From: Bacteroides sp.
GTDB taxonomy: Bacteria > Bacteroidota > Bacteroidia > Bacteroidales > Bacteroidaceae
Assembly (NCBI GenBank): GCA_017471925.1
Contig: JAFURM010000055.1
Coordinates: forward strand, 114,938 to 178,937
Direction: 5' to 3'
Length of the DNA stretch: 64,000 nt
Numbering within the stretch: position 1 is the first letter of the stretch; each line of letters begins with the position of its first letter. The notes beneath the pieces were generated by a model. The model saw only the letters and a list, made by a program, of their open reading frames with translations. It was not told where the DNA came from and made no database searches. This document shows positions 1 through 64,000 of this stretch, one piece after another. The position numbers and the translations under genes were made by a program.

Positions 1-897
1 CTTTATCTTACTTATATAGACCTCCGCACACATGGGCCGATGACCATAGCGGGCTATCAGGTTGTCCAGTTCTTTCAGATAGGGATGGTCTGCCTGTGCT
101 TCTTCCTCTTCTTCCATAAATTTCCAGTCTATATAGGGTATCGAAGAGAGAATCACAGCATCTTCCATGCCCGGTCGGTTGCTGTAACGGGTTATCCGCT
201 CCTCATATAGCCCGGCAATACGTTCCTTAAAGGACTTTTCATCCTCAACGGGTTCCAAGCGATGATAGGAATTGATGGCCTGCGATACCAACAGGTGATA
301 GAGGTCGTGGCCATAGTAGGCACTGCCCTCCTCCTGTTCCACGAAGGGGATATAGCCGTGCGAAGGGGTCTTCATCAGCAGGTCGTCCGCTTGCAGTGAG
401 GCTCCACAATGTTCGTCAATCTTGGCTATAAACATCTGCAGGTCCCACTCACGAAGGTCATCGGGGCGTTCATCGGTTTGAATAGGCGTCCGTTTTCGTA
501 GTTCCCACAAGTTGTTCGCCATGAAGTCGGTATATTCGTCCAGCAACAAAGAGTGCAAAATGGCCTTCTCCACGGGACGTTCCTCACGTGCTGCCCATTC
601 TTCCAGTTCCTTCAGATGGGTGTAGAAAAGTTCTGGTTCCAGATGTTCCCTGAACTTGTGGTAACAGAGTGTTGCCTTCAGCAACTGTCCGACATGGCGT
701 TCCTTCTCGGCCTTCCGGATTATCTTTTGAGTTGTTCTCGCGGCTGTACGAGGAGTGTTGTCCATTAAGGCTATTTCCACTGATTGCCACAGGGCTTCAT
801 AGTTCTTTTCCGGCTCCTTCTGCGCATAAAGGTTAACGGTTTTAATCATGGTCACCATCAATAAAAGAATATTAAAAAGCTGTCGGTTAATTCTCAT
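1..897 (-). CDS. alpha-2-macroglobulin-like family protein, N-terminal part (gene continues left of the window)
   Basis: An open frame of 299 codons with no stop runs from an ATG at 897 to the left edge. The start gives a signal peptide (MRINRQLFNILLLMVTMIK, then a hydrophobic run to LYAQ), so the product is exported. The segment after the signal (YEALWQSVEIALMDNTP, then QKIIRKAEKERHVGQLLKA) resembles the helical N-terminal region of the very large Bacteroides alpha-2-macroglobulin-like (MG1/carboxypeptidase-regulatory) proteins, which usually run to about 1,900 residues. Those proteins are thought to trap or inhibit proteases in the periplasm. A -7 element TATATTTG lies at 926-933 on the same strand. 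The diagnostic macroglobulin and thioester domains would lie outside the window, so the family is from memory of the N-terminus only; that this is a real exported protein is much surer. Confidence 0.7.
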   Translation of the reverse strand, partial: MRINRQLFNILLLMVTMIKTVNLYAQKEPEKNYEALWQSVEIALMDNTPRTAARTTQKIIRKAEKERHVGQLLKATLCYHKFREHLEPELFYTHLKELEEWAAREERPVEKAILHSLLLDEYTDFMANNLWELRKRTPIQTDERPDDLREWDLQMFIAKIDEHCGASLQADDLLMKTPSHGYIPFVEQEEGSAYYGHDLYHLLVSQAINSYHRLEPVEDEKSFKERIAGLYEERITRYSNRPGMEDAVILSSIPYIDWKFMEEEEEAQADHPYLKELDNLIARYGHRPMCAEVYISKIK

Positions 898-925
898 AAT
901 CGTTCTGTTTGAGAGAAATATCAAA

Positions 926-933
926 CAAATATA
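926..933 (-). promoter_or_regulatory. -7 promoter element of the macroglobulin-like gene
   Basis: The minus strand reads TATATTTG, matching the Bacteroidetes -7 consensus TAnnTTTG, 28 bases upstream of the ATG at 897. No clear TTTG is seen at -33. Confidence 0.45.
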
Positions 934-1004
934 TGAATTATATTAAGAACTCCACCCTAATTCGCATTATTTATGAAAAAGCTGACAGGTTGGTGGAAGA
1001 GTCT

Positions 1005-2834
1005 TCAGATGCTCTTCAGCAGATTGCGCAGTTTGCCTTTTTCGTATTTCTCGCCCATCTTTGTCAGGATGCCGCGCTCGTCACGATAGACGATGGGGCG
1101 GGAATACTCCATGAGATAGGCGATGTGACTCACCGGGACATCAAGCAGCAACAGTATGCAAAGGTGCATCTCACGGTCGGTAAGTCCATAGTGGTCGGCA
1201 AGCCGCGTGAGGATGTTGTTGCGGCAGGCATTCACGCCCTCGGCCAGTGTCTGCCAGTCGGTCTCGTCCATCCGGCTGTCACTCGCTTCCTTCCAACGGC
1301 AGTCGGCAATGATAAGTTGCATTTTGGTATAGGCCGGTGAATGTTCCAGGGCCTCCTTGGCCAATAACGCACGGGCCTGATGGGCCATGTCCAACCTGGA
1401 GGAAAGAGCCTGACGGGCACTCTCCACTTGGGCATCACGCTCCGCCAACTGCGCCTGCAGTAGGGTTATCTCACGTTCCTTCTGTTGCAGACTCTCCTGC
1501 AGGGTGTCATAATAAAGCCTTGCTTGTCCCTGCTGTTCCAACAGCAAAGCCCGCTGACGATGGTATTTGTAGCGATAAAAGAGACGCAGCAGGGAGAGCA
1601 CCAACAGACTGAACAACACAATCCCCACAATGGCATACTTGTAGCGAATCAGGAAGCCTTCGTAATTCTGTTTCTGCCGTTCCTTCAGGAAAGCCTCTTC
1701 CACTGCCGCCACTTGATAGTTCTGTCCGTTCGAATAGGAGCCTTTTTTGTAGATACGCACCCCTTTTATCCGCCAGTCAGGACCGCCATAAAGCCGGTCA
1801 AAATAGACAGCCGCCGAATCATATTCTCCCAAAGCGACATAGGAGCGGGCCATCAGTTCAAGCAAACGCCCATGCTGCAATCCCAGTTGTTCGGCTTGCC
1901 TGCCACAGCGCAACGCCTCCTGCTTAGCACCTGCATCCCTGCAATAATTCAGATAAAGTTCTCCCTTCAACAAAGCAAAATGCGCCTCATAGTTTTCATT
2001 ACCCGAAGCGCGGGCCAGTTCCAGCCCTTGAGTTGCCCGCTGCAACATCTCTGCTGAGTTCCAGGACCAGGCCAAACGCTGTTGCACCTCCTGCAGGGTA
2101 TAAATGGCTTCCATCCAAAGGGTCGTATCGCCCAGTTCTTGAGCCAACTGTTCGACCAGATTGTAAAGGGAGTCACACTTGACATTGACCTCGGCATGCC
2201 CATACTCCTTAGCCATATATTTATAGCTTTGCACGAGCAACCTCTTGTCGCCCGTCTCGCGGGCACATTCGGCAGCCTGGAGAAAGTAGCGGACTGCCCC
2301 ACTGGCACCATACCTGATGCGCTGTCTGAAGCCGGCAAGGAAATATACCCTCGCCTGCATAGAAGGAAGCTTCCGACGGTCGTAATAGGCCATTGCCACG
2401 TCAAGCAAGGAGTCCAACTCTGCATAAGCATCCGTAAAGTTTGGATAAGCATCTCCAATGCGATAGATACAGTCCTTCACTTGGGCTTCGGCCAGCAACA
2501 AGGCTCTGTAAGCATGGTCAGCCTCATGATGCAAAGAGTCTTCGGGGAAACGGAGCAATGCAGTAATCAGGCTGTCCAAAGGGCTTCTTTGGGTGTACTT
2601 TATATGACGCCATTCAGGGGCATCTTCTTTCGCCGGGAGATTGTTCTTATGCAACACCCAGACAAAGCTATCCTTCTTCTCTCCGGTGAAAAGGCTGTTC
2701 CACTGCAGATGCTCCTGTTGCAGCAACGAGTCAAGCTGTACCAGTCGGGACGGCATCACCGATGGCGAATCGCTACAGCCCGGAATCAGAGCCAGCGCCA
2801 CAAAAGCAATCAGAAGAATAAGGATTTTCCGCAT
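1005..2834 (-). CDS. membrane-spanning TPR-type regulator with C-terminal LuxR-like HTH (regulator 1)
   Basis: 609 aa, not matched to a named gene. I start it at 2834 (MRKILILLIAFVALALIPGC) because the longer frame would begin inside the promoter at 2856-2887. The N-terminus has a lipobox (LIPGC). Residues about 30-380 are helical, TPR-like and probably periplasmic. One membrane segment lies near 398-418 (YAIVGIVLFSLLVLSLL), followed by a basic stretch, a coiled coil (about 430-490), and a C-terminal helix-turn-helix (LTDREMHLCILLLLDVPVSH). Such proteins act as one-component transmembrane regulators in Bacteroides. It diverges from the peptide/barrel-1 pair, whose promoter carries an operator-like palindrome. 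It is paralogous to regulator 2 at 5758-7359; their last roughly 60 bases are almost identical. Target and ligand are inference. Confidence 0.88.
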   Translation of the reverse strand: MRKILILLIAFVALALIPGCSDSPSVMPSRLVQLDSLLQQEHLQWNSLFTGEKKDSFVWVLHKNNLPAKEDAPEWRHIKYTQRSPLDSLITALLRFPEDSLHHEADHAYRALLLAEAQVKDCIYRIGDAYPNFTDAYAELDSLLDVAMAYYDRRKLPSMQARVYFLAGFRQRIRYGASGAVRYFLQAAECARETGDKRLLVQSYKYMAKEYGHAEVNVKCDSLYNLVEQLAQELGDTTLWMEAIYTLQEVQQRLAWSWNSAEMLQRATQGLELARASGNENYEAHFALLKGELYLNYCRDAGAKQEALRCGRQAEQLGLQHGRLLELMARSYVALGEYDSAAVYFDRLYGGPDWRIKGVRIYKKGSYSNGQNYQVAAVEEAFLKERQKQNYEGFLIRYKYAIVGIVLFSLLVLSLLRLFYRYKYHRQRALLLEQQGQARLYYDTLQESLQQKEREITLLQAQLAERDAQVESARQALSSRLDMAHQARALLAKEALEHSPAYTKMQLIIADCRWKEASDSRMDETDWQTLAEGVNACRNNILTRLADHYGLTDREMHLCILLLLDVPVSHIAYLMEYSRPIVYRDERGILTKMGEKYEKGKLRNLLKSI

Positions 2835-2855
2835 TTCTATCTCTTTTTCGTTGGG

Positions 2856-2887
2856 CAAAGATAACGAGATTGGAGAGAATAAGCAAA
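2856..2887 (-). promoter_or_regulatory. promoter of regulator 1
   Basis: The minus strand has TTTG (2884-2887), 20 bases, then TATCTTTG (2856-2863), an almost ideal Bacteroides promoter. It sets the start of regulator 1 at 2834. Confidence 0.75.
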
Positions 2888-2963
2888 CAAAAGATTGCGA
2901 TAAGAGTTTTTTCTACTGTTCACATACACTCACCACACTACATATCAGTCACTTACGACTTCA

Positions 2964-3032
2964 TTTTACAAGTGTAAAACGCTAAAAATCATTCATTTTA
3001 CACTGCTGTAACTGATTCGCACACTAACTTCG
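2964..3032 (+). promoter_or_regulatory. operator pair and promoter for the GG-peptide/barrel-1 operon
   Basis: Site A is TTTTACAAGTGTAAAA (2964-2979), 7-base inverted arms around two bases. Site B is TTACACTGCTGTAA (2998-3011), 5-base arms around four. A -7 element TAACTTCG follows at 3025-3032, exactly 13 bases after site B. Site B therefore sits over the -33 position, which lacks TTTG, as expected for an activated promoter. The same A/B/-7 layout stands in front of barrel 2. Binding by the neighbouring regulator is inference. Confidence 0.65.
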
Positions 3033-3094
3033 TGGCAGCATATTAAAATGGTACGGGCCTGACTATTATTGTTTCATTTAAAAGATTTATCATT

Positions 3095-3310
3095 ATGAAA
3101 ACGAACAAACACCTTGGACAGATACTGTCCGAAAACGAAATGAAAGAGATTAAAGGCGGTAAAGTAAATCAAGACGAAAATCCTGATGAATTAAACTTTT
3201 GTATTGCCTGCGGAGAACGATTGGGGGACACACTAACGTATAACAAAACAAAAGGAATATACTATGTTATGTGCGCTTATTGTGGCACGCAGAATATTAT
3301 TAACAATTAA
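3095..3310 (+). CDS. double-glycine leader peptide with CxxC/CxxC zinc-ribbon-like tail
   Basis: 71 aa. The first 22 residues have the look of the Bacteroidales natural-product leader (TIGR04149-like): LGQILSENEMKEIKGG ends in GG. After GG comes an acidic linker, then two Cys pairs, CIACG and CAYCG, about 23 residues apart, as in a small zinc ribbon. It follows the operator/promoter at 2964-3032, and barrel 1 starts 35 bases after its stop, so the two are probably co-transcribed. GG leaders are normally cut by C39-peptidase ABC transporters; no such transporter, radical SAM enzyme or other maturase is visible in this window. The GG motif and the Cys pairs are seen directly; export and processing are inference. 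Confidence 0.82.
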   Translation: MKTNKHLGQILSENEMKEIKGGKVNQDENPDELNFCIACGERLGDTLTYNKTKGIYYVMCAYCGTQNIINN

Positions 3311-3345
3311 CAGCATTTGTTTAACATTCTAAGAACTGGTACATT

Positions 3346-5748
3346 ATGAAAACTTTCCTTTCCTTGGTAGGCAAATCATGCCTGTTCACGCTCCTCTTGT
3401 CAATCCCTCTTTCGCTCCATGCCCAAGCGGTGTATATCGTCAGCGGCAGTGTGCAAAGTGTCATGAGTGAACCGCTTGTCGGTGCCAATGTCCGGCTGAC
3501 TTCCGTCAAGCAGTCTGGTGATACCTACGGCATGGCCACCGATGGAAAGGGAAGTTTTGCCATCCAGTTGCCTCAAGGGGAATACAACCTGGAGATTTCT
3601 TATTTGGGCTACACCTCCTATCGGGCTTGCGTGCAAGTGAAAGGAGATGTCCGCCTACCGGTCATCAGCCTGAACGAAGAGAGCCAGATGATGGAGACAG
3701 TGGTAGTCACGGCACACACCATGACCTATAATCCCAACGGCTACGTGGCCGAGATTGCCAAGAACCCGTCCTATCGCGGCATGAGCCTAAACGAGATTCT
3801 GAAGCTTACCCCCGGTACCCACACGACCCACAACAGCGTGCAACTCTTCGGGCGCAACGTTTCCAAAATCTACCTGAACGGGCGGGAACTCCAACTGGGA
3901 GGCGAACAGTTGGTCAACTATCTGGAAACGCTCGATGCCAAGAACGTGAAGCGAATAGAGGTCATCACCGCCTCAGGGGTGGAAGAGGATGCTGTGAACA
4001 AAGGCAGAAGTGTCATCAAAATCACCACCGTCAACCCCGAGACCGGAGGTATGATGAATGCAGGAGGCAGCTACATGAACGGTGAAGACAAGCACATTCC
4101 TCTCATGAATGCCATGCTCAGGTGGCGCATCAACAAGCAGTGGGGCACCTACTTCAGCATAAACGGAGCAAAGAGCGACAGCCACACAGGCAGTTTCACC
4201 GAAACTCATTTCTATGCTACGGACAATCGTCACACGGTGGACTCACGCGGCGACAGTGACACCAAGAACCTGAATGCCACGCTCGGCCTCTCCTATGACC
4301 TGAATGCCGACAACCTCTTCTCATTGGAAGGGTTCTTCCAATACAACGAGGCAGCCCTGAAGCAAACTTCCGCCATGCACAATCTGACCAATAACAGCCA
4401 TGCGCTCCTCGCTTCCGGCCTATCGGACTACAGGCGGGGCTACCACAAGAGTAACCTCTCCTTCGGCTACACCCACAAATTTGCCTCCCAAGCCACCCTG
4501 GACATCAAGGCCGACCGTTTGGATAACCGTGTGGATGACAACGATTGGTTGCGCTACCGTTACGCCTCCGGTAAAGAAACGGGGTCTGACCGTTGGAATG
4601 ACGGGAAAAACCGGGTCTACACCCTGCGTGCCGACTACAACCGACGCTTTGAGCCATTGGCGGGAGAACTCTCCTTAGGAGCAAAATCCACCTGGTTCAC
4701 CAATGAGAGCAACACCGACTACCTGGCCATGACCGACGGGCAGTGCGACGAAACGGGCAGCTACCAAGACCGCTACAAGTACACCGAAGACGTCTACGCC
4801 CTCTATGCCAAATATGGCTTTACTCTCAAGGCGTTCAGCATGAACCTGGGCATCCGCATGGAGCATGCCCGCATCGTCCCCCGCTCTTCCAGCAACCCCG
4901 AGCGCAACAGCAGGAACCTCTCCACCGACTTCTTTCCCGAGGTGCGCCTGAGCTACACACTGAACGAGGAGAAGGGACATAACATCAGCATCGGATATGA
5001 CCGCAGCCTGGTACGTCCCGGCATGGAGGAACTTAATCCTTTGGTCGTCCGCCTCAATGAATATAGTTACAGCATGGGCAATCCGTCGCTGAAGGCTTTC
5101 TACTACGACGCCATCAACCTGACCGGCATCTTCTACAGGAAATACTCACTGAACATATACGCTTCCTATTCGGACGACGGCATCATTGGCATCACCGAGA
5201 ATCGTGACGGCCGGCTCTACTCCACGTGTCTCAACGGTAAAGAGGAGTTCCATCTCCGTGCACACCTCAGCATTCCCGTCAGGTTCGCCAAGTGGCTGAA
5301 CGTTAGGTTCTCAAGCAGCTACAGCTACCGGAAGGAGAGCTACGAAGCAGACAAGACCAGCAACAATCATTGGTCTGTGGGCTACATGACCACCATCACG
5401 TTGCCTGCCAACTTCCGCATCAGCCACAGTCTCAGCTATCCCCTGGTAAACAGCAAGACGCTGTACGGCAAGCACATCGAGAGGCCGAACTGCAACCTCC
5501 ATGTCAACAAACTCTTCCCTAAACAACGCCTGACAGCCACCCTCATGATGGGCGACCTCTTCAACAATGACGGCAGCCGCCGCACCGATACCTTCCGTGA
5601 CGACTTCTATCAGGTGTCGCGTAACGTCTACAGCAACTTCGGCATCTCTTTCGGATTGAGATACATGTTCAACTGGGGCCGGAAATCTGCCGTCCGCCAA
5701 GGCAGTTCAGGCAACATGGAAGAGAGTGGACGCTTCGCAACAGAATGA
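3346..5748 (+). CDS. outer-membrane beta-barrel protein, TonB-dependent-receptor-like (barrel 1)
   Basis: 800 aa with a signal peptide ending LSLHAQ. Residues about 30-110 form a carboxypeptidase-D regulatory-like domain (VSGSVQSVMSEPLVGANVRL). A TonB-box-like stretch (METVVVTA) and a plug-like region follow, then a barrel of the OMP_b-brl_3 type (PF14905) to the end. It is shorter than a SusC protein (about 1,000 aa) and no SusD accompanies it. Second gene of the operon with the GG peptide. It ends 9 bases before the convergent regulator 2. About 190 bases (roughly 4675-4868) are nearly identical to barrel 2, far above the rest of the pair, which suggests gene conversion. Transport of a small molecule or peptide across the outer membrane is the family-level expectation; the cargo is unknown. 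Confidence 0.9.
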   Translation: MKTFLSLVGKSCLFTLLLSIPLSLHAQAVYIVSGSVQSVMSEPLVGANVRLTSVKQSGDTYGMATDGKGSFAIQLPQGEYNLEISYLGYTSYRACVQVKGDVRLPVISLNEESQMMETVVVTAHTMTYNPNGYVAEIAKNPSYRGMSLNEILKLTPGTHTTHNSVQLFGRNVSKIYLNGRELQLGGEQLVNYLETLDAKNVKRIEVITASGVEEDAVNKGRSVIKITTVNPETGGMMNAGGSYMNGEDKHIPLMNAMLRWRINKQWGTYFSINGAKSDSHTGSFTETHFYATDNRHTVDSRGDSDTKNLNATLGLSYDLNADNLFSLEGFFQYNEAALKQTSAMHNLTNNSHALLASGLSDYRRGYHKSNLSFGYTHKFASQATLDIKADRLDNRVDDNDWLRYRYASGKETGSDRWNDGKNRVYTLRADYNRRFEPLAGELSLGAKSTWFTNESNTDYLAMTDGQCDETGSYQDRYKYTEDVYALYAKYGFTLKAFSMNLGIRMEHARIVPRSSSNPERNSRNLSTDFFPEVRLSYTLNEEKGHNISIGYDRSLVRPGMEELNPLVVRLNEYSYSMGNPSLKAFYYDAINLTGIFYRKYSLNIYASYSDDGIIGITENRDGRLYSTCLNGKEEFHLRAHLSIPVRFAKWLNVRFSSSYSYRKESYEADKTSNNHWSVGYMTTITLPANFRISHSLSYPLVNSKTLYGKHIERPNCNLHVNKLFPKQRLTATLMMGDLFNNDGSRRTDTFRDDFYQVSRNVYSNFGISFGLRYMFNWGRKSAVRQGSSGNMEESGRFATE

Positions 5749-5757
5749 GATAATTTC

Positions 5758-7359
5758 TTAGATGCTCTTCAGCAGATTGCGCAGTTTGCCTTTTTCGTAT
5801 TTCTCGCCCATCTTTTTCAGGATGTTATGTTCGTTGCGATAGATGGTGGGCCGGGAGTATTCCATGAGATAGGCGATGTGGGTCACAGGCAGGTCAAGCA
5901 CCAGCAGGATGCAGAGTTGCACGTCACGGTCGGTGAGGCCATAGTGGTCGGTAAGGCGCATGAGAATGTCGTTGCGGCAAGCGTTTACGCCCTCGGACAA
6001 AGCCTGCCAGTCAGTTTCGTCCAGCTGACTGGCACTCTTCTCCTTCCACTGACAGTCGGCAATGATAAGTTGCATCTTGGTATAGGCCGGTGAATGCTCC
6101 AAGGCCTCCTTAGCCAACAATTTACGAGCCTGATTAGCCGTATCTATCTTGGCAGAAAGAATCTGTCGGTCGCTCTCCAGTTGGGCTTCGCGCTCGGCCA
6201 GCCTCTCTTGCAGGGCGGCCACCTCCCTCTCATATTGCAGCATACTGTCATGCAAAGCATTGTACAGTAATCCGGCCTTTTCCTGTTGTTCCAGCAACAG
6301 GAGACGTTGGCGACGGTATCTGCGTCTATAAAAGGCACGCAATAAGCCAAAGCCCAGGAGACTGACAGCCACGATACCCGCAATAGCATATTTGTATCGG
6401 CTAAGAAAGCCCTCATAATTCTGTTTTTGCCGTTCCTTTTGGAAAGCCTCTTCTGCTGCAGGCAGCAGATCGTTGCGAGGAGACTGATGGGCTTTCATCC
6501 ACAGGTAGTGCACTCCTCTCTCCCTCCAGTCGGAGCCTCCATAGAGTTTGTCGAAATAGAGGGCTGCCGAATCACGCTTTCCCAAAACGACATAAGACTT
6601 GGCCATAAGTTCAAGCAAATGGGCATGAAGCAGTCCCAGTTGTTCAGCCTGACGGCCATAGTCCAACGCTTCCCGAGCTGCCGCTTCATCATGGCCATAT
6701 CCCTGACAGATGATTCCCACGAGCATGGCCAACCGAGCTTCATATTCCTTGTTTCCTGATGCATGGGCCAGTTTGATACCATACTTGGCCTCACGCATTA
6801 TCTTTTCCCGATCCACCTGCCATGCTGAACGGTTCCGGATATCCAGACAAGTATAGATGGCCTCCACCCAAAGGGCTGTGTCGGCCAGTTCTTGAGCCAA
6901 TTGTCCGGCCAAGTGATAGAGAGAATCGCTTTTGGAATCTATTCTTGCATAGTAATAGCTCCGCCCCATATATTGGTAGGTGTGTGCCAACAACTGTTTG
7001 TCACCCGCCTCTTGCGCATAGGCAGCAGCCCAAAGAAAACTTTTCATAGCATCATATGGGTTACTTTCATTGCGATGTCTGAGAGCGCAAAGGAAATGAA
7101 TCCGTGCCTGCATGGCCGGCAACTTCCGACTGTCATAATAAGCCATTGCCTCCAGGTATAGGGAGTCTTCGGAAAAATGCTGCAAGACATTCATCAGACT
7201 GTCCAAAGCTCCCTTTTGAGAACATTCCGTTGTCTGCTGTTGCAACAGCGAGTCAAGTTGCACCAGCCGAGGCGACATCTTGTGAGATATCGAATCGGTA
7301 CAAGCTGTAATCAGGCCCGACAGCATGAGGATGAACAATACGGTGAGGAAGTTTCGCAT
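5758..7359 (-). CDS. membrane-spanning TPR-type regulator with C-terminal LuxR-like HTH (regulator 2)
   Basis: 533 aa, a shorter paralogue of regulator 1. The start at 7359 (MRNFLTVLFILMLSGLITAC) gives a signal with lipobox LITAC; a longer frame would begin within the promoter. TPR-like helices fill about 25-310, with one membrane segment near 321-341 (AIAGIVAVSLLGFGLL), a coiled coil, and a C-terminal HTH (LTDRDVQLCILLVLDLPVTH). It diverges from barrel 2, as regulator 1 does from barrel 1, so the two pairs look like a tandem duplication of about 4.5 kb. Compared with regulator 1 it lacks a stretch near the N-terminus. Control of barrel 2 is inferred from position and from the shared operator layout. 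Confidence 0.88.
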   Translation of the reverse strand: MRNFLTVLFILMLSGLITACTDSISHKMSPRLVQLDSLLQQQTTECSQKGALDSLMNVLQHFSEDSLYLEAMAYYDSRKLPAMQARIHFLCALRHRNESNPYDAMKSFLWAAAYAQEAGDKQLLAHTYQYMGRSYYYARIDSKSDSLYHLAGQLAQELADTALWVEAIYTCLDIRNRSAWQVDREKIMREAKYGIKLAHASGNKEYEARLAMLVGIICQGYGHDEAAAREALDYGRQAEQLGLLHAHLLELMAKSYVVLGKRDSAALYFDKLYGGSDWRERGVHYLWMKAHQSPRNDLLPAAEEAFQKERQKQNYEGFLSRYKYAIAGIVAVSLLGFGLLRAFYRRRYRRQRLLLLEQQEKAGLLYNALHDSMLQYEREVAALQERLAEREAQLESDRQILSAKIDTANQARKLLAKEALEHSPAYTKMQLIIADCQWKEKSASQLDETDWQALSEGVNACRNDILMRLTDHYGLTDRDVQLCILLVLDLPVTHIAYLMEYSRPTIYRNEHNILKKMGEKYEKGKLRNLLKSI

Positions 7360-7379
7360 GATGGTCTTTTTTCGATTGG

Positions 7380-7410
7380 CGAAGATAGCGTTATTGAGAA
7401 CAATATGCAA
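7380..7410 (-). promoter_or_regulatory. promoter of regulator 2
   Basis: The minus strand has TTGC (7407-7410), 19 bases, then TATCTTCG (7380-7387). The -7 element lies 20 bases upstream of the start chosen at 7359. Confidence 0.65.
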
Positions 7411-7489
7411 GCGATGGAGGGAGAAAAAGTTTTTTTCATAGTTTCATGTATTCTTATTCCACTATAAATGAAGGGAATACTCAGCAAAG

Positions 7490-7546
7490 TTACAAATGTA
7501 AACCTACTACTTTACACTTCTGTAACGTTATTCTCCCTTAACTTTG
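7490..7546 (+). promoter_or_regulatory. operator pair and promoter for barrel 2
   Basis: Site A TTACAAATGTAA (7490-7501) and site B TTACACTTCTGTAA (7512-7525) are followed after 13 bases by TAACTTTG (7539-7546). Site B to -7 spacing equals that in front of the GG peptide. The A-to-B distance is 22 bases here and 32 there, a difference of one helical turn. Confidence 0.65.
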
Positions 7547-7570
7547 CCTTGAAATATTAAACAGAAAGAC

Positions 7571-9952
7571 ATGAAAACCATTCGCATTCTGATTCCGTTC
7601 TTTTGGCTGATGCATTTGTCTCTCCATGCCCAAGTCCTGCATAACGTCAGTGGCAGCGTGCAGTCCACAGCGGGCGAGTCACTTATCGGTGCCCACGTTC
7701 GCCTGATTCGCGCGGGACAGGAGAATCAAAGCCACGTCATGGCCACCGACGGGCATGGCCGTTTTCTGTTGCAGGTGTCCAAGGGAGAATATGCCTTGGA
7801 AATCTCCTATATCGGCCATGCCAAATATATAGCAACCGTGCAAGTAGTCGGTGATGTCCGCCTGCCCGTCATCAATCTGAATGAGGACAGCCAGTTGATG
7901 GAAACTGTGGTAATAACAGCACGCACCGTAACCTACAATCCCAACGGTTATGTAGCCGAGATTGCCAAGAATCCGCTCTATCACAACATGGACCTGAATG
8001 AAATCCTGAAGTTCACTCCTGGTACCTATACAACCCTTACCGGTGTGCAACTCTTCGGACGCAACGTTTCCAAAATCTACCTGAACGGGCGGGAACTTCG
8101 TCTGCAGGGCGAACAGCTGGTCAAATACTTAGAGACGCTCCATGCCAAAGACGTGAAGCATATTGAGGTCATTGCTGCCTCTGGTGTGGAAGAGGATGCC
8201 GAGAGGCAAGGCCAAAGCATCCTTAAAATCACCACCATCAATCCTGAGACGGGTGGCATGATGGCCATTGTAGGTGGCACCACCCAGGGTGAAGAGAAGA
8301 GCCTCTATACCCTTTCCTCCAACATGAACTGGCGCATCAACAAGCAGTGGGGAACCTACCTCCGCGTAAATACGGGAAAGAGCGACCGCGAACAGGGCGA
8401 ACTCACCGAGACCCATTTCCACACGACCGACAGCCGACGCGCCGTAAAGTCGGTCATGGACAATGAGGCCATGAACTATAGTGCGCTGTTCGGCCTCTCC
8501 TATGACTTGGATGCCAACAATCTCTTCTTCATAGAGGCTTCTTGTGGCCGAAACGGAAACAGCAGGCAGCAAACCTCAACGACCCGCAACTTGGCCGACG
8601 ACCATTACACAGACATTGCCTCCGGTTCGTCAGACCATGAACGCACCTACCGCAAAAACAATCTCTCCCTCGGTTACACCCGCAAGTTTGCTTCCCAGGC
8701 CACCCTGAACATCAAGGCTGACCGACTGGAGAACCGTGTGGATGATGACGAGTTGCAGTTCTATCAATACACCACCGCAGCAAGAAGAGACTTCGACCGT
8801 TGGAACGACGAGAAAAACCTGGTCTATACCCTCCGTGCAGACTATAGCCAACGTTTCAAACCGCTGAACAGCCGTCTCTCCTTAGGGGCAAAATCCACCT
8901 GGTTCAGCAATGAGAGCAACACCGACTACCTGGCCACGACCGACGGGCAGCGCGACGAAACGGGCAGCTACCAAGACCGCTACAAGTACACCGAAGACAT
9001 CTACGCTCTCTATGCCAAATATGGCTTCACCCTCAAGGCGTTCAGCATGAACCTGGGCATCCGCATGGAGCATGCCCACATCGCTCCCCGCTCTTCCAGC
9101 AACCCCGATCGCAATGGCAGGAACATCTCCACCGATTTCTTCCCCGAGGTGCGCCTGAACTACACACTGAACAAAGAGAAAGGTCATAACATCAGCCTGG
9201 GCTACAACCGCAGTCTGTCGCGTCCCGGCATGCAGAGTCTCAATCCTTTGATTGTCCGTCTCAATGAATACAGCTACAGCATGGGGAATCCCTTGTTGGA
9301 GGCTAACTATACTGACCGAGTCTCCCTAATGGCCACCCTCTTCGACAAGTACATCCTGGAAGCATATTGGAGCCATAGGAAGAACGGGACAATGGGTATT
9401 ATCGAGAACCGCGACGGCAGACTCTACTCCACCTATACCAACGGTGCAAAAGAAAACACCTGTTATGCCTATTTAATGCTTCCCGTGAAGGTTGGCAAAT
9501 GGTTGAATGTCCGTCTCAGCGGCTCTTGCCGATTCAGTGAGCACAGTTATGGAGCAGACGAAAGCCGGAACTTCTACTGGTCTACCGGCTACTTTGCCTC
9601 CATCACCCTGCCCGCCAATTTCCGCATCAGCCACGACTTGTTCTATACCAGTTCCTCCAAGGGATTATATTCCTCTTTTCAAGAGCCTCTGACAAGCAAT
9701 GTCCACATCAACAAGACCTTCCCTAAACTGCGTCTGAGTGTTACCCTTGCGTTTGTCGACATCTTCAACTGTCAAGGCGGTTATCAAAGAGATTCCTTCC
9801 GCGATGACTTCTACCAGACGCTGCGTGGCAACTACAACAACCGTTCCGTTCTGCTTAGCCTCAGCTATCGTCTCAACTGGGGCCGGAAATCCGCCGTCCG
9901 CCAAGGCAGTTCGGGCAACACTGAAGAGAGCGGACGCTTCGCAAAGGAGTAG
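7571..9952 (+). CDS. outer-membrane beta-barrel protein, TonB-dependent-receptor-like (barrel 2)
   Basis: 793 aa, paralogue of barrel 1, in the same order: signal peptide (to LSLHAQ), regulatory-like beta-sandwich domain (VSGSVQSTAGESLIGAHVRL), TonB-box-like METVVITA, plug-like part, OMP_b-brl_3 barrel, and the shared C-terminus WGRKSAVRQGSSGN. It stands 25 bases after a promoter with the same operators as barrel 1, but no small peptide gene lies between. Its promoter region diverges from regulator 2. It converges with barrel 3 (30-base gap). The part around 8877-9070 is nearly identical to barrel 1. Cargo unknown. Confidence 0.9.
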   Translation: MKTIRILIPFFWLMHLSLHAQVLHNVSGSVQSTAGESLIGAHVRLIRAGQENQSHVMATDGHGRFLLQVSKGEYALEISYIGHAKYIATVQVVGDVRLPVINLNEDSQLMETVVITARTVTYNPNGYVAEIAKNPLYHNMDLNEILKFTPGTYTTLTGVQLFGRNVSKIYLNGRELRLQGEQLVKYLETLHAKDVKHIEVIAASGVEEDAERQGQSILKITTINPETGGMMAIVGGTTQGEEKSLYTLSSNMNWRINKQWGTYLRVNTGKSDREQGELTETHFHTTDSRRAVKSVMDNEAMNYSALFGLSYDLDANNLFFIEASCGRNGNSRQQTSTTRNLADDHYTDIASGSSDHERTYRKNNLSLGYTRKFASQATLNIKADRLENRVDDDELQFYQYTTAARRDFDRWNDEKNLVYTLRADYSQRFKPLNSRLSLGAKSTWFSNESNTDYLATTDGQRDETGSYQDRYKYTEDIYALYAKYGFTLKAFSMNLGIRMEHAHIAPRSSSNPDRNGRNISTDFFPEVRLNYTLNKEKGHNISLGYNRSLSRPGMQSLNPLIVRLNEYSYSMGNPLLEANYTDRVSLMATLFDKYILEAYWSHRKNGTMGIIENRDGRLYSTYTNGAKENTCYAYLMLPVKVGKWLNVRLSGSCRFSEHSYGADESRNFYWSTGYFASITLPANFRISHDLFYTSSSKGLYSSFQEPLTSNVHINKTFPKLRLSVTLAFVDIFNCQGGYQRDSFRDDFYQTLRGNYNNRSVLLSLSYRLNWGRKSAVRQGSSGNTEESGRFAKE

Positions 9953-9981
9953 GTTGTGCTCCCCCTAAAGGTACGGGCGAC

Positions 9982-12417
9982 TCATTCCGTCGTGAAACGA
10001 CCCATTTCGTCCTGGTTTCCACTGCCTCCTCTACGCACATTGGACTTCTGCCCCCAACGGAGTGTGTAACGGCCACCGATGCTGAAGTGGAAGGTGTTGA
10101 AGCGCGAGGCTGTGTCGTTAGAATAGGTGTCATACACATAGCTGCTGCGCAATCCGCCATTGCTGTTGAAGAGGTCGGAGAACCTGACGAATAGATTCAA
10201 GGATCGGTTGAAGAGGCTCTTGCTCACCTGGAAGTTGGCCGACACATTGCGGCGGGTCTCTCCATACATGGTGCGGATGGGAGTACTGTGGTCCACCTCG
10301 GCCGTTACGTTGAACTCACCGGGCAAGCGGAAGAGGGCATTGCAGCTCAGGTTCCATGCGCTATTATCGGAGGTTTGTCCCAAGTGGTCATACTTGGTGT
10401 AGGAATAGTCGGCAGAGAAGTTCAGACGTCCCCACTTGCCCAATGTCACCGGAATACCGGCATAAATGCTGTAAGCAGCCCATTTCATTCCGTTCACGGG
10501 GGAAGTGTAGATAACACCGTCCGTCTCCTCCGAGTAGAGCATGGGCACTCCTTTGGAATAGGTATGACTGAATACCAGGCTGTACGAATTGAACCATACA
10601 CTCCTCAGTGCATACCGATCGATGGTTGCAGGCTCCAGCAAAAGATTACCCTTCAGATAGCTGTACTCATTCACTTGTTTGACGTAAGGATTCAGGTCGT
10701 ACAGATTGGGGCGTGAAATGGAGCGGGTATACTGGAGTGACAGGTTGTGTCCCTTCTCTCTGTTCAGCGCATAGTGCAAACCGAGTTCGGGTGCCAGGTC
10801 GGTGTGTGTCGTCTCATAATCTGTGGGCAACTCACCGGCAGGAGAAAGCAACGCATGCTCCACGCGCAAACCGGCCGTCACGTCTACCTGCTTTATCCGA
10901 AACACATACTTGGCATAGGCTGCATAGACCTCCTCTTCGCAATTGTACTGATAGGAGCGGTCAGTATTCAGCAGAGGCGCATCAGTGGGATAAAGCTCAA
11001 AATCATGACTTATCTCTTGAAACTTATAGCGAGAGAATATGTCGGAAGCGAGATTGGTGTATTTCACACCTGCAGTAAACGTGCTGTTCCGCTCTCTGAA
11101 GCGCCCCGTATAGTCCAGTCGGAGGGTGTACACCATATTATCTTCGCGGTTCTTATCAGTATTCATATGGTCTCTTTCATCTTCATCGGTGTAGTCATAA
11201 TAGTTCTCGTCCACTTGTTTGTTCTTCTTGTGGAAACGGTCGGCGCGGAAAGAGAGTTCATGATCCTTGTTGAACCGATGCAGATAGTTGAAGGAGAAGT
11301 TGGTTTGCCAATGGCGGTTTTTGCCGGTTTGTATGCCTTCCGAGCTATTCATCCAGCCGTTCTCGGGTGAAAATTCCTGCACTTCGTCTGTAGTCCGCAG
11401 CTTGCTCCGACGGTTGATGTAGGATGCCTCTATGGAGAACATGTTTCGCTCATCCAGGTCATAGCTCAGCCCCATCAGGCCACGATAGGAGCCATTCAAC
11501 TTGTACTTCCCTTCCTGGTCGTGTTGCAGACGGGTGTCGCTATCGAAGAGATGAGTGTTGCTCATGCTTCCTTTGGGAAGGGAGAGGAAGGTGGCCATCC
11601 CGTTGGCATAGAAGCCCCACTTCCTGCTCAGGCGCAGGTTCAGGTTCACGTTAGGTGCATGAGAATATCTGCCGCCCTCGCCATAGAGGATGGAGACATC
11701 TCCTACGTTCAGCATACCACCGGTCTCGGGATTCCGAGTGGTAATCTTGATGATGGAAGTGCCCATAGCAGAGGCATCCTCCTCCACGCCCGAAGCGGCA
11801 ATGACCTCCATCTGCTTCACGTTCTTCCCTTCGATGGTCTCTAAGTAGCTAATCAGTTGTTCTCCTCCCAGTTGGAGTTCACGTCCGTTCAGGTAGATTT
11901 TGGAAACAGTCTTGCCATAAACCTTGATTTGGTTGTGGGCAGTGGTGGTGCCCGGCAAGAGTTTCAACACGGTGTTCAGGTCTTGCTCACGATAGAACGG
12001 ATTCTTGGCAACCTCGGCCACATAACCGTTGGGGCTATAAGTCACAGTGCGGGCAGTAACCACCACGGCATCCGTCTGTTGGCTCTCTTCGCTCAGCGTG
12101 ATGGCCGGCAAGTGAATCGGGGCATTCACCTGCACGGTGGAAAAGTGGCTGGCATAACCCACGTAGGAGATTTCAAGGGCATATTCCCCTTGTGGCAGGC
12201 GGAGGGAGTAACGGCCCTCTTTGTCCGTAGCCATACCGTAGAGTTCAGTGGAACGGTTCGGATGGGTCAGTCGGACATTGGCACCGGCAAGCGGTTCGCC
12301 TGTAGCAGACTGTACGCTGCCGCTGACGGCATAGGTCACTTGGGCACACAGATGCAAAGGCATCAGCAGGAGGAGCAGCAGGCTCAGGCTGGCAATCAGG
12401 AAGCGAATGGTTTTCAT
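9982..12417 (-). CDS. outer-membrane beta-barrel protein, TonB-dependent-receptor-like (barrel 3)
   Basis: 811 aa with a signal peptide (leucine run ending MPLHLCAQ), regulatory-like domain (VSGSVQSATGEPLAGANVRL), plug-like part and an OMP_b-brl_3 type barrel ending WGQKSNVRRGGSGN. It keeps the family layout but is more diverged from barrels 1 and 2 in the barrel. It is the only member without a regulator next to it. Its -7 element is TGACTTTG at 12444-12451, with a TGTCACAGGTGTC element upstream that only weakly resembles the operators of the other copies. It could be served by one of the nearby regulators or be an orphan. Confidence 0.9.
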   Translation of the reverse strand: MKTIRFLIASLSLLLLLLMPLHLCAQVTYAVSGSVQSATGEPLAGANVRLTHPNRSTELYGMATDKEGRYSLRLPQGEYALEISYVGYASHFSTVQVNAPIHLPAITLSEESQQTDAVVVTARTVTYSPNGYVAEVAKNPFYREQDLNTVLKLLPGTTTAHNQIKVYGKTVSKIYLNGRELQLGGEQLISYLETIEGKNVKQMEVIAASGVEEDASAMGTSIIKITTRNPETGGMLNVGDVSILYGEGGRYSHAPNVNLNLRLSRKWGFYANGMATFLSLPKGSMSNTHLFDSDTRLQHDQEGKYKLNGSYRGLMGLSYDLDERNMFSIEASYINRRSKLRTTDEVQEFSPENGWMNSSEGIQTGKNRHWQTNFSFNYLHRFNKDHELSFRADRFHKKNKQVDENYYDYTDEDERDHMNTDKNREDNMVYTLRLDYTGRFRERNSTFTAGVKYTNLASDIFSRYKFQEISHDFELYPTDAPLLNTDRSYQYNCEEEVYAAYAKYVFRIKQVDVTAGLRVEHALLSPAGELPTDYETTHTDLAPELGLHYALNREKGHNLSLQYTRSISRPNLYDLNPYVKQVNEYSYLKGNLLLEPATIDRYALRSVWFNSYSLVFSHTYSKGVPMLYSEETDGVIYTSPVNGMKWAAYSIYAGIPVTLGKWGRLNFSADYSYTKYDHLGQTSDNSAWNLSCNALFRLPGEFNVTAEVDHSTPIRTMYGETRRNVSANFQVSKSLFNRSLNLFVRFSDLFNSNGGLRSSYVYDTYSNDTASRFNTFHFSIGGRYTLRWGQKSNVRRGGSGNQDEMGRFTTE

Positions 12418-12443
12418 GGTCTTATGGTTTTATGTTCAAACGG

Positions 12444-12478
12444 CAAAGTCAATGGACGTCGCAGACACCTGTGACACC
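12444..12478 (-). promoter_or_regulatory. promoter and possible degenerate operator of barrel 3
   Basis: The minus strand carries TGTCACAGGTGTC (about 12464-12476) and then the -7-like TGACTTTG (12444-12451). The spacing is close to that of the barrel 1 and 2 operators, but the match to TTACACTNCTGTAA is only partial. Confidence 0.4.
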
Positions 12479-12579
12479 GCAAAGATAGGCAACCGATGGG
12501 AAACAAAAAAACGTTTTTCACCAAAAGCGAAAACTATCTTCTCACTACATTCCTGAATCCTTACAAACAATACACCCTC

Positions 12580-12631
12580 CGCAGAGTCGCCCGACTCTGC
12601 GTCCTCAGAGTTCCGCCGTTTCGGAGGAACT
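12580..12631. repeat. two adjacent hairpins
   Basis: CGCAGAGTCG (12580-12589) pairs with CGACTCTGCG (12592-12601) across a two-base loop. Directly after it AGTTCC (12609-12614) pairs with GGAACT (12626-12631), with CCG/CGG inside. Neither is followed by a T-run that would make a clear terminator on the plus strand. Confidence 0.6.
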
Positions 12632-12702
12632 ATTTAAGGAGGAGGTTTTCTTTTCTTTGCTTTGCTTTTACCGCACGCGCGCGCGGCTTTGCACTTTTCA
12701 GC

Positions 12703-12753
12703 GGTTAATTACGCAAAAAAGGGGGTTAATTACGTATTTATTCCCTTTTTTGC
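12703..12753. repeat. 11-base inverted repeat with embedded direct repeats
   Basis: GCAAAAAAGGG (12713-12723) pairs with CCCTTTTTTGC (12743-12753) around a 19-base loop. The 11-mer GGTTAATTACG occurs at 12703-12713 and again at 12724-12734. It could form a stem in RNA or serve as a protein-binding site; no function is evident. Confidence 0.55.
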
Positions 12754-12986
12754 AGCATATTCAATTTTTGAGCAAGAAGAAGAATGGACGTAAAATCGGG
12801 AGGGGAAAAGGAAGAATTGGAGTCGGTAGCGAACGCGAAAGCCGGCCGCATCAAGAAGAAACAGTTTTACAACAAAACAAACCGTCCTATATTTTCCGCT
12901 CGGTTTTGTGGAAACCTCTCAATCACTTCGTGACAGCACCCCTTTCAGGCGGAGCAATAAGATGGTGATTTTCGTACACTAAAAAG

Positions 12987-13065
12987 ACATGTGTGGACAA
13001 AGGACGGAACATGTGTGGACGAAGGGCGGGACATGTGTGGACGAAGGGCGGGACATGTGTGGTCC
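12987..13065. repeat. 22-bp-period tandem repeat, copy 1 of a dispersed family
   Basis: Three units of 22 bases and a partial fourth begin with ACATGTGTGG at 12987, 13009, 13031 and 13053. The second and third are identical and the first differs in a few positions. The same core and period recur at 31198-31285 and 52023-52175. Confidence 0.8.
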
Positions 13066-13074
13066 ATAGCAAAG

Positions 13075-13135
13075 CGGCACGGATTAGAGCATTGCTTAGG
13101 GTGTCCCCTTAGAAACATTTTCTTAATCCGTGCCG
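13075..13135. repeat. long-armed inverted repeat downstream of the small peptide genes
   Basis: CGGCACGGATTA (13075-13086) is matched exactly by TAATCCGTGCCG (13124-13135), 37 bases apart, with a small GGG/CCC hairpin inside. It lies after the end of the two minus-strand peptide genes and could end or protect their transcript. A similar element lies at 17326-17398. Confidence 0.65.
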
Positions 13136-13190
13136 TTTCCATACATACCTTTTTCAAGGGAATGATTGGAACCCATATCTGAACGGGTGC

Positions 13191-13286
13191 TTACATCTGG
13201 AGACTGTAATAGCGCATGGCCTCCATCCAATTCCTACCGGCTGCGGTAAGGAGTTGCTTGAATGAACGGGTAACTCTCTTTGTCAT
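13191..13286 (-). CDS. 31-aa small peptide (peptide 3)
   Basis: A 31-codon frame begins MTKRVTRSFKQLL and ends MRYYSLQM. The first half is basic and amphipathic, the tail aromatic. It lies 49 bases downstream of a sister peptide of exactly the same length on the same strand. AAGG stands 4 bases before its ATG, a weak ribosome-binding site. The pair shares the promoter at 13505-13512. I do not recognise it; a signalling, bacteriocin-like or membrane-active peptide would fit the composition. Evidence is modest and rests on the context of the better-supported sister gene. Confidence 0.5.
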   Translation of the reverse strand: MTKRVTRSFKQLLTAAGRNWMEAMRYYSLQM

Positions 13287-13335
13287 AACCTTAAAAATTA
13301 AATTAAGAATCTAATACCTGAAAACTAAAATACCT

Positions 13336-13431
13336 TTAAAACGGGTTGCGCATGCCACCAAGCATCACATAACCCCAGACCTCTACGTCTGTCTTTTCCA
13401 ATTGCTTCATAATCTTCTTGAACATTTTCAT
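13336..13431 (-). CDS. 31-aa small peptide with GG motif (peptide 2)
   Basis: The frame starts MKMFKKIMKQLEKTDVE and ends VMLGGMRNPF. A near-perfect ribosome-binding site, AAGGAGGA, precedes the ATG at 13431. A -7 element TATCTTTG lies 73 bases upstream of the ATG. These make it likely to be a real gene despite its length. The N-terminal half is a basic amphipathic helix like a leader; the GG near the end leaves a five-residue tail, MRNPF, which could be a released short peptide, though this is speculation. It diverges from barrel 4 and regulator 3. No homologue recognised. Confidence 0.65.
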   Translation of the reverse strand: MKMFKKIMKQLEKTDVEVWGYVMLGGMRNPF

Positions 13432-13504
13432 TTGGATGTCCTCCTTAATTAAAGTTTAGTTGTTATCCTGTTATCTCTATTTGTATTCTGTTCTTTTCGG
13501 GGGA

Positions 13505-13512
13505 CAAAGATA
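13505..13512 (-). promoter_or_regulatory. -7 element for the two small peptide genes
   Basis: The minus strand reads TATCTTTG at 13505-13512, with TTGC 18 bases further upstream. Next to that lies a GCAAGC direct repeat spaced by CTGT (about 13529-13544), a possible protein site. Confidence 0.55.
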
Positions 13513-13573
13513 GAGGCTATGAACGGAAGCGCAAGCCTGTGCAAGCAAAAAAGTATATTATAGAACATATTTC

Positions 13574-13587
13574 TTGATTTAAATCAA
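13574..13587. promoter_or_regulatory. CRP/FNR-like palindrome between divergent promoters
   Basis: TTGATTTAAATCAA is a perfect 14-base palindrome and fits the FNR/CRP-family consensus TTGAT-N4-ATCAA. It lies between the small-peptide promoter and the barrel 4 promoter. The same 14 bases, inside a 16-base palindrome, occur at 31632-31647. Confidence 0.5.
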
Positions 13588-13634
13588 TAACACGGCGTTT
13601 CTGACACTTCTGCTACAAAAAAAATGCAAATAAG

Positions 13635-13678
13635 ACACTTGTAAGACACTGCAGAAGCTGTTTCCCACGCTATTTTTG
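13635..13678 (+). promoter_or_regulatory. operator-like element and promoter of barrel 4
   Basis: ACACTTGTAA (13635-13644) equals part of the reverse complement of site A of barrel 1. AGACACTGCAGAAG (13644-13657) aligns with site B and is again 13 bases before the -7, here TATTTTTG (13671-13678). About 19 of the 25 bases from ACACTGC to the -7 agree with the barrel 1 promoter. Confidence 0.55.
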
Positions 13679-13705
13679 CCTCATAAACCCAATTAAGAAC
13701 ACACA

Positions 13706-16132
13706 ATGACAACAAGACGAAAACAGGAAGGACTTCCGATAGCCATGCGACTTTTCCTGCTATTTGCCGGCATGGGCATCCTGACAGCAAACGGCCTCCA
13801 TGCTCAGAACGAGCAACGCTTCTCCCTGAGCGGACAGGTACAGTCTACGCATGGCTGTCCGTTGCCTGGTGCCCATGTGAAACTCACGGGCAGGCACGCT
13901 GACGGTCAATGGTATGGCATGGCGGCCGATAGCGTCGGACGTTTTTCCCTTCTATTGCCATCCGGGACCTATCAGCTGGAGATTTCTTTCGTAGGTTATG
14001 CCACCCACGCCGCAACCGTGGAGATAAAGGAGGAGGTCCGCCTACCGCTCATCCGACTGCAGGAAGAGAGCAAGATGATGGAGGAGGTGGTGGTGACGGC
14101 CCGCACCGTGACCTATCACAGTAAAGGTTATGTGGCCGACATAGCTGCCAATCCCCGCTTCCGCAACAAGCATCTTGACGAGGTGCTCAATGCCTTGCCC
14201 GGTATCTCCGTCTCCGAACAGAAGGGGCTGCAAGTCTATGGCGAAGGAGTAAGAGAGGTCTACCTGAACGGCCACAAACTGCGCATGAATGGTACAGAGC
14301 TATCGAACTACCTGAAGACACTGGATGCCAGGCAGGTGAAGCAGGTGGAAGTGGTGAGCGACTCAGGCGTAGAGGAAGCGGCCGCTTCCATGGGAGGCAG
14401 CATCATCCGGATTACGGCCCCCAACCCCGAAACAGGCGGACGGCTCAACCTCTCGGCCAGGAACCTCACCGGACGTAACCAGCACACCTATGGTCTCACT
14501 GCCGCCACACAGGTGAGGCTCAGCAAGGCGTGGGGAGCCTACTTCCGTGGCGGCACATTCGACGGCTGGCGGCGCGACGGCAGCCGCACGGTGACAACAT
14601 TTCATGAGACGGGCGAACAGCGTGTTTATGAATCGACCGGCAAGCGCAACACCCGCCACAACTACAACTTCAACGGCGGTTTCACCTTTGACCCTGATGC
14701 ACGCAACCTCTTTGCCCTGGATGCCTCCTACAACACCAACAAGGCTTCCGTCCCCCACCATCACACCACAGTCCAATGGTTAGAGGGAACATGCCTGCCC
14801 GTAGCAAGTGGCGGTATGGACAAGGAGCGTACCTACCAACGAGCCAACTTCTCCCTGAGCTATACCCGAAAGTTGGAGGACAACGGCAGACTGGACGTAA
14901 AGGCCGGCTATCTGCTGAACACTGTGGACGACGATGAATACCAACGGTTTGACTACACCGATAGCGACCGCCTGCAACACAACCAGCTGACGTTTGAAAG
15001 AAATCGTGCCTTCAATTTCCGCACGGACTACAAGCGTCCCCTGGATTTCCTGAACAGTACATTCACGGCCGGAATCTCCTATCTTCGTTTGCATAACGAG
15101 GATGACACCGACTATGTCCTGCTGCATAATGATGAACGCGACAACCGGCGTAGCTACACCGACCTATACAGCTATCGGGAGGAGGTGATGGCTGCCTATG
15201 CCGACTATGCCTTCAAGATGAAACGGTTCAGTTTCAGCCTAGGACTGCGCATAGAGCATTCCGACATTTCGCCACGCTCTTCCACCAATCCCGAGCGAAA
15301 CCAGGACAACCGCTATACAGACTTTTTCCCCGGCGCGAACCTCTCCTATTCCCTGAACAAAGAGAAGGGACACAACCTGCGGCTGGCCTATAACCGCACC
15401 ATCTCACGCCCCAGGATGTCGGAGTTGAACCCTTTAGTGAGACGCCTCAGCGAATACAGCTACACCACAGGAAATCCTCTGCTGGAAGCATCATACGGCC
15501 ATCACCTGACGCTGACCTCCACCTGGTTTGACCAATATATCCTGCGCATAAAATATTCCCGATACAGAAACGGTACCGTGTCCGTGGTGGAAAACCGGGA
15601 AGGAAGCATTTGGAACTCCTACCAAAACGGGAACAAGGGGAAATGGCTGTCGGTTTATGCCGAAGTGCCCGTAACGTTAGGCAACTGGGGAAACCTGCGT
15701 CTCTCTGCCTACTATAGACATGCCAACAACCATTTCCAAGCACACAGGAACAGCTCCAACAACTGGCTTCTTCAAGCCTCGGGCAACTTCCGCCTACCAG
15801 GCAACATCACCTTTTCTGCCTCCTGTGCCCACAACTTCTATTCACGCGGCCTCTACACCAAACAACTCTCACGCCCCAATGTAGACTGTTCGCTCAACAA
15901 GAGCTTTCCTCGAAGCGGATGGCGTGCCGGATTGACCTTCATGGACCTCTTCAACTCCTGGAACTGTGGCAGCGAGTCTTTCAACCACGACTTCTATCAA
16001 CGCACCGGCAGCACCACTCACAACTTCATCGTGGCACTCACCCTAAACTACACACTTCGATGGGGGCAGAAGAGCAACGTACGCCAAAGCGTTTCCGATA
16101 GCCCCGGAAGCCAAAGAATTGAGACACAATAA
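13706..16132 (+). CDS. outer-membrane beta-barrel protein, TonB-dependent-receptor-like (barrel 4)
   Basis: 808 aa. The signal peptide extends to NGLHAQ after a longer basic N-terminus, followed by the regulatory-like domain (LSGQVQSTHGCPLPGAHVKL), TonB-box-like EEVVVTA, plug-like part and OMP_b-brl_3 barrel. It ends RWGQKSNVRQSVSDS, so it lacks the common SSGN.EESGRF tail of barrels 1 and 2. It is followed by regulator 3 on the same strand after 63 bases, and diverges from the two 31-aa peptide genes. The promoter shares the operator-like element of barrels 1 and 2. Cargo unknown. Confidence 0.9.
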   Translation: MTTRRKQEGLPIAMRLFLLFAGMGILTANGLHAQNEQRFSLSGQVQSTHGCPLPGAHVKLTGRHADGQWYGMAADSVGRFSLLLPSGTYQLEISFVGYATHAATVEIKEEVRLPLIRLQEESKMMEEVVVTARTVTYHSKGYVADIAANPRFRNKHLDEVLNALPGISVSEQKGLQVYGEGVREVYLNGHKLRMNGTELSNYLKTLDARQVKQVEVVSDSGVEEAAASMGGSIIRITAPNPETGGRLNLSARNLTGRNQHTYGLTAATQVRLSKAWGAYFRGGTFDGWRRDGSRTVTTFHETGEQRVYESTGKRNTRHNYNFNGGFTFDPDARNLFALDASYNTNKASVPHHHTTVQWLEGTCLPVASGGMDKERTYQRANFSLSYTRKLEDNGRLDVKAGYLLNTVDDDEYQRFDYTDSDRLQHNQLTFERNRAFNFRTDYKRPLDFLNSTFTAGISYLRLHNEDDTDYVLLHNDERDNRRSYTDLYSYREEVMAAYADYAFKMKRFSFSLGLRIEHSDISPRSSTNPERNQDNRYTDFFPGANLSYSLNKEKGHNLRLAYNRTISRPRMSELNPLVRRLSEYSYTTGNPLLEASYGHHLTLTSTWFDQYILRIKYSRYRNGTVSVVENREGSIWNSYQNGNKGKWLSVYAEVPVTLGNWGNLRLSAYYRHANNHFQAHRNSSNNWLLQASGNFRLPGNITFSASCAHNFYSRGLYTKQLSRPNVDCSLNKSFPRSGWRAGLTFMDLFNSWNCGSESFNHDFYQRTGSTTHNFIVALTLNYTLRWGQKSNVRQSVSDSPGSQRIETQ

Positions 16133-16166
16133 ATCTGGATTACGCGGATAAAACGAATAAATCCAT

Positions 16167-16174
16167 TACTTTTG
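16167..16174 (+). promoter_or_regulatory. -7 element of regulator 3
   Basis: TACTTTTG fits TAnnTTTG and lies 21 bases before the start at 16196, so regulator 3 can be transcribed apart from barrel 4. Confidence 0.5.
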
Positions 16175-16195
16175 CAGAAATTTGTGGAAAAGACT

Positions 16196-17296
16196 ATGCG
16201 TAAAATACTTCTATATTTCTTTTTAATGCCCTTGCTGGGAGTGGTGTCCTGCAATGAAAGCCCCGTATCGGCCGAAGCCGGTCAAGAAGCGATAGAGAAT
16301 CACGGTACAAGGCTACTCAACCTGGCAAACAGCTACAGAAGCCTTTACCTGTACGAAAAGAGCAGGGAAATCCCCCTGGCTGAAATAGACTCCTTGTTCT
16401 GCCTGGCCGAGGAATGGGGACGCGAGCAACAGGACACCGCATTCTGGATAGAGGCCCTGCTGTTGCATGCCAAAACGGGGCTGACGAAATGGGAGAAAAA
16501 GGTTGAGATGTCGGAACTGGCTCTGAGCCTGGCACGCAACGCAAGAAACCGGAAATGGGAGCATGAGGCACTGGTGGGACTGATGGGCTGCTATATAGGA
16601 GCGGACAATGCAAAGTTTCGCACCTATGCCGAGCAACGTCTGCACATGCTAATGGATACGCTGCCGGAACACTCCATCTACATGAACCGCGCTACCATCT
16701 ACCAATATATAGGGATGAAAGACTCGGCAAGGTATTGCCGGCACATGGCTGATTCCCTCTCCGTTGTCTACAAGGCAGAGCAGAAGAGACGTGCGGAACG
16801 AGCCGTCCAGTGGCGCAACGGGCTGTTGCTACTGGCTTTCCTGCTGGCCGGAGCGGCCCTCTGTTACACCTATTGCAAACTGAAAAGAAGAGAGAGGGAA
16901 CTGCAGGAACTGAAAAAACGGCTGGAGATGTTGGCTTCCGAGAGTAGCGTATGCACCAAGATAAAGCAGATTATCAACGACTTCCGCCAATACGAAAAGT
17001 CCGATAGTTGCATGACCGATGAAGACTGGCGGCAGCTGTTGAGCGAACAGGATGCCCAATGCGGCGGCCTGCTCTCCCGCCTGCACCAGCAACACAATCT
17101 CTCCCTCGCCGAACTCTCCATCTGCTGCCTCTGCCTGCTCGGCATACCGGCCTCCTACCAGCGTTATCTCCTGGAATGTTCACGCGATTCGGTCTATCGC
17201 AAGCAATATGCCATACTGGAACGCATGGGTATTCCCCGCAAATCCATTGCCTTGAAGGATTACCTGAATGGCATGAAGAGTGGAAAGTGTTCTTGA
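16196..17296 (+). CDS. membrane-spanning regulator with C-terminal HTH (regulator 3, short form)
   Basis: 366 aa, start set at MRKILLYFFLMPLLGVVSC, which gives a lipobox (GVVSC). The helical periplasmic part (about 25-200) is much shorter than in regulators 1 and 2. One membrane segment lies near 208-227 (LLLLAFLLAGAALCYTYC), followed by a coiled coil and a C-terminal HTH-like region (LSLAELSICCLCLLGIPAS). The ending differs from the shared KGKLRNLLKSI of the other two. It lies downstream of barrel 4 rather than divergent from it. By family it should be a transmembrane one-component regulator of its barrel; ligand unknown. Confidence 0.85.
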   Translation: MRKILLYFFLMPLLGVVSCNESPVSAEAGQEAIENHGTRLLNLANSYRSLYLYEKSREIPLAEIDSLFCLAEEWGREQQDTAFWIEALLLHAKTGLTKWEKKVEMSELALSLARNARNRKWEHEALVGLMGCYIGADNAKFRTYAEQRLHMLMDTLPEHSIYMNRATIYQYIGMKDSARYCRHMADSLSVVYKAEQKRRAERAVQWRNGLLLLAFLLAGAALCYTYCKLKRRERELQELKKRLEMLASESSVCTKIKQIINDFRQYEKSDSCMTDEDWRQLLSEQDAQCGGLLSRLHQQHNLSLAELSICCLCLLGIPASYQRYLLECSRDSVYRKQYAILERMGIPRKSIALKDYLNGMKSGKCS

Positions 17297-17325
17297 TGCA
17301 GAAGCCTGCCCATACCCGACAATGA

Positions 17326-17398
17326 CAAGGCACGGACCGCGCGATGGACTACGGAGCCTGAAGGCTTTTCCGTATCGTTTCGTGCAATCCGTGCCTTG
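17326..17398. terminator. nested inverted repeat between convergent genes
   Basis: CAAGGCACGGA (17326-17336) pairs with TCCGTGCCTTG (17388-17398). Inside, ACGGAGCCT pairs imperfectly with AGGCTTTTCCGT. It sits between the ends of regulator 3 and pepD and may act as a two-way terminator, though there is no strong T-run. Its outer arms share GGCACGGA and AATCCGTGCC with the element at 13075-13135. Confidence 0.5.
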
Positions 17399-17447
17399 GA
17401 AGTATGGCCTCACCAACTGCCGGAGAGAGCCGGAGGAAACAGTTTCT

Positions 17448-18905
17448 TTACTTCTCAGGGGTCTGTTCCAACGTTGCGATGAGGAAGTCATAGAACTTGG
17501 GAACTGAGGGGATATAGGCCCGCTCGTCGGGAGAGTGGGGAGAGCGGAGCGTGGGGCCGAAGGAAATCATGTCCAGACCCGGGCAGTTGGCACCGATGAT
17601 GCCACACTCCAATCCGGCATGAATGACCTTGACGGCAGGTTCTACGCCAAACTGCTGCTTGTAGGAAAGCTTCATGGCATGGAGAATGGGAGAATCCACG
17701 TTGGGTTGCCAGCCGCTATAGCCGCCACTGAAAGTCACCTTCATGCCGGCCATGGAGAAGCAGGCCTGCAGGCTGTCGGCCAGATAGTCCTTCATGGTGT
17801 CGCACGAACTGCGGGCCAGGATGCTGATTTTCACCTCACCGCCAATCACTGTCACGATGGCCAGGTTGGAAGAGGTTTCCACGGTGTCGGGGATGGTGGG
17901 AATCATGCGGGTCACACCGTTCTGACAAGCCATCAGCACGTTGATGACGTTGTCCTGAATCTCCTCGGGAACAACGGCAGCGGGAACATCCGTCTCTTCC
18001 ACTGTCAGCGTGATGCCGCTCTCAATGGGGGCATACTCGGCATTGAGTTGAGCCTCGTATTCATGGATATAGTCATCCAGTCCATCCATATCCTCGGGAT
18101 TGAAGAGCATCACGGCATGGGCCTCACGCGGAATGGCATTGCGCATGTTGCCGCCTTCGAAAGAGGAGAGCTGACTGTCGAACTCCACAAGCAGGTCATG
18201 AGCCACGCGGGCCAGCAGTTTGTTGGCATTGCCACGACCTTCGTTGATTTCCAGGCCGGAGTGTCCGCCACGCAGTCCCTTCAGTGTCAACTTGCGAGCT
18301 ACGAAGCCCTCCATGGGTGCCTCTTCCTTGTAGGACATGGTGGCCGTAATGTCCAGACCTCCGGCACAGCCGATGTAAAGTTCACCTTCGTCCTCGGAGT
18401 CCAGATTCAGCAGGATTTCGCCCTGCAGCGTGCCCGGTTTCAGGCCAAACGCGCCATACATGCCGGTCTCTTCGTCCTTGGTAATCAGCACCTCGATGGG
18501 GCCGTGTTTCAGGGTGTTGTCCTCCAGCACAGCCATGGCAGCTGCCACGCCCAGGCCGTTGTCGGCACCGAGGGTGGTGCCACGAGCCTTCACCCATTCG
18601 CCGTCAATGTAGGTTTCGATGGGGTCCTTGGTGAAGTCATGAACGGTGTCGTTGTTCTTTTGGGGCACCATATCCATGTGGGCCTGCAGAATAACGCCCT
18701 TGCGGTTCTCCATGCCCGGAGTGGCCGGCTTACGGATGATGACATTGCCCACTTCGTCCACGAATGACTCCAACCCCAGTTCTTTGCCGAAGCCTACGAG
18801 GAACTCTGTGATTTTCTCCATGTGTCCTGACGGGCGGGGAATGCGGGTCAGGGAATAGAAATGCTTCCACACGTTCTGTGGAGCGAGATTCAAAATTGTG
18901 CTCAT
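17448..18905 (-). CDS. pepD: cytosol non-specific dipeptidase (aminoacyl-histidine dipeptidase, M20C)
   Basis: 485 aa, the usual length. It hydrolyses dipeptides in the cytoplasm using two metal ions. Visible M20 features are HMDMVPQKN (metal His and Asp), LGADNGLGVAAAMAVLED (bridging Asp), and DEETGMYGAFGL (catalytic Glu). A later conserved part is HAGLECG. The start at 18905 (MSTILNLAPQNVWKHF) matches family N-termini; a longer frame would run through the promoter at 18929-18936. It lies downstream of the flippase-like gene on the same strand but has its own promoter. Assignment is firm. Confidence 0.95.
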   Translation of the reverse strand: MSTILNLAPQNVWKHFYSLTRIPRPSGHMEKITEFLVGFGKELGLESFVDEVGNVIIRKPATPGMENRKGVILQAHMDMVPQKNNDTVHDFTKDPIETYIDGEWVKARGTTLGADNGLGVAAAMAVLEDNTLKHGPIEVLITKDEETGMYGAFGLKPGTLQGEILLNLDSEDEGELYIGCAGGLDITATMSYKEEAPMEGFVARKLTLKGLRGGHSGLEINEGRGNANKLLARVAHDLLVEFDSQLSSFEGGNMRNAIPREAHAVMLFNPEDMDGLDDYIHEYEAQLNAEYAPIESGITLTVEETDVPAAVVPEEIQDNVINVLMACQNGVTRMIPTIPDTVETSSNLAIVTVIGGEVKISILARSSCDTMKDYLADSLQACFSMAGMKVTFSGGYSGWQPNVDSPILHAMKLSYKQQFGVEPAVKVIHAGLECGIIGANCPGLDMISFGPTLRSPHSPDERAYIPSVPKFYDFLIATLEQTPEK

Positions 18906-18928
18906 ATTGATATAAAGTTGGTTTTTCG

Positions 18929-18936
18929 CAAAGATA
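18929..18936 (-). promoter_or_regulatory. -7 element of pepD
   Basis: The minus strand reads TATCTTTG, 23 bases upstream of the ATG at 18905. Confidence 0.6.
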
Positions 18937-18973
18937 GGGATTACCTGTGGAATATGCAAATCGCTCTTCTGCC

Positions 18974-19951
18974 TTACCCATTCTTCCACATCAGATGCAG
19001 CCAGCCCCACAGGCCGAGAAGAATGACGAGCAGGGTCTGCACGGCATGCACAATAAGGGCAAAGACGGCCGCATCCACAGCACTCACGCCATAGAGCATC
19101 ATCATGGTGATGACGGCAAAATGCCAGGGGCCTGCCCCGTTGGGCGTGGGCACGATAACGGCAAAGGTGCCGGCCACGAACATCACCATGCCGGCCATGA
19201 ACGAGAGACTGGCCGTGAAGTCAAAGCAATGGAACGTGAGGTAGAAATGATAGAAGTAGCAGAGCCATATTAATAAGGTGTAGAGCAAAAAGAGGGGCAC
19301 ATTTTTCACCTGACGCAAGGAGCGTACGCCCTCCCACACATTGAGTACCGCCCCCTTTACCCGTTCAAAGAAGGCCAGCATACGCAAAAGGTAGAAAAGC
19401 AACACCAGCACACCGGCCACGCAGAACAGGGCCACATAGAACCAAGGGGAAGAGAGCAGATGCATCAGCGAGGGAATCTTGGTGCCCGTTTCCTGGAAAA
19501 AGCGCATGAAGACGGGCATCTGGAAGAGGAACGTCACACCGGTAATGAGCAGGATGCAAAGAGAGTCGATGATGCGCTCGGTGACCACCGTGCCCAAAGA
19601 CTTGCTGAAAGGCACTCCATCATAACGGGCCAGCACACCACAACGCGACACCTCACCCAGCCGGGGCACCACCAGATTGGCGGCATAAGAGAGGAAAATG
19701 GCATCCACACAGTTGCTCCGGCGGGGATGGAGCTGCATAGGCTCCAAGGTCTGCACCCAACGCCAGCCCCGGAACACGTGGCTCATCACGCCGAAGAGCA
19801 ACGATACCGTCATCCACCACCAATCCACCCCGTGGAGCAGCACCTCGCCCACACGGGCAAAATCGAAATCACGATAGACCCAATAGAGGACAAATGCCCC
19901 CAAAATGATGGGTAAGAGTATCTTTCCGGTCTTGTTAAGCCACTTATTCAT
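18974..19951 (-). CDS. flippase-like integral membrane protein (lysylphosphatidylglycerol synthase TM region / UPF0104)
   Basis: 325 aa with seven or eight hydrophobic helices. The family is the AglD/MprF-N-terminal-like one (PF03706), seen in SHVFRGWRWVQTLEPM and FLSYAANLVVPRLGEVSRCG, a conserved loop, and in NGAGPWHFAVITMMMLYGVS near the end. Members act in the inner membrane in lipid-linked or phospholipid translocation, or have unknown roles; no synthase domain is attached here. It is divergent from rsmA. I cannot tell its substrate. Confidence 0.88.
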   Translation of the reverse strand: MNKWLNKTGKILLPIILGAFVLYWVYRDFDFARVGEVLLHGVDWWWMTVSLLFGVMSHVFRGWRWVQTLEPMQLHPRRSNCVDAIFLSYAANLVVPRLGEVSRCGVLARYDGVPFSKSLGTVVTERIIDSLCILLITGVTFLFQMPVFMRFFQETGTKIPSLMHLLSSPWFYVALFCVAGVLVLLFYLLRMLAFFERVKGAVLNVWEGVRSLRQVKNVPLFLLYTLLIWLCYFYHFYLTFHCFDFTASLSFMAGMVMFVAGTFAVIVPTPNGAGPWHFAVITMMMLYGVSAVDAAVFALIVHAVQTLLVILLGLWGWLHLMWKNG

Positions 19952-20005
19952 GCCTGTATCTTAAAATTCTTTGTCGTTCATTCTTCATTCTTCGTCGAAA
20001 AGAAC

Positions 20006-20013
20006 TACCTTTG
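20006..20013 (+). promoter_or_regulatory. -7 element for rsmA
   Basis: TACCTTTG matches TAnnTTTG and lies 28 bases before the chosen rsmA start. The upstream ATG at 20027 would leave only about six bases of leader, which is why I prefer 20042. Confidence 0.55.
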
Positions 20014-20041
20014 CTCTGCAAAAATAATGATTTTGTCAGAC

Positions 20042-20836
20042 ATGAGATTGGTAAAGCCTAAAAAGTTTCTCGGACAGCACTTCCTGAAGGACCTGAAAGT
20101 GGCCCAGGATATCGCCGATACGGTGGATGCCTGTCCCGGATTGCCGGTGCTGGAAGTGGGGCCGGGCATGGGAGTGTTGACGCAGTTCCTCATCAGGAAG
20201 GAGCGCCCCGTCAAGGTGGTCGAGGTGGACTATGAATCGGTGGCCTACCTGCGCGAAAACTTTCCCCAACTGGAGGAGAATATCATCGAAGACGACTTCC
20301 TGAAGATGAACCTCACACGCCTGTTCGACGGCCGTCCCTTTGTACTGACGGGCAACTATCCCTATAACATCTCCAGCCAGATATTCTTCAAGATGCTGGA
20401 GAACAAAGACCTCATTCCCTGCTGTACCGGCATGATACAGAAGGAGGTGGCCGAACGCATGGCAGCCGGTCCCGGAAGCAAGACCTATGGCATCCTCAGT
20501 ATACTGGTACAGGCGTGGTACAAGGTGGAATACCTCTTCACCGTGCACGAGCATGTCTTCAACCCTCCACCCAAGGTGAAGAGCGCCGTCATACGCATGA
20601 CCCGCAACGAAACCACCGACCTGGGATGTGACGAGAAACTTTTCAAGCAGATTGTAAAGACCACCTTCAACCAACGGCGGAAAACCCTGCGCAACTCCAT
20701 CAAGCCCATTCTGGGAGCCGGCTCGCCACTGACCGAAGACCCGCTCTTCGACCGACGTCCCGAACAGCTCTCCGTAGCGGAGTTCATCAGCCTGACCAAC
20801 CGTGTGGAGGAAGAATTGAAACGAAAGGAGCAATAG
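20042..20836 (+). CDS. rsmA: 16S rRNA dimethyladenosine transferase (RsmA/KsgA)
   Basis: 264 aa from MRLVKPKKFLGQHFLKDLK; an in-frame ATG 15 bases upstream (20027) is possible. It dimethylates two adjacent adenines in the terminal hairpin of 16S rRNA during small-subunit assembly, using SAM. The SAM motif is EVGPGMGVLTQF, the acidic EVDYESV follows, and the catalytic motif is NYPYNISSQIFF (family N-L/Y-P-Y-N). FNPPPKVKSAV is also typical. First gene of a co-directional run that continues with mgtE two bases after its stop. Confidence 0.96.
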   Translation: MRLVKPKKFLGQHFLKDLKVAQDIADTVDACPGLPVLEVGPGMGVLTQFLIRKERPVKVVEVDYESVAYLRENFPQLEENIIEDDFLKMNLTRLFDGRPFVLTGNYPYNISSQIFFKMLENKDLIPCCTGMIQKEVAERMAAGPGSKTYGILSILVQAWYKVEYLFTVHEHVFNPPPKVKSAVIRMTRNETTDLGCDEKLFKQIVKTTFNQRRKTLRNSIKPILGAGSPLTEDPLFDRRPEQLSVAEFISLTNRVEEELKRKEQ

Positions 20837-20838
20837 CT

Positions 20839-22185
20839 ATGGAAATGAACGAAGAATACATCGACAAAGTGAGGAATCTCATCGGACAGAAGGATGCCGA
20901 AAACGTCAAGACATTGCTGACAGACCTCCATCCGGCCGACATTGCCGAACTGTGTAACGACCTGGATCCCGAAGAGGCACGCTTTGTCTACCGCCTACTG
21001 GACAACGAGACGGCAGCCGACGTACTGGTAGAAATGGATGAGGACGTGCGCAAGGAGTTCCTGGACCTGTTGCCTTCGGAGACCATTGCCAAACGTTTCG
21101 TGGACTACATGGATACGGACGATGCCGTAGACCTGATGCGCGAGATGGACGAAGACAAGCAGGAGGAGATTCTTTCACACATCGAGGACATCGAGCAGGC
21201 CGGCGACATCGTGGACCTGCTGAAGTATGACGAAGATACCGCCGGTGGTCTGATGGGTACGGAGATGGTGACCGTGAACGAGAACTGGAGTATGCCCGAA
21301 TGCCTGCGCGAAATGCGCCAACAGGCTGAGGAACTGGACGAGATATACTACGTCTATGTGGTGGACGATGACGAACGTCTGCAGGGGGTCTTCCCGCTGA
21401 AGAAGATGATTACATCGCCCTCGGTCTCCAAGGTGAAGCACGTTATGGAGAAAGACCCCATCTCGGTACACGTGGACACTCCCATCGAAGAGGTGGCGCA
21501 GACCATAGAGAAATATGACCTCGTGGCTGTACCCGTGGTGGACAGCATCGGCCGATTGGTGGGACAGATTACCGTGGACGACGTGATGGACGAGGTGCGC
21601 GAACAGTCGGAACGCGACTACCAGCTGGCCTCCGGTCTCTCACAGGACGTGGAGACGGACGACAACGTGATGCGCCAAACCAGTGCCCGCCTGCCGTGGC
21701 TGCTCATCGGCATGTTGGGTGGAATCGGCAGTTCCATGGTATTGGGCAACTTCGACGACATCTTTGCCAACCATCCCGAGATGGCCCTGTTCATTCCTCT
21801 CATCGCCGGTACGGCCGGCAACGTAGGCACCCAGTCTTCGGCCATCGTGGTACAGGGCCTGGCCAACGGCTCGCTGGAGGCCAAGAACGCCTTCAAGCAG
21901 GTGCTGAAAGAGTCCGTAGTGGCCCTCATCAACGCCACCATCATCTCCATGCTGGTCTATGCCTACAACTTCATCATATACGGCGCCACGTCGGTGGTCA
22001 CCTATTCGGTCTCCCTCAGCCTGTTTGCCGTCATCATGTTCGCCTCCATCTTCAGCACCCTGGTGCCCATTACCCTGGAGAAACTGAAGGTGGATCCGGC
22101 CATTGCAACCGGTCCCTTCGTCACCACAACCAATGACCTCATCGGCATGATGCTCTACATGGGAATCACCGTTCTGTTGGCTTAG
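20839..22185 (+). CDS. mgtE: magnesium transporter MgtE
   Basis: 448 aa. In order: an acidic helical N domain (about 1-130), a pair of CBS domains (about 135-255, including DEIYYVYVVDDDERLQGVFP and YDLVAVPVVDSIGRLVGQIT), then a five-helix membrane domain from about 285. The pore signature AGTAGNVGTQSSAIVVQGLA is present. The channel admits Mg2+ and is gated by Mg2+ binding to the cytosolic domains. The start lies two bases after rsmA and its ribosome-binding site (AAGGAG) is inside the rsmA end, so translation is probably coupled. Confidence 0.95.
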   Translation: MEMNEEYIDKVRNLIGQKDAENVKTLLTDLHPADIAELCNDLDPEEARFVYRLLDNETAADVLVEMDEDVRKEFLDLLPSETIAKRFVDYMDTDDAVDLMREMDEDKQEEILSHIEDIEQAGDIVDLLKYDEDTAGGLMGTEMVTVNENWSMPECLREMRQQAEELDEIYYVYVVDDDERLQGVFPLKKMITSPSVSKVKHVMEKDPISVHVDTPIEEVAQTIEKYDLVAVPVVDSIGRLVGQITVDDVMDEVREQSERDYQLASGLSQDVETDDNVMRQTSARLPWLLIGMLGGIGSSMVLGNFDDIFANHPEMALFIPLIAGTAGNVGTQSSAIVVQGLANGSLEAKNAFKQVLKESVVALINATIISMLVYAYNFIIYGATSVVTYSVSLSLFAVIMFASIFSTLVPITLEKLKVDPAIATGPFVTTTNDLIGMMLYMGITVLLA

Positions 22186-22311
22186 AAAGGCTCAAAAACA
22201 GGGAGAAACGAAAAAAAACAGAAGAAAAAGTATGAAGTAAGCATTTTATTTCATTAATTTGTAACCCAATCACCAAGGCAGGAATATCCTGTCACTAATA
22301 AAGTAAATACA

Positions 22312-24177
22312 ATGACGGACACTCAAGAGACTAATCTCCCCGAAAAAGCTGTGGAGTTAGAAGAAGCAAAAGCAACGGAAGTCACCGAGCCTATGCAGGC
22401 AGAAGAGACTACCGACATGGAGACTATCGAAGAACAACCGGCAGAATCTGCTGGCCAGCGAACGGGCAAGCAGGAAATCCTGGACAGGCTGAAAGAGATT
22501 GCAGCCGATGACGAGAATGCGTCCCGCCAGGAGATTGACGGACTGAAACAGGCTTTCTACAAACAGCACAATGCCGAGACGGAAGCCCAAAGAAAACAGT
22601 TCGTTGAAAACGGAGGGGCAATAGAGGAGTTTGTTCCACAGCCGGATGTCCTGGAAGAGGAGTTCAAGAACGTCATGTCCGTCATCAAGGAGAGAAGAGC
22701 CAACGCCAACGCCGAGTTGGAGAAGGAGAAGGAAATGAACCTGCAGGTGAAGCTTTCCATTATCGAGGAACTGAAAGACCTCATCGAATCGCCCGAAGAT
22801 GCCAACAAGTCCTATCAGGAATTCAAACGCCTGCAACAGCAGTGGAACGAGACCAAGCTGGTGCCTCAAGGCAAGCTGAACGAACTGTGGAAAAACTACC
22901 AGCTCTACGTGGAGAAATTCTACGACCTGCTGAAACTGAACAACGAGTTCAGGGAATATGACTTCAAGAAGAACCTGGAGATAAAGACACGCCTCTGCGA
23001 AGCCGCTGAGAAACTGGCCGAAGAGGAGGATGTCGTTTCGGCCTTCCACCAACTGCAGAAGTTGCATCAGGAGTTCCGCGACACGGGTCCCGTGAGCAAA
23101 GAATTGCGCGAAGAGATATGGAACCGCTTCAAGGCTGCCTCTACCACCGTGAACCGTCGCCACCAGCAACACTTCGAAGCCATTAAAGAGGCCGAGCAGC
23201 ACAATCTGGACCAGAAGACGGTCATCTGCGAAATCATCGAAGGCATTGACCTCAGCGAGTTGGGAACCTTCGCCGCCTGGGAAGAGAAGACACAGGAAAT
23301 CATCGCCCTGCAGGCCAAGTGGAGAAGCATCGGTTACACTCCCCTGAAGATGAACGCTAAAATCTTTGAACGTTTCCGCAAGGCGTGCGACGAATTCTTC
23401 CGCCAGAAGACCGAATTCTTCAAGCAACTGAAGGAGAGCATGAACGAGAACCTGGAGAAGAAACGCCTCCTCTGTGAAAAGGCCGAAGCACTGAAAGAGA
23501 GCACCGACTGGAAAGCTACCGCCGATGCCCTTACCAAGTTGCAGAAGGAGTGGAAAAGCATCGGCTCGGTGCCCAAGAAGCACTCGGATGCCATCTGGAA
23601 ACGCTTCATCACAGCCTGCGACTATTTCTTTGCACAGAAGAACAAGGCCAACTCATCCCAACGATCCATCGAACAGGAAAACCTGGAGAAGAAGCGTGAC
23701 ATCGTAAAGAAGTTGCAGGAAATCACAGAGAGCGTGGATGCCGAAGAGGCCATCAAGCAGGTACGCGAACTGCAGAAGGAGTGGAACGCCATCGGCCACG
23801 TGCCCTTTGAGCAGAAGGACAAGCTCTTCAAGCAATACCGCAAGGAGGTGGACCGTCTCTTCGACCACTTCAACGCCACCACTTCCAGCAAACGGCTCAC
23901 CAACTTCAAGTCTTCCATCAGCAACATCCAGGAAGGCAGTCCGCAAGCACTCTATCGGGAACGTGAAAAGCTCTCCAGAGCCTGCGAAAACATGAAGGCC
24001 GAACTGCTGACCTACGAAAATAACATCGGCTTCCTCACGGCTTCGTCCAAGAAAGGCAACAGCCTGCTGAACGAAATCAACCGCAAGGTAGAGAAACTGA
24101 AAGCAGACATCGAACTGGTGAAACAGAAAATCAAACTCATAGACGACAGCATCAAGGAACAGGAACAAGTTGATTGA
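22312..24177 (+). CDS. DUF349 repeat protein
   Basis: 621 aa, soluble, highly charged and helical, with no signal or membrane segment. After an acidic low-complexity N-terminus (about 1-60) come about five DUF349 repeats. Each has a pattern such as LQQQWNETKLVPQGKLNELW, LQKEWKSIGSVPKKHSDAIW or LQKEWNAIGHVPFEQKDKLF. It ends in a coiled coil. The family is common in Bacteroidetes and its biochemical role is not established to my knowledge. Its end overlaps dnaG by 8 bases, so the two are translationally linked. Confidence 0.9.
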   Translation: MTDTQETNLPEKAVELEEAKATEVTEPMQAEETTDMETIEEQPAESAGQRTGKQEILDRLKEIAADDENASRQEIDGLKQAFYKQHNAETEAQRKQFVENGGAIEEFVPQPDVLEEEFKNVMSVIKERRANANAELEKEKEMNLQVKLSIIEELKDLIESPEDANKSYQEFKRLQQQWNETKLVPQGKLNELWKNYQLYVEKFYDLLKLNNEFREYDFKKNLEIKTRLCEAAEKLAEEEDVVSAFHQLQKLHQEFRDTGPVSKELREEIWNRFKAASTTVNRRHQQHFEAIKEAEQHNLDQKTVICEIIEGIDLSELGTFAAWEEKTQEIIALQAKWRSIGYTPLKMNAKIFERFRKACDEFFRQKTEFFKQLKESMNENLEKKRLLCEKAEALKESTDWKATADALTKLQKEWKSIGSVPKKHSDAIWKRFITACDYFFAQKNKANSSQRSIEQENLEKKRDIVKKLQEITESVDAEEAIKQVRELQKEWNAIGHVPFEQKDKLFKQYRKEVDRLFDHFNATTSSKRLTNFKSSISNIQEGSPQALYREREKLSRACENMKAELLTYENNIGFLTASSKKGNSLLNEINRKVEKLKADIELVKQKIKLIDDSIKEQEQVD

Positions 24178-26287
24178 TCAAGGAACCATAGACCGGATAT
24201 TGGACGCGGCACAAATCTACGATGTTGTGTCGGACTTTGTCACCTTGAAAAAGCGCGGAGTGAACTTCGTCGGCCTGTGTCCGTTCCATGATGACAAGAC
24301 TCCCTCCTTCTACGTATCACCGGCCAAGGGTCTCTGCAAATGCTTTGCGTGTGGCAAGGGTGGCACAGCCGTCCACTTCATCATGGAGCACGAACAGATG
24401 AGCTATCCCGAGGCTCTGAGGTATCTGGCCAAGAAATATGGCATAGAGATACAGGAAAAGGAGTTGAGCAACGAGCAGAAGCAGGCCCAGAGCGAGCGGG
24501 AGAGCATGTTCATCGTCAACCAGTTCGCCCGGGACTACTTCCAACACACCCTGCGTAACCATGCCGAAGGGCGTAGCGTAGGCATGGCCTACTTCCGCAG
24601 CCGCGGATTCCGTGATGACATCATCGAGAAGTTTCAGTTAGGCTACTGCACCGAAGGACGTGATGCCATGGCCAAAGAAGCTCTGCAAAAAGGCTACAAG
24701 AAAGAATACCTGCTGAAGACCGGACTATGCTACGAGACCGATGACCACCAACTGAGGGATCGTTTCTGGGGACGCGTCATCTTCCCCGTACACACCCTGA
24801 GCGGTAAGGTTGTGGCTTTCGGTGGACGCGTATTGGCCAGTGCCACCAAGGGGGTGAAAGTGAAGTATGTCAACTCACCCGAATCGGAGATATACCACAA
24901 GAGCAACGAACTCTATGGCATCTACTTCGCCAAGCAGGCCATCGTGAAACAGGACCGTTGTTTCCTGGTGGAAGGCTACACAGATGTCATCTCCATGCAC
25001 CAGAGCGGCATAGAGAATGTCGTGGCCTCATCGGGCACAGCACTGACTCCAGGACAGATAAAGATGATACACCGTTTCACCAATAACATGACGGTACTTT
25101 ATGACGGTGATGCGGCGGGTATCAAGGCTTCCATCCGTGGCATAGACATGCTGTTGGAAGAGGGCATGAACATCAAGGTGTGCCTGCTACCTGATGGTGA
25201 CGACCCTGACTCATTCGCCCGCAAGCACAACGCGGCAGGATTCCGGGCTTTCATCGAGGAACACGAGACCGACTTCATCCGCTTCAAGACCAACCTGCTG
25301 TTGGAAGATGCCGGACGCGACCCCATCAAACGGGCCGAACTGATTTCCGGCCTGATGCAGAGCATATCGGTCATTCCCGAGGCTATCGTGCGCGATGTCT
25401 ACATCAAGGAGTGCGCCCAGTTGCTGCACGTGGAGGACAAACTGCTGGTCAACGAAGTGGCCAAACGACGCGAGAAACAAGCCGAAGCAAAGGCCGAACA
25501 AGCCGAGCGCGACAGACAGCGTCAGGCACGCCAGGCCCAGATGCAAGCCCAGCAGGCCCATGCGCCCCAAGAGGGCGACGTACCTCCTCCACCTACAGAG
25601 GGAAACCTGCCACCGACACTGCCCGACGACGTACTTCCTCCACCCGACATGGAGGCCGTATCCGGAAACGAAATACTCCCTCCGCCCGATTCCTACATCA
25701 GTTATATTCCTCAGGAGGAAAAAGAAGGACGGGAATTTTACCAGTATGAACAACATATTCTGCAGATGCTGGTGCGCTATGGCGAGATGGAAATGTGTAC
25801 CGTCACCAACGAAGCGGGCGAGAAGGTGCCGGTCACCGTCATCGAGTACATCGAGAATGACCTGCGGCAGGATGAACTCTCTTTCCACAATCCGCTCCAC
25901 CGACAGATATTGGCCGAGGCCGTAACCCATCTGCACGATGCCGGTTTCCGGGCCGAGCATTACTTTGCCACTCACCCCGATCCCAACATCAGCCGTCTCA
26001 GCGTGGAACTGATCAGCGACCGTTATCAGCTCAGCAGGTATCACACCAAGACGCAGAAGATTGCCACCGATGAGGAGCGTCTGTACGAGATGGTCACGCA
26101 ACTGATGATTAGTTTCAAGTATGCCATTGTGGGCGAAGAGTTGAAGCATCTGCTGCAAGCCCTACAGAATCCTGCCACCAATCAGGATGCCGAGAAGTGC
26201 AACGAGGTGATGAAACGCTACAGCGAACTGCGTGAAGTACAGAACATCATGGCCAAACATCTGGGCGACAGAGTAGTGTTAAGATAA
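24170..26287 (+). CDS. dnaG: DNA primase
   Basis: 705 aa. It lays RNA primers for replication and works with the DnaB helicase. The CHC2-type zinc finger is at about 38-66 (CPFHDDKTPSFY, then CKCFACGKGG). The RNA-polymerase core and TOPRIM domain follow (FLVEGYTDVISMHQ near 265, then VLYDGDAAG). A long Gln/Pro-rich linker (about 435-510, including VPPPPTEGNLPP) separates the catalytic part from a C-terminal helical part that would bind helicase. The start is a TTG at 24170, eight bases inside the DUF349 gene, preceded by GGAACAGGAA; no ATG gives the conserved N-terminus MIDQGTIDRIL. Confidence 0.95.
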   Translation: MIDQGTIDRILDAAQIYDVVSDFVTLKKRGVNFVGLCPFHDDKTPSFYVSPAKGLCKCFACGKGGTAVHFIMEHEQMSYPEALRYLAKKYGIEIQEKELSNEQKQAQSERESMFIVNQFARDYFQHTLRNHAEGRSVGMAYFRSRGFRDDIIEKFQLGYCTEGRDAMAKEALQKGYKKEYLLKTGLCYETDDHQLRDRFWGRVIFPVHTLSGKVVAFGGRVLASATKGVKVKYVNSPESEIYHKSNELYGIYFAKQAIVKQDRCFLVEGYTDVISMHQSGIENVVASSGTALTPGQIKMIHRFTNNMTVLYDGDAAGIKASIRGIDMLLEEGMNIKVCLLPDGDDPDSFARKHNAAGFRAFIEEHETDFIRFKTNLLLEDAGRDPIKRAELISGLMQSISVIPEAIVRDVYIKECAQLLHVEDKLLVNEVAKRREKQAEAKAEQAERDRQRQARQAQMQAQQAHAPQEGDVPPPPTEGNLPPTLPDDVLPPPDMEAVSGNEILPPPDSYISYIPQEEKEGREFYQYEQHILQMLVRYGEMEMCTVTNEAGEKVPVTVIEYIENDLRQDELSFHNPLHRQILAEAVTHLHDAGFRAEHYFATHPDPNISRLSVELISDRYQLSRYHTKTQKIATDEERLYEMVTQLMISFKYAIVGEELKHLLQALQNPATNQDAEKCNEVMKRYSELREVQNIMAKHLGDRVVLR

Positions 26288-26389
26288 CAGGAAACGGGAA
26301 AGATGTTCAGAACAGAGTATAATATGGAGAAACTGCACATTTATGCACGATTTTCCGCGACAAGACACGTGGCTTCCATTTTCTTTTTC

Positions 26390-26397
26390 TATTTTTG
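26390..26397 (+). promoter_or_regulatory. -7 element of the dxs-trkA-trkH operon
   Basis: TATTTTTG lies 52 bases before the dxs start in the 162-base gap after dnaG. No ideal TTTG is seen at -33. Confidence 0.5.
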
Positions 26398-26449
26398 CAC
26401 GTTAGAATCGGATTTCCGGTCTCGGCCGCCCCGATTCGTCTAACTGCAT

Positions 26450-28360
26450 ATGACAACAATGAATACAGAATCTACGACATATAGTCTACTCGACTCCATA
26501 GACACTCCCGATGATCTGAGGAAACTCAGCGTGGACCAGTTACCCGAGGTGTGCAGGGAATTGAGGGATGACATCATACGCGAGGTGTCGTGCAACCCCG
26601 GACACTTCGCAGCCAGCTTGGGAACGGTAGAACTGACCGTTGCGTTGCACTACGTCTACCACACACCGTATGACCGCATCGTGTGGGACGTGGGCCATCA
26701 GGCCTATGGCCACAAGATACTTACCGGGCGGCGCAAGGCCTTCTGCACCAACCGCAAGCTTGGAGGCATCAGACCCTTCCCGTCCCCCGAAGAGAGCGAG
26801 TACGACACCTTTACCTGCGGCCATGCCTCCAACTCCATATCGGCCGCACTGGGCATGAACGTGGCCTCCCTGCTGCAAGGCGAGACAGACCGCCATGTGG
26901 TGGCCGTCATCGGCGACGGCAGCATGAGCGGAGGACTGGCCTTCGAAGGGCTAAACAACACCTCCTCTACCCCCAACAACCTGCTCATCATCCTGAATGA
27001 CAATGACATGGCCATAGACCGTAGCGTGGGCGGCATGAAGCAGTACCTCTTCAACATGACCACTTCCAACCGCTACAACCAGCTGCGCTTCAAGGCCTCC
27101 AAGATGCTTTTCAAGCTGGGAATACTGAACGAGGAGCGGCGCAAGGCATGGATACGCTTCGCCAACAGTCTGAAGAGCATCGCCGCCCAGCAGCAGAACA
27201 TCTTCGAAGGAATGAACATCCGTTACTTCGGCCCCATCAACGGACACGACGTGAAGGCGCTGACCAAGGCTCTGCGCGACATCAAAGACCTGGAAGGTCC
27301 CAAGATTCTGCACCTGCACACCACCAAGGGAAAGGGATTCGAACCGGCCGAGAAAGACCCGGGCATCTGGCACGCACCGGGCAAGTTCGACCCCGAGACC
27401 GGCGAGCGCATCACGACCGATGACAGCCATCTGCCACGACGCTTCCAGGAGGTCTTCGGTCACACGCTGCTCGAACTGGCACAGCAGAACCCGCGCATCG
27501 TGGGCATCACTCCTGCCATGCCGTCAGGTTGCTCCATGAACATTCTGATGGAGGCCATGCCCAAACGGGCCTTCGATGTGGGTATTGCCGAGGGACATGC
27601 GGTCACCTTCAGCGGCGGACTGGCCAAGGAGGGAATGCAGCCTTTCTGTAACATCTACTCCAGCTTCATGCAGCGGGCCTACGACAACGTGATACACGAC
27701 ATAGCCATCCAGCGTCTCTCCGTGGTTCTCTGCCTGGACCGCGCCGGACTGGTGGGCGAGGACGGTCCTACGCACCACGGTGCCTTTGACCTGGCCTATC
27801 TCCGCCCCATCCCCAACCTGACCATCACCTCCCCCATGGACGAGCATGAACTGCGTCGCCTGATGTACACAGCCCAACTGCTGCCCAGGAAAGGACCATT
27901 CGTCATCCGCTATCCCCGTGGACGCGGTGTACTGGTGGACTGGAAATGTCCGTTTGAGGAAATCCTGATAGGCAAGGGACGTCAGCTGAAAGCAGGCAAG
28001 GACCTGGCCGTGCTGACCATCGGCCCCATCGGAAACACGGCCCGAAGGGCCATTGAACGGGCCGAACGGGAGAAGGGCATCAGCATCGCACACTATGACA
28101 TGCGCTTCCTGAAACCGCTGGACGAAACTCTGCTGCACAAAGTGGGCCAGAACTTCAGCCGGATTGTGACCATAGAAGACGGTGTACGCAAGGGAGGTAT
28201 GGGCAGTGCCGTACTGGAATTCATGGCCGACAACGGCTATACGCCCCACGTGATACGCATAGGAATCCCCGATCATTTCGTGGAACATGGCACTCCCCAG
28301 GAGCTGTACAGCCTCTGCGGAATGGACGAAGAAGGAATTTATAATACATTAATAAAGTGA
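26450..28360 (+). CDS. dxs: 1-deoxy-D-xylulose-5-phosphate synthase
   Basis: 636 aa. It condenses pyruvate and glyceraldehyde 3-phosphate to DXP, the first step of the MEP isoprenoid pathway, with thiamine diphosphate. The ThDP motif is [16 protein letters not shown]. Other family stretches are [29 protein letters not shown], and, in the Pyr domain, [20 protein letters not shown]. An ATG nine bases downstream (26459) is an equally good start. It overlaps trkA by four bases. Another gene of the same pathway, ispF, is at 54040-54519, not linked. Confidence 0.96.
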
Positions 28361-29697
28361 AAATCATCATTGCCGGTGCCGGTGCCGTAGGCACCCACTT
28401 AGCCAAACTGCTGTCGCGCGAAAAGCAAGACATCATACTGATGGACGAAGTAGAGGAACGACTCGCCCCGTTGAGTTCCAACTTCGACCTTATGACCGTT
28501 GTAGGTTCACCGACCTCCATCAACGGACTTCAGGAGGTGGGCGTGGACAATGCCGACCTCTTCATCGCCGTGACCCCTGACGAGAGCCGCAACATGACAG
28601 CCTGCATCCTGGCCCACAGCATGGGGGCGCAAAAGACCGTGGCCCGCATTGACAACTATGAATACCTGCTGCCCAAGCACAAAGAGTTCTTCAAGAAACT
28701 GGGTGTAGACTCGCTCATCTATCCGGAGATGCTGGCAGCCAAGGAGATTGTCTCTTCCGTACGCATGAGCTGGGTGAGGCAATGGTGGGAGTTCTGCGGC
28801 GGTGCACTGATTCTGATAGGAACCAAGATGCGCAAGAAGGCCGAAATCCTGAACATTCCCCTGCACCAGTTGGGCGGTCCCGACCTGCCCTACCACATCG
28901 TGGCCATCAAGCGGGGCAATGACACCATCATTCCGCGTGGAGACGATGAAATCAAGCTACACGACGTGGTCTACTTCACCACCACACGCAAGTATGTGCC
29001 CTACATCCGCAAGATTGCCGGCAAGGAGGAGTATCCCGACACGCGCAACGTGATGATTATGGGCGGAAGCCGCATCGCCGTGCGCACCGCACAGTATGCC
29101 CCCGACTACATGCAGATAAAGATTATCGAGAACGACCTGGCCCGCTGCAATCGTCTGACCGAGCTGTTGGACGACAAGACCATGATTATCAACGGCGATG
29201 GACGTGACTTCTCTCTCTTGGAGGAGGAAGGACTGAAGAACACGGAGGCTTTCGTGGCCCTGACGGACAATTCAGAAACCAACATCCTGGCCTGCCTGGC
29301 CGCCAAGCGCATGGGAGTACACAAGACCGTGGCCGAGGTGGAGAACGTGGACTATATCGGTATGGCCGATAGTCTGGACATCGGCACGGTCATCAACAAG
29401 AAATTCATCTCCGCCAGCCACATCTACCAGATGATGCTGGATGCCGACGTGAGCAACGTGAAGTGTCTCACCTTTGCCAATGCCGACGTGGCCGAGTTCA
29501 TCGTGAAGGAGGGTTCCAAAATCACCCAACATCTGGTGAAGGACTTGGGGCTCCCCAAGGGAACCACCATCGGTGGCCTCATCCGCAACGGCGAGGGCGT
29601 GGTGGTGATGGGCAACACGCAGATTCTGCCCGGCGACCATGTCGTGGTCTTCTGCTTGAGCATGATGATCAAGAAAATAGAGAAGTTCTTCAACTGA
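28357..29697 (+). CDS. trkA: Trk potassium uptake regulatory subunit TrkA
   Basis: 446 aa, cytoplasmic and peripheral to the membrane. Two RCK halves are visible. The first opens with the NAD-binding [18 protein letters not shown], and the second has [17 protein letters not shown] near residue 230. It gates the TrkH channel in response to nucleotides. The start is a GTG overlapping the dxs stop (GTGA). trkH follows after 16 bases, so subunit and channel are made together. Confidence 0.95.
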
Positions 29698-29713
29698 CCA
29701 ATGACCTGAAGCC

Positions 29714-31165
29714 ATGCTGCACAAGACAATGATATATCGCGTGATAGGCTATCTGCTCCTCGTCGAGTCGGTACTGCTGGCCATCTGTGCCGGCGTATCG
29801 CTGTTCTATGGCGAGGACGACCTGCCAGCCTTCCTCTATTCGATAGGGGCCACGACGGGAGTGGGCTTTCTGCTGGCCTTCCTGGGCCGCAAGGCAGAGC
29901 GCCAGCTGACCCGGCGCGACGGTTACCTGATTGTATCGCTCACGTGGCTGGTCTTCTCCCTGTTCGGCATGTTGCCCTTCCTGCTCAGCGGCTATGTGCC
30001 CAACGTGACCAATGCTTTCTTTGAGGCCATGTCGGGGGTGAGCAGTACGGGAGCCACCATTCTGGACAATGTAGAGGCACTGCCCCACGGGCTGCTCTTC
30101 TGGCGCAGCATGACGCAATGGATTGGCGGACTGGGCATCATCCTCTTCACCATTGCCGTGCTCCCTATCTTCGGAGTGAACGGTGTGCAGATATTCGCGG
30201 CAGAGGCCAGCGGTCCCACCCACGACAAGATACATCCACGCATAGGCATCACGGCCCGCTGGATTTGGGCACTCTATACCGCCCTGACCCTCATCGCCAC
30301 CCTGCTGCTGACCGCAGGCGGCATGGGATGGTTCGACAGCATCTGTCACGCCTTTGCCGCCACCGGCACGGGAGGCTTCTCCACCAAGACGGCCAGCATT
30401 GCCTACTACAACTCTCCCTACATCGAATATGTTCTGTCGGCCTTCATGTTCCTTTCGGGCATCAACTTCACCCTGATTCTTCTGTTTGCCATGGGGAAAT
30501 TCAAGAAGAGTCTGCTGGATGCGGAACTGAAGTTCTACTGCGGCTGCGTGCTCATCGCCACGCTCTTCATTGCCGTCATCCTCTATGCACAGACGTCCAC
30601 CGACCTGGAGACAGCCTTCCGCACCTCCCTCTTCCAGGTCATCTCCATCCAGACGTCCACCGGCTTTGCCACCTCCGACTACATGACGTGGCCCGCCGTG
30701 GCCTGGGGAGTGATGCCCGTCCTGATGCTCATAGGAGCCTGTGCGGGAAGCACCTCGGGAGGCATGAAGTGCATACGCATGGTCATCCTGATGCGTATCA
30801 CCAAGAATGAGTTCAAGCGCCTGCTCCATCCGAACGCCGTGTTGCCGGTGCGCATCAACAGGCAGGTCGTGGCCCCCACGCTACAGTCCACGGTGCTGGC
30901 TTTCTGCTTCCTCTTCGTCATCATTGTCTTCGTCTCCACCCTCATTCTGCTGGCTCTGGGCATTCCATTCATGGAGAGCGTCGGTGTGGTGGTGTCCAGC
31001 ATAGGCAACACGGGTCCCGGTCTGGGCACCTTCGGTCCCAGCTACTCCTTCAATGCGCTGCCCGACCTGGCCAAATGGATTTCTTCGCTGCTGATGTTGC
31101 TGGGGCGTCTGGAACTCTTCACCGTTCTGCTGCTCTTCACCCCCGATTTCTGGAAGAGAAATTAA
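29714..31165 (+). CDS. trkH: Trk potassium uptake channel subunit TrkH
   Basis: 483 aa, a polytopic inner-membrane K+ channel subunit. Selectivity-loop regions of the TrkH/KtrB type are recognisable: AMSGVSSTGATIL, ATGTGGFSTKTAS, QTSTGFATSDYM and SSIGNTGPGLG, one per pore repeat, each with a glycine at the filter position. It partners with TrkA encoded upstream. An internal ATG at 29729 (MIYRVIGYLLL) is an alternative start. Last gene of the dxs operon. Confidence 0.95.
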   Translation: MLHKTMIYRVIGYLLLVESVLLAICAGVSLFYGEDDLPAFLYSIGATTGVGFLLAFLGRKAERQLTRRDGYLIVSLTWLVFSLFGMLPFLLSGYVPNVTNAFFEAMSGVSSTGATILDNVEALPHGLLFWRSMTQWIGGLGIILFTIAVLPIFGVNGVQIFAAEASGPTHDKIHPRIGITARWIWALYTALTLIATLLLTAGGMGWFDSICHAFAATGTGGFSTKTASIAYYNSPYIEYVLSAFMFLSGINFTLILLFAMGKFKKSLLDAELKFYCGCVLIATLFIAVILYAQTSTDLETAFRTSLFQVISIQTSTGFATSDYMTWPAVAWGVMPVLMLIGACAGSTSGGMKCIRMVILMRITKNEFKRLLHPNAVLPVRINRQVVAPTLQSTVLAFCFLFVIIVFVSTLILLALGIPFMESVGVVVSSIGNTGPGLGTFGPSYSFNALPDLAKWISSLLMLLGRLELFTVLLLFTPDFWKRN

Positions 31166-31642
31166 GGGCCTTTTGGGGATGTATTTTCCGTGATTCGTCC
31201 ATACACGTGTGGTGCGTGGACGGGACATGTTTCGTCCGTGGACCACACGTATCTCGTCCACGCACCACACATGTCTCGTCCAACGGCCATAAAGGGGTAT
31301 GGATAAAGGGCCGTCATGCACCTTGCAATAACGGTCCGAACATCTCGAAAAGGGCTTTCATAAAAAGGCTGAATAGGATAGGAACTGGGGCTTCATGAAA
31401 TCTGTGGTTCGCGCTGCCTGTAGCGGTGGGCACTTACGGCCCCCTCTCTCTGTGTCCTTGACGGCACACTGCCTTTGCTTAATCGTTACTTCTTAGGAGC
31501 AGTTCCGAAAAAAAGAAACTAATATCTACTGAAAACGGTTCATATACACTCTTTTTATCGGTGCAAAATTACGGGGATGCCCGGCAATGCCCAAAGAGAG
31601 GTGCGGAAAAGTCATCTTCGGCGTTTCTTTTCTTGATTTAAA
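31166..31642. other. intergenic gap with dispersed repeat, no gene seen
   Basis: 477 bases between the convergent trkH and hemW. The left part holds the 22-bp-period repeat (31198-31285). The right end holds the CRP/FNR-like palindrome at 31632-31647. In between I see no frame with a ribosome-binding site or protein character and no clear promoter. Confidence 0.6.
31198..31285. repeat. 22-bp-period repeat, copy 2 of the dispersed family, arranged as an inverted repeat
   Basis: GTGTGGTGCGTGGACG (31207-31222) is matched exactly by its reverse complement at 31255-31270. Read on the minus strand the block is a series of 22-base units with the ACATGTGTGG core, preceded by a head TGGCCGTTGGACG that is also found at 52008-52020. 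Confidence 0.8.
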
Positions 31643-31647
31643 TCAAG
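31632..31647. promoter_or_regulatory. CRP/FNR-like palindrome at the 3' end of hemW
   Basis: CTTGATTTAAATCAAG is a perfect 16-base palindrome that overlaps the hemW stop codon. It shares an 18-base stretch (TTTCTTGATTTAAATCAA) with the site at 13574-13587. It has no promoter beside it, so it may instead be a repeat or terminator piece. Confidence 0.4.
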
Positions 31648-32788
31648 AGGCACCCTCCTCTTCCACGCTCATCAGGTCGCAGATGATGCCGTCGGAGGTG
31701 AAGATGCCCTGCCTCGTCAGGCTGAGTCTTCCTTCATGGAGTTGCAGGCGTCCCTGCTCCAAGTGGGGACGGGCCATGCGGAGGCAATAGTCGGCCAGGG
31801 CGGAACCGAAGAGCGTCTGCAGGCAGGAGACGGAGAGTCCCTGACGAGTGCGCAAGGCGGTCATGACATACTCGTTGTAGCGCGTGGTGAGGTCCAGGTG
31901 TTCCACCTCAAAGCAACGCCGGCCCTGCTCCATGCCCTCCATGTAGCGGCTCAGCGAAGCGATGTTCCACTCCCGGCTGGCACGGTCGAAGGAGTGGGCC
32001 GACGGACCGCAACCCAGGTAGGGAACACCCTGCCAGTAGGCACTGTTGTGGCGTGAGTGCATGCCGGGCTTGCAGAAGTTGGAGATCTCATAATGCTCAT
32101 AGCCGGCCTTGTCCAGGCGTTCCATCAGGAGGGAGAAGAATCGCAGGCTGCTCTCCTCGTCCACCTCCTTCACCTGCCGTTCCTGCAGCAGGCTATGCAG
32201 GGGAGTGCCCTCTTCATAAGTGAGGTGATAGGCCGAGATGTGCTCCACCTGCAGGGCCATGGCCTGTTCCAGGTCTTCCTGCCAGCGGTTGTCGGTCTCG
32301 CCGGGCAGGCCATAGATGAGGTCGATGCTGAGGTTGGCAAAGCCCGCCTGACGCAGATGGCCGATGGCCTCCACGGCCTGACGCGCCGAGTGTCTGCGCT
32401 TCAGCAGCTGCAAGGTGGGGTCGTGGAACGTCTGTATGCCCATGCTGACACGGTTGAAGGGAAGGCGTTGCAGCATGGCGGCATACTCCTGCGTCAGATC
32501 GTCGGGATTGGCCTCCAGGGTGATTTCTTCGCACTGTTCCAAGCCATAGACCTCCTGCAGGGTGTCGAAGAGGCAGACGAAATGTTCCTCCGACAACTGT
32601 GAAGGGGTGCCACCACCCAGGTAGAGAGTGCGCACCGGTTCCCCCTTCAGGTAATCCCTGCGTTCGCGCAACTCCCGGCACAAGGCACGGATGTAGCGGT
32701 CGGCCCATTCGCCGTGAGTGGTAGAGTAGAAGTCACAGTAGATACACCGCGTCTTGCAGAAGGGGATATGGAGGTAAATGCCGGCCAT
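31643..32788 (-). CDS. hemW: radical SAM heme chaperone HemW (coproporphyrinogen III oxidase-like)
   Basis: 381 aa, start set at MAGIYLHIPFCKTRCIYCDF. The CxxxCxxC cluster motif is in FCKTRCIYCDFYS, close to the N-terminus. GGGTPSQL follows, as in HemN/HemW proteins. The protein lacks the N-terminal extension of true HemN, so heme insertion or trafficking is more likely than porphyrinogen oxidation. It is divergent from the carbohydrate locus and shares an interleaved promoter with it. Confidence 0.9.
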   Translation of the reverse strand: MAGIYLHIPFCKTRCIYCDFYSTTHGEWADRYIRALCRELRERRDYLKGEPVRTLYLGGGTPSQLSEEHFVCLFDTLQEVYGLEQCEEITLEANPDDLTQEYAAMLQRLPFNRVSMGIQTFHDPTLQLLKRRHSARQAVEAIGHLRQAGFANLSIDLIYGLPGETDNRWQEDLEQAMALQVEHISAYHLTYEEGTPLHSLLQERQVKEVDEESSLRFFSLLMERLDKAGYEHYEISNFCKPGMHSRHNSAYWQGVPYLGCGPSAHSFDRASREWNIASLSRYMEGMEQGRRCFEVEHLDLTTRYNEYVMTALRTRQGLSVSCLQTLFGSALADYCLRMARPHLEQGRLQLHEGRLSLTRQGIFTSDGIICDLMSVEEEGAS

Positions 32789-32809
32789 CAGTCTTTCGGG
32801 ATTATGCAG

Positions 32810-32844
32810 TTGCAAAAGTAATAACAAAACATTATCTTTGCAAA
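32810..32844. promoter_or_regulatory. interleaved divergent promoters of hemW and the carbohydrate locus
   Basis: Plus strand: TTGC (32810-32813), 19 bases, TATCTTTG (32833-32840). Minus strand: TTTG (32841-32844), 20 bases, TACTTTTG (32813-32820). The -33 of each abuts or overlaps the -7 of the other, so only one polymerase could bind at a time. Confidence 0.65.
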
Positions 32845-32872
32845 GAATACGATGAACAAACTGAAAGACACC

Positions 32873-34450
32873 ATGAAACGTACATTACTCTACCTTACCC
32901 TCCTGTGTCTGTTTCCCCTCTGCCTGCCGGCCCAGATAACCGAGCGGCCACGGCCCGAAGAGTGGAAGCGGCTGACCCTTGGCGGCCGCTATATGGACCG
33001 CTTCCTGCCCATGAAGGGCGAAAAAAAACAATCTGCCTCCTGGGGAACCGACAGTGTGCGCATACGCTATGTGGACAACGGCATTGAGCGCGACGACACC
33101 TCCTTCTGGGGCGGCAACATCCTGCAAGATGCCGACGGCAGCTATCACCTCTTTGTATGCGGATGGCCCGAGAACTCCCCCAAAGGCCACATGTACTGGC
33201 CCAACTCCACGGTCTTCCATGCCACGAGCGAACAGTTGCACGGACCTTACACGGTGCAGGACACCCTGGGGAAAGGCCACAATCCCGAAGCCTTCCGCCT
33301 GGCCGACGGACGGATAGTGGTCTACGTCATCAACGGCTTTTATGTAGCCCCCGACATGAACGGTCCCTGGCAACGGGGCACGTTTGAATTTGACCCGCGC
33401 GACCGTAAAATCATCGAAGGCCTCTCCAACCTCACCTTTACCCGACGCCAGGACGGCTCTTTCCTGATGGTGTGCCGTGGCGGCGGCATATGGGTGAGCC
33501 GCGACGGATTGTCGCCCTACCGGCAGTTGAGCGACCGTCGGGTCTATCCCGACGTGGACGGCCGCTTTGAAGACCCTGTCGTGTGGCGCGACTCCCTGCA
33601 ATACCACCTCATCGTGAACGACTGGCTGGGACGCATCGCCTTCTACCAACGTTCCAAGGATGGACTCCATTGGGTCACCGAGCCGGGCGAAGCCTATGTA
33701 CCCGGCATCTCTGTCCATGCCGACGGTCATGCGGAACAATGGTTCAAGTATGAACGGGCCAAGGTCTTCCAGGACGAACACGGGCGCGTTGCCCAAATGA
33801 ACTTTGCCGTCATTGACACCATCAAATGGGAAGACCTGCCCAACGACCGGCACAGTTCCAAGAACATCTGTATCCCCATGAACAGAGGACTCCTCCTCTC
33901 CGTACTCAACAAGAAGCCCATCACTCCGCGCACACGCACCATCAAGCTCCGCATCAAGGCCGAGCCGGGCTTTGACCCCCAACGCGACATTGACCTCTCC
34001 TCCCTGCGCTTCGGTTCCTATACGGAGGTGAACTATGGCCGCGGCAGCAAGCCCCTGCGGGCAAAAAGCGAAGGGCAGGACCTCATCGTCACCTTCTCCG
34101 GCAAGGAGAGTGGCATCGGTTCCGAAGAGTTTGCCCCCAAACTGTTGGGACGTACCCGACAAGGGGAACTGCTTTACGGCTATGCCCGCCTGCCTTACGT
34201 GGACTACACCCCTCCCCTGCTCTCTGCCAGAGCACCTATATATAATAAGGAGGAGAACTGCCTGCAGGTCTGCGTGGAGAACTTTGGCCTGCGGAGTTCC
34301 CGGACATCCATGCTCACCATAAGTTGCGGCAAGCAGGTCGTGGCCCGTGGAGAGGTTCCCCCACTACAGCCCTATGCTTCAACGGAAGTGCGGCTTCCGC
34401 TGTCCGGCGAGTGGAACAGCGAAACATATGCGGTGGTAATAGGCGAATAG
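32873..34450 (+). CDS. secreted beta-propeller glycoside hydrolase-like protein
   Basis: 525 aa. An upstream ATG (32852) lies only 11 bases after the -7 element, so I start at MKRTLLYLTLLCLFPLCLPA, a signal peptide. The body has the blade pattern of the five-bladed GH43/GH32-type propeller: an acidic start (DDTSFWGGNILQDADGSYHL), HNPEAFRLADG in the middle, and RFEDPVVWRDSLQYHL near residue 233, the last like the acidic motif of GH43-like enzymes. A C-terminal beta-domain follows from about 350. I cannot place it in a numbered family. It begins the carbohydrate locus and probably trims side chains in the periplasm. Confidence 0.7.
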   Translation: MKRTLLYLTLLCLFPLCLPAQITERPRPEEWKRLTLGGRYMDRFLPMKGEKKQSASWGTDSVRIRYVDNGIERDDTSFWGGNILQDADGSYHLFVCGWPENSPKGHMYWPNSTVFHATSEQLHGPYTVQDTLGKGHNPEAFRLADGRIVVYVINGFYVAPDMNGPWQRGTFEFDPRDRKIIEGLSNLTFTRRQDGSFLMVCRGGGIWVSRDGLSPYRQLSDRRVYPDVDGRFEDPVVWRDSLQYHLIVNDWLGRIAFYQRSKDGLHWVTEPGEAYVPGISVHADGHAEQWFKYERAKVFQDEHGRVAQMNFAVIDTIKWEDLPNDRHSSKNICIPMNRGLLLSVLNKKPITPRTRTIKLRIKAEPGFDPQRDIDLSSLRFGSYTEVNYGRGSKPLRAKSEGQDLIVTFSGKESGIGSEEFAPKLLGRTRQGELLYGYARLPYVDYTPPLLSARAPIYNKEENCLQVCVENFGLRSSRTSMLTISCGKQVVARGEVPPLQPYASTEVRLPLSGEWNSETYAVVIGE

Positions 34451-34516
34451 AGGCGCATTGAATGATATTCCCCCCTTTTTGATTGCTTTTTAGAGTCTGC
34501 TATAAGGATGAATAGC

Positions 34517-34524
34517 TACCTTTG
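34517..34524 (+). promoter_or_regulatory. -7 element before the DUF2264 gene
   Basis: TACCTTTG lies 27 bases before the start at 34552, in the 101-base gap after the propeller gene. Confidence 0.45.
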
Positions 34525-34551
34525 CCAAATAATAACTCAAATTTTAGTATC

Positions 34552-35802
34552 ATGAAGATAACAAACTGTTTAGGGCTGATGCTGGCCCTGCTTCTGCTCT
34601 TCCCCGCAGAAGGCTTTGCAAAGAAGAAGAAAGAGAAAGTAATGACCGACCGCGAAGTGTGGACCGGCGTGCTCTATCAGATGGCTGCCCCCGTGCTCAG
34701 CAACATGAGCGAAGGCAAGCTGCAAGAGAACATGCTGGTAGAACTGAGCCCCACGTGGGACGGCCGCAACCGGAAAGTGACCTACATGGAGTGCTTCGGC
34801 CGACTGATGGCCGGACTTGCTCCCTGGCTGGCCCTGCCCGACGATGATACCGCCGAAGGCCAACAGCGCAAGCAGCTGCGCGAATGGGCCCTGAAGAGCT
34901 ATGCCAACGCCGTAGATCCCGAAAGCCCCGACTATCTCCTGTGGCGCAAGGAGGGACAGACATTGGTGGATGCCGCCTATGTGGCCGAAAGTTTCCTCAG
35001 AGCCTATGATGCCCTGTGGATGCCGTTAGACAGCCTGACCAAACAACGCTACATCACCGAATTTACCCAGCTGCGCCGCGTAGACCCACCTTATACCAAC
35101 TGGCTCCTCTTCTCCTCCACCGTGGAGTGCTTCCTGCGCAAGGCGGGTGCACAGAGTGACACTTACCGCATCGTCTCTGCCCTGCGCAAGGTGGAAGAGT
35201 GGTACGTGGGCGACGGCTTCTACAGCGACGGACCCGAATTTGCCTTCGACTACTACAACAGCTATGTGCTGCACCCCATGTACGTGGAGTGTCTGGAGGT
35301 GATGACCAAAGCCGGCAAAAACCGCATCTGGAATGCCCCCGAGTGCAACTATCAGCGTGCCCAGAAGCGCATGCAACGTTATGGCATGATTCTGGAGCGC
35401 CTCATCTCGCCCGAAGGCACCTTCCCCGTCTACGGACGCTCCATCACCTACCGCACCGGCACCATGCAACCCCTGGCACTCCTGGCCTGGCGCGAATGGT
35501 TGCCCAAGGAACTCCCCAACGGACAGGTGCGTGCCGCACTGACCGCTGTCATTAAGCGCATGTTCGGCGACGGACGGAACTTCAACGAGAAAGGCTTCCT
35601 GACCCTTGGCTTCAACGGTTCACAACCCAACATTTCCGACTGGTACACCAACAACGGCAGCCTCTACATGGCCTCATTGGCATTCCTCCCGTTGGGTCTG
35701 CCCGCCGACCATCCCTTCTGGACCGATGCACCCCTGCCCTGGACTTCCAAGAAAGCGTGGGGCAGCGAGGACTTCCCCAAAGACCATGCACACAATGATT
35801 GA
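34552..35802 (+). CDS. DUF2264 (GH154-type) protein
   Basis: 416 aa, start set at MKITNCLGLMLALLLLFPAEGFA, a signal peptide. The rest is a helical alpha/alpha-toroid-like fold with DUF2264 stretches such as YMECFGRLMAGLAPWLALPD, FSSTVECFLRKAG, YVGDGFYSDGPEFAFDYYN and GRSITYRTG. DUF2264 proteins occur in gene clusters for uronic-acid glycans. From memory some have been placed in GH154 as beta-glucuronidases; I am not certain of this. The gene overlaps the next one by 17 bases. Confidence 0.85.
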   Translation: MKITNCLGLMLALLLLFPAEGFAKKKKEKVMTDREVWTGVLYQMAAPVLSNMSEGKLQENMLVELSPTWDGRNRKVTYMECFGRLMAGLAPWLALPDDDTAEGQQRKQLREWALKSYANAVDPESPDYLLWRKEGQTLVDAAYVAESFLRAYDALWMPLDSLTKQRYITEFTQLRRVDPPYTNWLLFSSTVECFLRKAGAQSDTYRIVSALRKVEEWYVGDGFYSDGPEFAFDYYNSYVLHPMYVECLEVMTKAGKNRIWNAPECNYQRAQKRMQRYGMILERLISPEGTFPVYGRSITYRTGTMQPLALLAWREWLPKELPNGQVRAALTAVIKRMFGDGRNFNEKGFLTLGFNGSQPNISDWYTNNGSLYMASLAFLPLGLPADHPFWTDAPLPWTSKKAWGSEDFPKDHAHND

Positions 35803-37117
35803 CCGATTGACACAAGCCATCCGCAGGGCTCTCCTCACCGGAGTGGCCCTTTGCGGACTGACATTCCTGCTCCAGGCCCAACAGTCCGGGACACGGATAG
35901 TGGAAGTGGGCAAGGGATACAGCGAGACTTCGGTCAACACCACCGTCTTCCGCAACAGTTCCCTGGTGACCCACGGCCGTGAGCAGTATATTGCCTATTA
36001 TGCCCCCGACGGCACGCTCGTACTGGGCAAACGGAAACTGGGCGACACCCGATGGACCCTGCAACGCACGCCCTACAAAGGCAACGTGAAGGATGCCCAC
36101 AACGTCATCAGCCTGATGCTGGACGGCAAGGGCTACCTGCACCTGGCTTTCGACCACCACGGACACCCCCTGAAGTACTGTCGCAGCCTGAAGCCACGCA
36201 GCCTGCAACTGGGCGACCTACAACCCATGACAGGCGTGGACGAAGGAGATGTCACCTATCCAGAGTTCTACACGCTGAAAGGAGGCGACCTGCTCTTTGC
36301 CTATCGCTCGGGCTCGTCGGGCCGCGGCAATCTGGTACTGAACCGCTACGACGTGAAGAGCGGAAGCTGGCACCGGGTGCAGGATGTGCTGATAGACGGC
36401 GAAGAGAAGCGCAACGCCTATTGGCAACTCTACGTGGATGCACAAGGCACCATACACCTCTCCTGGGTGTGGCGCGAGACATGGATGGTGGAGACCAACC
36501 ATGACTTGTGTTACGCGTGCTCCCGGGACAACGGAGTGACCTGGCAAAAGAGCGACGGAACCCCCTATGACCTGCCCATCCGGGCCGACAATGCCGAATA
36601 TGCTTGGCGCATTCCGCAAAACTCCGAACTGATTAACCAGACCAGCATGAGTGCCGATGCCGAGGGACACCCCTACATCGCCACCTATTGGCGGGATGCA
36701 GAGAGCGACGTGCCGCAGTATCGCCTGGTGTGGCACGACGGACACCAATGGCATGCCCGTCAGGTGGGCAACCGGCAGACACCCTTCACCCTGAAAGGTG
36801 GAGGAACCAAGATGATTCCCATAGCCCGGCCGCGCCTGGTGACCGACGGACGCAAGGCCTACTACATCTTCCGTGACGAAGAGCGGGGCAGCCGGGTCTC
36901 CCTGGCCGCTACCGACGACGTGGTGAACGGCCATTGGACAGTGACCGACCTCACCGACTTCTCCGTGGATGCCTGGGAACCCTCACACGACACCGAGCTG
37001 TGGAAGCAGCGCCGACGCCTGCACCTCTTCGTGCAGCCCACCCATCAAGGAGACGGCGAACGCACAGTGAACTCGGAACCCACAACAGTCTATGTCTTAG
37101 AAGTAAAAACCCCATAA
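35786..37117 (+). CDS. BNR-4 repeat protein, polysaccharide lyase-like
   Basis: 443 aa. It starts inside the end of the DUF2264 gene (ATG at 35786, or 35795). A signal peptide ends LTFLLQAQ. The rest has beta-propeller BNR-4 features: DAHNVISLMLDGKGYLHLAF, DHHGHPLKYCRS and YPEFYTLKGGDLLFAYRSGS. BNR-4 proteins include ulvan-lyase types (PL25), which cut next to a uronic acid after rhamnose using His, Tyr and Arg residues. The His of DAHN and DHHG, the Tyr of YPEFY and the Arg of AYRSGS could be these, an inference from memory. The downstream GH105 gene fits a lyase that leaves an unsaturated uronic acid. Confidence 0.72.
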   Translation: MHTMIDRLTQAIRRALLTGVALCGLTFLLQAQQSGTRIVEVGKGYSETSVNTTVFRNSSLVTHGREQYIAYYAPDGTLVLGKRKLGDTRWTLQRTPYKGNVKDAHNVISLMLDGKGYLHLAFDHHGHPLKYCRSLKPRSLQLGDLQPMTGVDEGDVTYPEFYTLKGGDLLFAYRSGSSGRGNLVLNRYDVKSGSWHRVQDVLIDGEEKRNAYWQLYVDAQGTIHLSWVWRETWMVETNHDLCYACSRDNGVTWQKSDGTPYDLPIRADNAEYAWRIPQNSELINQTSMSADAEGHPYIATYWRDAESDVPQYRLVWHDGHQWHARQVGNRQTPFTLKGGGTKMIPIARPRLVTDGRKAYYIFRDEERGSRVSLAATDDVVNGHWTVTDLTDFSVDAWEPSHDTELWKQRRRLHLFVQPTHQGDGERTVNSEPTTVYVLEVKTP

Positions 37118-37127
37118 ACGACAAACA

Positions 37128-38258
37128 ATGAACACAAAAAGCAAAGCTTTACTGATGGCCGCAGCCCTCACCCTGGGACTGACCTCCTGCACCCAAAGCA
37201 ACCTGCCCGATGCAGAGGTGGTGAAAGAGACCATACAACGAGTGAACAACCACTGGCAAACCACGCACCCCAAACACGGACGCGCTTTCTGGGACAATGC
37301 CGCCTACCACACGGGCAATATGGAAGTCTACTTCCTGACCGGTGACACCACGGCACTCAACTTCTCCAAAGCCTGGGCCGAACACAACGAATGGAAGGGC
37401 GCCAAGAGCGACAACCGCGACGAGTGGCGCTACAGCTATGGCGAGAGCAACGAATACGTACTCTTCGGCGACTATCAAATCTGTTTCCAGGTATACGCCG
37501 ACCTCTATACCATAGAGCCGGACTCACAGAAGATAGCCCGCGCCCGCGAGGTCATGGAATACCAGATGAGTACCGACAAGAACGATTACTGGTGGTGGGC
37601 CGACGGCCTCTACATGGTGATGCCCGTAATGACCAAGCTCTACAAGCTGACCGGCAATCCCCTCTACCTGGAGAAGCTTCACGAATACTGGAGCTATGCC
37701 AACAGCATCATGTATGATGAGGAAGAGGGACTCTACTTCCGCGACGGCAAATATGTCTATCCCAAGCACAAGAGCGTCAACGGCAAGAAAGACTTCTGGG
37801 CACGCGGCGATGGCTGGGTGTTGGCCGCCTTTGCCAAAGTGCTGAAAGACCTGCCCGAGGAAGATGCCCACCGCGACGAATACATCAGCTACTACCGGAA
37901 GCAGGCCGCTGCCGTAGCAGCCTGCCAACAGCCCGAGGGCTACTGGACACGCAGCCTGCTCGACCCCGAACATGCACCGGGTCCCGAGACCAGCGGCACG
38001 GCCTTCTTCACCTATGGCCTGCTGTGGGGCATGAACAACGGCTATCTGGAGAAGAGCGTCTATGAGCCTGTTGTACTCAAGGCTTGGGAATACCTCACTA
38101 CAGTGGCCCTGCAACCCGACGGCCGTGTGGGCTACGTGCAGCCCATCGGTGAGAAAGCCATTCCCGGCCAGGTAGTGGACGCCAACTCCACTTCCAACTT
38201 CGGCGTAGGAGCCTTCCTGCTGGCAGCCTGCGAAATGGTGCGCTACATCGAACAGTAA
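37128..38258 (+). CDS. unsaturated glucuronyl/rhamnogalacturonyl hydrolase (GH105, YteR-like)
   Basis: 376 aa. A lipobox (LGLTSC) suggests a lipoprotein. The (alpha/alpha)6-barrel sequence has the GH105/GH88 catalytic Asp in WWWADGLYMVMP, and DFWARGDGWVLAAFAKVL is also typical. GH105 enzymes hydrate the 4,5-unsaturated uronic acid that lyases leave at the non-reducing end and release it. It lies 10 bases after the BNR-4 gene, so a lyase-plus-hydrolase pair is encoded together. A strong terminator follows. Confidence 0.9.
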   Translation: MNTKSKALLMAAALTLGLTSCTQSNLPDAEVVKETIQRVNNHWQTTHPKHGRAFWDNAAYHTGNMEVYFLTGDTTALNFSKAWAEHNEWKGAKSDNRDEWRYSYGESNEYVLFGDYQICFQVYADLYTIEPDSQKIARAREVMEYQMSTDKNDYWWWADGLYMVMPVMTKLYKLTGNPLYLEKLHEYWSYANSIMYDEEEGLYFRDGKYVYPKHKSVNGKKDFWARGDGWVLAAFAKVLKDLPEEDAHRDEYISYYRKQAAAVAACQQPEGYWTRSLLDPEHAPGPETSGTAFFTYGLLWGMNNGYLEKSVYEPVVLKAWEYLTTVALQPDGRVGYVQPIGEKAIPGQVVDANSTSNFGVGAFLLAACEMVRYIEQ

Positions 38259-38290
38259 CCGGAATGACATATCCGGGACCATCAAACAGG

Positions 38291-38329
38291 GTGGCCGTCT
38301 CCTCTTTTGGGGAGGCGGCCACTCTTTTT
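38291..38329 (+). terminator. intrinsic terminator after GH105
   Basis: GTGGCCGTCTCC pairs with GGAGGCGGCCAC around a short loop and is followed by TCTTTTT. This separates the enzyme genes upstream from the sigma-factor operon. Confidence 0.8.
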
Positions 38330-38364
38330 GTCAGGTATAAGCAGATATTTTCGGAAACAATTCC

Positions 38365-38372
38365 TATCTTTG
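38365..38372 (+). promoter_or_regulatory. -7 element of the ECF sigma gene
   Basis: TATCTTTG lies 37 bases before the start codon at 38410. Confidence 0.5.
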
Positions 38373-38409
38373 CTCGCCGAGAGTATTAACTTATACCTAA
38401 TAATGTAGC

Positions 38410-38949
38410 ATGCGATTTGAAGAGATATATGTGGCATGGTATTCACGGCTGAAGTTTTTTGCTTCCGAGTATGTGACCTGCGAGGCCGATGCCGAGAACA
38501 TTGTTCAAGATGTCTTTGTGAATCTTTATCAGAAGAAAATCTATGAAGATGACGGGATTAATCTTGTGACCTATCTCTTTACCTCCATCAAGAACCGCTG
38601 CATAGACCACATCAGGCATAAACTCGTTGAGACAGAAGCCATTGAGCATATCCGCAAAGAGCACGAGCTGTCACTTCAGATGAAGTATGACTCCCTGAAA
38701 GCCTTCGACGTGGGCTTCAGTTCGGACGAGCAGTTGGAGCGGCTGATACGCAAGGCCATCAACGACCTGCCCCAACGTTGCCGGGAAGTGTTCATCAGGA
38801 ACAAGATACAGGGCAAGAAACAGCAGGTCGTAGCCGACGAACTGGGCATATCGGTGAAGACCGTGGAGGCACAGATGACCATTGCCTACAAGAAACTGAG
38901 GGAAGAACTGAAAGATTATCTGCCCCTGCTTCTCTTCCTCTTCACCTGA
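38410..38949 (+). CDS. ECF-type RNA polymerase sigma factor
   Basis: 179 aa. Region 2 has CEADAENIVQDVFVNLYQKK and FTSIKNRCIDHIRHK. Region 4 has LPQRCREVFIRNKIQGKKQ and ADELGISVKTVEAQMTIAYK. It should direct transcription of the susC/susD operon once its anti-sigma partner, encoded next, is triggered. In Bacteroides this sigma/FecR/STN-SusC arrangement is well known and is often linked to host or microbial glycans rather than plant ones. Confidence 0.94.
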   Translation: MRFEEIYVAWYSRLKFFASEYVTCEADAENIVQDVFVNLYQKKIYEDDGINLVTYLFTSIKNRCIDHIRHKLVETEAIEHIRKEHELSLQMKYDSLKAFDVGFSSDEQLERLIRKAINDLPQRCREVFIRNKIQGKKQQVVADELGISVKTVEAQMTIAYKKLREELKDYLPLLLFLFT

Positions 38950-39033
38950 GACAGACAAACAAATACAACTTTTTTTCTATTCTTTTAGGGGTTTTCTTTC
39001 CCCGGCTCGTCTAATTATAAAAAAGGATTAATA

Positions 39034-40002
39034 GTGGACGAAAGAATCATCAAATATTGTTCGGGCGAATTGAGCCAAGAAGAGGAGAGTCTCCTGTTAG
39101 AGGAGGCCTACCGCAATCCTGAGTTGAAAGCCGCCATCGTGGAATACCAGCACCTGCACACCCTGGTGGGATTGCAGGCCACTCCTGCCGACCATCACGA
39201 AGGGAAGAGACGGCTGAAACAGTTCAAACAACGGATGGAACTGCACAAGCGAAGAACAATACTCCTGACGTGGGGACGCTATGCAGCCGTCATCCTGCTG
39301 AGTTTTGCCCTGGCCTGGTTCATCGAATCGCGCACCGACACTTCCATCGACCTGAGTGACTTGCAGCAAGAGCTCTACGTTCCGGCCGGCCAGCGCGCCC
39401 GGCTGACCCTGAGCGACGGTACGGAAGTGTGGCTGAACGCCGGCTCCCGCCTGAGTTATCCATCGGTATTCGGCCAGGAGAGGAAGGTGGCACTCACGGG
39501 AGAAGCCTTCTTCAAGGTGACTTCAGACAAGAAGCACCCCTTCATCGTATCCACACAAAGCATTGATGTCAAGGCTGTGGGAACCGAGTTCAACGTGCGC
39601 AGCTATCCGAGTACGGAACAGACAGCCGTCTACCTGCAGGAGGGCGCGGTGCTCACCTACTTCCCCGGACAGGAGAAGGGCGGCTACCTCATGCAACCCG
39701 GACAGTTGCTGCTGCAAGAGGGGAAGACCTTTACCCTGAAACGGATGGATCCCGACGAACTGCTGTGGAGGGAGGGCATCTACGTCTTCAAGGGAGAGCG
39801 CATGGAGGAAATCGTGAAGAAGCTGGAGCTCTACTATGACGTAAACATTGTCGTGAAGCACGCCGATATACTGGACTACAAGTATGTGGGCAAGTTCAGG
39901 CAAAGCGATGGCGTGATGACCATCCTGCAGGTTATCCAGCGCATCCACCGGTTCAGCATCAAGAAGGACGAAGAGAAGAATGAAATTATCTTATATAAAT
40001 AA
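39034..40002 (+). CDS. FecR-type anti-sigma factor
   Basis: 322 aa starting at a GTG (39034) preceded by AAAGGA. A cytoplasmic N-terminal part (about 1-80) would hold the sigma factor. A single membrane segment lies near 83-100 (YAAVILLSFALAWFIE). The periplasmic FecR domain follows (LYVPAGQRARLTLSDGTEVW, then LTGEAFFKV). The C-terminal part (DPDELLWREGIYVFKGERME, then YYDVNIVVKHADIL) is the DUF4974 region that would contact the STN domain of SusC. Confidence 0.93.
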   Translation: MDERIIKYCSGELSQEEESLLLEEAYRNPELKAAIVEYQHLHTLVGLQATPADHHEGKRRLKQFKQRMELHKRRTILLTWGRYAAVILLSFALAWFIESRTDTSIDLSDLQQELYVPAGQRARLTLSDGTEVWLNAGSRLSYPSVFGQERKVALTGEAFFKVTSDKKHPFIVSTQSIDVKAVGTEFNVRSYPSTEQTAVYLQEGAVLTYFPGQEKGGYLMQPGQLLLQEGKTFTLKRMDPDELLWREGIYVFKGERMEEIVKKLELYYDVNIVVKHADILDYKYVGKFRQSDGVMTILQVIQRIHRFSIKKDEEKNEIILYK

Positions 40003-40061
40003 AACCTGTTGTTTAACTTTTAATCCCCCAATTATGAAGACATAGAAAGAACAAAAGAAAG

Positions 40062-40089
40062 CCCGGCAAGTGTTGCAGCACCTGCCGGG
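40062..40089. other. stem-loop between fecR and susC
   Basis: CCCGGCA (40062-40068) pairs with TGCCGGG (40083-40089), with GTG/CAC inside. A plus-strand T-run is missing, so it may be an RNA-processing or stability structure rather than a terminator. It lies 54 bases upstream of the susC start. Confidence 0.5.
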
Positions 40090-40143
40090 AAAAGTAAACC
40101 CATCGAGAAATAACATTAAGTATTTACTTTAGACAGCAAAGGT

Positions 40144-43100
40144 ATGAAAAAAAACACTTTGTCAGGGCATGCTTTATGCCTAAAAAACTTCAAAAAGACA
40201 ATTCGAGTCATGAAAATCACTTTCATTTGTTTGTTTATTTGCGTATCGCAGTTGTTTGCAGTGAATAGCGCAGCCCAAAACTCCGTTATCCAACTGAAAA
40301 CAGACCACTTATCCATCGGAGAACTCTTCAGGGAAATCGAGGAGCAGACGGACTACCTCGTGGTCTACAGCACCAACGATGTCCGTGCCGGCCTCCCCGT
40401 GTCAGTCAGCAAGAAAAGCGGTAAAGTTTCCGAACTGCTGAACGAAGCTTTGGAAGGTCAGGAACTGAAATATGAACTGAAAGACAACTACATCATCGTC
40501 TCTGCATCCGCTGCAGCCCAACAGGATGGCCGTAAGGTGAGCGGTCAGGTAGTAGACGCACAAGGCGAGCCCATCATCGGTGCCAACGTGGTAGTGAAAG
40601 GCACCAGCAACGGTGTGATTACCGATATTGACGGACGCTATACACTGAACGGTGTGCCGGCTGATGCCGTCATCCTGTTCTCCTACATCGGCTACCAAAG
40701 CACCGAGCTTAAGGCTTCAGACAAGAACATCGCCAAAGTAGTGCTGCAGGAAGACAGCAAACTGCTGGAAGAAGTCGTGGTAGTAGGTTACGGCAAGCAG
40801 TCCGAGAAACTGGTTACCACCTCCATCAGTTCACTGAAAGTGGACGAGGTGGATCAGGGTAACGACTACAACGTGGCCAAGATGCTGCAGGGACGTACCC
40901 CCGGTGTCAATGTCTCCACTCCCAGCGGTATTCCCGGTCAGCAACCCAACGTCCGCGTGCGTGGTATCGCCTCCATCAGCGGCAGCGCCACTCCGCTCTA
41001 CGTAGTGGACGGTGTGCCCAGCGACAACATGCCCTACCTCAACCCCAACGACATTGAGCGTATGGACGTACTGAAGGATGCCTCGGCTACCGCCATCTAT
41101 GGTTCACGCGCCAACAACGGTGTCATCATCATCACCACCAAGAGCGGCGGCAACAATGAGAAGACCAGCATCAATGCCAGCGTGCGCCACTCCATCGGCT
41201 GGATTGCCAATGACATCGAAATGGCCAACTCCGAAGAGTATATCCGCACCCTGCAACAGGCCGTAGACAACTGGAACACCCAGTTTGCCGACCAGATTGC
41301 TGCCGGCAAGAAGAAAGCCGAAACCTTCCTTGTGCCCGATAACATTCAGGACACCGACTGGATGAGCTACCTGCAACGCAACGCCGCACACACAACCAAC
41401 GCCAACATCAACCTGCAGGGCGGCAACAAGAAGACTACCTTCTTCGTATCGGCCGGCTTGAACGACCAGCAGGGCATCCTGCGCAAAACGGCCTTCCAAC
41501 AGACCAACATGCGTGCCAAGTTCTCCCACATCATCAACAACGTCTTCAAGGTGAACGTCAACCTCTCCGGCTCCTACACCAAAGAGGAACTCTCTGAAGA
41601 GAGCGACACCTCACTGAAGATTATCCGTTCCGCACGCGAGCAACAGCCTTGGATAAGCCCCTATCAGGAAGATGGAAGCTACACCAAGCAGGGTACCCAC
41701 CTGTTGCGTCACAACCCCGTGATGGTACTTGACGAAGAGGACATCCGCAACAACCGTTTTGAAGGTATCGGTACAGTAAGCTTCGACATCACTCCCTTCA
41801 AGGGCTTCAAGTACACTCCTTCGTTCAGCGCCTACGGCAAGTTCTCTGACGGCCGCAAGACGATGACTGAAAAGCATGACGCACGTTCCACCAACGCCTC
41901 TTGGGGTGCCTTGTCTCAGGCCAAGAACACGACCTACCGCTTTGTCATAGACAACGTGTTCTCCTATGACAACACTTGGGACAAGCTGATTTACTCCGTC
42001 ATGCTGGGTCACTCTTTCGAGAAGTATGCCTACGAGCAGTTCGGTGCACGAAGCGACAACTATAAGGACAATGCCTATCCCTCTTCCAGTTTCGGTCTGA
42101 TCAACTCGGGAACAGCCATCTATGCGGGCAGCATCGGCTACAATGCCTATGCCATTGAGTCCTACTTCGGACGTATCGCCCTGAACTGGGATAACCGCTA
42201 TATCCTGAACGCCACCGTTCGTAGCGACGGTTCTTCACGTTTCTCCAAGAACAACCGTTACGGCACATTCCCCTCTGCCTCACTGGCCTGGCGCGTAAGC
42301 AACGAAGCGTTCTATCCCGAAGATGCTTTGGTCAACGACCTGAAGGTACGTCTCAGCTGGGGTAACACCGGCTCCATGGCCGGCATCAGCGACTGGGCAG
42401 CCATGTCACTCGTTTCCTCCAGCTCCAGTTCATCCTACAACGGTTCAGCCGGTTTCTCCATTGGCAACGAAGCCAACAATCTGACGTGGGAGAAGTCCAC
42501 ACAGTATAACTTCGGTGTGGATGCCGAATTGTTCAACGGCCGCATGAAGCTGGGTCTTGATGCCTACTACCAACGTACGCACGGCCTGCTCTATGCCACC
42601 AACATGATTGCCACTTCCGGCTACTCCAGCCGTACGGCCAACAAAGGAAAGATTGAGAACAAGGGTTTGGAATTCATCGTATCGGGCGACATCCTGACCG
42701 GTGACTTCAAGTGGGACATGAGTGCCAACATCAGCTGGACCAAGAACAAGTTGAAAGAGTTGGACGGCGTACTCGACATGGAAATCGTCAGCTCCGGCAA
42801 CTATGTCTATGGCGGTACCTACCATGCCCTCATCGTGGGCAAACCGGTCAGCGCCTACTACATGTACAAGATGGAAGGATTGTATCAGAAGGACTCCGAA
42901 GTTCCTGAAAAACTCTACGCCAAGGGTGTACGTGCCGGTGACGTGAAATACAACGACCTGAACAACGATGGTGACATCACCGAAGACGACCGTCAATACG
43001 TGGGCAAGGTAACTCCCGACTTCACGGGCGGTATCACCTCCAACATGAGCTGGAAGGGATTTGACCTCTCCATCTTCTGCCAATACTCCGTGGGTGGCAA

Positions 43101-43605
43101 GACGCTGGCCGTATGGCGCGGTGCCGGTGGTAATGAAGGTACAGAAAGCCTTGGTTACGGTGGCGGACAGAGCTTCAAGATTCAGAACAACGGCAAGACC
43201 GTGGCCTGCAAGACCTACTTCAACAACTCCAAGTATGCCTCCAATAACTACTGGCATGGCGAAGGCACCAGCAACGAAGTGCCCCGTCCTGTGCTGAAGA
43301 CCACCTTTACCGGAGGATTCGCCAACTACCTCACTTCCACACGCTACCTGGAAGATTCCTCCTACTTCAAGTTCAAAACCATCACCTTAGGATATAACCT
43401 GCCCAAGGGACTCCTGGAGAAAGTGAACATGAAGGCAGCGCGCGTCTATGTTTCATTGGACAACTTCTTCACCCTCACCGACTATTCCGGTTATGACCCC
43501 GAATTCTCCTACTCATCATCACCTGCCGGTGGTTCCTATGGCGCAGACTTCGGCGAACAGGCAACCCTGAAGAGTTTCATTATCGGTGCAAGTTTCAATT
43601 TCTAA
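40144..43605 (+). CDS. SusC-type TonB-dependent transporter with STN signalling domain
   Basis: 1,153 aa, in the size range of SusC proteins with signalling domains. In order: a signal peptide (to FAVNSAAQ), an STN domain (about 50-115, including LSIGELFREIEEQTDYLVVY), a carboxypeptidase-like domain (VSGQVVDAQGEPIIGANVVV), a TonB-box-like EEVVVVGYG, the plug (LQGRTPGVNVSTPSGIPGQQ and VRVRGIASISGSATPLYVVD), and the 22-strand barrel. It imports oligosaccharide across the outer membrane with the SusD encoded next, and the STN domain should signal occupancy to FecR. Codon use is ordinary for the window. Confidence 0.96.
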   Translation: MKKNTLSGHALCLKNFKKTIRVMKITFICLFICVSQLFAVNSAAQNSVIQLKTDHLSIGELFREIEEQTDYLVVYSTNDVRAGLPVSVSKKSGKVSELLNEALEGQELKYELKDNYIIVSASAAAQQDGRKVSGQVVDAQGEPIIGANVVVKGTSNGVITDIDGRYTLNGVPADAVILFSYIGYQSTELKASDKNIAKVVLQEDSKLLEEVVVVGYGKQSEKLVTTSISSLKVDEVDQGNDYNVAKMLQGRTPGVNVSTPSGIPGQQPNVRVRGIASISGSATPLYVVDGVPSDNMPYLNPNDIERMDVLKDASATAIYGSRANNGVIIITTKSGGNNEKTSINASVRHSIGWIANDIEMANSEEYIRTLQQAVDNWNTQFADQIAAGKKKAETFLVPDNIQDTDWMSYLQRNAAHTTNANINLQGGNKKTTFFVSAGLNDQQGILRKTAFQQTNMRAKFSHIINNVFKVNVNLSGSYTKEELSEESDTSLKIIRSAREQQPWISPYQEDGSYTKQGTHLLRHNPVMVLDEEDIRNNRFEGIGTVSFDITPFKGFKYTPSFSAYGKFSDGRKTMTEKHDARSTNASWGALSQAKNTTYRFVIDNVFSYDNTWDKLIYSVMLGHSFEKYAYEQFGARSDNYKDNAYPSSSFGLINSGTAIYAGSIGYNAYAIESYFGRIALNWDNRYILNATVRSDGSSRFSKNNRYGTFPSASLAWRVSNEAFYPEDALVNDLKVRLSWGNTGSMAGISDWAAMSLVSSSSSSSYNGSAGFSIGNEANNLTWEKSTQYNFGVDAELFNGRMKLGLDAYYQRTHGLLYATNMIATSGYSSRTANKGKIENKGLEFIVSGDILTGDFKWDMSANISWTKNKLKELDGVLDMEIVSSGNYVYGGTYHALIVGKPVSAYYMYKMEGLYQKDSEVPEKLYAKGVRAGDVKYNDLNNDGDITEDDRQYVGKVTPDFTGGITSNMSWKGFDLSIFCQYSVGGKTLAVWRGAGGNEGTESLGYGGGQSFKIQNNGKTVACKTYFNNSKYASNNYWHGEGTSNEVPRPVLKTTFTGGFANYLTSTRYLEDSSYFKFKTITLGYNLPKGLLEKVNMKAARVYVSLDNFFTLTDYSGYDPEFSYSSSPAGGSYGADFGEQATLKSFIIGASFNF

Positions 43606-43629
43606 CCAACTAACAGTGCGAACAAGAAT

Positions 43630-45015
43630 ATGAAAAAGATACAACAATTATTGACATTGGCAGCAGTAGCCCTCGGCATGGCAAGCTGCTCCGGATACCT
43701 GGATGATATAGAACCTCGTCACGCCATCGCCCAGTCCAGCCTGAGCGAAAACGACATGTCGAAAGTGCTGAACGGTGTTTATGCCAAGATGGAGTCCTAC
43801 ACCTATACGTTGTGGTGGTATGACGACATTCAGGGCGAGAACTTCGCCACCAGCATCGGTCAGACTCCGATGCCCGACCCCTGCAACATGAACCCCTCTT
43901 CCGTAGGCACGAACACCAATGTGCTCTCCTACTGGAGAAACTCATTCTCTGCCCTCAATCAGGTGAACTTTCTGGTGGAGTCCTTTGAGGCATCAGACAA
44001 CAAGGAGACGACAGCCATGAAGAAAATCGGTGCGGCCGTCTACTATTTCCGTGCCTTCATCTACTATCGTCTGGCCAGCCACTTCGGCAATGTGCCCATC
44101 CTGCGTGAACGCACTGATGCCATCGTGCCCATCTCACCCGAAGCCGATGTCTGGGCTTTCGTGGAAGAGAATCTGGAGAATGCCCGTGTCCTGGCCACCA
44201 ACAGTGATGGCAAGTGGTATGTCACCCTGGATGCCGTCAATGCCTTGGCTGCCCGCGTGGCTCTCTTCCAGGGCAAGAAGACTGACGCTGCCGCCTGGGC
44301 CGACGAGGTATTGAAGAACACCAAGTATAGCCTGAGCAACACTGACATGAAGTTCTCTTCTATCTTCGTGTTCAACACCTCCAGCACAGAAATCATCTTC
44401 GGCTATGTGAACAACAGCCGCACAAGCGGTTACCTGAACTTTACCGGCACCGTGAACGACACGGACAGTTCATGGGACTATTCTCCCGACCCCGACCTGC
44501 AGCAGACGCTCTTTGCCGACCATGCACTGAGCAAGCGCACCGGTGACATCCGCCACAGAGCCACCTTCTATAACAGCACCGAGGCCAACGCTTCTGCCCG
44601 TATCATCAAGTTCTCCAACGGCACACAGGAACTGGCCCCCAACAGTGACTATGTACACACGCCGATACTCGTTTCACGTATCGCCGAAATCTACCTCATC
44701 AAAGCCGAGGCTTTGGGCAAGGAGGGCGGTGCAGCCACGCTCCACGAGTTCCTCAAGAACCGCTACGAAGGCGATGTACTCACCGAAGCTGAAATCAAGA
44801 GCATGTCCGATGCTGACTATCAGGACCTCATTCTTGATGAACGCCGCCGCGAGTTCTATGCCGAAGGCATGCGTTGGCAAGACGTCAAGCGCACTCAACG
44901 CTATGACCTCCTGAAGACGCTCAACGGACGCACCTACCTGATGTACTACCCCATTCCTCAGGAAGAGATAGACATCGCCGGCAAGGAGGCCTATCCGCAG
45001 AATGCCGGTTATTGA
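43630..45015 (+). CDS. SusD-family glycan-binding lipoprotein
   Basis: 461 aa. A lipobox (LGMASC) makes it an outer-membrane lipoprotein. The helical SusD fold is recognised from FRAFIYYRLASHFGNVPILRE, the NRYEGD region and the C-terminal LDERRREFYAEGMRWQDVKR. It caps the SusC barrel and binds the glycan. It follows susC by 24 bases. A long hairpin stands after its stop. Confidence 0.95.
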   Translation: MKKIQQLLTLAAVALGMASCSGYLDDIEPRHAIAQSSLSENDMSKVLNGVYAKMESYTYTLWWYDDIQGENFATSIGQTPMPDPCNMNPSSVGTNTNVLSYWRNSFSALNQVNFLVESFEASDNKETTAMKKIGAAVYYFRAFIYYRLASHFGNVPILRERTDAIVPISPEADVWAFVEENLENARVLATNSDGKWYVTLDAVNALAARVALFQGKKTDAAAWADEVLKNTKYSLSNTDMKFSSIFVFNTSSTEIIFGYVNNSRTSGYLNFTGTVNDTDSSWDYSPDPDLQQTLFADHALSKRTGDIRHRATFYNSTEANASARIIKFSNGTQELAPNSDYVHTPILVSRIAEIYLIKAEALGKEGGAATLHEFLKNRYEGDVLTEAEIKSMSDADYQDLILDERRREFYAEGMRWQDVKRTQRYDLLKTLNGRTYLMYYPIPQEEIDIAGKEAYPQNAGY

Positions 45016-45045
45016 TCTGATGATTTAGAGACTGAACATGTATGG

Positions 45046-45083
45046 GGCCTCACGGGAAAAAGCACAATGGATTCCGTGAGGCC
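45046..45083. other. perfect 10-base stem-loop after susD
   Basis: GGCCTCACGG (45046-45055) pairs exactly with CCGTGAGGCC (45074-45083) around 18 bases. No T-run follows. Stems after susD may shield the susC-susD message while letting some transcription proceed; this role is inference. Confidence 0.65.
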
Positions 45084-45123
45084 ATCCATACCATCCATAC
45101 CCATCCTAACAATCTTCGAAAAG

Positions 45124-46206
45124 ATGAAACGACTAATCAACATGCTGTTCATCTGTGGAGCCATCGTGGTTCTGCAGGCTTGCGGAGGTGGCAGTGACAC
45201 ACCCGCTCCCGACAACAATCAGGGAAACAACCAAGAGAACAATCAAGAGAACAATCAAGGCAACGGTAACGAAGAAACGCCCGACGTGGTGGATGAAATA
45301 GGCTATGACGTAGCCTCCATCATGAACGCCTTCTGGACCAAGACTTCCTATACCAAACGCGACGAGAAGCGTCTGCTGGCCATGGAGCGGATGCAGGCTT
45401 TCGCCGACTTGTGTGAAAACACGGAATTCAAGAAATACTACGCCTGCACAGAAGCCCAGGAAGCGGTCATGGAAGAGGGAAGCATCCTGCTTTTCCACAG
45501 TAAAGCCGTAGAGAAGGTGCTGGAAGAGATACAGAAACAGGAAGTGGAGACAGGACACATCGTCATGTGGCAGGTCTACAACATGGGCTATGTCATCAAG
45601 ACACCGACCCACACATTCGGTATAGACCTGAAACACAAGCATGCCGCACGTTTCGCCCCCTACATTGACTTCCTGCTCATTACCCATGCCCACGAAGACC
45701 ACTACACCACGGCACTCACCGAGGCCATGATGCAGAGCGGCAAGCCCGTCTACTCCAACTTCGTGGAAAACGACTACAAGATTACTGAAGGCAAAACCAT
45801 CAACATCGTAGACGACATCATAGTGGAGACAGCCATTGTAGACCACAACAAGACCGACCTGAAAAACTTCGTCGTTACCTACCGCATCGATTGCGGAGCC
45901 AATACCAATCACTGCATTGTCTATCATGTAGGCGATGCCTGCGACGAGAGCCAGCTGACACCGACACAACCCATCAATATATTCATTCCCCATTTGGCCA
46001 ATAACCTGAATATGCCCCAGGCAGTGATGAACATCAAGCCCGATGTCGTACTGCTCTCCCACATTCTGGAAATGGACCACCCCACTACCAAGTGGCGCTG
46101 GAGCTACGAGTACGGCGTGAAGTGCTGCAAGGAGCTTGAAGAGGATGGCACATTGAAGTACGAGAAAGCCTATCTTCCGGTGTGGGGCGAGAAAATCACC
46201 TATTAA
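45124..46206 (+). CDS. metallo-beta-lactamase-fold lipoprotein
   Basis: 360 aa, start set at MKRLINMLFICGAIVVLQAC, a lipoprotein signal. Residues about 27-50 form a low-complexity spacer with the repeat NNQEN/NNQGN. After a helical part the metallo-hydrolase domain has the metal motif HAHEDH near 188-193 and later metal ligands in DHNKTDLKNF and HVGDACDE. The fold resembles UlaG-type hydrolases rather than beta-lactamases. In this place it may open or deesterify a sugar product at the cell surface or in the periplasm; the true substrate is unknown. Confidence 0.8.
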   Translation: MKRLINMLFICGAIVVLQACGGGSDTPAPDNNQGNNQENNQENNQGNGNEETPDVVDEIGYDVASIMNAFWTKTSYTKRDEKRLLAMERMQAFADLCENTEFKKYYACTEAQEAVMEEGSILLFHSKAVEKVLEEIQKQEVETGHIVMWQVYNMGYVIKTPTHTFGIDLKHKHAARFAPYIDFLLITHAHEDHYTTALTEAMMQSGKPVYSNFVENDYKITEGKTINIVDDIIVETAIVDHNKTDLKNFVVTYRIDCGANTNHCIVYHVGDACDESQLTPTQPINIFIPHLANNLNMPQAVMNIKPDVVLLSHILEMDHPTTKWRWSYEYGVKCCKELEEDGTLKYEKAYLPVWGEKITY

Positions 46207-46230
46207 TATAATATATACACCACGCATATC

Positions 46231-48336
46231 ATGAAAAAAGAGCATATACTTTTGTGGGCACTTTGCTGCCTCATACAGATAACGCCCCTTTCGGCCCAAC
46301 AACTTCTCTCCTGGGACGAGGCCTACCGTCAGGCCGACGAGAAGCTCGCCCTGCTCACGTTAGAGGAGAAGCTGAACTTCATGAGGGGATATTCCGAATT
46401 CTATTTCTATGGGGTGCCCGAAAAGGGCATCCCCTTCCTCTACCACTCCGACGCGACGGGAGGGGTCAACATCAGGAGAAACCTGCCGGACACCACGCTG
46501 GTCAGGCCGATGGAACGCTCCACGGCATTCCCGTGCCCCATCATGCTGGCGGCAACCTTCAACGACGCACTCGCGGAGAGGTATGCAACAAGCGTGGGCG
46601 AGGAGTGCCGCGCGGGAGGCATAGAGGTGCTCCTCGGACCGGGACTCAACATGGCACGCAACTCGCAGTGCGGAAGGAACTTCGAATACTTCGGGGAGGA
46701 CCCGATGCTCACGGCTGCCATGACGGAAGCCTACGTGAAGGGCATGCAGAGCACGGGGACGGCCGCATGCCTCAAGCACTTCATCTGCAACGAGACGGAA
46801 TTCTACCGCAGACGCTCCAACTCCGTCGTGGACGAAAGGGCGCTGCACGAAATCTACATGCCGCCCTTCAAGGCGGGAATAGAAGCGGGAGCGGCATATG
46901 TCATGGCCTCGTACAACCAGCTCAACGGCGAGTGGACGGGACAGAACAGCTATGTCCTGAAGACGCTCCTGCGCGACGAACTGGGATTCAGGGGATGTGC
47001 CATGACGGACTGGAGCTCCGTATATGACAGCGAGAAGGTCGTGAAGAACGGGGTCAACACCGAGATGCCGGGAAGAAGGGAGCTCATAAGCGATGTCAGA
47101 AGGCTCATAGAGGAAGGTAGGCTGACGGAGAAGGACGTGGACGACATGATACGGCCGGCCATAGCCACCTCCATAGCCATGGGATTCGACAAGAGGGAGA
47201 AGTACAGGCCCGAACTGCTGGAACGCTTCCCGGAACATGCAAGGACGGTCTATGACGTGGCGGCGGAAGGAACCGTGCTGCTCAGCAACAACGGCATACT
47301 GCCGCTCCCAAAGGAGGGAAGAAGGATGCTGCTGACGGGACGATTCCTGGACGAGGTGCCGAGGACGGGTGACAATCCGGCCGCATCGGCCGCCGTGAAG
47401 GGATATGACAACGTGACGCTCGCAGAGGCCGTGAAGGCGGAGTTCGGAGAGGACTGCGTGACGGTAGTGGAGAACCCCACAAGGGAGGAGCTGGAGAAGG
47501 CGGACGTGGTGCTGCTCTCGGCAGGAACCATAGACATGGAGTCCTTCGAACGCCCCTTCGCGCTGCCCAAGCAGGAGGAGAACTTCATACGAACGGCCGT
47601 GGAGGCGAACCCGAGGACCATCGTGCTGGTGAACTCGGGCTCGGGCATCAGGATGACGGCATGGAACGACAAGGCGGCCGCAGTCATCTACGGATGGTAT
47701 CCCGGACAGAACGGAATGAAGGCCATCGCAGACATCCTGTCGGGAGACATCAACCCTTCGGGAAAGCTGCCCATGACCATAGAGAGGGAGTTCAGGGACT
47801 CGCCGGCAAAGGGAACCATGCCCAAGGGGGCGGAGTTCTACCACACGGCATACAGGGCATACAACGAGAAGCTCATCAGTGTCTACGACGTACACTATGA
47901 CGAGTCCGTCCTGATGGGCTACCGCTGGTATGAGGCCAAGGGCATCGCCCCGCTCTATCCCTTCGGATTCGGTCTCTCATACACGGAGTTCAAGATGGAG
48001 AAGGCCGCCGTGAAGCCGCTCAAGGACGGTGGATGGAAGGTCAGGGTCACACTCACGAACACCGGTGACAGGGAGGGCGCGGAGGTCGTGCAGCTCTATG
48101 TCACGGAGGACGAGCCGACCGTGGTACGTCCGCCCAAGGAGCTGAAGGCGTTCCGGAAGGTAAGCCTGATGCCGGGAAAGAAGGCTGTCGTGGAGTTCGA
48201 ACTGGGCCGACAGGCACTCGCCTTCTGGGACACGGAGACGCACGCATGGAAGGTGAATCCAGGAAACTACACCATCTCAATAGGTTCCTCCTCGGCAGAC
48301 ATCCAGAACACCGTGAGCATTACGGTCAGAGAATAA
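46231..48336 (+). CDS. glycoside hydrolase family 3 protein
   Basis: 701 aa with a signal peptide (to PLSAQ). The GH3 catalytic barrel has the nucleophile Asp in CAMTDWSSVYD (near residue 260), KHFICNETEFYRR before it, and GPGLNMARNSQCGRNFEYFG. A second alpha/beta domain and a C-terminal fibronectin-III-like domain (TLTNTGDREGAEVVQLYVTE) follow. It would release beta-linked glucose, xylose or similar units. From about codon 50 on, Arg is mostly AGG, Thr mostly ACG and Gly often GGA, unlike the start of the gene and the genes before it. Confidence 0.93.
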   Translation: MKKEHILLWALCCLIQITPLSAQQLLSWDEAYRQADEKLALLTLEEKLNFMRGYSEFYFYGVPEKGIPFLYHSDATGGVNIRRNLPDTTLVRPMERSTAFPCPIMLAATFNDALAERYATSVGEECRAGGIEVLLGPGLNMARNSQCGRNFEYFGEDPMLTAAMTEAYVKGMQSTGTAACLKHFICNETEFYRRRSNSVVDERALHEIYMPPFKAGIEAGAAYVMASYNQLNGEWTGQNSYVLKTLLRDELGFRGCAMTDWSSVYDSEKVVKNGVNTEMPGRRELISDVRRLIEEGRLTEKDVDDMIRPAIATSIAMGFDKREKYRPELLERFPEHARTVYDVAAEGTVLLSNNGILPLPKEGRRMLLTGRFLDEVPRTGDNPAASAAVKGYDNVTLAEAVKAEFGEDCVTVVENPTREELEKADVVLLSAGTIDMESFERPFALPKQEENFIRTAVEANPRTIVLVNSGSGIRMTAWNDKAAAVIYGWYPGQNGMKAIADILSGDINPSGKLPMTIEREFRDSPAKGTMPKGAEFYHTAYRAYNEKLISVYDVHYDESVLMGYRWYEAKGIAPLYPFGFGLSYTEFKMEKAAVKPLKDGGWKVRVTLTNTGDREGAEVVQLYVTEDEPTVVRPPKELKAFRKVSLMPGKKAVVEFELGRQALAFWDTETHAWKVNPGNYTISIGSSSADIQNTVSITVRE

Positions 48337-48383
48337 TTATCAACTATCAACTATCAATTGTCAACTATCAATTATCAACTACC
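48337..48383. repeat. short AT-rich direct and inverted repeats in a spacer
   Basis: The 47-base spacer between GH3 and the fusion gene is almost wholly made of TCAACTATCAA-like units, repeated about four times with variations. They rule out the longer frame that reads through them. Confidence 0.6.
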
Positions 48384-50300
48384 ATGAGGAGTATCATCAT
48401 ACTGATGCTGCTTCCCCTGCTGTCGCTGCAGGCGGCCGGAAAAGGGGGGAAGACGGTATATACGGACGCCGCCGCACTGACGGTGGTGAACAGGCCGCAG
48501 GAAGGCGGACCGGCACTGCAGCGCACCGACACGGAACGCTATCCCGCGTTAGACGGACTGCTGAAGGAGTACATGACATATACCACCGGGCTGGCCGTGG
48601 CCTTCAGGACGGACAGCAGGAACATACACGTGCGATGGACCACGGCGGAGAAGGCGACGAGCGTGAACACGACGCTCATCGTGCAGAGCGGAATGGACCT
48701 CTACATCAGAAAGGACGGCAGATGGACCTTCGCCGGAGTGGCGACGCCCACCTGGCAGGAGAACCATGAGGCACCGGTCGTATGCAACATGGAGGAGGGC
48801 ACCAAGGAGTGCCTGCTCTACCTGCCGCTGTTCAACAGGTTGGAAAAGCTGGAGATTGGCGTGGACGAGGGGGCGGACATAGCCCCGTTGGAGCGGCCCT
48901 TCAAGGGAAAGGTGACGGTCATCGGCTCGAGCATCACGCACGGGGCGTCGGCAAGCAGGCCGGGGCTGGCCTATCCCGCCATCCTGGAGAGGAGCCTCGG
49001 CATGGAGTTCGCCAACCTCGGTGCCTGCGGGCTGTGCAGACTGGACACGGTCTTCGCAGACATGGCGGGGGACACGGACGCGGACGCCCTGCTCATTGAT
49101 GCCTTCTCCAATCCCTCGCCCGAGCAGATCAGGGAGAGGCTGCTCCCCTTCGTGGAGCGAATCCGGAAGAGACAGCCGGACATCCCGCTCATATTCCTCC
49201 AGACGGAGGTCAGGGAGACGGGAAACTTCGACCTGAAGAAGAGGGCCTACGAGGAGCGGAAGAGAAGGGCCGCGGAAGAGGGGATGGAAAGCCTCCTGAA
49301 GGCGGGATACAAGGGCATACACTTCATCAACCCGGGAATGCCGTTAGGAAGTGACCACGAGGCGACGACGGACGGGGTGCACCCAACGGACGTGGGATTC
49401 AACAGGATTACGGAAGCGCTGCTCCCGCAGCTCAGGAGCATCCTGGGAAGGAGGGAGGAGGAAGGAAGGGCCATGCGCATAAGGAAAAGACTGCTGGAAA
49501 GGGACACCGCAACGGTCATCGTGGCATCCCACAGGGGCGACTGGCGCAACTTCCCCGAGAACTCCTTAGAGGCCATTGACAACGCCATAGGGATGGGCGT
49601 GGACATCGTGGAGCTGGACGTGCAGCGCACCAAGGACGGCGTGCTCATCCTCATGCACGACGAGACGCTGGACAGGACGACGACGGGAAAGGGAAAGATA
49701 GCGGAGACGGAATGGGAGGACATCAGGAAGCTGAAGCTCAGGAACGGATGTGCCATAAGGACGGTGCAGAGGGTGCCAACCCTGGAGCAGGCGCTCATGC
49801 ACGCCAAGGGAAGGATCATGCTGAACCTGGACAAGGCGGACCGCTACTTCGGGGAGGTGTACGCACTGATGGAGAAGACGGGGACGACGAAGCAGGTCAT
49901 CATGAAGGGAAGCAGGACGGCCGAAGAGGTCAGGAAACTCTACGGGGAGTGGCTGGAGGATGTCATATACATGCCCATCGTGAACCTGGACAAGGAAGGG
50001 GCGGAAGCACAGATAGAGCACTTCTGCGGAACGCTGGAGCCGGTGGCCTTCGAGCTGCTCTTCAGGAAGGACGACAACCCGCTGCCCGAACAGGTGAAAG
50101 GGAAGCTCGCAGGAAGGGCGCTCATCTGGTACAACACGCTGTGGGACACCATGGCCGGAGGGCACGACGACGACCTCTCACTGAAGGACCCCGAGAAGGG
50201 TTACGGCCATCTCGTGAGGACGCTGGGCGCGAGAATCATACAGACCGACAGGCCGCAGTATCTCATCGCTTACCTCAGACAGAGGGGATGGCATGAATAG
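48384..50300 (+). CDS. SGNH-hydrolase / glycerophosphodiester phosphodiesterase fusion
   Basis: 638 aa, start set at MRSIIILMLLPLLSLQAAG, a signal peptide. A beta-sandwich part (about 25-165) precedes an SGNH esterase domain: the Ser motif GSSITHG near 180, GACGLCR, and the His/Asp motif TTDGVHPTD near 329. A second enzyme domain begins near 375 and is a GDPD: SHRGDWRNFPENSLEAI, VDIVELDVQRTKDG and LMHDETLDRTT hold the expected catalytic His and metal ligands. It could remove an acyl group and then cleave a glycerophosphodiester, giving glycerol phosphate. The GlpT-like gene downstream would import it. Codon use is of the AGG/ACG type. Confidence 0.9.
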   Translation: MRSIIILMLLPLLSLQAAGKGGKTVYTDAAALTVVNRPQEGGPALQRTDTERYPALDGLLKEYMTYTTGLAVAFRTDSRNIHVRWTTAEKATSVNTTLIVQSGMDLYIRKDGRWTFAGVATPTWQENHEAPVVCNMEEGTKECLLYLPLFNRLEKLEIGVDEGADIAPLERPFKGKVTVIGSSITHGASASRPGLAYPAILERSLGMEFANLGACGLCRLDTVFADMAGDTDADALLIDAFSNPSPEQIRERLLPFVERIRKRQPDIPLIFLQTEVRETGNFDLKKRAYEERKRRAAEEGMESLLKAGYKGIHFINPGMPLGSDHEATTDGVHPTDVGFNRITEALLPQLRSILGRREEEGRAMRIRKRLLERDTATVIVASHRGDWRNFPENSLEAIDNAIGMGVDIVELDVQRTKDGVLILMHDETLDRTTTGKGKIAETEWEDIRKLKLRNGCAIRTVQRVPTLEQALMHAKGRIMLNLDKADRYFGEVYALMEKTGTTKQVIMKGSRTAEEVRKLYGEWLEDVIYMPIVNLDKEGAEAQIEHFCGTLEPVAFELLFRKDDNPLPEQVKGKLAGRALIWYNTLWDTMAGGHDDDLSLKDPEKGYGHLVRTLGARIIQTDRPQYLIAYLRQRGWHE

Positions 50301-50350
50301 AGCGGAAGGAGGCTTTCATCCAATAACTTATAACTACCTATTTCAAAGAC

Positions 50351-51679
50351 ATGTTTTCGTTCTACAGGATATCGGAACCCGCCGCGCAGGCGAACGGCGA
50401 CGGGAAGCGCTTCAGGAGGGTGCGCATGGAAACCTTCCTTTCGGCCACGCTCGGATACGGATTCTACTACGTGTGCAGGCTCAGCATGAACATCGTCAGG
50501 AAGCCCATGGTGGAGGAAGGGGTCTTCACGGAGACGCAGCTGGGCATCATCGGATCGTGCCTCTTCTTCGTCTACGCCGTGGGGAAGCTGACCAACGGAT
50601 TTCTCGCGGACAGGAGCAACGTCAGGAGGTTCATGGCAACGGGACTGCTCGCCTCAGCGCTCATCAACCTATGCCTCGGATTCACGCAGTCATTCATCGC
50701 CTTCGCGCTGCTGTGGGGGCTGAACGGGTGGATGCAGTCCATGGGCGCTGCAAGCGGGGTCGTCTCGCTGAGCAGGTGGTTCGACGACCGAAGCAGGGGA
50801 ACGTTCTACGGATTCTGGAGCGCGAGCCACAACCTCGGAGAGGCCATCACCTTCATCACCATTGCCGTACTGGCGGGGACCATGGGATGGAGGTACGGCC
50901 TGATAGGTGCCGGAGCCGTGGGGCTCGCGGGATTCCTGATGCTCGCCGCCTTCATGAGGGACACGCCGCAGTCGCAGGGATTCATGATGGATGGAGAGGG
51001 AAAAGGGAAGGAGGCAAGGAAGAGTGAGGACTTCAACAGGGCGCAGAAAGCGGTGCTGAAGAATCCGGCCATCTGGACGCTCGCGCTCAGCAGCGCATTC
51101 ATGTATGTCAGCAGGTATGCGGTGAACTCCTGGGGGGTGTTCTACTTGGAGGCGCAGAAGGGATACTCCACGCTGGATGCGGGATTCATCATCTCGGTCA
51201 GCTCCGTATGCGGAATCGTGGGGACGGTGGCCTCGGGAATCATTTCGGACAGGCTCTTCAACGGAAGCAGGCACGTGCCGGCGTTCCTCTTCGGCGTGCT
51301 GAACGTGGCGGCGCTCGCGCTCTTCCTCCTCGTGCCGGGGACGAACTTCTGGATTGACGTCACGGCCATGGTGCTCTTCGGGCTGGGGATTGGCGTGCTC
51401 ATCTGTTTCCTCGGCGGACTCATGGCGGTGGACATGGCGCCAAAGGGTGCCGCAGGTGCGGCGCTCGGAGTGGTGGGCATAGCCAGCTACATCGGTGCGG
51501 GGGTGCAGGATGTCATGAGCGGAATGCTCATCGAGAGCGGGAAGGCAACGGCGCAGGACGGCACGGAGACCTATGACTTCATGCCGACGGCATGCTTCTG
51601 GATAGGGGCGGCGCTCCTCTCCGTGCTGCTGGCGCTGCTCGCGGGAAGGTTCAAGCCCGCCCAAGAGGAGGCTCGATGA
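50351..51679 (+). CDS. GlpT/UhpT-like organophosphate:phosphate antiporter (MFS)
   Basis: 442 aa with 12 membrane segments. The family is the OPA group (glycerol-3-phosphate or hexose-phosphate import in exchange for phosphate). Arg residues at the substrate positions are visible in YYVCRLSMNIVRKPMV (near 40) and in MYVSRYAVNSWGVFYLE (second half). The family motif LTNGFLADRSNVRRFMATG is also present. It follows the GDPD fusion by 50 bases and shares its unusual codon use, which ties the two into one acquired unit. Glycerol phosphate is the likely cargo, from the neighbour. Confidence 0.9.
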   Translation: MFSFYRISEPAAQANGDGKRFRRVRMETFLSATLGYGFYYVCRLSMNIVRKPMVEEGVFTETQLGIIGSCLFFVYAVGKLTNGFLADRSNVRRFMATGLLASALINLCLGFTQSFIAFALLWGLNGWMQSMGAASGVVSLSRWFDDRSRGTFYGFWSASHNLGEAITFITIAVLAGTMGWRYGLIGAGAVGLAGFLMLAAFMRDTPQSQGFMMDGEGKGKEARKSEDFNRAQKAVLKNPAIWTLALSSAFMYVSRYAVNSWGVFYLEAQKGYSTLDAGFIISVSSVCGIVGTVASGIISDRLFNGSRHVPAFLFGVLNVAALALFLLVPGTNFWIDVTAMVLFGLGIGVLICFLGGLMAVDMAPKGAAGAALGVVGIASYIGAGVQDVMSGMLIESGKATAQDGTETYDFMPTACFWIGAALLSVLLALLAGRFKPAQEEAR

Positions 51680-51775
51680 AGCTTGATTGATGGGGAGGGA
51701 CGGAAGGACGATACACGACACAAAAGACATATATATGCAGTTTTTTACAGCACTCAATCGTTAAAGAAAACAGCA

Positions 51776-51877
51776 ATGACGCGGAGCGGAAAGAGGAAGA
51801 GTCTGTTTGGGGCCGGCTTCCAAAGCTCCGCCAAACGGTATCGGTTAGTAAGGAACGGAGATTGGTTCCAAGGATAA
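51776..51877 (+). CDS. possible 33-aa basic peptide (doubtful)
   Basis: The frame starts MTRSGKRKSLFGAGFQSS and ends NGDWFQG. It is basic and has a stem-loop after it, as a small gene might. The upstream sequence (AAAGAAAACAGCA) is at best a weak ribosome-binding site, and no clear promoter is seen. It may be chance. Confidence 0.2.
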   Translation: MTRSGKRKSLFGAGFQSSAKRYRLVRNGDWFQG

Positions 51878-51883
51878 CAAAGG

Positions 51884-51913
51884 AAGGCGGGATGCAGGGA
51901 TGCAGACCGCCTT
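51884..51913 (+). terminator. possible terminator after the GlpT-like gene
   Basis: AAGGCGG (51884-51890) pairs with CCGCCTT (51907-51913), followed by CAATCTTTT. It could end transcription of the acquired module. Confidence 0.5.
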
Positions 51914-52022
51914 CAATCTTTTACAGCGTTCGACAGGGGCAATCATAACAGACTACAGACCAACGGTTTAGAAAGCAATCGCCAGACTCCCTTCCCACTC
52001 CTGTGTATGGCCGTTGGACGGG

Positions 52023-52175
52023 ACATGTGTGGTCCGTCGTCCATACACGTGCGGCCCGTCGTCCATACACGTGCGGCCCGTCGTCCATACATGTGTGGCC
52101 CGTCGCACTATATACGTGTGGTTCATCGCACTATACAGGCGTGGGCGGTGTCCTATACAGGCATGGGCCTTCGCC
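52023..52175. repeat. 22-bp-period tandem repeat, copy 3 of the dispersed family
   Basis: Units start at 52023, 52045, 52067 and 52089, and more diverged ones follow to about 52175. The core is ACATGTGTGG or ACACGTGCGG; units two and three are identical. The head TGGCCGTTGGACG (52008-52020) is shared with copy 2. Confidence 0.8.
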
Positions 52176-52176
52176 A

Positions 52177-53901
52177 TTACTGCTGACGCATCTTGCCCAA
52201 TGAGCGTACGGTCTGTGCAAACTCTTCTTTAGGAATGATGGACTTGTTGCGTGTCCGCAGACGGTTATTGTAGACGGTCTGTGGAGAGCAATGGAGAAAC
52301 TCTGCAATCTTCACGCTGTCATTGATGCCCAAGCGCACCAGGGCATAAATGCGAAGTTCCGTGTTCAGCAGTTCTCCTTCCTTCAGCACGATACGTTCCT
52401 CCGGTTGCAGCAGTGCATTGAAATCGTTGACAAAGTCGGGATAGACGTGGAGGAATATCAGGTCGAAATTATGATAGAACTCCTTCAGTTCGTTCTGGGC
52501 CATGGTTGGGGTGTCGGTGAGCGACTTCAACTCATCAAACTGCTTGGCCTTGAGCTTGCGGTTGATGTTCTTGCGATACTCATCCAGCTTGCTGATATAG
52601 TTGGAGCAGATGGAGAAGACATAGCCGATATACTCCTCCTTGACATAGTTGGACTCGCGCAACTGGTTGTTGCTATCCGTCAGCTGCTCGTTGAGGGAAA
52701 GCAGCTGGTTATTGGCCTCGGCCAGCTGACGATGGGCAGTGGAGAGTTCCTCCACATGGGTGTTGAGGAGGCGGTTGGCCTCGTTCAGCTTGGAGCGTGA
52801 GCGTGCCAGGTGTTTCATCTGCCTATATATATAATAGGTGGCGGCAAGCAGGACGGCCGAGAGTATGCAGAGGATAATCAGGTAGTAATGAAGGCGGGTC
52901 TCCTGACGCTGGCTGCGTTCGCTGATGGTCTTGTGGATGGAGTTCTGCAGGTTGGAGATGTTCACCACACGCACGCGGTTGCGATAGTCCTGTGCACACT
53001 GCAGGCAATGGTTGATGTAGATATAGGCACGGTCGATGTCTCCCCGCTGAAAGAGCACCGAAGCGAGTTCTTCTAACGACGCGATGTCCTTGTTGGCTAT
53101 GCGCAGGTCGGCCATAGCCGAACAGATCATGTACTTCATGTACTCCTTGTCATGCCCCATTTCGCCATGGAAACGGGCCAGGACATAAGCGGTCATGGCA
53201 TCGCGGCGCGTGTCATAGGAGGAATTGGACATAGCCTGTTCCAGTTCGGCCAGCACACTCTCCATGCGGTCGGTGCCCAATGCGCCCCACCCACGATACC
53301 AGTGGTAATAGGGGTAATCGGGCTTCATGATGGCATTGATGGAGTCCTTGTAGAGCTGTTCCTGACGTAAGTAGCTGTCTTGCAATTCTTTGTTCACGTC
53401 TCCGGTATACTGACTCAGATGGGAATAGAGATAGACCATCTGCCCATAGTACTCTATGCGCTGATCGTAAGGGAGCGAACTTCCCGACACGCCCTGTAAG
53501 GCATCCATAGCCTCCTTGAGCAAGCCGGTGGCTGAGAGCAGAAAGGACTTCTTGGTCTTCCACTCCACTACCAGTTCTTCCTTGCCCATCTCGCGACACA
53601 GGCGCATGTTCTCTTCCACGCAGGCCATGGCCGAGTCTGCATCGTGTACAAAGTATTCGTCATAAAGCATCTTGTTCACCCAATAGCGTTCATCCGCTTT
53701 GTGGGCATTGGCCTTCTGCATACGCAAGGCATGGATTTTCTTCTCTTTGCCCTCCGTAAAGATTTCCTTGTGTTCAATCAGGGAATCAAGTTTGTTGAAC
53801 AGTGCTGCCAGCTCGTCATCATAAGAGGGTGCTGCAGAGAGCAATTGGGGTGAGAGAGCGGACAGACCAAATAGAAATAACAAAAAGGTTATGCGTTTCA
53901 T
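52177..53901 (-). CDS. membrane-spanning TPR-type regulator, DUF6377-like
   Basis: 574 aa with a signal peptide (to LLSAAPS). The periplasmic helical TPR-like part spans about 30-330. One membrane segment lies near 338-358 (YYLIILCILSAVLLAATYYIY). A long coiled coil with repeated LNEANRLLN/LAEANNQLL pattern follows, and a C-terminal HTH (INDSVKIAEFLHCSPQTVYN). It resembles the DUF6377 transcription regulators found beside Bacteroides carbohydrate loci. It has no N-terminal Cys, unlike regulators 1-3, and is only distantly related to them. It stands convergent with the acquired module and may control a nearby sugar gene; target unknown. Confidence 0.85.
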   Translation of the reverse strand: MKRITFLLFLFGLSALSPQLLSAAPSYDDELAALFNKLDSLIEHKEIFTEGKEKKIHALRMQKANAHKADERYWVNKMLYDEYFVHDADSAMACVEENMRLCREMGKEELVVEWKTKKSFLLSATGLLKEAMDALQGVSGSSLPYDQRIEYYGQMVYLYSHLSQYTGDVNKELQDSYLRQEQLYKDSINAIMKPDYPYYHWYRGWGALGTDRMESVLAELEQAMSNSSYDTRRDAMTAYVLARFHGEMGHDKEYMKYMICSAMADLRIANKDIASLEELASVLFQRGDIDRAYIYINHCLQCAQDYRNRVRVVNISNLQNSIHKTISERSQRQETRLHYYLIILCILSAVLLAATYYIYRQMKHLARSRSKLNEANRLLNTHVEELSTAHRQLAEANNQLLSLNEQLTDSNNQLRESNYVKEEYIGYVFSICSNYISKLDEYRKNINRKLKAKQFDELKSLTDTPTMAQNELKEFYHNFDLIFLHVYPDFVNDFNALLQPEERIVLKEGELLNTELRIYALVRLGINDSVKIAEFLHCSPQTVYNNRLRTRNKSIIPKEEFAQTVRSLGKMRQQ

Positions 53902-53931
53902 GATGTCACTATTAGAAATGGGTTAGCTCTG

Positions 53932-53939
53932 CAAAGATA
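53932..53939 (-). promoter_or_regulatory. -7 element of the DUF6377-like regulator
   Basis: The minus strand reads TATCTTTG, 30 bases upstream of the ATG at 53901. Confidence 0.55.
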
Positions 53940-54039
53940 GAACATTCTTTCCAATAACACGACACATAAGGGGGAAAAAGTACACTTCCGGCTGTTTTTG
54001 AACTTATTCTGTCATCGGGCGGCATATAGACCGATGGCT

Positions 54040-54519
54040 TCAGGCCTTCTGGATGAGCACTGTAGCATAGGCGGATATGCCCTCCTCACGGCCGGTGAAG
54101 CCCAGCTTTTCGGTAGTGGTGGCCTTGATGGAGACATCATCCTCGTCCACTCCCATCACCGCAGCCAGCGTATGTTGCATTTCGGGGATATGTGCCTTCA
54201 GCTTGGGACGCTCGGCACAGACGGTGGCATCGATGTTGCCCACGGTATAGCCCTTACCGGCTATCAGCTCTACCGTCTTCTTCAGCAGAATCTTGCTGTC
54301 TATGTTCTTGAATTCACCGGCATTGTCGGGAAAGTGATAGCCTATGTCACGCATGTTGGCCGCCCCAAGCAGGGCATCACAAATGGCATGAATCAGGACA
54401 TCGGCATCACTGTGGCCCAAAAGTCCCTTGACATGTTCCAGGCGCACACCGCCCAACCAGAGTTCACGTCCTTCCACCAACTGATGGACATCAAAACCGA
54501 ATCCGACACGTATTTTCAT
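54040..54519 (-). CDS. ispF: 2-C-methyl-D-erythritol 2,4-cyclodiphosphate synthase
   Basis: 159 aa, start set at MKIRVGFGFDVHQL. The trimeric enzyme forms the cyclodiphosphate of the MEP pathway and releases CMP. The metal site shows in GFDVHQL (Asp, His) and LLGHSDADVLIHAICDALLG (His). Length is as usual. It lies downstream of rex and the FAH gene on the same strand and may share their message. Confidence 0.96.
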   Translation of the reverse strand: MKIRVGFGFDVHQLVEGRELWLGGVRLEHVKGLLGHSDADVLIHAICDALLGAANMRDIGYHFPDNAGEFKNIDSKILLKKTVELIAGKGYTVGNIDATVCAERPKLKAHIPEMQHTLAAVMGVDEDDVSIKATTTEKLGFTGREEGISAYATVLIQKA

Positions 54520-54551
54520 CGCAATCAAATGTTATAAGTTAAAGCCAACAA

Positions 54552-55169
54552 TCATCTCACGTGGAAGTCCAGCAACTTCTCCTCTCCCACAAAGCCCTGC
54601 AGGTGCTGGCCTATGGAGACCGGGCCTACTCCCACCGGCGTGCCCGTGAAAAGCAGGTCACCGATTTTCAGGGTCATGAAGCGGCTGACATAGGCAATAA
54701 GTTCATCTACCTTGAAAAGCATGTCGGCCGTATGCCCGCGCTGCACGGTCTGCCCGTCAATATCCAGATGGAAGCGGAGGTCCTGCACATTGCCGCCAAG
54801 CTGTTCCAAAGGAAGGAAACTGCCGATTACGGCCGAGCCGTCAAATGCCTTGCACAGTTCCCAAGGCTTGCCCTCCGAACGCAGCTTGCGTTGCAGGTCG
54901 CGTGCCGTAAAGTCAATACCTACCGTCACGGCATCGTAATAGCGACGGGCAAAACGGGGGGCGATGCACTTGCCCAAACGACAGATGCGTACCACCAGTT
55001 CGGTCTCATAATGGAACTCCTGCGCAAAGTCGGGCAGGAAGAAGGGTTTGCCATCGCGCAGCAACGCCGAATCAGGCTTCATGAAAATAACAGGTTCCTC
55101 ATCGGTCTGTCCGTGCCCCAGTTCCTTGTTATGCAGGGCATAGTTCATTCCTACGGCAATAATCTTCAT
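54552..55169 (-). CDS. fumarylacetoacetate hydrolase family protein
   Basis: 205 aa, the short bacterial form (acylpyruvase or oxaloacetate-tautomerase/decarboxylase type). Visible family features are VGMNYALHNKELG, FMKPDSALL, the metal Glu in FHYETELVV, VGIDFTARDLQ and the late GDLLFTGTPVGVGP. The exact substrate cannot be read from sequence. Its ATG overlaps the rex stop (TAATG), so it is translationally coupled to rex. Confidence 0.9.
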   Translation of the reverse strand: MKIIAVGMNYALHNKELGHGQTDEEPVIFMKPDSALLRDGKPFFLPDFAQEFHYETELVVRICRLGKCIAPRFARRYYDAVTVGIDFTARDLQRKLRSEGKPWELCKAFDGSAVIGSFLPLEQLGGNVQDLRFHLDIDGQTVQRGHTADMLFKVDELIAYVSRFMTLKIGDLLFTGTPVGVGPVSIGQHLQGFVGEEKLLDFHVR

Positions 55170-55828
55170 TACTTGATTTCATTAATAAAGTTCAACCTGT
55201 TGAACATCACGGCCAGATGGGCGTAAAGCGAGGTGTTCTGCACCACGATATGCTCGGGCACGCGAATACGGAAAGGGGTGAAGTTCCACACAGCCTTGAT
55301 GCCGCCGGCCACCATCTTGTCGGTAATCTGCTGGGCTATCTCGATGGGGACAGTCAGCACACCGATGTTCACGCCATACTCGCTCATCTTCTGCTCGAAC
55401 TCATCGGTATGGAAAATGGGAATACCGTTCAGCGTGGTCCCCACCAACGAGGGATTGACATCAAAGGCCGCCACAATCTCCAGGCCAAAATGGTTCAGAC
55501 CCGAGTCGTGCAGCAAGGCACCTCCCAGGCTGCCCACTCCGAACAGGAAAGCCTTATGCAGATTGGTGAATCCCAGGAAGTCTTCCAGCACGGCAATCAA
55601 CGTATCAACCTCATAACCCACCCTCGTGCGTCCGGTGATGTTGACGTAAGAGAGGTCTTTCGCAATCTGCGAAGCATCGATATTGATTTCCTTGGAGATT
55701 TGGGTGGAGGAAACAAAGCGCTCACCCTTCTGCCGCAACAACTTGACATTGGAGAGATACCAAGGCAGGCGGCGCAAGGTGGGTTCAGGTACTTTTATCA
55801 GTTCATTATTCAGCAACGTATTGTTCAT
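55169..55828 (-). CDS. rex: redox-sensing transcriptional repressor Rex
   Basis: 219 aa, start set at MNNTLLNNELIKVPEPTLRR, with AGAGGA before it; the longer frame would run past the promoter. A winged-helix N-terminus (RFVSSTQISKEINIDASQIA) is joined to a Rossmann domain with GVGSLGGALL that binds NADH/NAD+. It represses fermentation and respiration genes when NADH is low. It diverges from the SUI1-like gene. Confidence 0.95.
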   Translation of the reverse strand: MNNTLLNNELIKVPEPTLRRLPWYLSNVKLLRQKGERFVSSTQISKEINIDASQIAKDLSYVNITGRTRVGYEVDTLIAVLEDFLGFTNLHKAFLFGVGSLGGALLHDSGLNHFGLEIVAAFDVNPSLVGTTLNGIPIFHTDEFEQKMSEYGVNIGVLTVPIEIAQQITDKMVAGGIKAVWNFTPFRIRVPEHIVVQNTSLYAHLAVMFNRLNFINEIK

Positions 55829-55858
55829 ATTTCCTCTGACTCTCAACTTTGTGAGGGA

Positions 55859-55918
55859 CAAAAGTAGTTCTTTTTTTCCAAACAGTGACACGCATACCAA
55901 GAAAAATACCTATTTTTG
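55859..55918. promoter_or_regulatory. divergent promoters of rex and the SUI1-like gene
   Basis: Minus strand: TACTTTTG at 55859-55866 for rex. Plus strand: TATTTTTG at 55911-55918 for the SUI1-like gene. Confidence 0.55.
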
Positions 55919-55947
55919 ACCACCTTTTACCAAACGACAAGAAGATT

Positions 55948-56307
55948 ATGGCCAAGAGCAACAAGAACAATGACTGGAAAGAACGGCTCAACGTAGTCTA
56001 TTCCACCAACCCCGACTTCCAATACGAAACCACGGAAGAGGAGGAGCAAGAGACACTCCCACCCTCACAGCAACGGCTGAAGGTGCAACTGGACCGCAAG
56101 AACCGTGGCGGCAAGGTCGTGACGTTGATTACCGGATTCATCGGCAGGGAGGAGGACCTGAAGGAACTGGGCAAACGGCTGAAGGCCAAGTGTGGCGTGG
56201 GCGGTACGGCCAAGGAGGGTGAAATCATCGTGCAAGGTGACTTCGTGCAAAGGGTAACGGAACTGCTGAAGGCGGAAGGATATGGCACGAAGGGTGGCCG
56301 CGCCTGA
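55948..56307 (+). CDS. SUI1/eIF1-like translation initiation factor (YciH family)
   Basis: 119 aa, start set at [10 protein letters not shown], 29 bases after the -7 element. An acidic N-terminal tail ([15 protein letters not shown]) precedes the SUI1 domain: [32 protein letters not shown] and [13 protein letters not shown]. These are the bacterial eIF1-type features. Its role in bacteria is not firmly established; it may affect start selection or ribosome function. It ends two bases before the convergent helicase gene. Confidence 0.92.
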
Positions 56308-56309
56308 AT

Positions 56310-59300
56310 TCAAAGGCTGACACACTCGCAACTCTCCATCAGGCTGGCATATAACGGCACACGCCTCAGCAACACAGGATTGCCAATGAGGAAGAGGTGT
56401 TCCCGCGCACGTGTCATGGCCACGTTCAGTTTGCGGTCAATGACTTTCCCTTCATCCACAAAGACATTACTGGTGAGGAACTCCAACTGATAGGGCTTCT
56501 GCACGGTGAAGCCATAGAGAATGTAATCGCGTTGGCTGCCCTGATAACGCTCCACGGTGTCAATGGTGATGCGATGCAGCTCGGGAATGCCCCAACGGTC
56601 TATCGTATTGCGCACCGTGGCAATCTGGTTACGGTAGGGCACAATGACTCCCACGGTCTTGTCCACCTGAAAGCCGGAAGGGTTCAGGCGGTAAATCTGC
56701 AAGACCAGGGATGCGATGACATCGGCTTCGGCCTGGTTCACCTTGTCCGAAGGCGACACTTCGGGCGAAGGAACCGGCAGGAAGGCTATCCTGCGGGTCT
56801 GCAGCAGGTCTTCCAAGCTATTCTCCCCTCTGCCGCTTGGAGGCAACGGCACACGCTGATGGGGCAGCGGCACTTCGGTCAGGCTGTTCTGATAGAATGC
56901 TTTATTGGGGAACTGGGCTATATCGTGATGCATACGTCCCTGACGGGTCAGCATATAGACCACCCGTTTGTCCGTCCGATACTTCCGGAGCAGACGCTCA
57001 AAGAGAGACTGACGGCAGTCGGTCAGCAATATGTTGTTCAGAAGAGGATCATCCACACGCGACTCATCCGCCTCCTGCTGGACGACAGCCGGCAACTGTT
57101 TATGGTCTCCTATAAGAACCAGCTTGCGCACGGCGGCCCGGTCGCCATGTCGGGCACTCAATATGCCCATCAGATAGGGTTCCAATATCTGTGAAGCCTC
57201 GTCAATGATGGCCAGCGTGAATGTCTTCAGGCCAAACAGGGAGATGGAACCGTTCAGGGAGGCTGTGGTCCCCACGATGATGCGGGTGGAAAGCAGCAGG
57301 TTGTTCAGGTCGGCCGTATGGCGGCACGTCTGCACCTTGGTGCCCAGCAGATAGGGGTGATAGGCTTCCGCCGAAGAGAGGTGGCTGCCGATACGCAGGA
57401 AATCAAGCTTCTCCTCCACCAGTTTGCCACAGATTTCATCCACTGCACGGTTGGTATAGGCCAGCAACAACACTGAGGCATCGGGCGAAAGCAGTTCCTC
57501 CTTCAAGGTGGTCAACAGACCAAAAGAGGTCTTTCCCGTACCCGGAGGGCCGATAATCAGAAAGAGGTCATCGGCCTGCTTCACCCGCAGGGCCAGTTCA
57601 TTGAACGCTTCATAATCACCCTGCAGCCTCCGGGTTTCATCTACCTGCGGAGCACGTTGCAGGAGCAACAAGTCCCGACGCTCATGAGGTGCCGACAGGA
57701 AAGCATGCATCCCCCGATAAAACGGCGCGTAAGAGGAGTCATAAAAATCATGCTCAATGGCCCACTTGCAGGCCGCATAGTGCATGAAGACACGGGCATC
57801 AGCCTGCGGAGAGCGGAGCTGCAGGCGAATGCGGTCCACCGTTATCTCCTCCACCGAACAGCGGAAGACCATGGTGCTGCGTGCATCAGGCTCCTGCCCG
57901 GTCTCGTAGGGATAGAGGATGACGATGTCGCCTGTGCGGAAGTTGGCCATGTCGTTCTCTTCCTTCTCCTTGAAACTGAGTTCCACATGCTCTATTCCTC
58001 CCTGCTCTTCCGCCTGCGGTGCCGACAGGGTAAGGTCGGCATAGATGTTTCCGGCCTGCAGTTTCTCCTCCAACGATTCATGCCACTTGCTGGCAAATCC
58101 CGAACACTCCTTGCTCCTGTTGCCAATCTTGGAGAGGAGATGTTCGTTCTCCACGAAGGTAAGGAAACGGAAATAGTAGGCCCGCTCCAAATCGGACGCC
58201 TGACGAACGGGACGTAACAGCGCCTCAATCTGAGGTTTCTGATAGCGTTCCCACAAGGTACCCGAAGCATGTTTCAGGTTCAGGTCATCGGCAGTCAGGT
58301 CTCCCAACACCCGTATGCCGCCTCGCGAATAGAGGAACTCGCTCCAGGCTATGCCGTTGCGCACCTTCACAGCCCTGAAGAGCAACTCGGGGGCAAAGCC
58401 CAGTCCCAGCAAACTGTTTTTATATCGGGAATAGAGCAGAAAGGCATTCAGCTCACGGTTGTTGCGCTCATACTGTTCCCGATAGTTGTACCTCAACAGA
58501 GCCATATAAAGCAACATCTGCACGTAGTGCTTCTCCTGCACTGCCGGCGTGTCAGGGTCAGGCTGGGGGTATCCCCCCTTGCCGGACTTCTGCTCCACCA
58601 GCAGGCGATGATCCAATTGCAGAAGGTCCATACGTCCCTGCAGGCCAAGCATCTCGGAAAAGAACGATGGCTCCAGCATCACCTCCTCTGCCCGATAGCT
58701 GCCTACTCTTTGAGGCAACTCCTCGCCTACAGCCATGTGGATATGCAGCTTCTGTGTCTGGGCGTTGAGATGGAAATCCCGACCTATACCGGCCGCAAGC
58801 ACGCTCAGGGCATTCTTCTTGAAGAAAGTCTGGACGCTCCGGCTATAGCCCTGCTCCCCTACTCCGCCATGTATCTCTTCGTCCAGCAGTTGGCTGGCCA
58901 GATTACCCAGTACGATGGCTTCGGACAGAGGGGCGGGCTTGATTTTGTTCAGCAGATGAATGAGAGGAGAATCGGCATACGACTCAAAACAGGCCGCCAC
59001 CGAAGAGATGTCCACCAGATAGTCGGGCTCATAGATAATAAGTTCGGGATAGACCGTTCCCTCACTGAGACGGGGTCTGACAAGATTCAGTTGGCATCCT
59101 TGAAAAAGCATCTCTTTCAGGTAACTCCAATCAAAGGCATCGTCTCTATGGCCACGGGTATAGCACACCTGCAGTTCACCCGGTGTCCCGTCATCGGCCT
59201 CGCCATAGATAAAGGCATCATCCCAGTGGGTAACCATCAGACGCAGGTATTCACCTAACAGGTGGGTATGCCGCTGCTCCTCCACCCTGTCAGGCGGGAA

Positions 59301-59744
59301 GTGTGCAATCAGGTCAGCAGGCAGGGCCACATCATATATGGCAGCGACAAACAAGGCCAACGCCTTGAGGTCATAGGTATAGTTGGCGGTCAGCTGCTCC
59401 ACAGGGAGGGTCTCCCTTTTGCGCAATCTCACACGGGTGTCGTTAATCATGCGGCATAAGGAGGGAGCCGCATGATACTCCTTCAGCAGATAGTCGGTCT
59501 TGGCAAACGGTCCAATCAGGCATATACGGGCAAAAGCCGTCTTCTGCTCCAGGCAGCGGGAGTAAAGATGGCCATAGACATGATAGAGTTTCCTGTAATC
59601 GGGAAGCAGGCGAAGAGAGCGGTACAACTCATCCAGAAAAGCCTCACCCTGCTCCTGTTCCGAAAGGAATGAAGAAGAAAACGGTGGAATCGCCTGCCGC
59701 TTCTCCGGTGTGGATGCATATTGGACTATTTTGCGCAGAGACAT
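56310..59744 (-). CDS. Dna2-like nuclease-helicase (PD-(D/E)XK plus SF1 helicase)
   Basis: 1,144 aa. A helical N-terminal part (1-260) is followed by a PD-(D/E)XK-like nuclease region: LLQLDHRLLVEQKSGKGG, with the E-x-K near 380. The C-terminal half is an SF1B helicase: Walker A GPPGTGKTS near 730, Walker B AIIDEASQ near 844, then LIGDHKQLPAVVQQ, TIDTVERYQGSQRDYI and NVAMTRAREHLFLIG. Eukaryotic Dna2 and related bacterial proteins have this layout and process DNA ends or flaps; roles in bacterial repair or defence are possible. It is a single gene with no linked partner visible. Confidence 0.88.
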   Translation of the reverse strand: MSLRKIVQYASTPEKRQAIPPFSSSFLSEQEQGEAFLDELYRSLRLLPDYRKLYHVYGHLYSRCLEQKTAFARICLIGPFAKTDYLLKEYHAAPSLCRMINDTRVRLRKRETLPVEQLTANYTYDLKALALFVAAIYDVALPADLIAHFPPDRVEEQRHTHLLGEYLRLMVTHWDDAFIYGEADDGTPGELQVCYTRGHRDDAFDWSYLKEMLFQGCQLNLVRPRLSEGTVYPELIIYEPDYLVDISSVAACFESYADSPLIHLLNKIKPAPLSEAIVLGNLASQLLDEEIHGGVGEQGYSRSVQTFFKKNALSVLAAGIGRDFHLNAQTQKLHIHMAVGEELPQRVGSYRAEEVMLEPSFFSEMLGLQGRMDLLQLDHRLLVEQKSGKGGYPQPDPDTPAVQEKHYVQMLLYMALLRYNYREQYERNNRELNAFLLYSRYKNSLLGLGFAPELLFRAVKVRNGIAWSEFLYSRGGIRVLGDLTADDLNLKHASGTLWERYQKPQIEALLRPVRQASDLERAYYFRFLTFVENEHLLSKIGNRSKECSGFASKWHESLEEKLQAGNIYADLTLSAPQAEEQGGIEHVELSFKEKEENDMANFRTGDIVILYPYETGQEPDARSTMVFRCSVEEITVDRIRLQLRSPQADARVFMHYAACKWAIEHDFYDSSYAPFYRGMHAFLSAPHERRDLLLLQRAPQVDETRRLQGDYEAFNELALRVKQADDLFLIIGPPGTGKTSFGLLTTLKEELLSPDASVLLLAYTNRAVDEICGKLVEEKLDFLRIGSHLSSAEAYHPYLLGTKVQTCRHTADLNNLLLSTRIIVGTTASLNGSISLFGLKTFTLAIIDEASQILEPYLMGILSARHGDRAAVRKLVLIGDHKQLPAVVQQEADESRVDDPLLNNILLTDCRQSLFERLLRKYRTDKRVVYMLTRQGRMHHDIAQFPNKAFYQNSLTEVPLPHQRVPLPPSGRGENSLEDLLQTRRIAFLPVPSPEVSPSDKVNQAEADVIASLVLQIYRLNPSGFQVDKTVGVIVPYRNQIATVRNTIDRWGIPELHRITIDTVERYQGSQRDYILYGFTVQKPYQLEFLTSNVFVDEGKVIDRKLNVAMTRAREHLFLIGNPVLLRRVPLYASLMESCECVSL

Positions 59745-59764
59745 AGAAAAGGAGGTAACTAAAA

Positions 59765-59797
59765 AAAGTGGATGTGTATTTTCAACACACCCACTTT
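59765..59797 (-). terminator. intrinsic terminator after tsf
   Basis: On the minus strand AAAGTGGGTGTGT pairs with ACACATCCACTTT and is followed by TTTT. It ends the rplM-rpsI-rpsB-tsf transcript. Confidence 0.8.
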
Positions 59798-59830
59798 CTC
59801 TTTATATAACTTATCGTTATTGTTCTGAAA

Positions 59831-60823
59831 TTATTCAGCACGCAGCGTAAAGCGCTTGAAAGCGACAATCTGCAGTTCGGGATCGGCAGCCTTCAGGACT
59901 TCTCTTACGGTCTTCTTGCCATCCATGATGTCTTCCTGGTTCAGCAGGCAAACCTCCTTCAAGAACTTGGCCAGACGTCCCTTGGCAATATTCTGAATCA
60001 TCTGTTCGGGCAGGTTGGCAGCCTTTTCGGCAGAAACCGTAGCGATGATTTCCTTAGCCTTGGCCACATCCTCAGCAGTAATCCAGCCCTTGGCCATGTT
60101 GCTTTCCATGTGGTCTTCGCTATCCACGTGGGCGGGGTTGATGCCGGCCTTCTTCAGGGCAACCTCAACAGCCTTCTGTACTTGCTCGGCCTTGGTCTTC
60201 TCAATAGCCACCTGAATTTCCGTGTTCTTTACAGACTCGGGAACACCGTCTTCATCGATTGCGATGGGGTTCATGGCAGCAATCTGCATAGCGATTTGCT
60301 TGGCCAGCTGCTCATCAGCCACCTTATTGAAGGAAACGATGGTGCAGAGTCCGTTTCTGTTCATGTGGTTGTACACGACAGTGCTTGCACCTTCAACGGT
60401 CATGTAGCCGTCCAGTTCCATCTTTTCACCGGTGATACCGCTACGGTCAGTCACTGCATCTTGTACAGTGCCATTACCCATAGGCAGAGCCTTCACCTCG
60501 TCCAAAGTCTGGCACTTGTTGGCCACAGCGAGATCCAGGATATCCTGAGTCAACTTCACGAAGTCAGCATTCTGAGCCACGAAGTCGGTTTCGCATTTCA
60601 GGGCAATCACAGCGGCAAACTCGCCAGTAGTCTTTGCCAGAACACAGCCTTCAGAAGCTTCACGGTCTGAACGCTTAGCAGCAACAGCCTGTCCCTTCTT
60701 GCGGATTATTTCCATAGCCTTGTCGAAGTCGCCTTCGGCCTCGGTCAAAGCGTTCTTACAGTCCATCATACCAGCACCGGTCATTTTGCGGAGCTTGGTA
60801 ATATCAGCCATTGTTACAGCCAT
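59831..60823 (-). CDS. tsf: translation elongation factor Ts
   Basis: 330 aa, the length of Bacteroides EF-Ts. It reloads EF-Tu with GTP. The N-terminal signature KLRKMTGAGMMDCKNAL is exact, and later come CETDFVAQNADFVKL and NPIAIDEDGVPE. It follows rpsB by 28 bases in the usual rpsB-tsf order. Confidence 0.97.
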   Translation of the reverse strand: MAVTMADITKLRKMTGAGMMDCKNALTEAEGDFDKAMEIIRKKGQAVAAKRSDREASEGCVLAKTTGEFAAVIALKCETDFVAQNADFVKLTQDILDLAVANKCQTLDEVKALPMGNGTVQDAVTDRSGITGEKMELDGYMTVEGASTVVYNHMNRNGLCTIVSFNKVADEQLAKQIAMQIAAMNPIAIDEDGVPESVKNTEIQVAIEKTKAEQVQKAVEVALKKAGINPAHVDSEDHMESNMAKGWITAEDVAKAKEIIATVSAEKAANLPEQMIQNIAKGRLAKFLKEVCLLNQEDIMDGKKTVREVLKAADPELQIVAFKRFTLRAE

Positions 60824-60851
60824 ACTATTTTTCTTGTTTTAATGGTTAATA

Positions 60852-61688
60852 TTAAGCCTCTTCGTCTTCCTTGATATAGGCAGCAGCCTTGGATGCGTTG
60901 ATGGCATCTTCATCCTGCTTGTCCAGGCGAGCCTTTGAAGAACGCTTCTTGCCCTTGTTGGCAGGAGCTTCACCAGCAGCCTCCATATCAATCTTCTCGG
61001 CCTTACGCTCTTCCAAGCCTTCCTGCATGGCAGCACAGCAAGCCTCCAGGATAACCTCTACAGACTTAGTAGCGTCATCGTTGGCGGGAATTACGAAATC
61101 AATATTGTTGGGGTCAGAGTTGGTATCTACAATACCGAATACGGGGATACCAAGACGATTGGCCTCACGAACAGCGATGTTTTCCTTCATCACATCTACC
61201 ACGAAGAGTGCAGAAGGCAGACGAGTCAGGTCGGCGATGGAGCCGAGAGTCTTGTCCAACTTGGCACGCTGACGGGAAATCTGTAGGATTTCACGCTTGG
61301 AGAGGTTAGAGTAAGTACCATCGTTCGTCAGTTTGTCAATGGTAGCCATCTTCTTTACAGCCTTACGGATGGTGGGGAAGTTGGTCAACATACCGCCCGG
61401 CCAGCGCTCGATTACATAAGGCATGTTCACAGATGCAGCCTTCTCGGCAACCACCTGCTTAGCTTGTTTTTTAGTAGCAACAAACAGGACTTTCTTTCCT
61501 GATTTGGCGATTTGCTTCAAAGCTTCAGCAGCTTCATCAATTTTAGCAACCGTCTTGTTAAGGTCAATGATATGAATACCATTGCGCTCCATAAAAATAT
61601 AAGGAGCCATTGAAGGGTTCCACTTTCTCTTCAAGTGACCGAAGTGGCAACCGGCTTCCAATAATGTATCGAAATTTGTTCTTGACAT
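60852..61688 (-). CDS. rpsB: 30S ribosomal protein S2
   Basis: 278 aa. Family stretches are LLEAGCHFGHLKRKWNPSM, VLFVATKKQAKQ, RWPGGMLTNF and PVFGIVDTNSDPN. The C-terminus carries an extended charged tail (AEKIDMEAAGEAPANKGKKR) typical for Bacteroides. It lies 177 bases after rpsI; that gap has a run of short AACTCTCAAC-like repeats and possible stems but no clear separate promoter. Confidence 0.97.
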   Translation of the reverse strand: MSRTNFDTLLEAGCHFGHLKRKWNPSMAPYIFMERNGIHIIDLNKTVAKIDEAAEALKQIAKSGKKVLFVATKKQAKQVVAEKAASVNMPYVIERWPGGMLTNFPTIRKAVKKMATIDKLTNDGTYSNLSKREILQISRQRAKLDKTLGSIADLTRLPSALFVVDVMKENIAVREANRLGIPVFGIVDTNSDPNNIDFVIPANDDATKSVEVILEACCAAMQEGLEERKAEKIDMEAAGEAPANKGKKRSSKARLDKQDEDAINASKAAAYIKEDEEA

Positions 61689-61865
61689 TTTCTTTAGTCT
61701 TTTAATCGTTTACTTTCTTTTTTGTTTGAAACCAACCGCCGGGTAGCCTATCCACAAAGCGGGAAGAGTCCCGGTAGTTTAGATGCTAAACGCTTTTTTG
61801 GTTGAGAGTTGAGAGTTAACAGTTGAGAATTATGCAACTTGTCCGCCCCAACGATTCTCCAACTC

Positions 61866-62252
61866 TTAACGTTTACTGAACTGGAATCTGCGACGTGCTT
61901 TCGGTTGTCCCGGTTTCTTACGTTCAACAGCACGCGGGTCACGGGTCATGAAGCCTTCTGCGCGTAAAGCAGCCTTATCCTCAGCATTGATTTTCACCAA
62001 AGCACGGGCAATGGCCAAGCGCAAAGCCTGAGACTGACCGGTGTAACCACCTCCACAGAGATTCACCTTGATGTCATACTTCTCGGCAACACCCAACTTG
62101 TTCAGCGGCTGCTTCACCACGAACTGGAGGATGCTTGAGGGGAAGTATACAGCCAGGTCTCTCTTGTTAATAGTAATCTTACCTGTACCTTCGCTCACGT
62201 AAACACGAGCAACAGCACTTTTACGTCTGCCTAATGCATTTACTACTTCCAT
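61866..62252 (-). CDS. rpsI: 30S ribosomal protein S9
   Basis: 128 aa. It starts MEVVNALGRRKSAVARVYV and ends KKPGQPKARRRFQFSKR, the tail that reaches the tRNA site in the 30S subunit. GGGYTGQSQALRLAIARAL is also typical. Six bases separate it from rplM upstream. Confidence 0.97.
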   Translation of the reverse strand: MEVVNALGRRKSAVARVYVSEGTGKITINKRDLAVYFPSSILQFVVKQPLNKLGVAEKYDIKVNLCGGGYTGQSQALRLAIARALVKINAEDKAALRAEGFMTRDPRAVERKKPGQPKARRRFQFSKR

Positions 62253-62258
62253 TTTCTA

Positions 62259-62720
62259 TTATTTAAGTGCGTTAATATCAATCATTTTGGGTTCCTGAGC
62301 CTCATGTTTGTGCTCACTGCCGGCATATACATAGAGGTTACCCAGCAACTTGGCACCCAGCTTGTTCTTAGGCAACATGCCCTTCACTACTTTTCTCAGC
62401 AACCTGTCATCACCATTGGGTTTGGCCTGCAACTTGGCAGGAGTGATTTCACGCTGGCCACCGGGATAACCGGTATAAGACAGATAAACCTTTTCGGTCC
62501 ACTTGTTGCCTGTCATTTTCACCTTGTCGGCATTGATAATGATTACATTATCGCCACAATCTACGTGAGGGGTGAAGTTGGGTTTGTACTTACCTCTCAA
62601 CAGTTTCGCAACTTTTGCGCCCAAACGACCCAATACCTGGTCTGTAGCGTCAACGATGACCCATTCTTTTGTCACCGTAGCATTGTTTGCAGAAATGGTC
62701 TTGTAACTTAAAGTGTCCAC
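62259..62720 (-). CDS. rplM: 50S ribosomal protein L13
   Basis: 153 aa. It shows EWVIVDATDQVLGRLGAKV, HVDCGDNVIIINADKVKMTG, YLSYTGYPGGQR and VVKGMLPKNKLG, all of L13. First gene of the rplM-rpsI-rpsB-tsf operon. The leader before it is about 130 bases and has a stem-loop. Confidence 0.97.
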   Translation of the reverse strand: MDTLSYKTISANNATVTKEWVIVDATDQVLGRLGAKVAKLLRGKYKPNFTPHVDCGDNVIIINADKVKMTGNKWTEKVYLSYTGYPGGQREITPAKLQAKPNGDDRLLRKVVKGMLPKNKLGAKLLGNLYVYAGSEHKHEAQEPKMIDINALK

Positions 62721-62772
62721 TCTTTAATTGTTTTTTAATTGTTACTACTAAAATTTTCTTTCTTCACCACGA

Positions 62773-62788
62773 GTCCGTCACCCCGGAC
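62773..62788 (-). promoter_or_regulatory. stem-loop in the rplM leader
   Basis: GTCCG (62773-62777) pairs with CGGAC (62784-62788), in the long 5' leader of rplM. The leader could be an autoregulatory ribosomal-protein leader; I do not match it to a named family. Confidence 0.35.
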
Positions 62789-62848
62789 AAAGGCTATTAA
62801 CTCGCTATGAATTAACTGCTTATCCTTTTTCAGATAATAATCGGCTTG

Positions 62849-62879
62849 CAAAGGTACGGTTTTTCGCTGAACAAACAAA
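62849..62879 (-). promoter_or_regulatory. promoter of the rplM operon
   Basis: The minus strand has TTTG (62876-62879), 19 bases, then TACCTTTG (62849-62856): a consensus Bacteroides promoter, about 130 bases before the rplM start. Confidence 0.8.
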
Positions 62880-62904
62880 CGTTTTCTTCTTTTTTTTGAT
62901 GTTC

Positions 62905-64000
62905 TCAAATGGCAGGGCGGACATCCATTTTCCAGTCATTCACCGTGCCTGTTTCGGAAGAGAAACTTACACCTATTTTATATAGCTTGCGGCTGTCAGC
63001 CTCGTAGGGACGGGCATAACCCTTCTCTTCTATCTGTTGCAGGGCTTCATCGGCCGTGCCGTCCAGCTTGAATTCGAAGATATAGATGTAGCCGGGAGTC
63101 TCCACGATACAGTCCACACGGCCTTCGCTCTGCTGCTTCTCCGTGTAGACCGTGTAACAACTTATCATACGCAGCAACAGGTAGAAGGTGTAGTGGAAGT
63201 AACGCTCCCGCTCGCGTTCGTCCTCCTTGCGACGCATGGAATAGGGAATGTCAGCCAGGAAGGAGGTGAGCAGCTTGCGGAACTTCTCCGTGTCACCGGC
63301 TTCCAGGGCATCCACAGCATCCTGGGTCCAGCCGTTCACATTGGTATGCGGCTTCAGATAGTCATTGGCCAAGATGGAGACGAAGCCGCCCTTCACCTCA
63401 TTGTTCGGGAAGTCCAGCAGGTAGGTGTTACGCCGCAGGTTGACCCCCTTGATAGTGAGATAACCGCTCTGATAAATCATGGGGAGCGGCATTTCCACAT
63501 CGGCCTTATAGTCAATGAACAGACTGGGGTCATAGTATTTGCCCGTCAGTTCGTCCAGGTTCTCTTTGTTGTGCCTGAGCAGGCGCACCAAATAGGTCGG
63601 TGTGCCGCTACGGAACCAATAGTCCTGTATGGTCTGCGAGGCGAAAGCGTTCAGCAGGCTGAAAGGATTGTAGACGTCTGTCAACATACGCCCGAAATGA
63701 TAACCGTCGTATTGAAGCCTGAGCATCTCCTTCATCGCCTCCTCCGTACACCGATATACTTCAGACATTTCTGAAATCGGTTCATCGAAATAACGATACA
63801 GTTCCTCGGTCGTGATACCGCAAAGAGCCTCATAGCGGGGATCCATGCTGATGTCTGCAGGCTGGTTGAAGCCGCTGAACACACTCACCTGCGAGAACTT
63901 GGTGACACCGGTGAGGAGCACGAACTTCAGGTGCTCGTCAGCGGCCTTGAACACGGAGTAGAAACCTTTGAGGATTTCACGGTGCCGGTCTTCCAACAGC
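62905..64000 (-). CDS. AAA-ATPase-like / PD-(D/E)XK nuclease-superfamily protein, C-terminal part (start beyond the window)
   Basis: About 364 residues reach the right edge with no start inside that fits. Family features are those of the common Bacteroides proteins with an AAA-ATPase-like N-terminus and a PDDEXK_9 C-terminus (PF09820/PF08011, usually about 520 aa): LLTGVTKFSQVSVFSG, RLQYDGYHFG, DVYNPFSLLNAF, and the nuclease-like GRVDCIVETPGYIYIFEFKL with the E-x-K. Such proteins occur in many copies per genome; their function is not settled. It lies upstream of, and reads toward, the rplM operon on the same strand, with the rplM promoter just after its end. Confidence 0.88.
   Translation of the reverse strand, partial: LLEDRHREILKGFYSVFKAADEHLKFVLLTGVTKFSQVSVFSGFNQPADISMDPRYEALCGITTEELYRYFDEPISEMSEVYRCTEEAMKEMLRLQYDGYHFGRMLTDVYNPFSLLNAFASQTIQDYWFRSGTPTYLVRLLRHNKENLDELTGKYYDPSLFIDYKADVEMPLPMIYQSGYLTIKGVNLRRNTYLLDFPNNEVKGGFVSILANDYLKPHTNVNGWTQDAVDALEAGDTEKFRKLLTSFLADIPYSMRRKEDERERERYFHYTFYLLLRMISCYTVYTEKQQSEGRVDCIVETPGYIYIFEFKLDGTADEALQQIEEKGYARPYEADSRKLYKIGVSFSSETGTVNDWKMDVRPAI

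What the first reader, a model, noticed from the sequence alone, without database searches (positions are those of the whole stretch)
1005..17296. Cluster of four barrel paralogues, three transmembrane regulators and small peptides: candidate undescribed system
Seen directly: four related 793-811 aa outer-membrane barrels, three regulators of one type (lipobox, TPR-like part, one membrane segment, C-terminal HTH), and three small peptide genes, interleaved in 16 kb. No SusD and no enzymes are with them. Known: TPR-containing regulators in Firmicutes (RRNPP) bind peptides; TonB-type barrels move small ligands. Inference: the periplasmic TPR part may sense a peptide or barrel-borne cue and switch on barrel and peptide genes, forming a signalling or peptide-transport circuit. 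The diversity of paralogues would suit ligand specificity.
Basis: partly seen in the sequence, partly recalled or inferred. Interest (0 to 1): 0.72.

Follow-up and report, generated by a model that had tools for sequence, protein, structure and literature searches.

The report
Receptor genes sharing a membrane-spanning switch
A Bacteroides-type genome carries a cluster of outer-membrane receptor genes next to membrane-spanning switch proteins, and the same kind of switch, with a matching DNA site, often sits beside small secreted-peptide genes in related species, which points to an uncharacterised, possibly peptide-linked control circuit.

Summary
The cluster is real: four PF14905 outer-membrane barrels, three lipobox-TPR-TM regulators with an HTH-like end, and one double-glycine (GG) peptide. 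The other two small ORFs are genuine, but belong to an older genus-wide locus (pepD - p1 - p2 - A2M) that the cluster interrupts. New evidence: (1) A direct repeat, KACAC-N6-KACAC, lies upstream of barrels on three contigs of this genome. In other genus genomes the exact repeat lies within 400 bp after the stop of 16 of 60 same-family regulators (0 of 60 before the start), usually 20-21 bp before a TAnnTTTG box. (2) In 20 of 55 regulator regions elsewhere a C39-peptidase exporter or VKOR fusion is a neighbour, usually with a GG peptide (controls 0 of 40); four more have a radical-SAM maturase, a precursor-like ORF and a related barrel. (3) A second locus here is GG peptide - barrel - barrel - C39 exporter, without a regulator. 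Best reading: a one-component periplasmic sensor/activator family that often serves small-peptide loci and here drives an expanded receptor set. Ligand, peptide direction and DNA binding are inferred.

The parts
1005..2834 (-). R1: lipobox, predicted periplasmic TPR part, TM segment, C-terminal HTH-like regulator (609 aa from the ATG)
2999..3032 (+). candidate promoter element: TACAC half-site, 21 bp, TAACTTCG (-7-like box), in the R1|GG divergent region; only the proximal half-site is well kept
3095..3310 (+). GG-leader peptide, 71 aa, two CxxC pairs; directly in front of B1 on the same strand
3346..5748 (+). B1: PF14905 outer-membrane barrel, TonB-box-like ETVVVTA
5758..7359 (-). R2: regulator, 60% identical to R1
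7513..7546 (+). candidate promoter element: TACAC half-site, 21 bp, TAACTTTG, upstream of B2
7571..9952 (+). B2: PF14905 barrel, tandem duplicate of B1
9982..12417 (-). B3: PF14905 barrel; no element found upstream
13634..13649 (+). full direct repeat GACACTTGTAAGACAC upstream of B4; TATTTTTG box 21 bp further on (13671-13678)
13706..16132 (+). B4: PF14905 barrel
16196..17296 (+). R3: short, divergent regulator directly downstream of B4
13336..13431 (-). p1: 31-aa genus-conserved small protein; NOT part of the barrel system (interrupted older locus)
13191..13286 (-). p2: 31-aa partner of p1; NOT part of the barrel system
17448..19010 (-). pepD (aa-His dipeptidase), flank of the interrupted locus

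Best explanation
The cluster is an apparently lineage-specific expansion of a one-component, membrane-spanning regulatory module. Each regulator is anchored at its N-terminus (lipobox), exposes a TPR domain to the periplasm, crosses the inner membrane once and ends in a cytoplasmic DNA-binding domain. It probably binds a direct repeat (KACAC-N6-KACAC, one helical turn apart) placed 20-21 bp before a Bacteroides-type TAnnTTTG box and activates the neighbouring operon. In relatives that operon is often a small-peptide locus (GG peptide with C39 exporter and thiol-redox proteins). In this lineage it is a TonB-type PF14905 receptor, once led by a GG peptide gene. The most likely job is peptide-linked: the receptor brings a small peptide (own or foreign) to the periplasm, the TPR part senses it or its carrier, and expression of the matching receptor rises. 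Shown: gene content, TPR similarity, neighbourhood statistics, recurring DNA element with fixed spacing. Inferred: topology, binding of the element by the regulator, activation rather than repression, peptide as the ligand, import direction.
For: Barrels are PF14905 with carboxypeptidase-like N-domain, and all 9 close own-genome barrels keep [DE]x(0-2)VV[VI]TA, a TonB-box-like motif (the consensus is recalled). TPR: the A6 profile hits consensus TPR chains at 4e-34 and RapF at 3.5e-5. Element: ACAC repeated at 11 bp in 4 of 9 own upstream regions, 0 of 100 shuffle sets reach 4; seven periods were tried. Test on other genomes: exact KACAC-N6-KACAC 21 hits in 769,647 bases of regulator regions, 1 in 460,812 bases of controls, 1 in 595,536 bases of C39-exporter regions; 16 of 60 regulators within 400 bp after the stop, 0 of 60 before the start. 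Composite with TAnnTTTG at 20-21 bp: 13 of 60, expected 0.31; own genome 5 of 9. Neighbours: C39 exporter or VKOR fusion in 20 of 55 regulator regions, 0 of 40 control regions, Fisher p 4e-6. Own contig C11: GG peptide - barrel - barrel - C39 exporter. Regulator + rSAM + precursor-like ORF + barrel in L165, L167, L184, L185.
Against: Four of five own-genome loci with regulator and barrel show no GG ORF, nor do three barrel-regulator pairs in other genomes (L108, L113, L118). The GG-Cys peptide model found nothing in 197 other genomes. The C11 operon, the best peptide-barrel-exporter case, has neither regulator nor element nearby. B3 and the C58c locus lack the element; B1 and B2 keep only one good half-site and are tandem copies, so not independent. 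At the rSAM-barrel loci the element was not found, bar one one-mismatch hit on the opposite strand in L185, and the two barrels scanned there fall below the PF14905 cut-off or miss it. Barrels are not enriched beside C39 exporters in the order (4 of 40 against 4 of 55 in regulator regions and 0 of 20). 35 of 55 regulator regions have neither C39 exporter nor VKOR fusion. The DNA-binding end has no convincing match. Related species share 16-mers (6 distinct among the 17 sites kept), so counts overstate independence. Controls were barrel and p1 regions, shorter than regulator regions (median 11 against 15 kb), not random draws.
Confidence: 0.55

Rival explanations
1. Ordinary nutrient uptake: SusR-like periplasmic sensors switching on SusD-less TonB receptors for a sugar, metal or dietary peptide. 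The GG peptide at B1 is incidental.
For: SusR is also a membrane protein with a periplasmic sensor and C-terminal HTH that activates a TonB transporter operon (PMC3878776, passages). PF14905 barrels are common in the genus (56 of 60 genomes at E<=1e-40); 20 sampled barrel regions show no C39 exporter, no VKOR fusion and no A4-type regulator, and three of them (L108, L113, L118) have a related C58c-type regulator without a GG ORF. Four of five own-genome regulator-barrel loci lack a GG ORF.
Against: No SusD and no glycan enzyme among the seven cluster proteins. The A4-type regulator family often sits beside peptide export or maturation genes elsewhere. SusR sites are reported as direct repeats 67 or 77 bp apart, unlike the 11-bp period here. 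Homology to SusR was not tested.
Confidence: 0.25
2. Competition circuit: the barrels are immunity, decoy or recognition receptors for GG-type bacteriocins of kin or rivals, and the regulators report their arrival.
For: Relatives of the regulator stand beside MACPF (L151) and bacteroidetocin-like loci with GG peptide, thiol-redox proteins and C39 exporter (gene set compared with PMC6671954, passages). Paralogue diversity suits recognition (inference).
Against: No killing gene was recognised among the cluster proteins. Bacteroidetocins are reported to target BamA (PMC8546649, title and abstract in the search listing), not this barrel type.
Confidence: 0.12
3. The PF14905 barrels are the outer-membrane exit for peptides exported by the C39 transporter.
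For: C11 has barrel-barrel-C39, and a BLAST with one HlyD reference found no HlyD on that contig, while 38 of 40 order-level C39 regions have one. PMC10352776 (section 3.2 read) reports clusters with PCAT and OMP but no MFP.
Against: TonB-box-like motif in 9 of 9 suggests energised import; barrels are not enriched next to C39 exporters; of the nine close barrels only the two on C11 have an exporter in the stretches fetched.
Confidence: 0.08

Closest known systems
BT3442 family (NCBIfam NF053779; TPR protein beside a MACPF cluster in B. thetaiotaomicron, PMC2954219)
   Same: Sequence relationship (R3 22.6 bits, two relatives 83 and 91 bits); TPR protein at the edge of a surface/lipoprotein cluster.
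   Different: Far below the 940-bit cut-off; no regulatory role or DNA site was mentioned for BT3442 in the passages read; cargo here is barrels and a GG peptide.
SusR-like regulators
   Same: Membrane one-component regulator, periplasmic sensor, C-terminal HTH next to TonB transporter genes.
   Different: TPR sensor, no SusD or glycan enzymes, 11-bp direct repeat instead of 67/77-bp spacing. Homology not tested.
Bacteroidetocin loci
   Same: GG-leader, Cys-containing peptide, C39 exporter, thiol oxidoreductase; resembles the regulator-linked loci of relatives.
   Different: 22-residue leader here against 15-16; no exporter in the cluster; no VKOR-fusion match in this 89% complete genome (no positive control); barrels and regulators are extra.
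Bacteroidales RiPP clusters with TPR genes (BGC2 and BGC9 of PMC10352776)
   Same: That paper already notes TPR-domain genes in two of nine clusters and cites pheromone binding as precedent.
   Different: No membrane-spanning HTH architecture, operator or regulator-barrel pairing is described in the section read.
RRNPP peptide-sensing regulators
   Same: TPR sensor; the profile hits RapF weakly.
   Different: RRNPP proteins work in the cytoplasm (recalled); here the TPR part is predicted periplasmic, with a TM segment and a C-terminal DNA-binding end.

Membership tests
PF14905 (OMP_b-brl_3) | score above gathering cut-off (27 bits) | tested here: met
   214-239 bits for all four barrels
TonB-dependent receptor | TonB box near N-terminus | tested here: inconclusive
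   [DE]x(0-2)VV[VI]TA in 9 of 9 barrels; consensus recalled
SusCD / PUL | SusD partner and glycan enzymes | tested here: not met
   no such Pfam or NCBIfam match among the seven large cluster proteins
SusR-like regulator | sequence homology to SusR (BT3705) | not tested
   SusR sequence not fetched; only topology compared
SusR-like regulator | operator: direct repeats 67 or 77 bp apart | tested here: inconclusive
   an 11-bp period repeat was found instead; 67/77-bp spacing itself was not scanned
BT3442 family (NF053779) | score above 940 bits | tested here: not met
   R3 22.6 bits; R1 and R2 not listed at E<=10
RRNPP | TPR peptide-binding domain | tested here: inconclusive
   TPR similarity met; peptide binding not testable here
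RRNPP | soluble cytoplasmic protein | tested here: not met
   N-terminal signal/lipobox and internal TM segment by hydropathy
Bacteroidetocin | 15-16 aa GG leader, at least 2 Cys, neighbouring C39 exporter | tested here: not met
   22-aa leader, 4 Cys, no exporter in the cluster; the C11 relative has one
TIGR04149 GG RiPP precursor | score above 25 bits | tested here: not met
   13.4 bits for the window peptide; a relative's peptide (L087) scores 32.4

The most novel reading that the evidence does not exclude
A Gram-negative peptide-pheromone loop spanning two membranes: a Cys-rich GG or radical-SAM peptide is exported, returns through its own dedicated TonB-type barrel, and is read in the periplasm by a TPR domain joined through the membrane to a DNA-binding domain that activates the cognate receptor. 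This would be RRNPP-like sensing moved outside the cytoplasm, with paralogous barrel-regulator pairs acting as separate recognition channels.
Probability: 0.22. Interest if true: 0.86.

Novelty: new variant of a known kind. Interest (0 to 1): 0.62.

Why it matters
I know of no described dedicated regulator for the GG-peptide and bacteroidetocin-like loci of Bacteroides (recalled; the ten paper searches, seen mostly as listings, brought none up). A regulator family with a predicted DNA site at fixed distance from the promoter makes their control directly testable and gives a handle for finding unannotated peptide loci. If the ligand is a peptide, it would be a rare case of periplasmic peptide sensing by a one-component regulator in Bacteroidota (recalled).

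Tried and rejected
A shared dyad ACA-N2-TGT upstream of B1-B4 looked striking, but 6.2% of shuffle sets share some dyad, so it was dropped as evidence. KACANNTGTR is over-represented in the window (15 against 6.1 expected), but was defined after seeing the sites and includes a 22-bp tandem repeat.

The two 31-aa ORFs as peptides of the system: rejected; p1 is found in 57 of 149 genus genomes, and pepD and/or A2M lie in 19 of the 20 fetched p1 regions.

Barrel-exporter linkage across the order: tested on 40 fetched C39 regions (110 of 295 genomes had a match); not enriched.

Mobile origin: no match to R2 or R1 in plasmids, only 7 distant barrel matches there, none in viral contigs.

Absence of close barrels in other genomes is weak evidence: at most 16 or 6 first-look candidates per genome were scored. 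The one genome-contig scan found a single relative.

GG ORFs were called with a loose pattern. By eye L094, L187 and one of three in L159 are spurious among regulator regions, and L116 and L143 among controls.
Full report
OBSERVATION. The window is G000:C35:114938-178937 of a 2.87 Mb, 89% complete genome. A genome of the same genus (G217) carries a contig of the same length as a Bacteroides propionicigenes contig (566,890), so the genus is almost certainly Bacteroides (inference). Four ORFs are PF14905 barrels with CarbopepD_reg N-domains, three are regulators, and 3095-3310+ encodes a 71-aa peptide with leader ...LSENEMKEIKGG and two CxxC pairs. R1|GG-B1 and R2|B2 are a tandem duplication.

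WHAT THE REGULATORS ARE. A Cys near residue 20 is kept in at least 90% of 44 aligned regulators. The first two window regulators have a hydrophobic N-terminus ending near that Cys and a second hydrophobic stretch at 401 and 325; the third has them at its start and at 209; each also has a weaker hydrophobic window in its C-terminal part. The profile hits TPR structures strongly and RapF weakly. The C-terminal 125 aa align across 34 members but give only scattered weak HTH matches and no convincing PDB relative, so DNA binding rests on those hits and on the conserved DNA element. R1, R2 and the C15 and C58b regulators form one clade (100/100); R3 and C58a are long branches whose place is unsure.

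WHAT THE BARRELS ARE. Five further close paralogues lie on contigs C11, C15 and C58. All nine keep a TonB-box-like motif. Regulator and barrel are neighbours at C15, C58a and C58b, and, with a more distant pair, at C58c.

SMALL PEPTIDES. The GG peptide has a homologue (35% identity overall, identical over EMKEIKGG) in front of two barrels and a C39-peptidase ABC transporter on contig C11. A second C39 transporter, with a weak HlyD match and its own GG ORF, lies on C44. No GG ORF was found in the fetched stretches of C15, C58a, C58b and C58c. The two 31-aa ORFs are different. p1 matches 57 of 149 genus genomes at E<=0.1. In 20 fetched regions, p1 was found in 20, p2 in 10, pepD in 17, A2M in 16, and both pepD and A2M in 14. 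In the window the order on the minus strand is pepD, then B4-R3 (opposite strand), p1, p2, then B3 to R1, then A2M just left of the window (L028). The cluster therefore interrupts this locus on both sides of p1-p2.

NEIGHBOURHOODS ELSEWHERE. A4-type regulators (E<=1e-15) occur in 45 of 149 genus genomes, this one included. I fetched 55 regions from other genomes, a selection of the places listed. With one script: C39 exporter 16, VKOR fusion (C39-like, VKOR and thioredoxin parts) 18, either 20, HlyD 9, GG pattern 17 (two regions spurious by eye), exporter and GG together 14. Control regions (20 general barrel, 20 p1) had exporter or VKOR fusion in 0 of 40 and the GG pattern in 4 of 40, of which L099 and L117 look real and lie with radical-SAM genes; Fisher p for exporter or fusion 4e-6. 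Controls were shorter (median 11 against 15 kb). Barrels (profile A7, E<=1e-40) were present in 4 of 55. Three of these (L165, L184, L185), and L167 with its barrel by BLAST only, also have a radical-SAM enzyme (Pfam for L165, L184, L185; motif only for L167) and a 71-76 aa precursor-like ORF between it and the barrel. That this ORF is a precursor is inference: two of the four were scanned and match no NCBIfam model. Of the two barrels scanned, L165 scores 23.2 bits, below the PF14905 cut-off, and L184 has no PF14905 match. L151 has a MACPF protein next to the regulator. The four nearest barrels in the genus have no regulator, GG ORF or exporter in the fetched stretch. Three of 20 general barrel regions (L108, L113, L118) hold a C58c-type regulator.

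THE DNA ELEMENT. Among nine own-genome upstream regions, ACAC repeated at 11 bp occurs in four (B4, C15, C58a, C58b); 0 of 100 shuffle sets reach four; seven periods were tried. The exact form KACAC-N6-KACAC was then looked for in other genomes: 21 hits in 769,647 bases around regulators, 1 in 460,812 control bases, 1 in 595,536 bases around order-level C39 exporters. It lies within 400 bp after the stop codon of 16 of 60 regulators, in the listing at 5-57 bp (one, L191, on the opposite strand), and before the start of 0 of 60; among regulators at E<=1e-60 it is 11 of 20. After dropping four of 21 sites, 13 of 17 have TAnnTTTG 20-21 bp downstream (that this is the Bacteroides -7 box is recalled). 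A composite search (half-site, 20-21 bp, box with at most one mismatch) finds 13 of 60 regulators against 0.31 expected, and 5 of 9 own upstream regions (gap 21 in all five) against 0.02 expected, including R1|GG and R2|B2, where only the proximal half-site is well kept. The own-genome p value is partly circular, because the half-site came from there; the other-genome exact-repeat counts are the independent test, reduced by relatedness of species (6 distinct 16-mers among 17 sites). In the window alone the exact repeat is not over-represented (1 against 0.41 expected; 9 against 10.3 with one mismatch).

MECHANISM. Most likely: periplasmic TPR sensing, transmembrane signal, binding at the repeat next to the promoter, activation of the adjacent operon. 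In relatives the operon often makes or exports a small peptide; here it is a TonB-type receptor, once with a GG peptide gene. That the ligand is a peptide follows only from association. Against it: most own-genome pairs lack a peptide gene, 35 of 55 regulator regions have neither exporter nor VKOR fusion, and the best peptide-barrel-exporter operon (C11) lacks regulator and element.

KNOWN. SusR-like regulators have the same topology but differently spaced operators (PMC3878776, passages). BT3442 is a TPR protein in a MACPF cluster (PMC2954219, passages). Bacteroidetocin loci have a similar peptide/thiol-redox/C39 set (PMC6671954, passages). A RiPP survey noted TPR genes in 2 of 9 Bacteroidales clusters and recalled pheromone-binding precedents (PMC10352776, one section and passages). 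None of the text read describes the regulator-operator module or its pairing with barrels; the ten paper searches did not bring one up, though their listings were only skimmed by title and abstract.

Noticed in passing
window 13191-13431 (-) and L129-L148: Genus-conserved family of 24-33 aa proteins (p1, a middle one, p2), mostly between pepD and an alpha-2-macroglobulin gene, in most fetched regions with a TAGGAGGATAAC-type leader before p1, unusual for Bacteroides (recalled). Function unknown.
   Followed up: partly
window 12986-13062: Three head-to-tail 22-bp repeats (GACATGTGTGGACGAAGGGCGG-like) between B3 and p2.
   Followed up: no
L026 451-939 and 5553-6041: Two ORFs with the same first 60 residues (Dps-like by eye) flank the more distant regulator-barrel pair C58c; duplication or assembly effect.
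   Followed up: no
L094 749-2434: A regulator ORF whose first residues look like the start of a C39 exporter, as if a deletion had fused the two genes.
   Followed up: no
L099 4531-13727 and L117 2173-10300: GG-type ORFs with radical-SAM enzymes beside PF14905 barrels, without this regulator type.
   Followed up: partly
L151 7240-10885: Regulator followed by a TACAC/TAnnTTTG element and a MACPF gene, suggesting the same switch may serve an antibacterial-type protein.
   Followed up: partly
window 57231-57323: ARAGORN calls a tRNA-His inside the opposite strand of a long ORF (56310-59744-); may be a false call.
   Followed up: no
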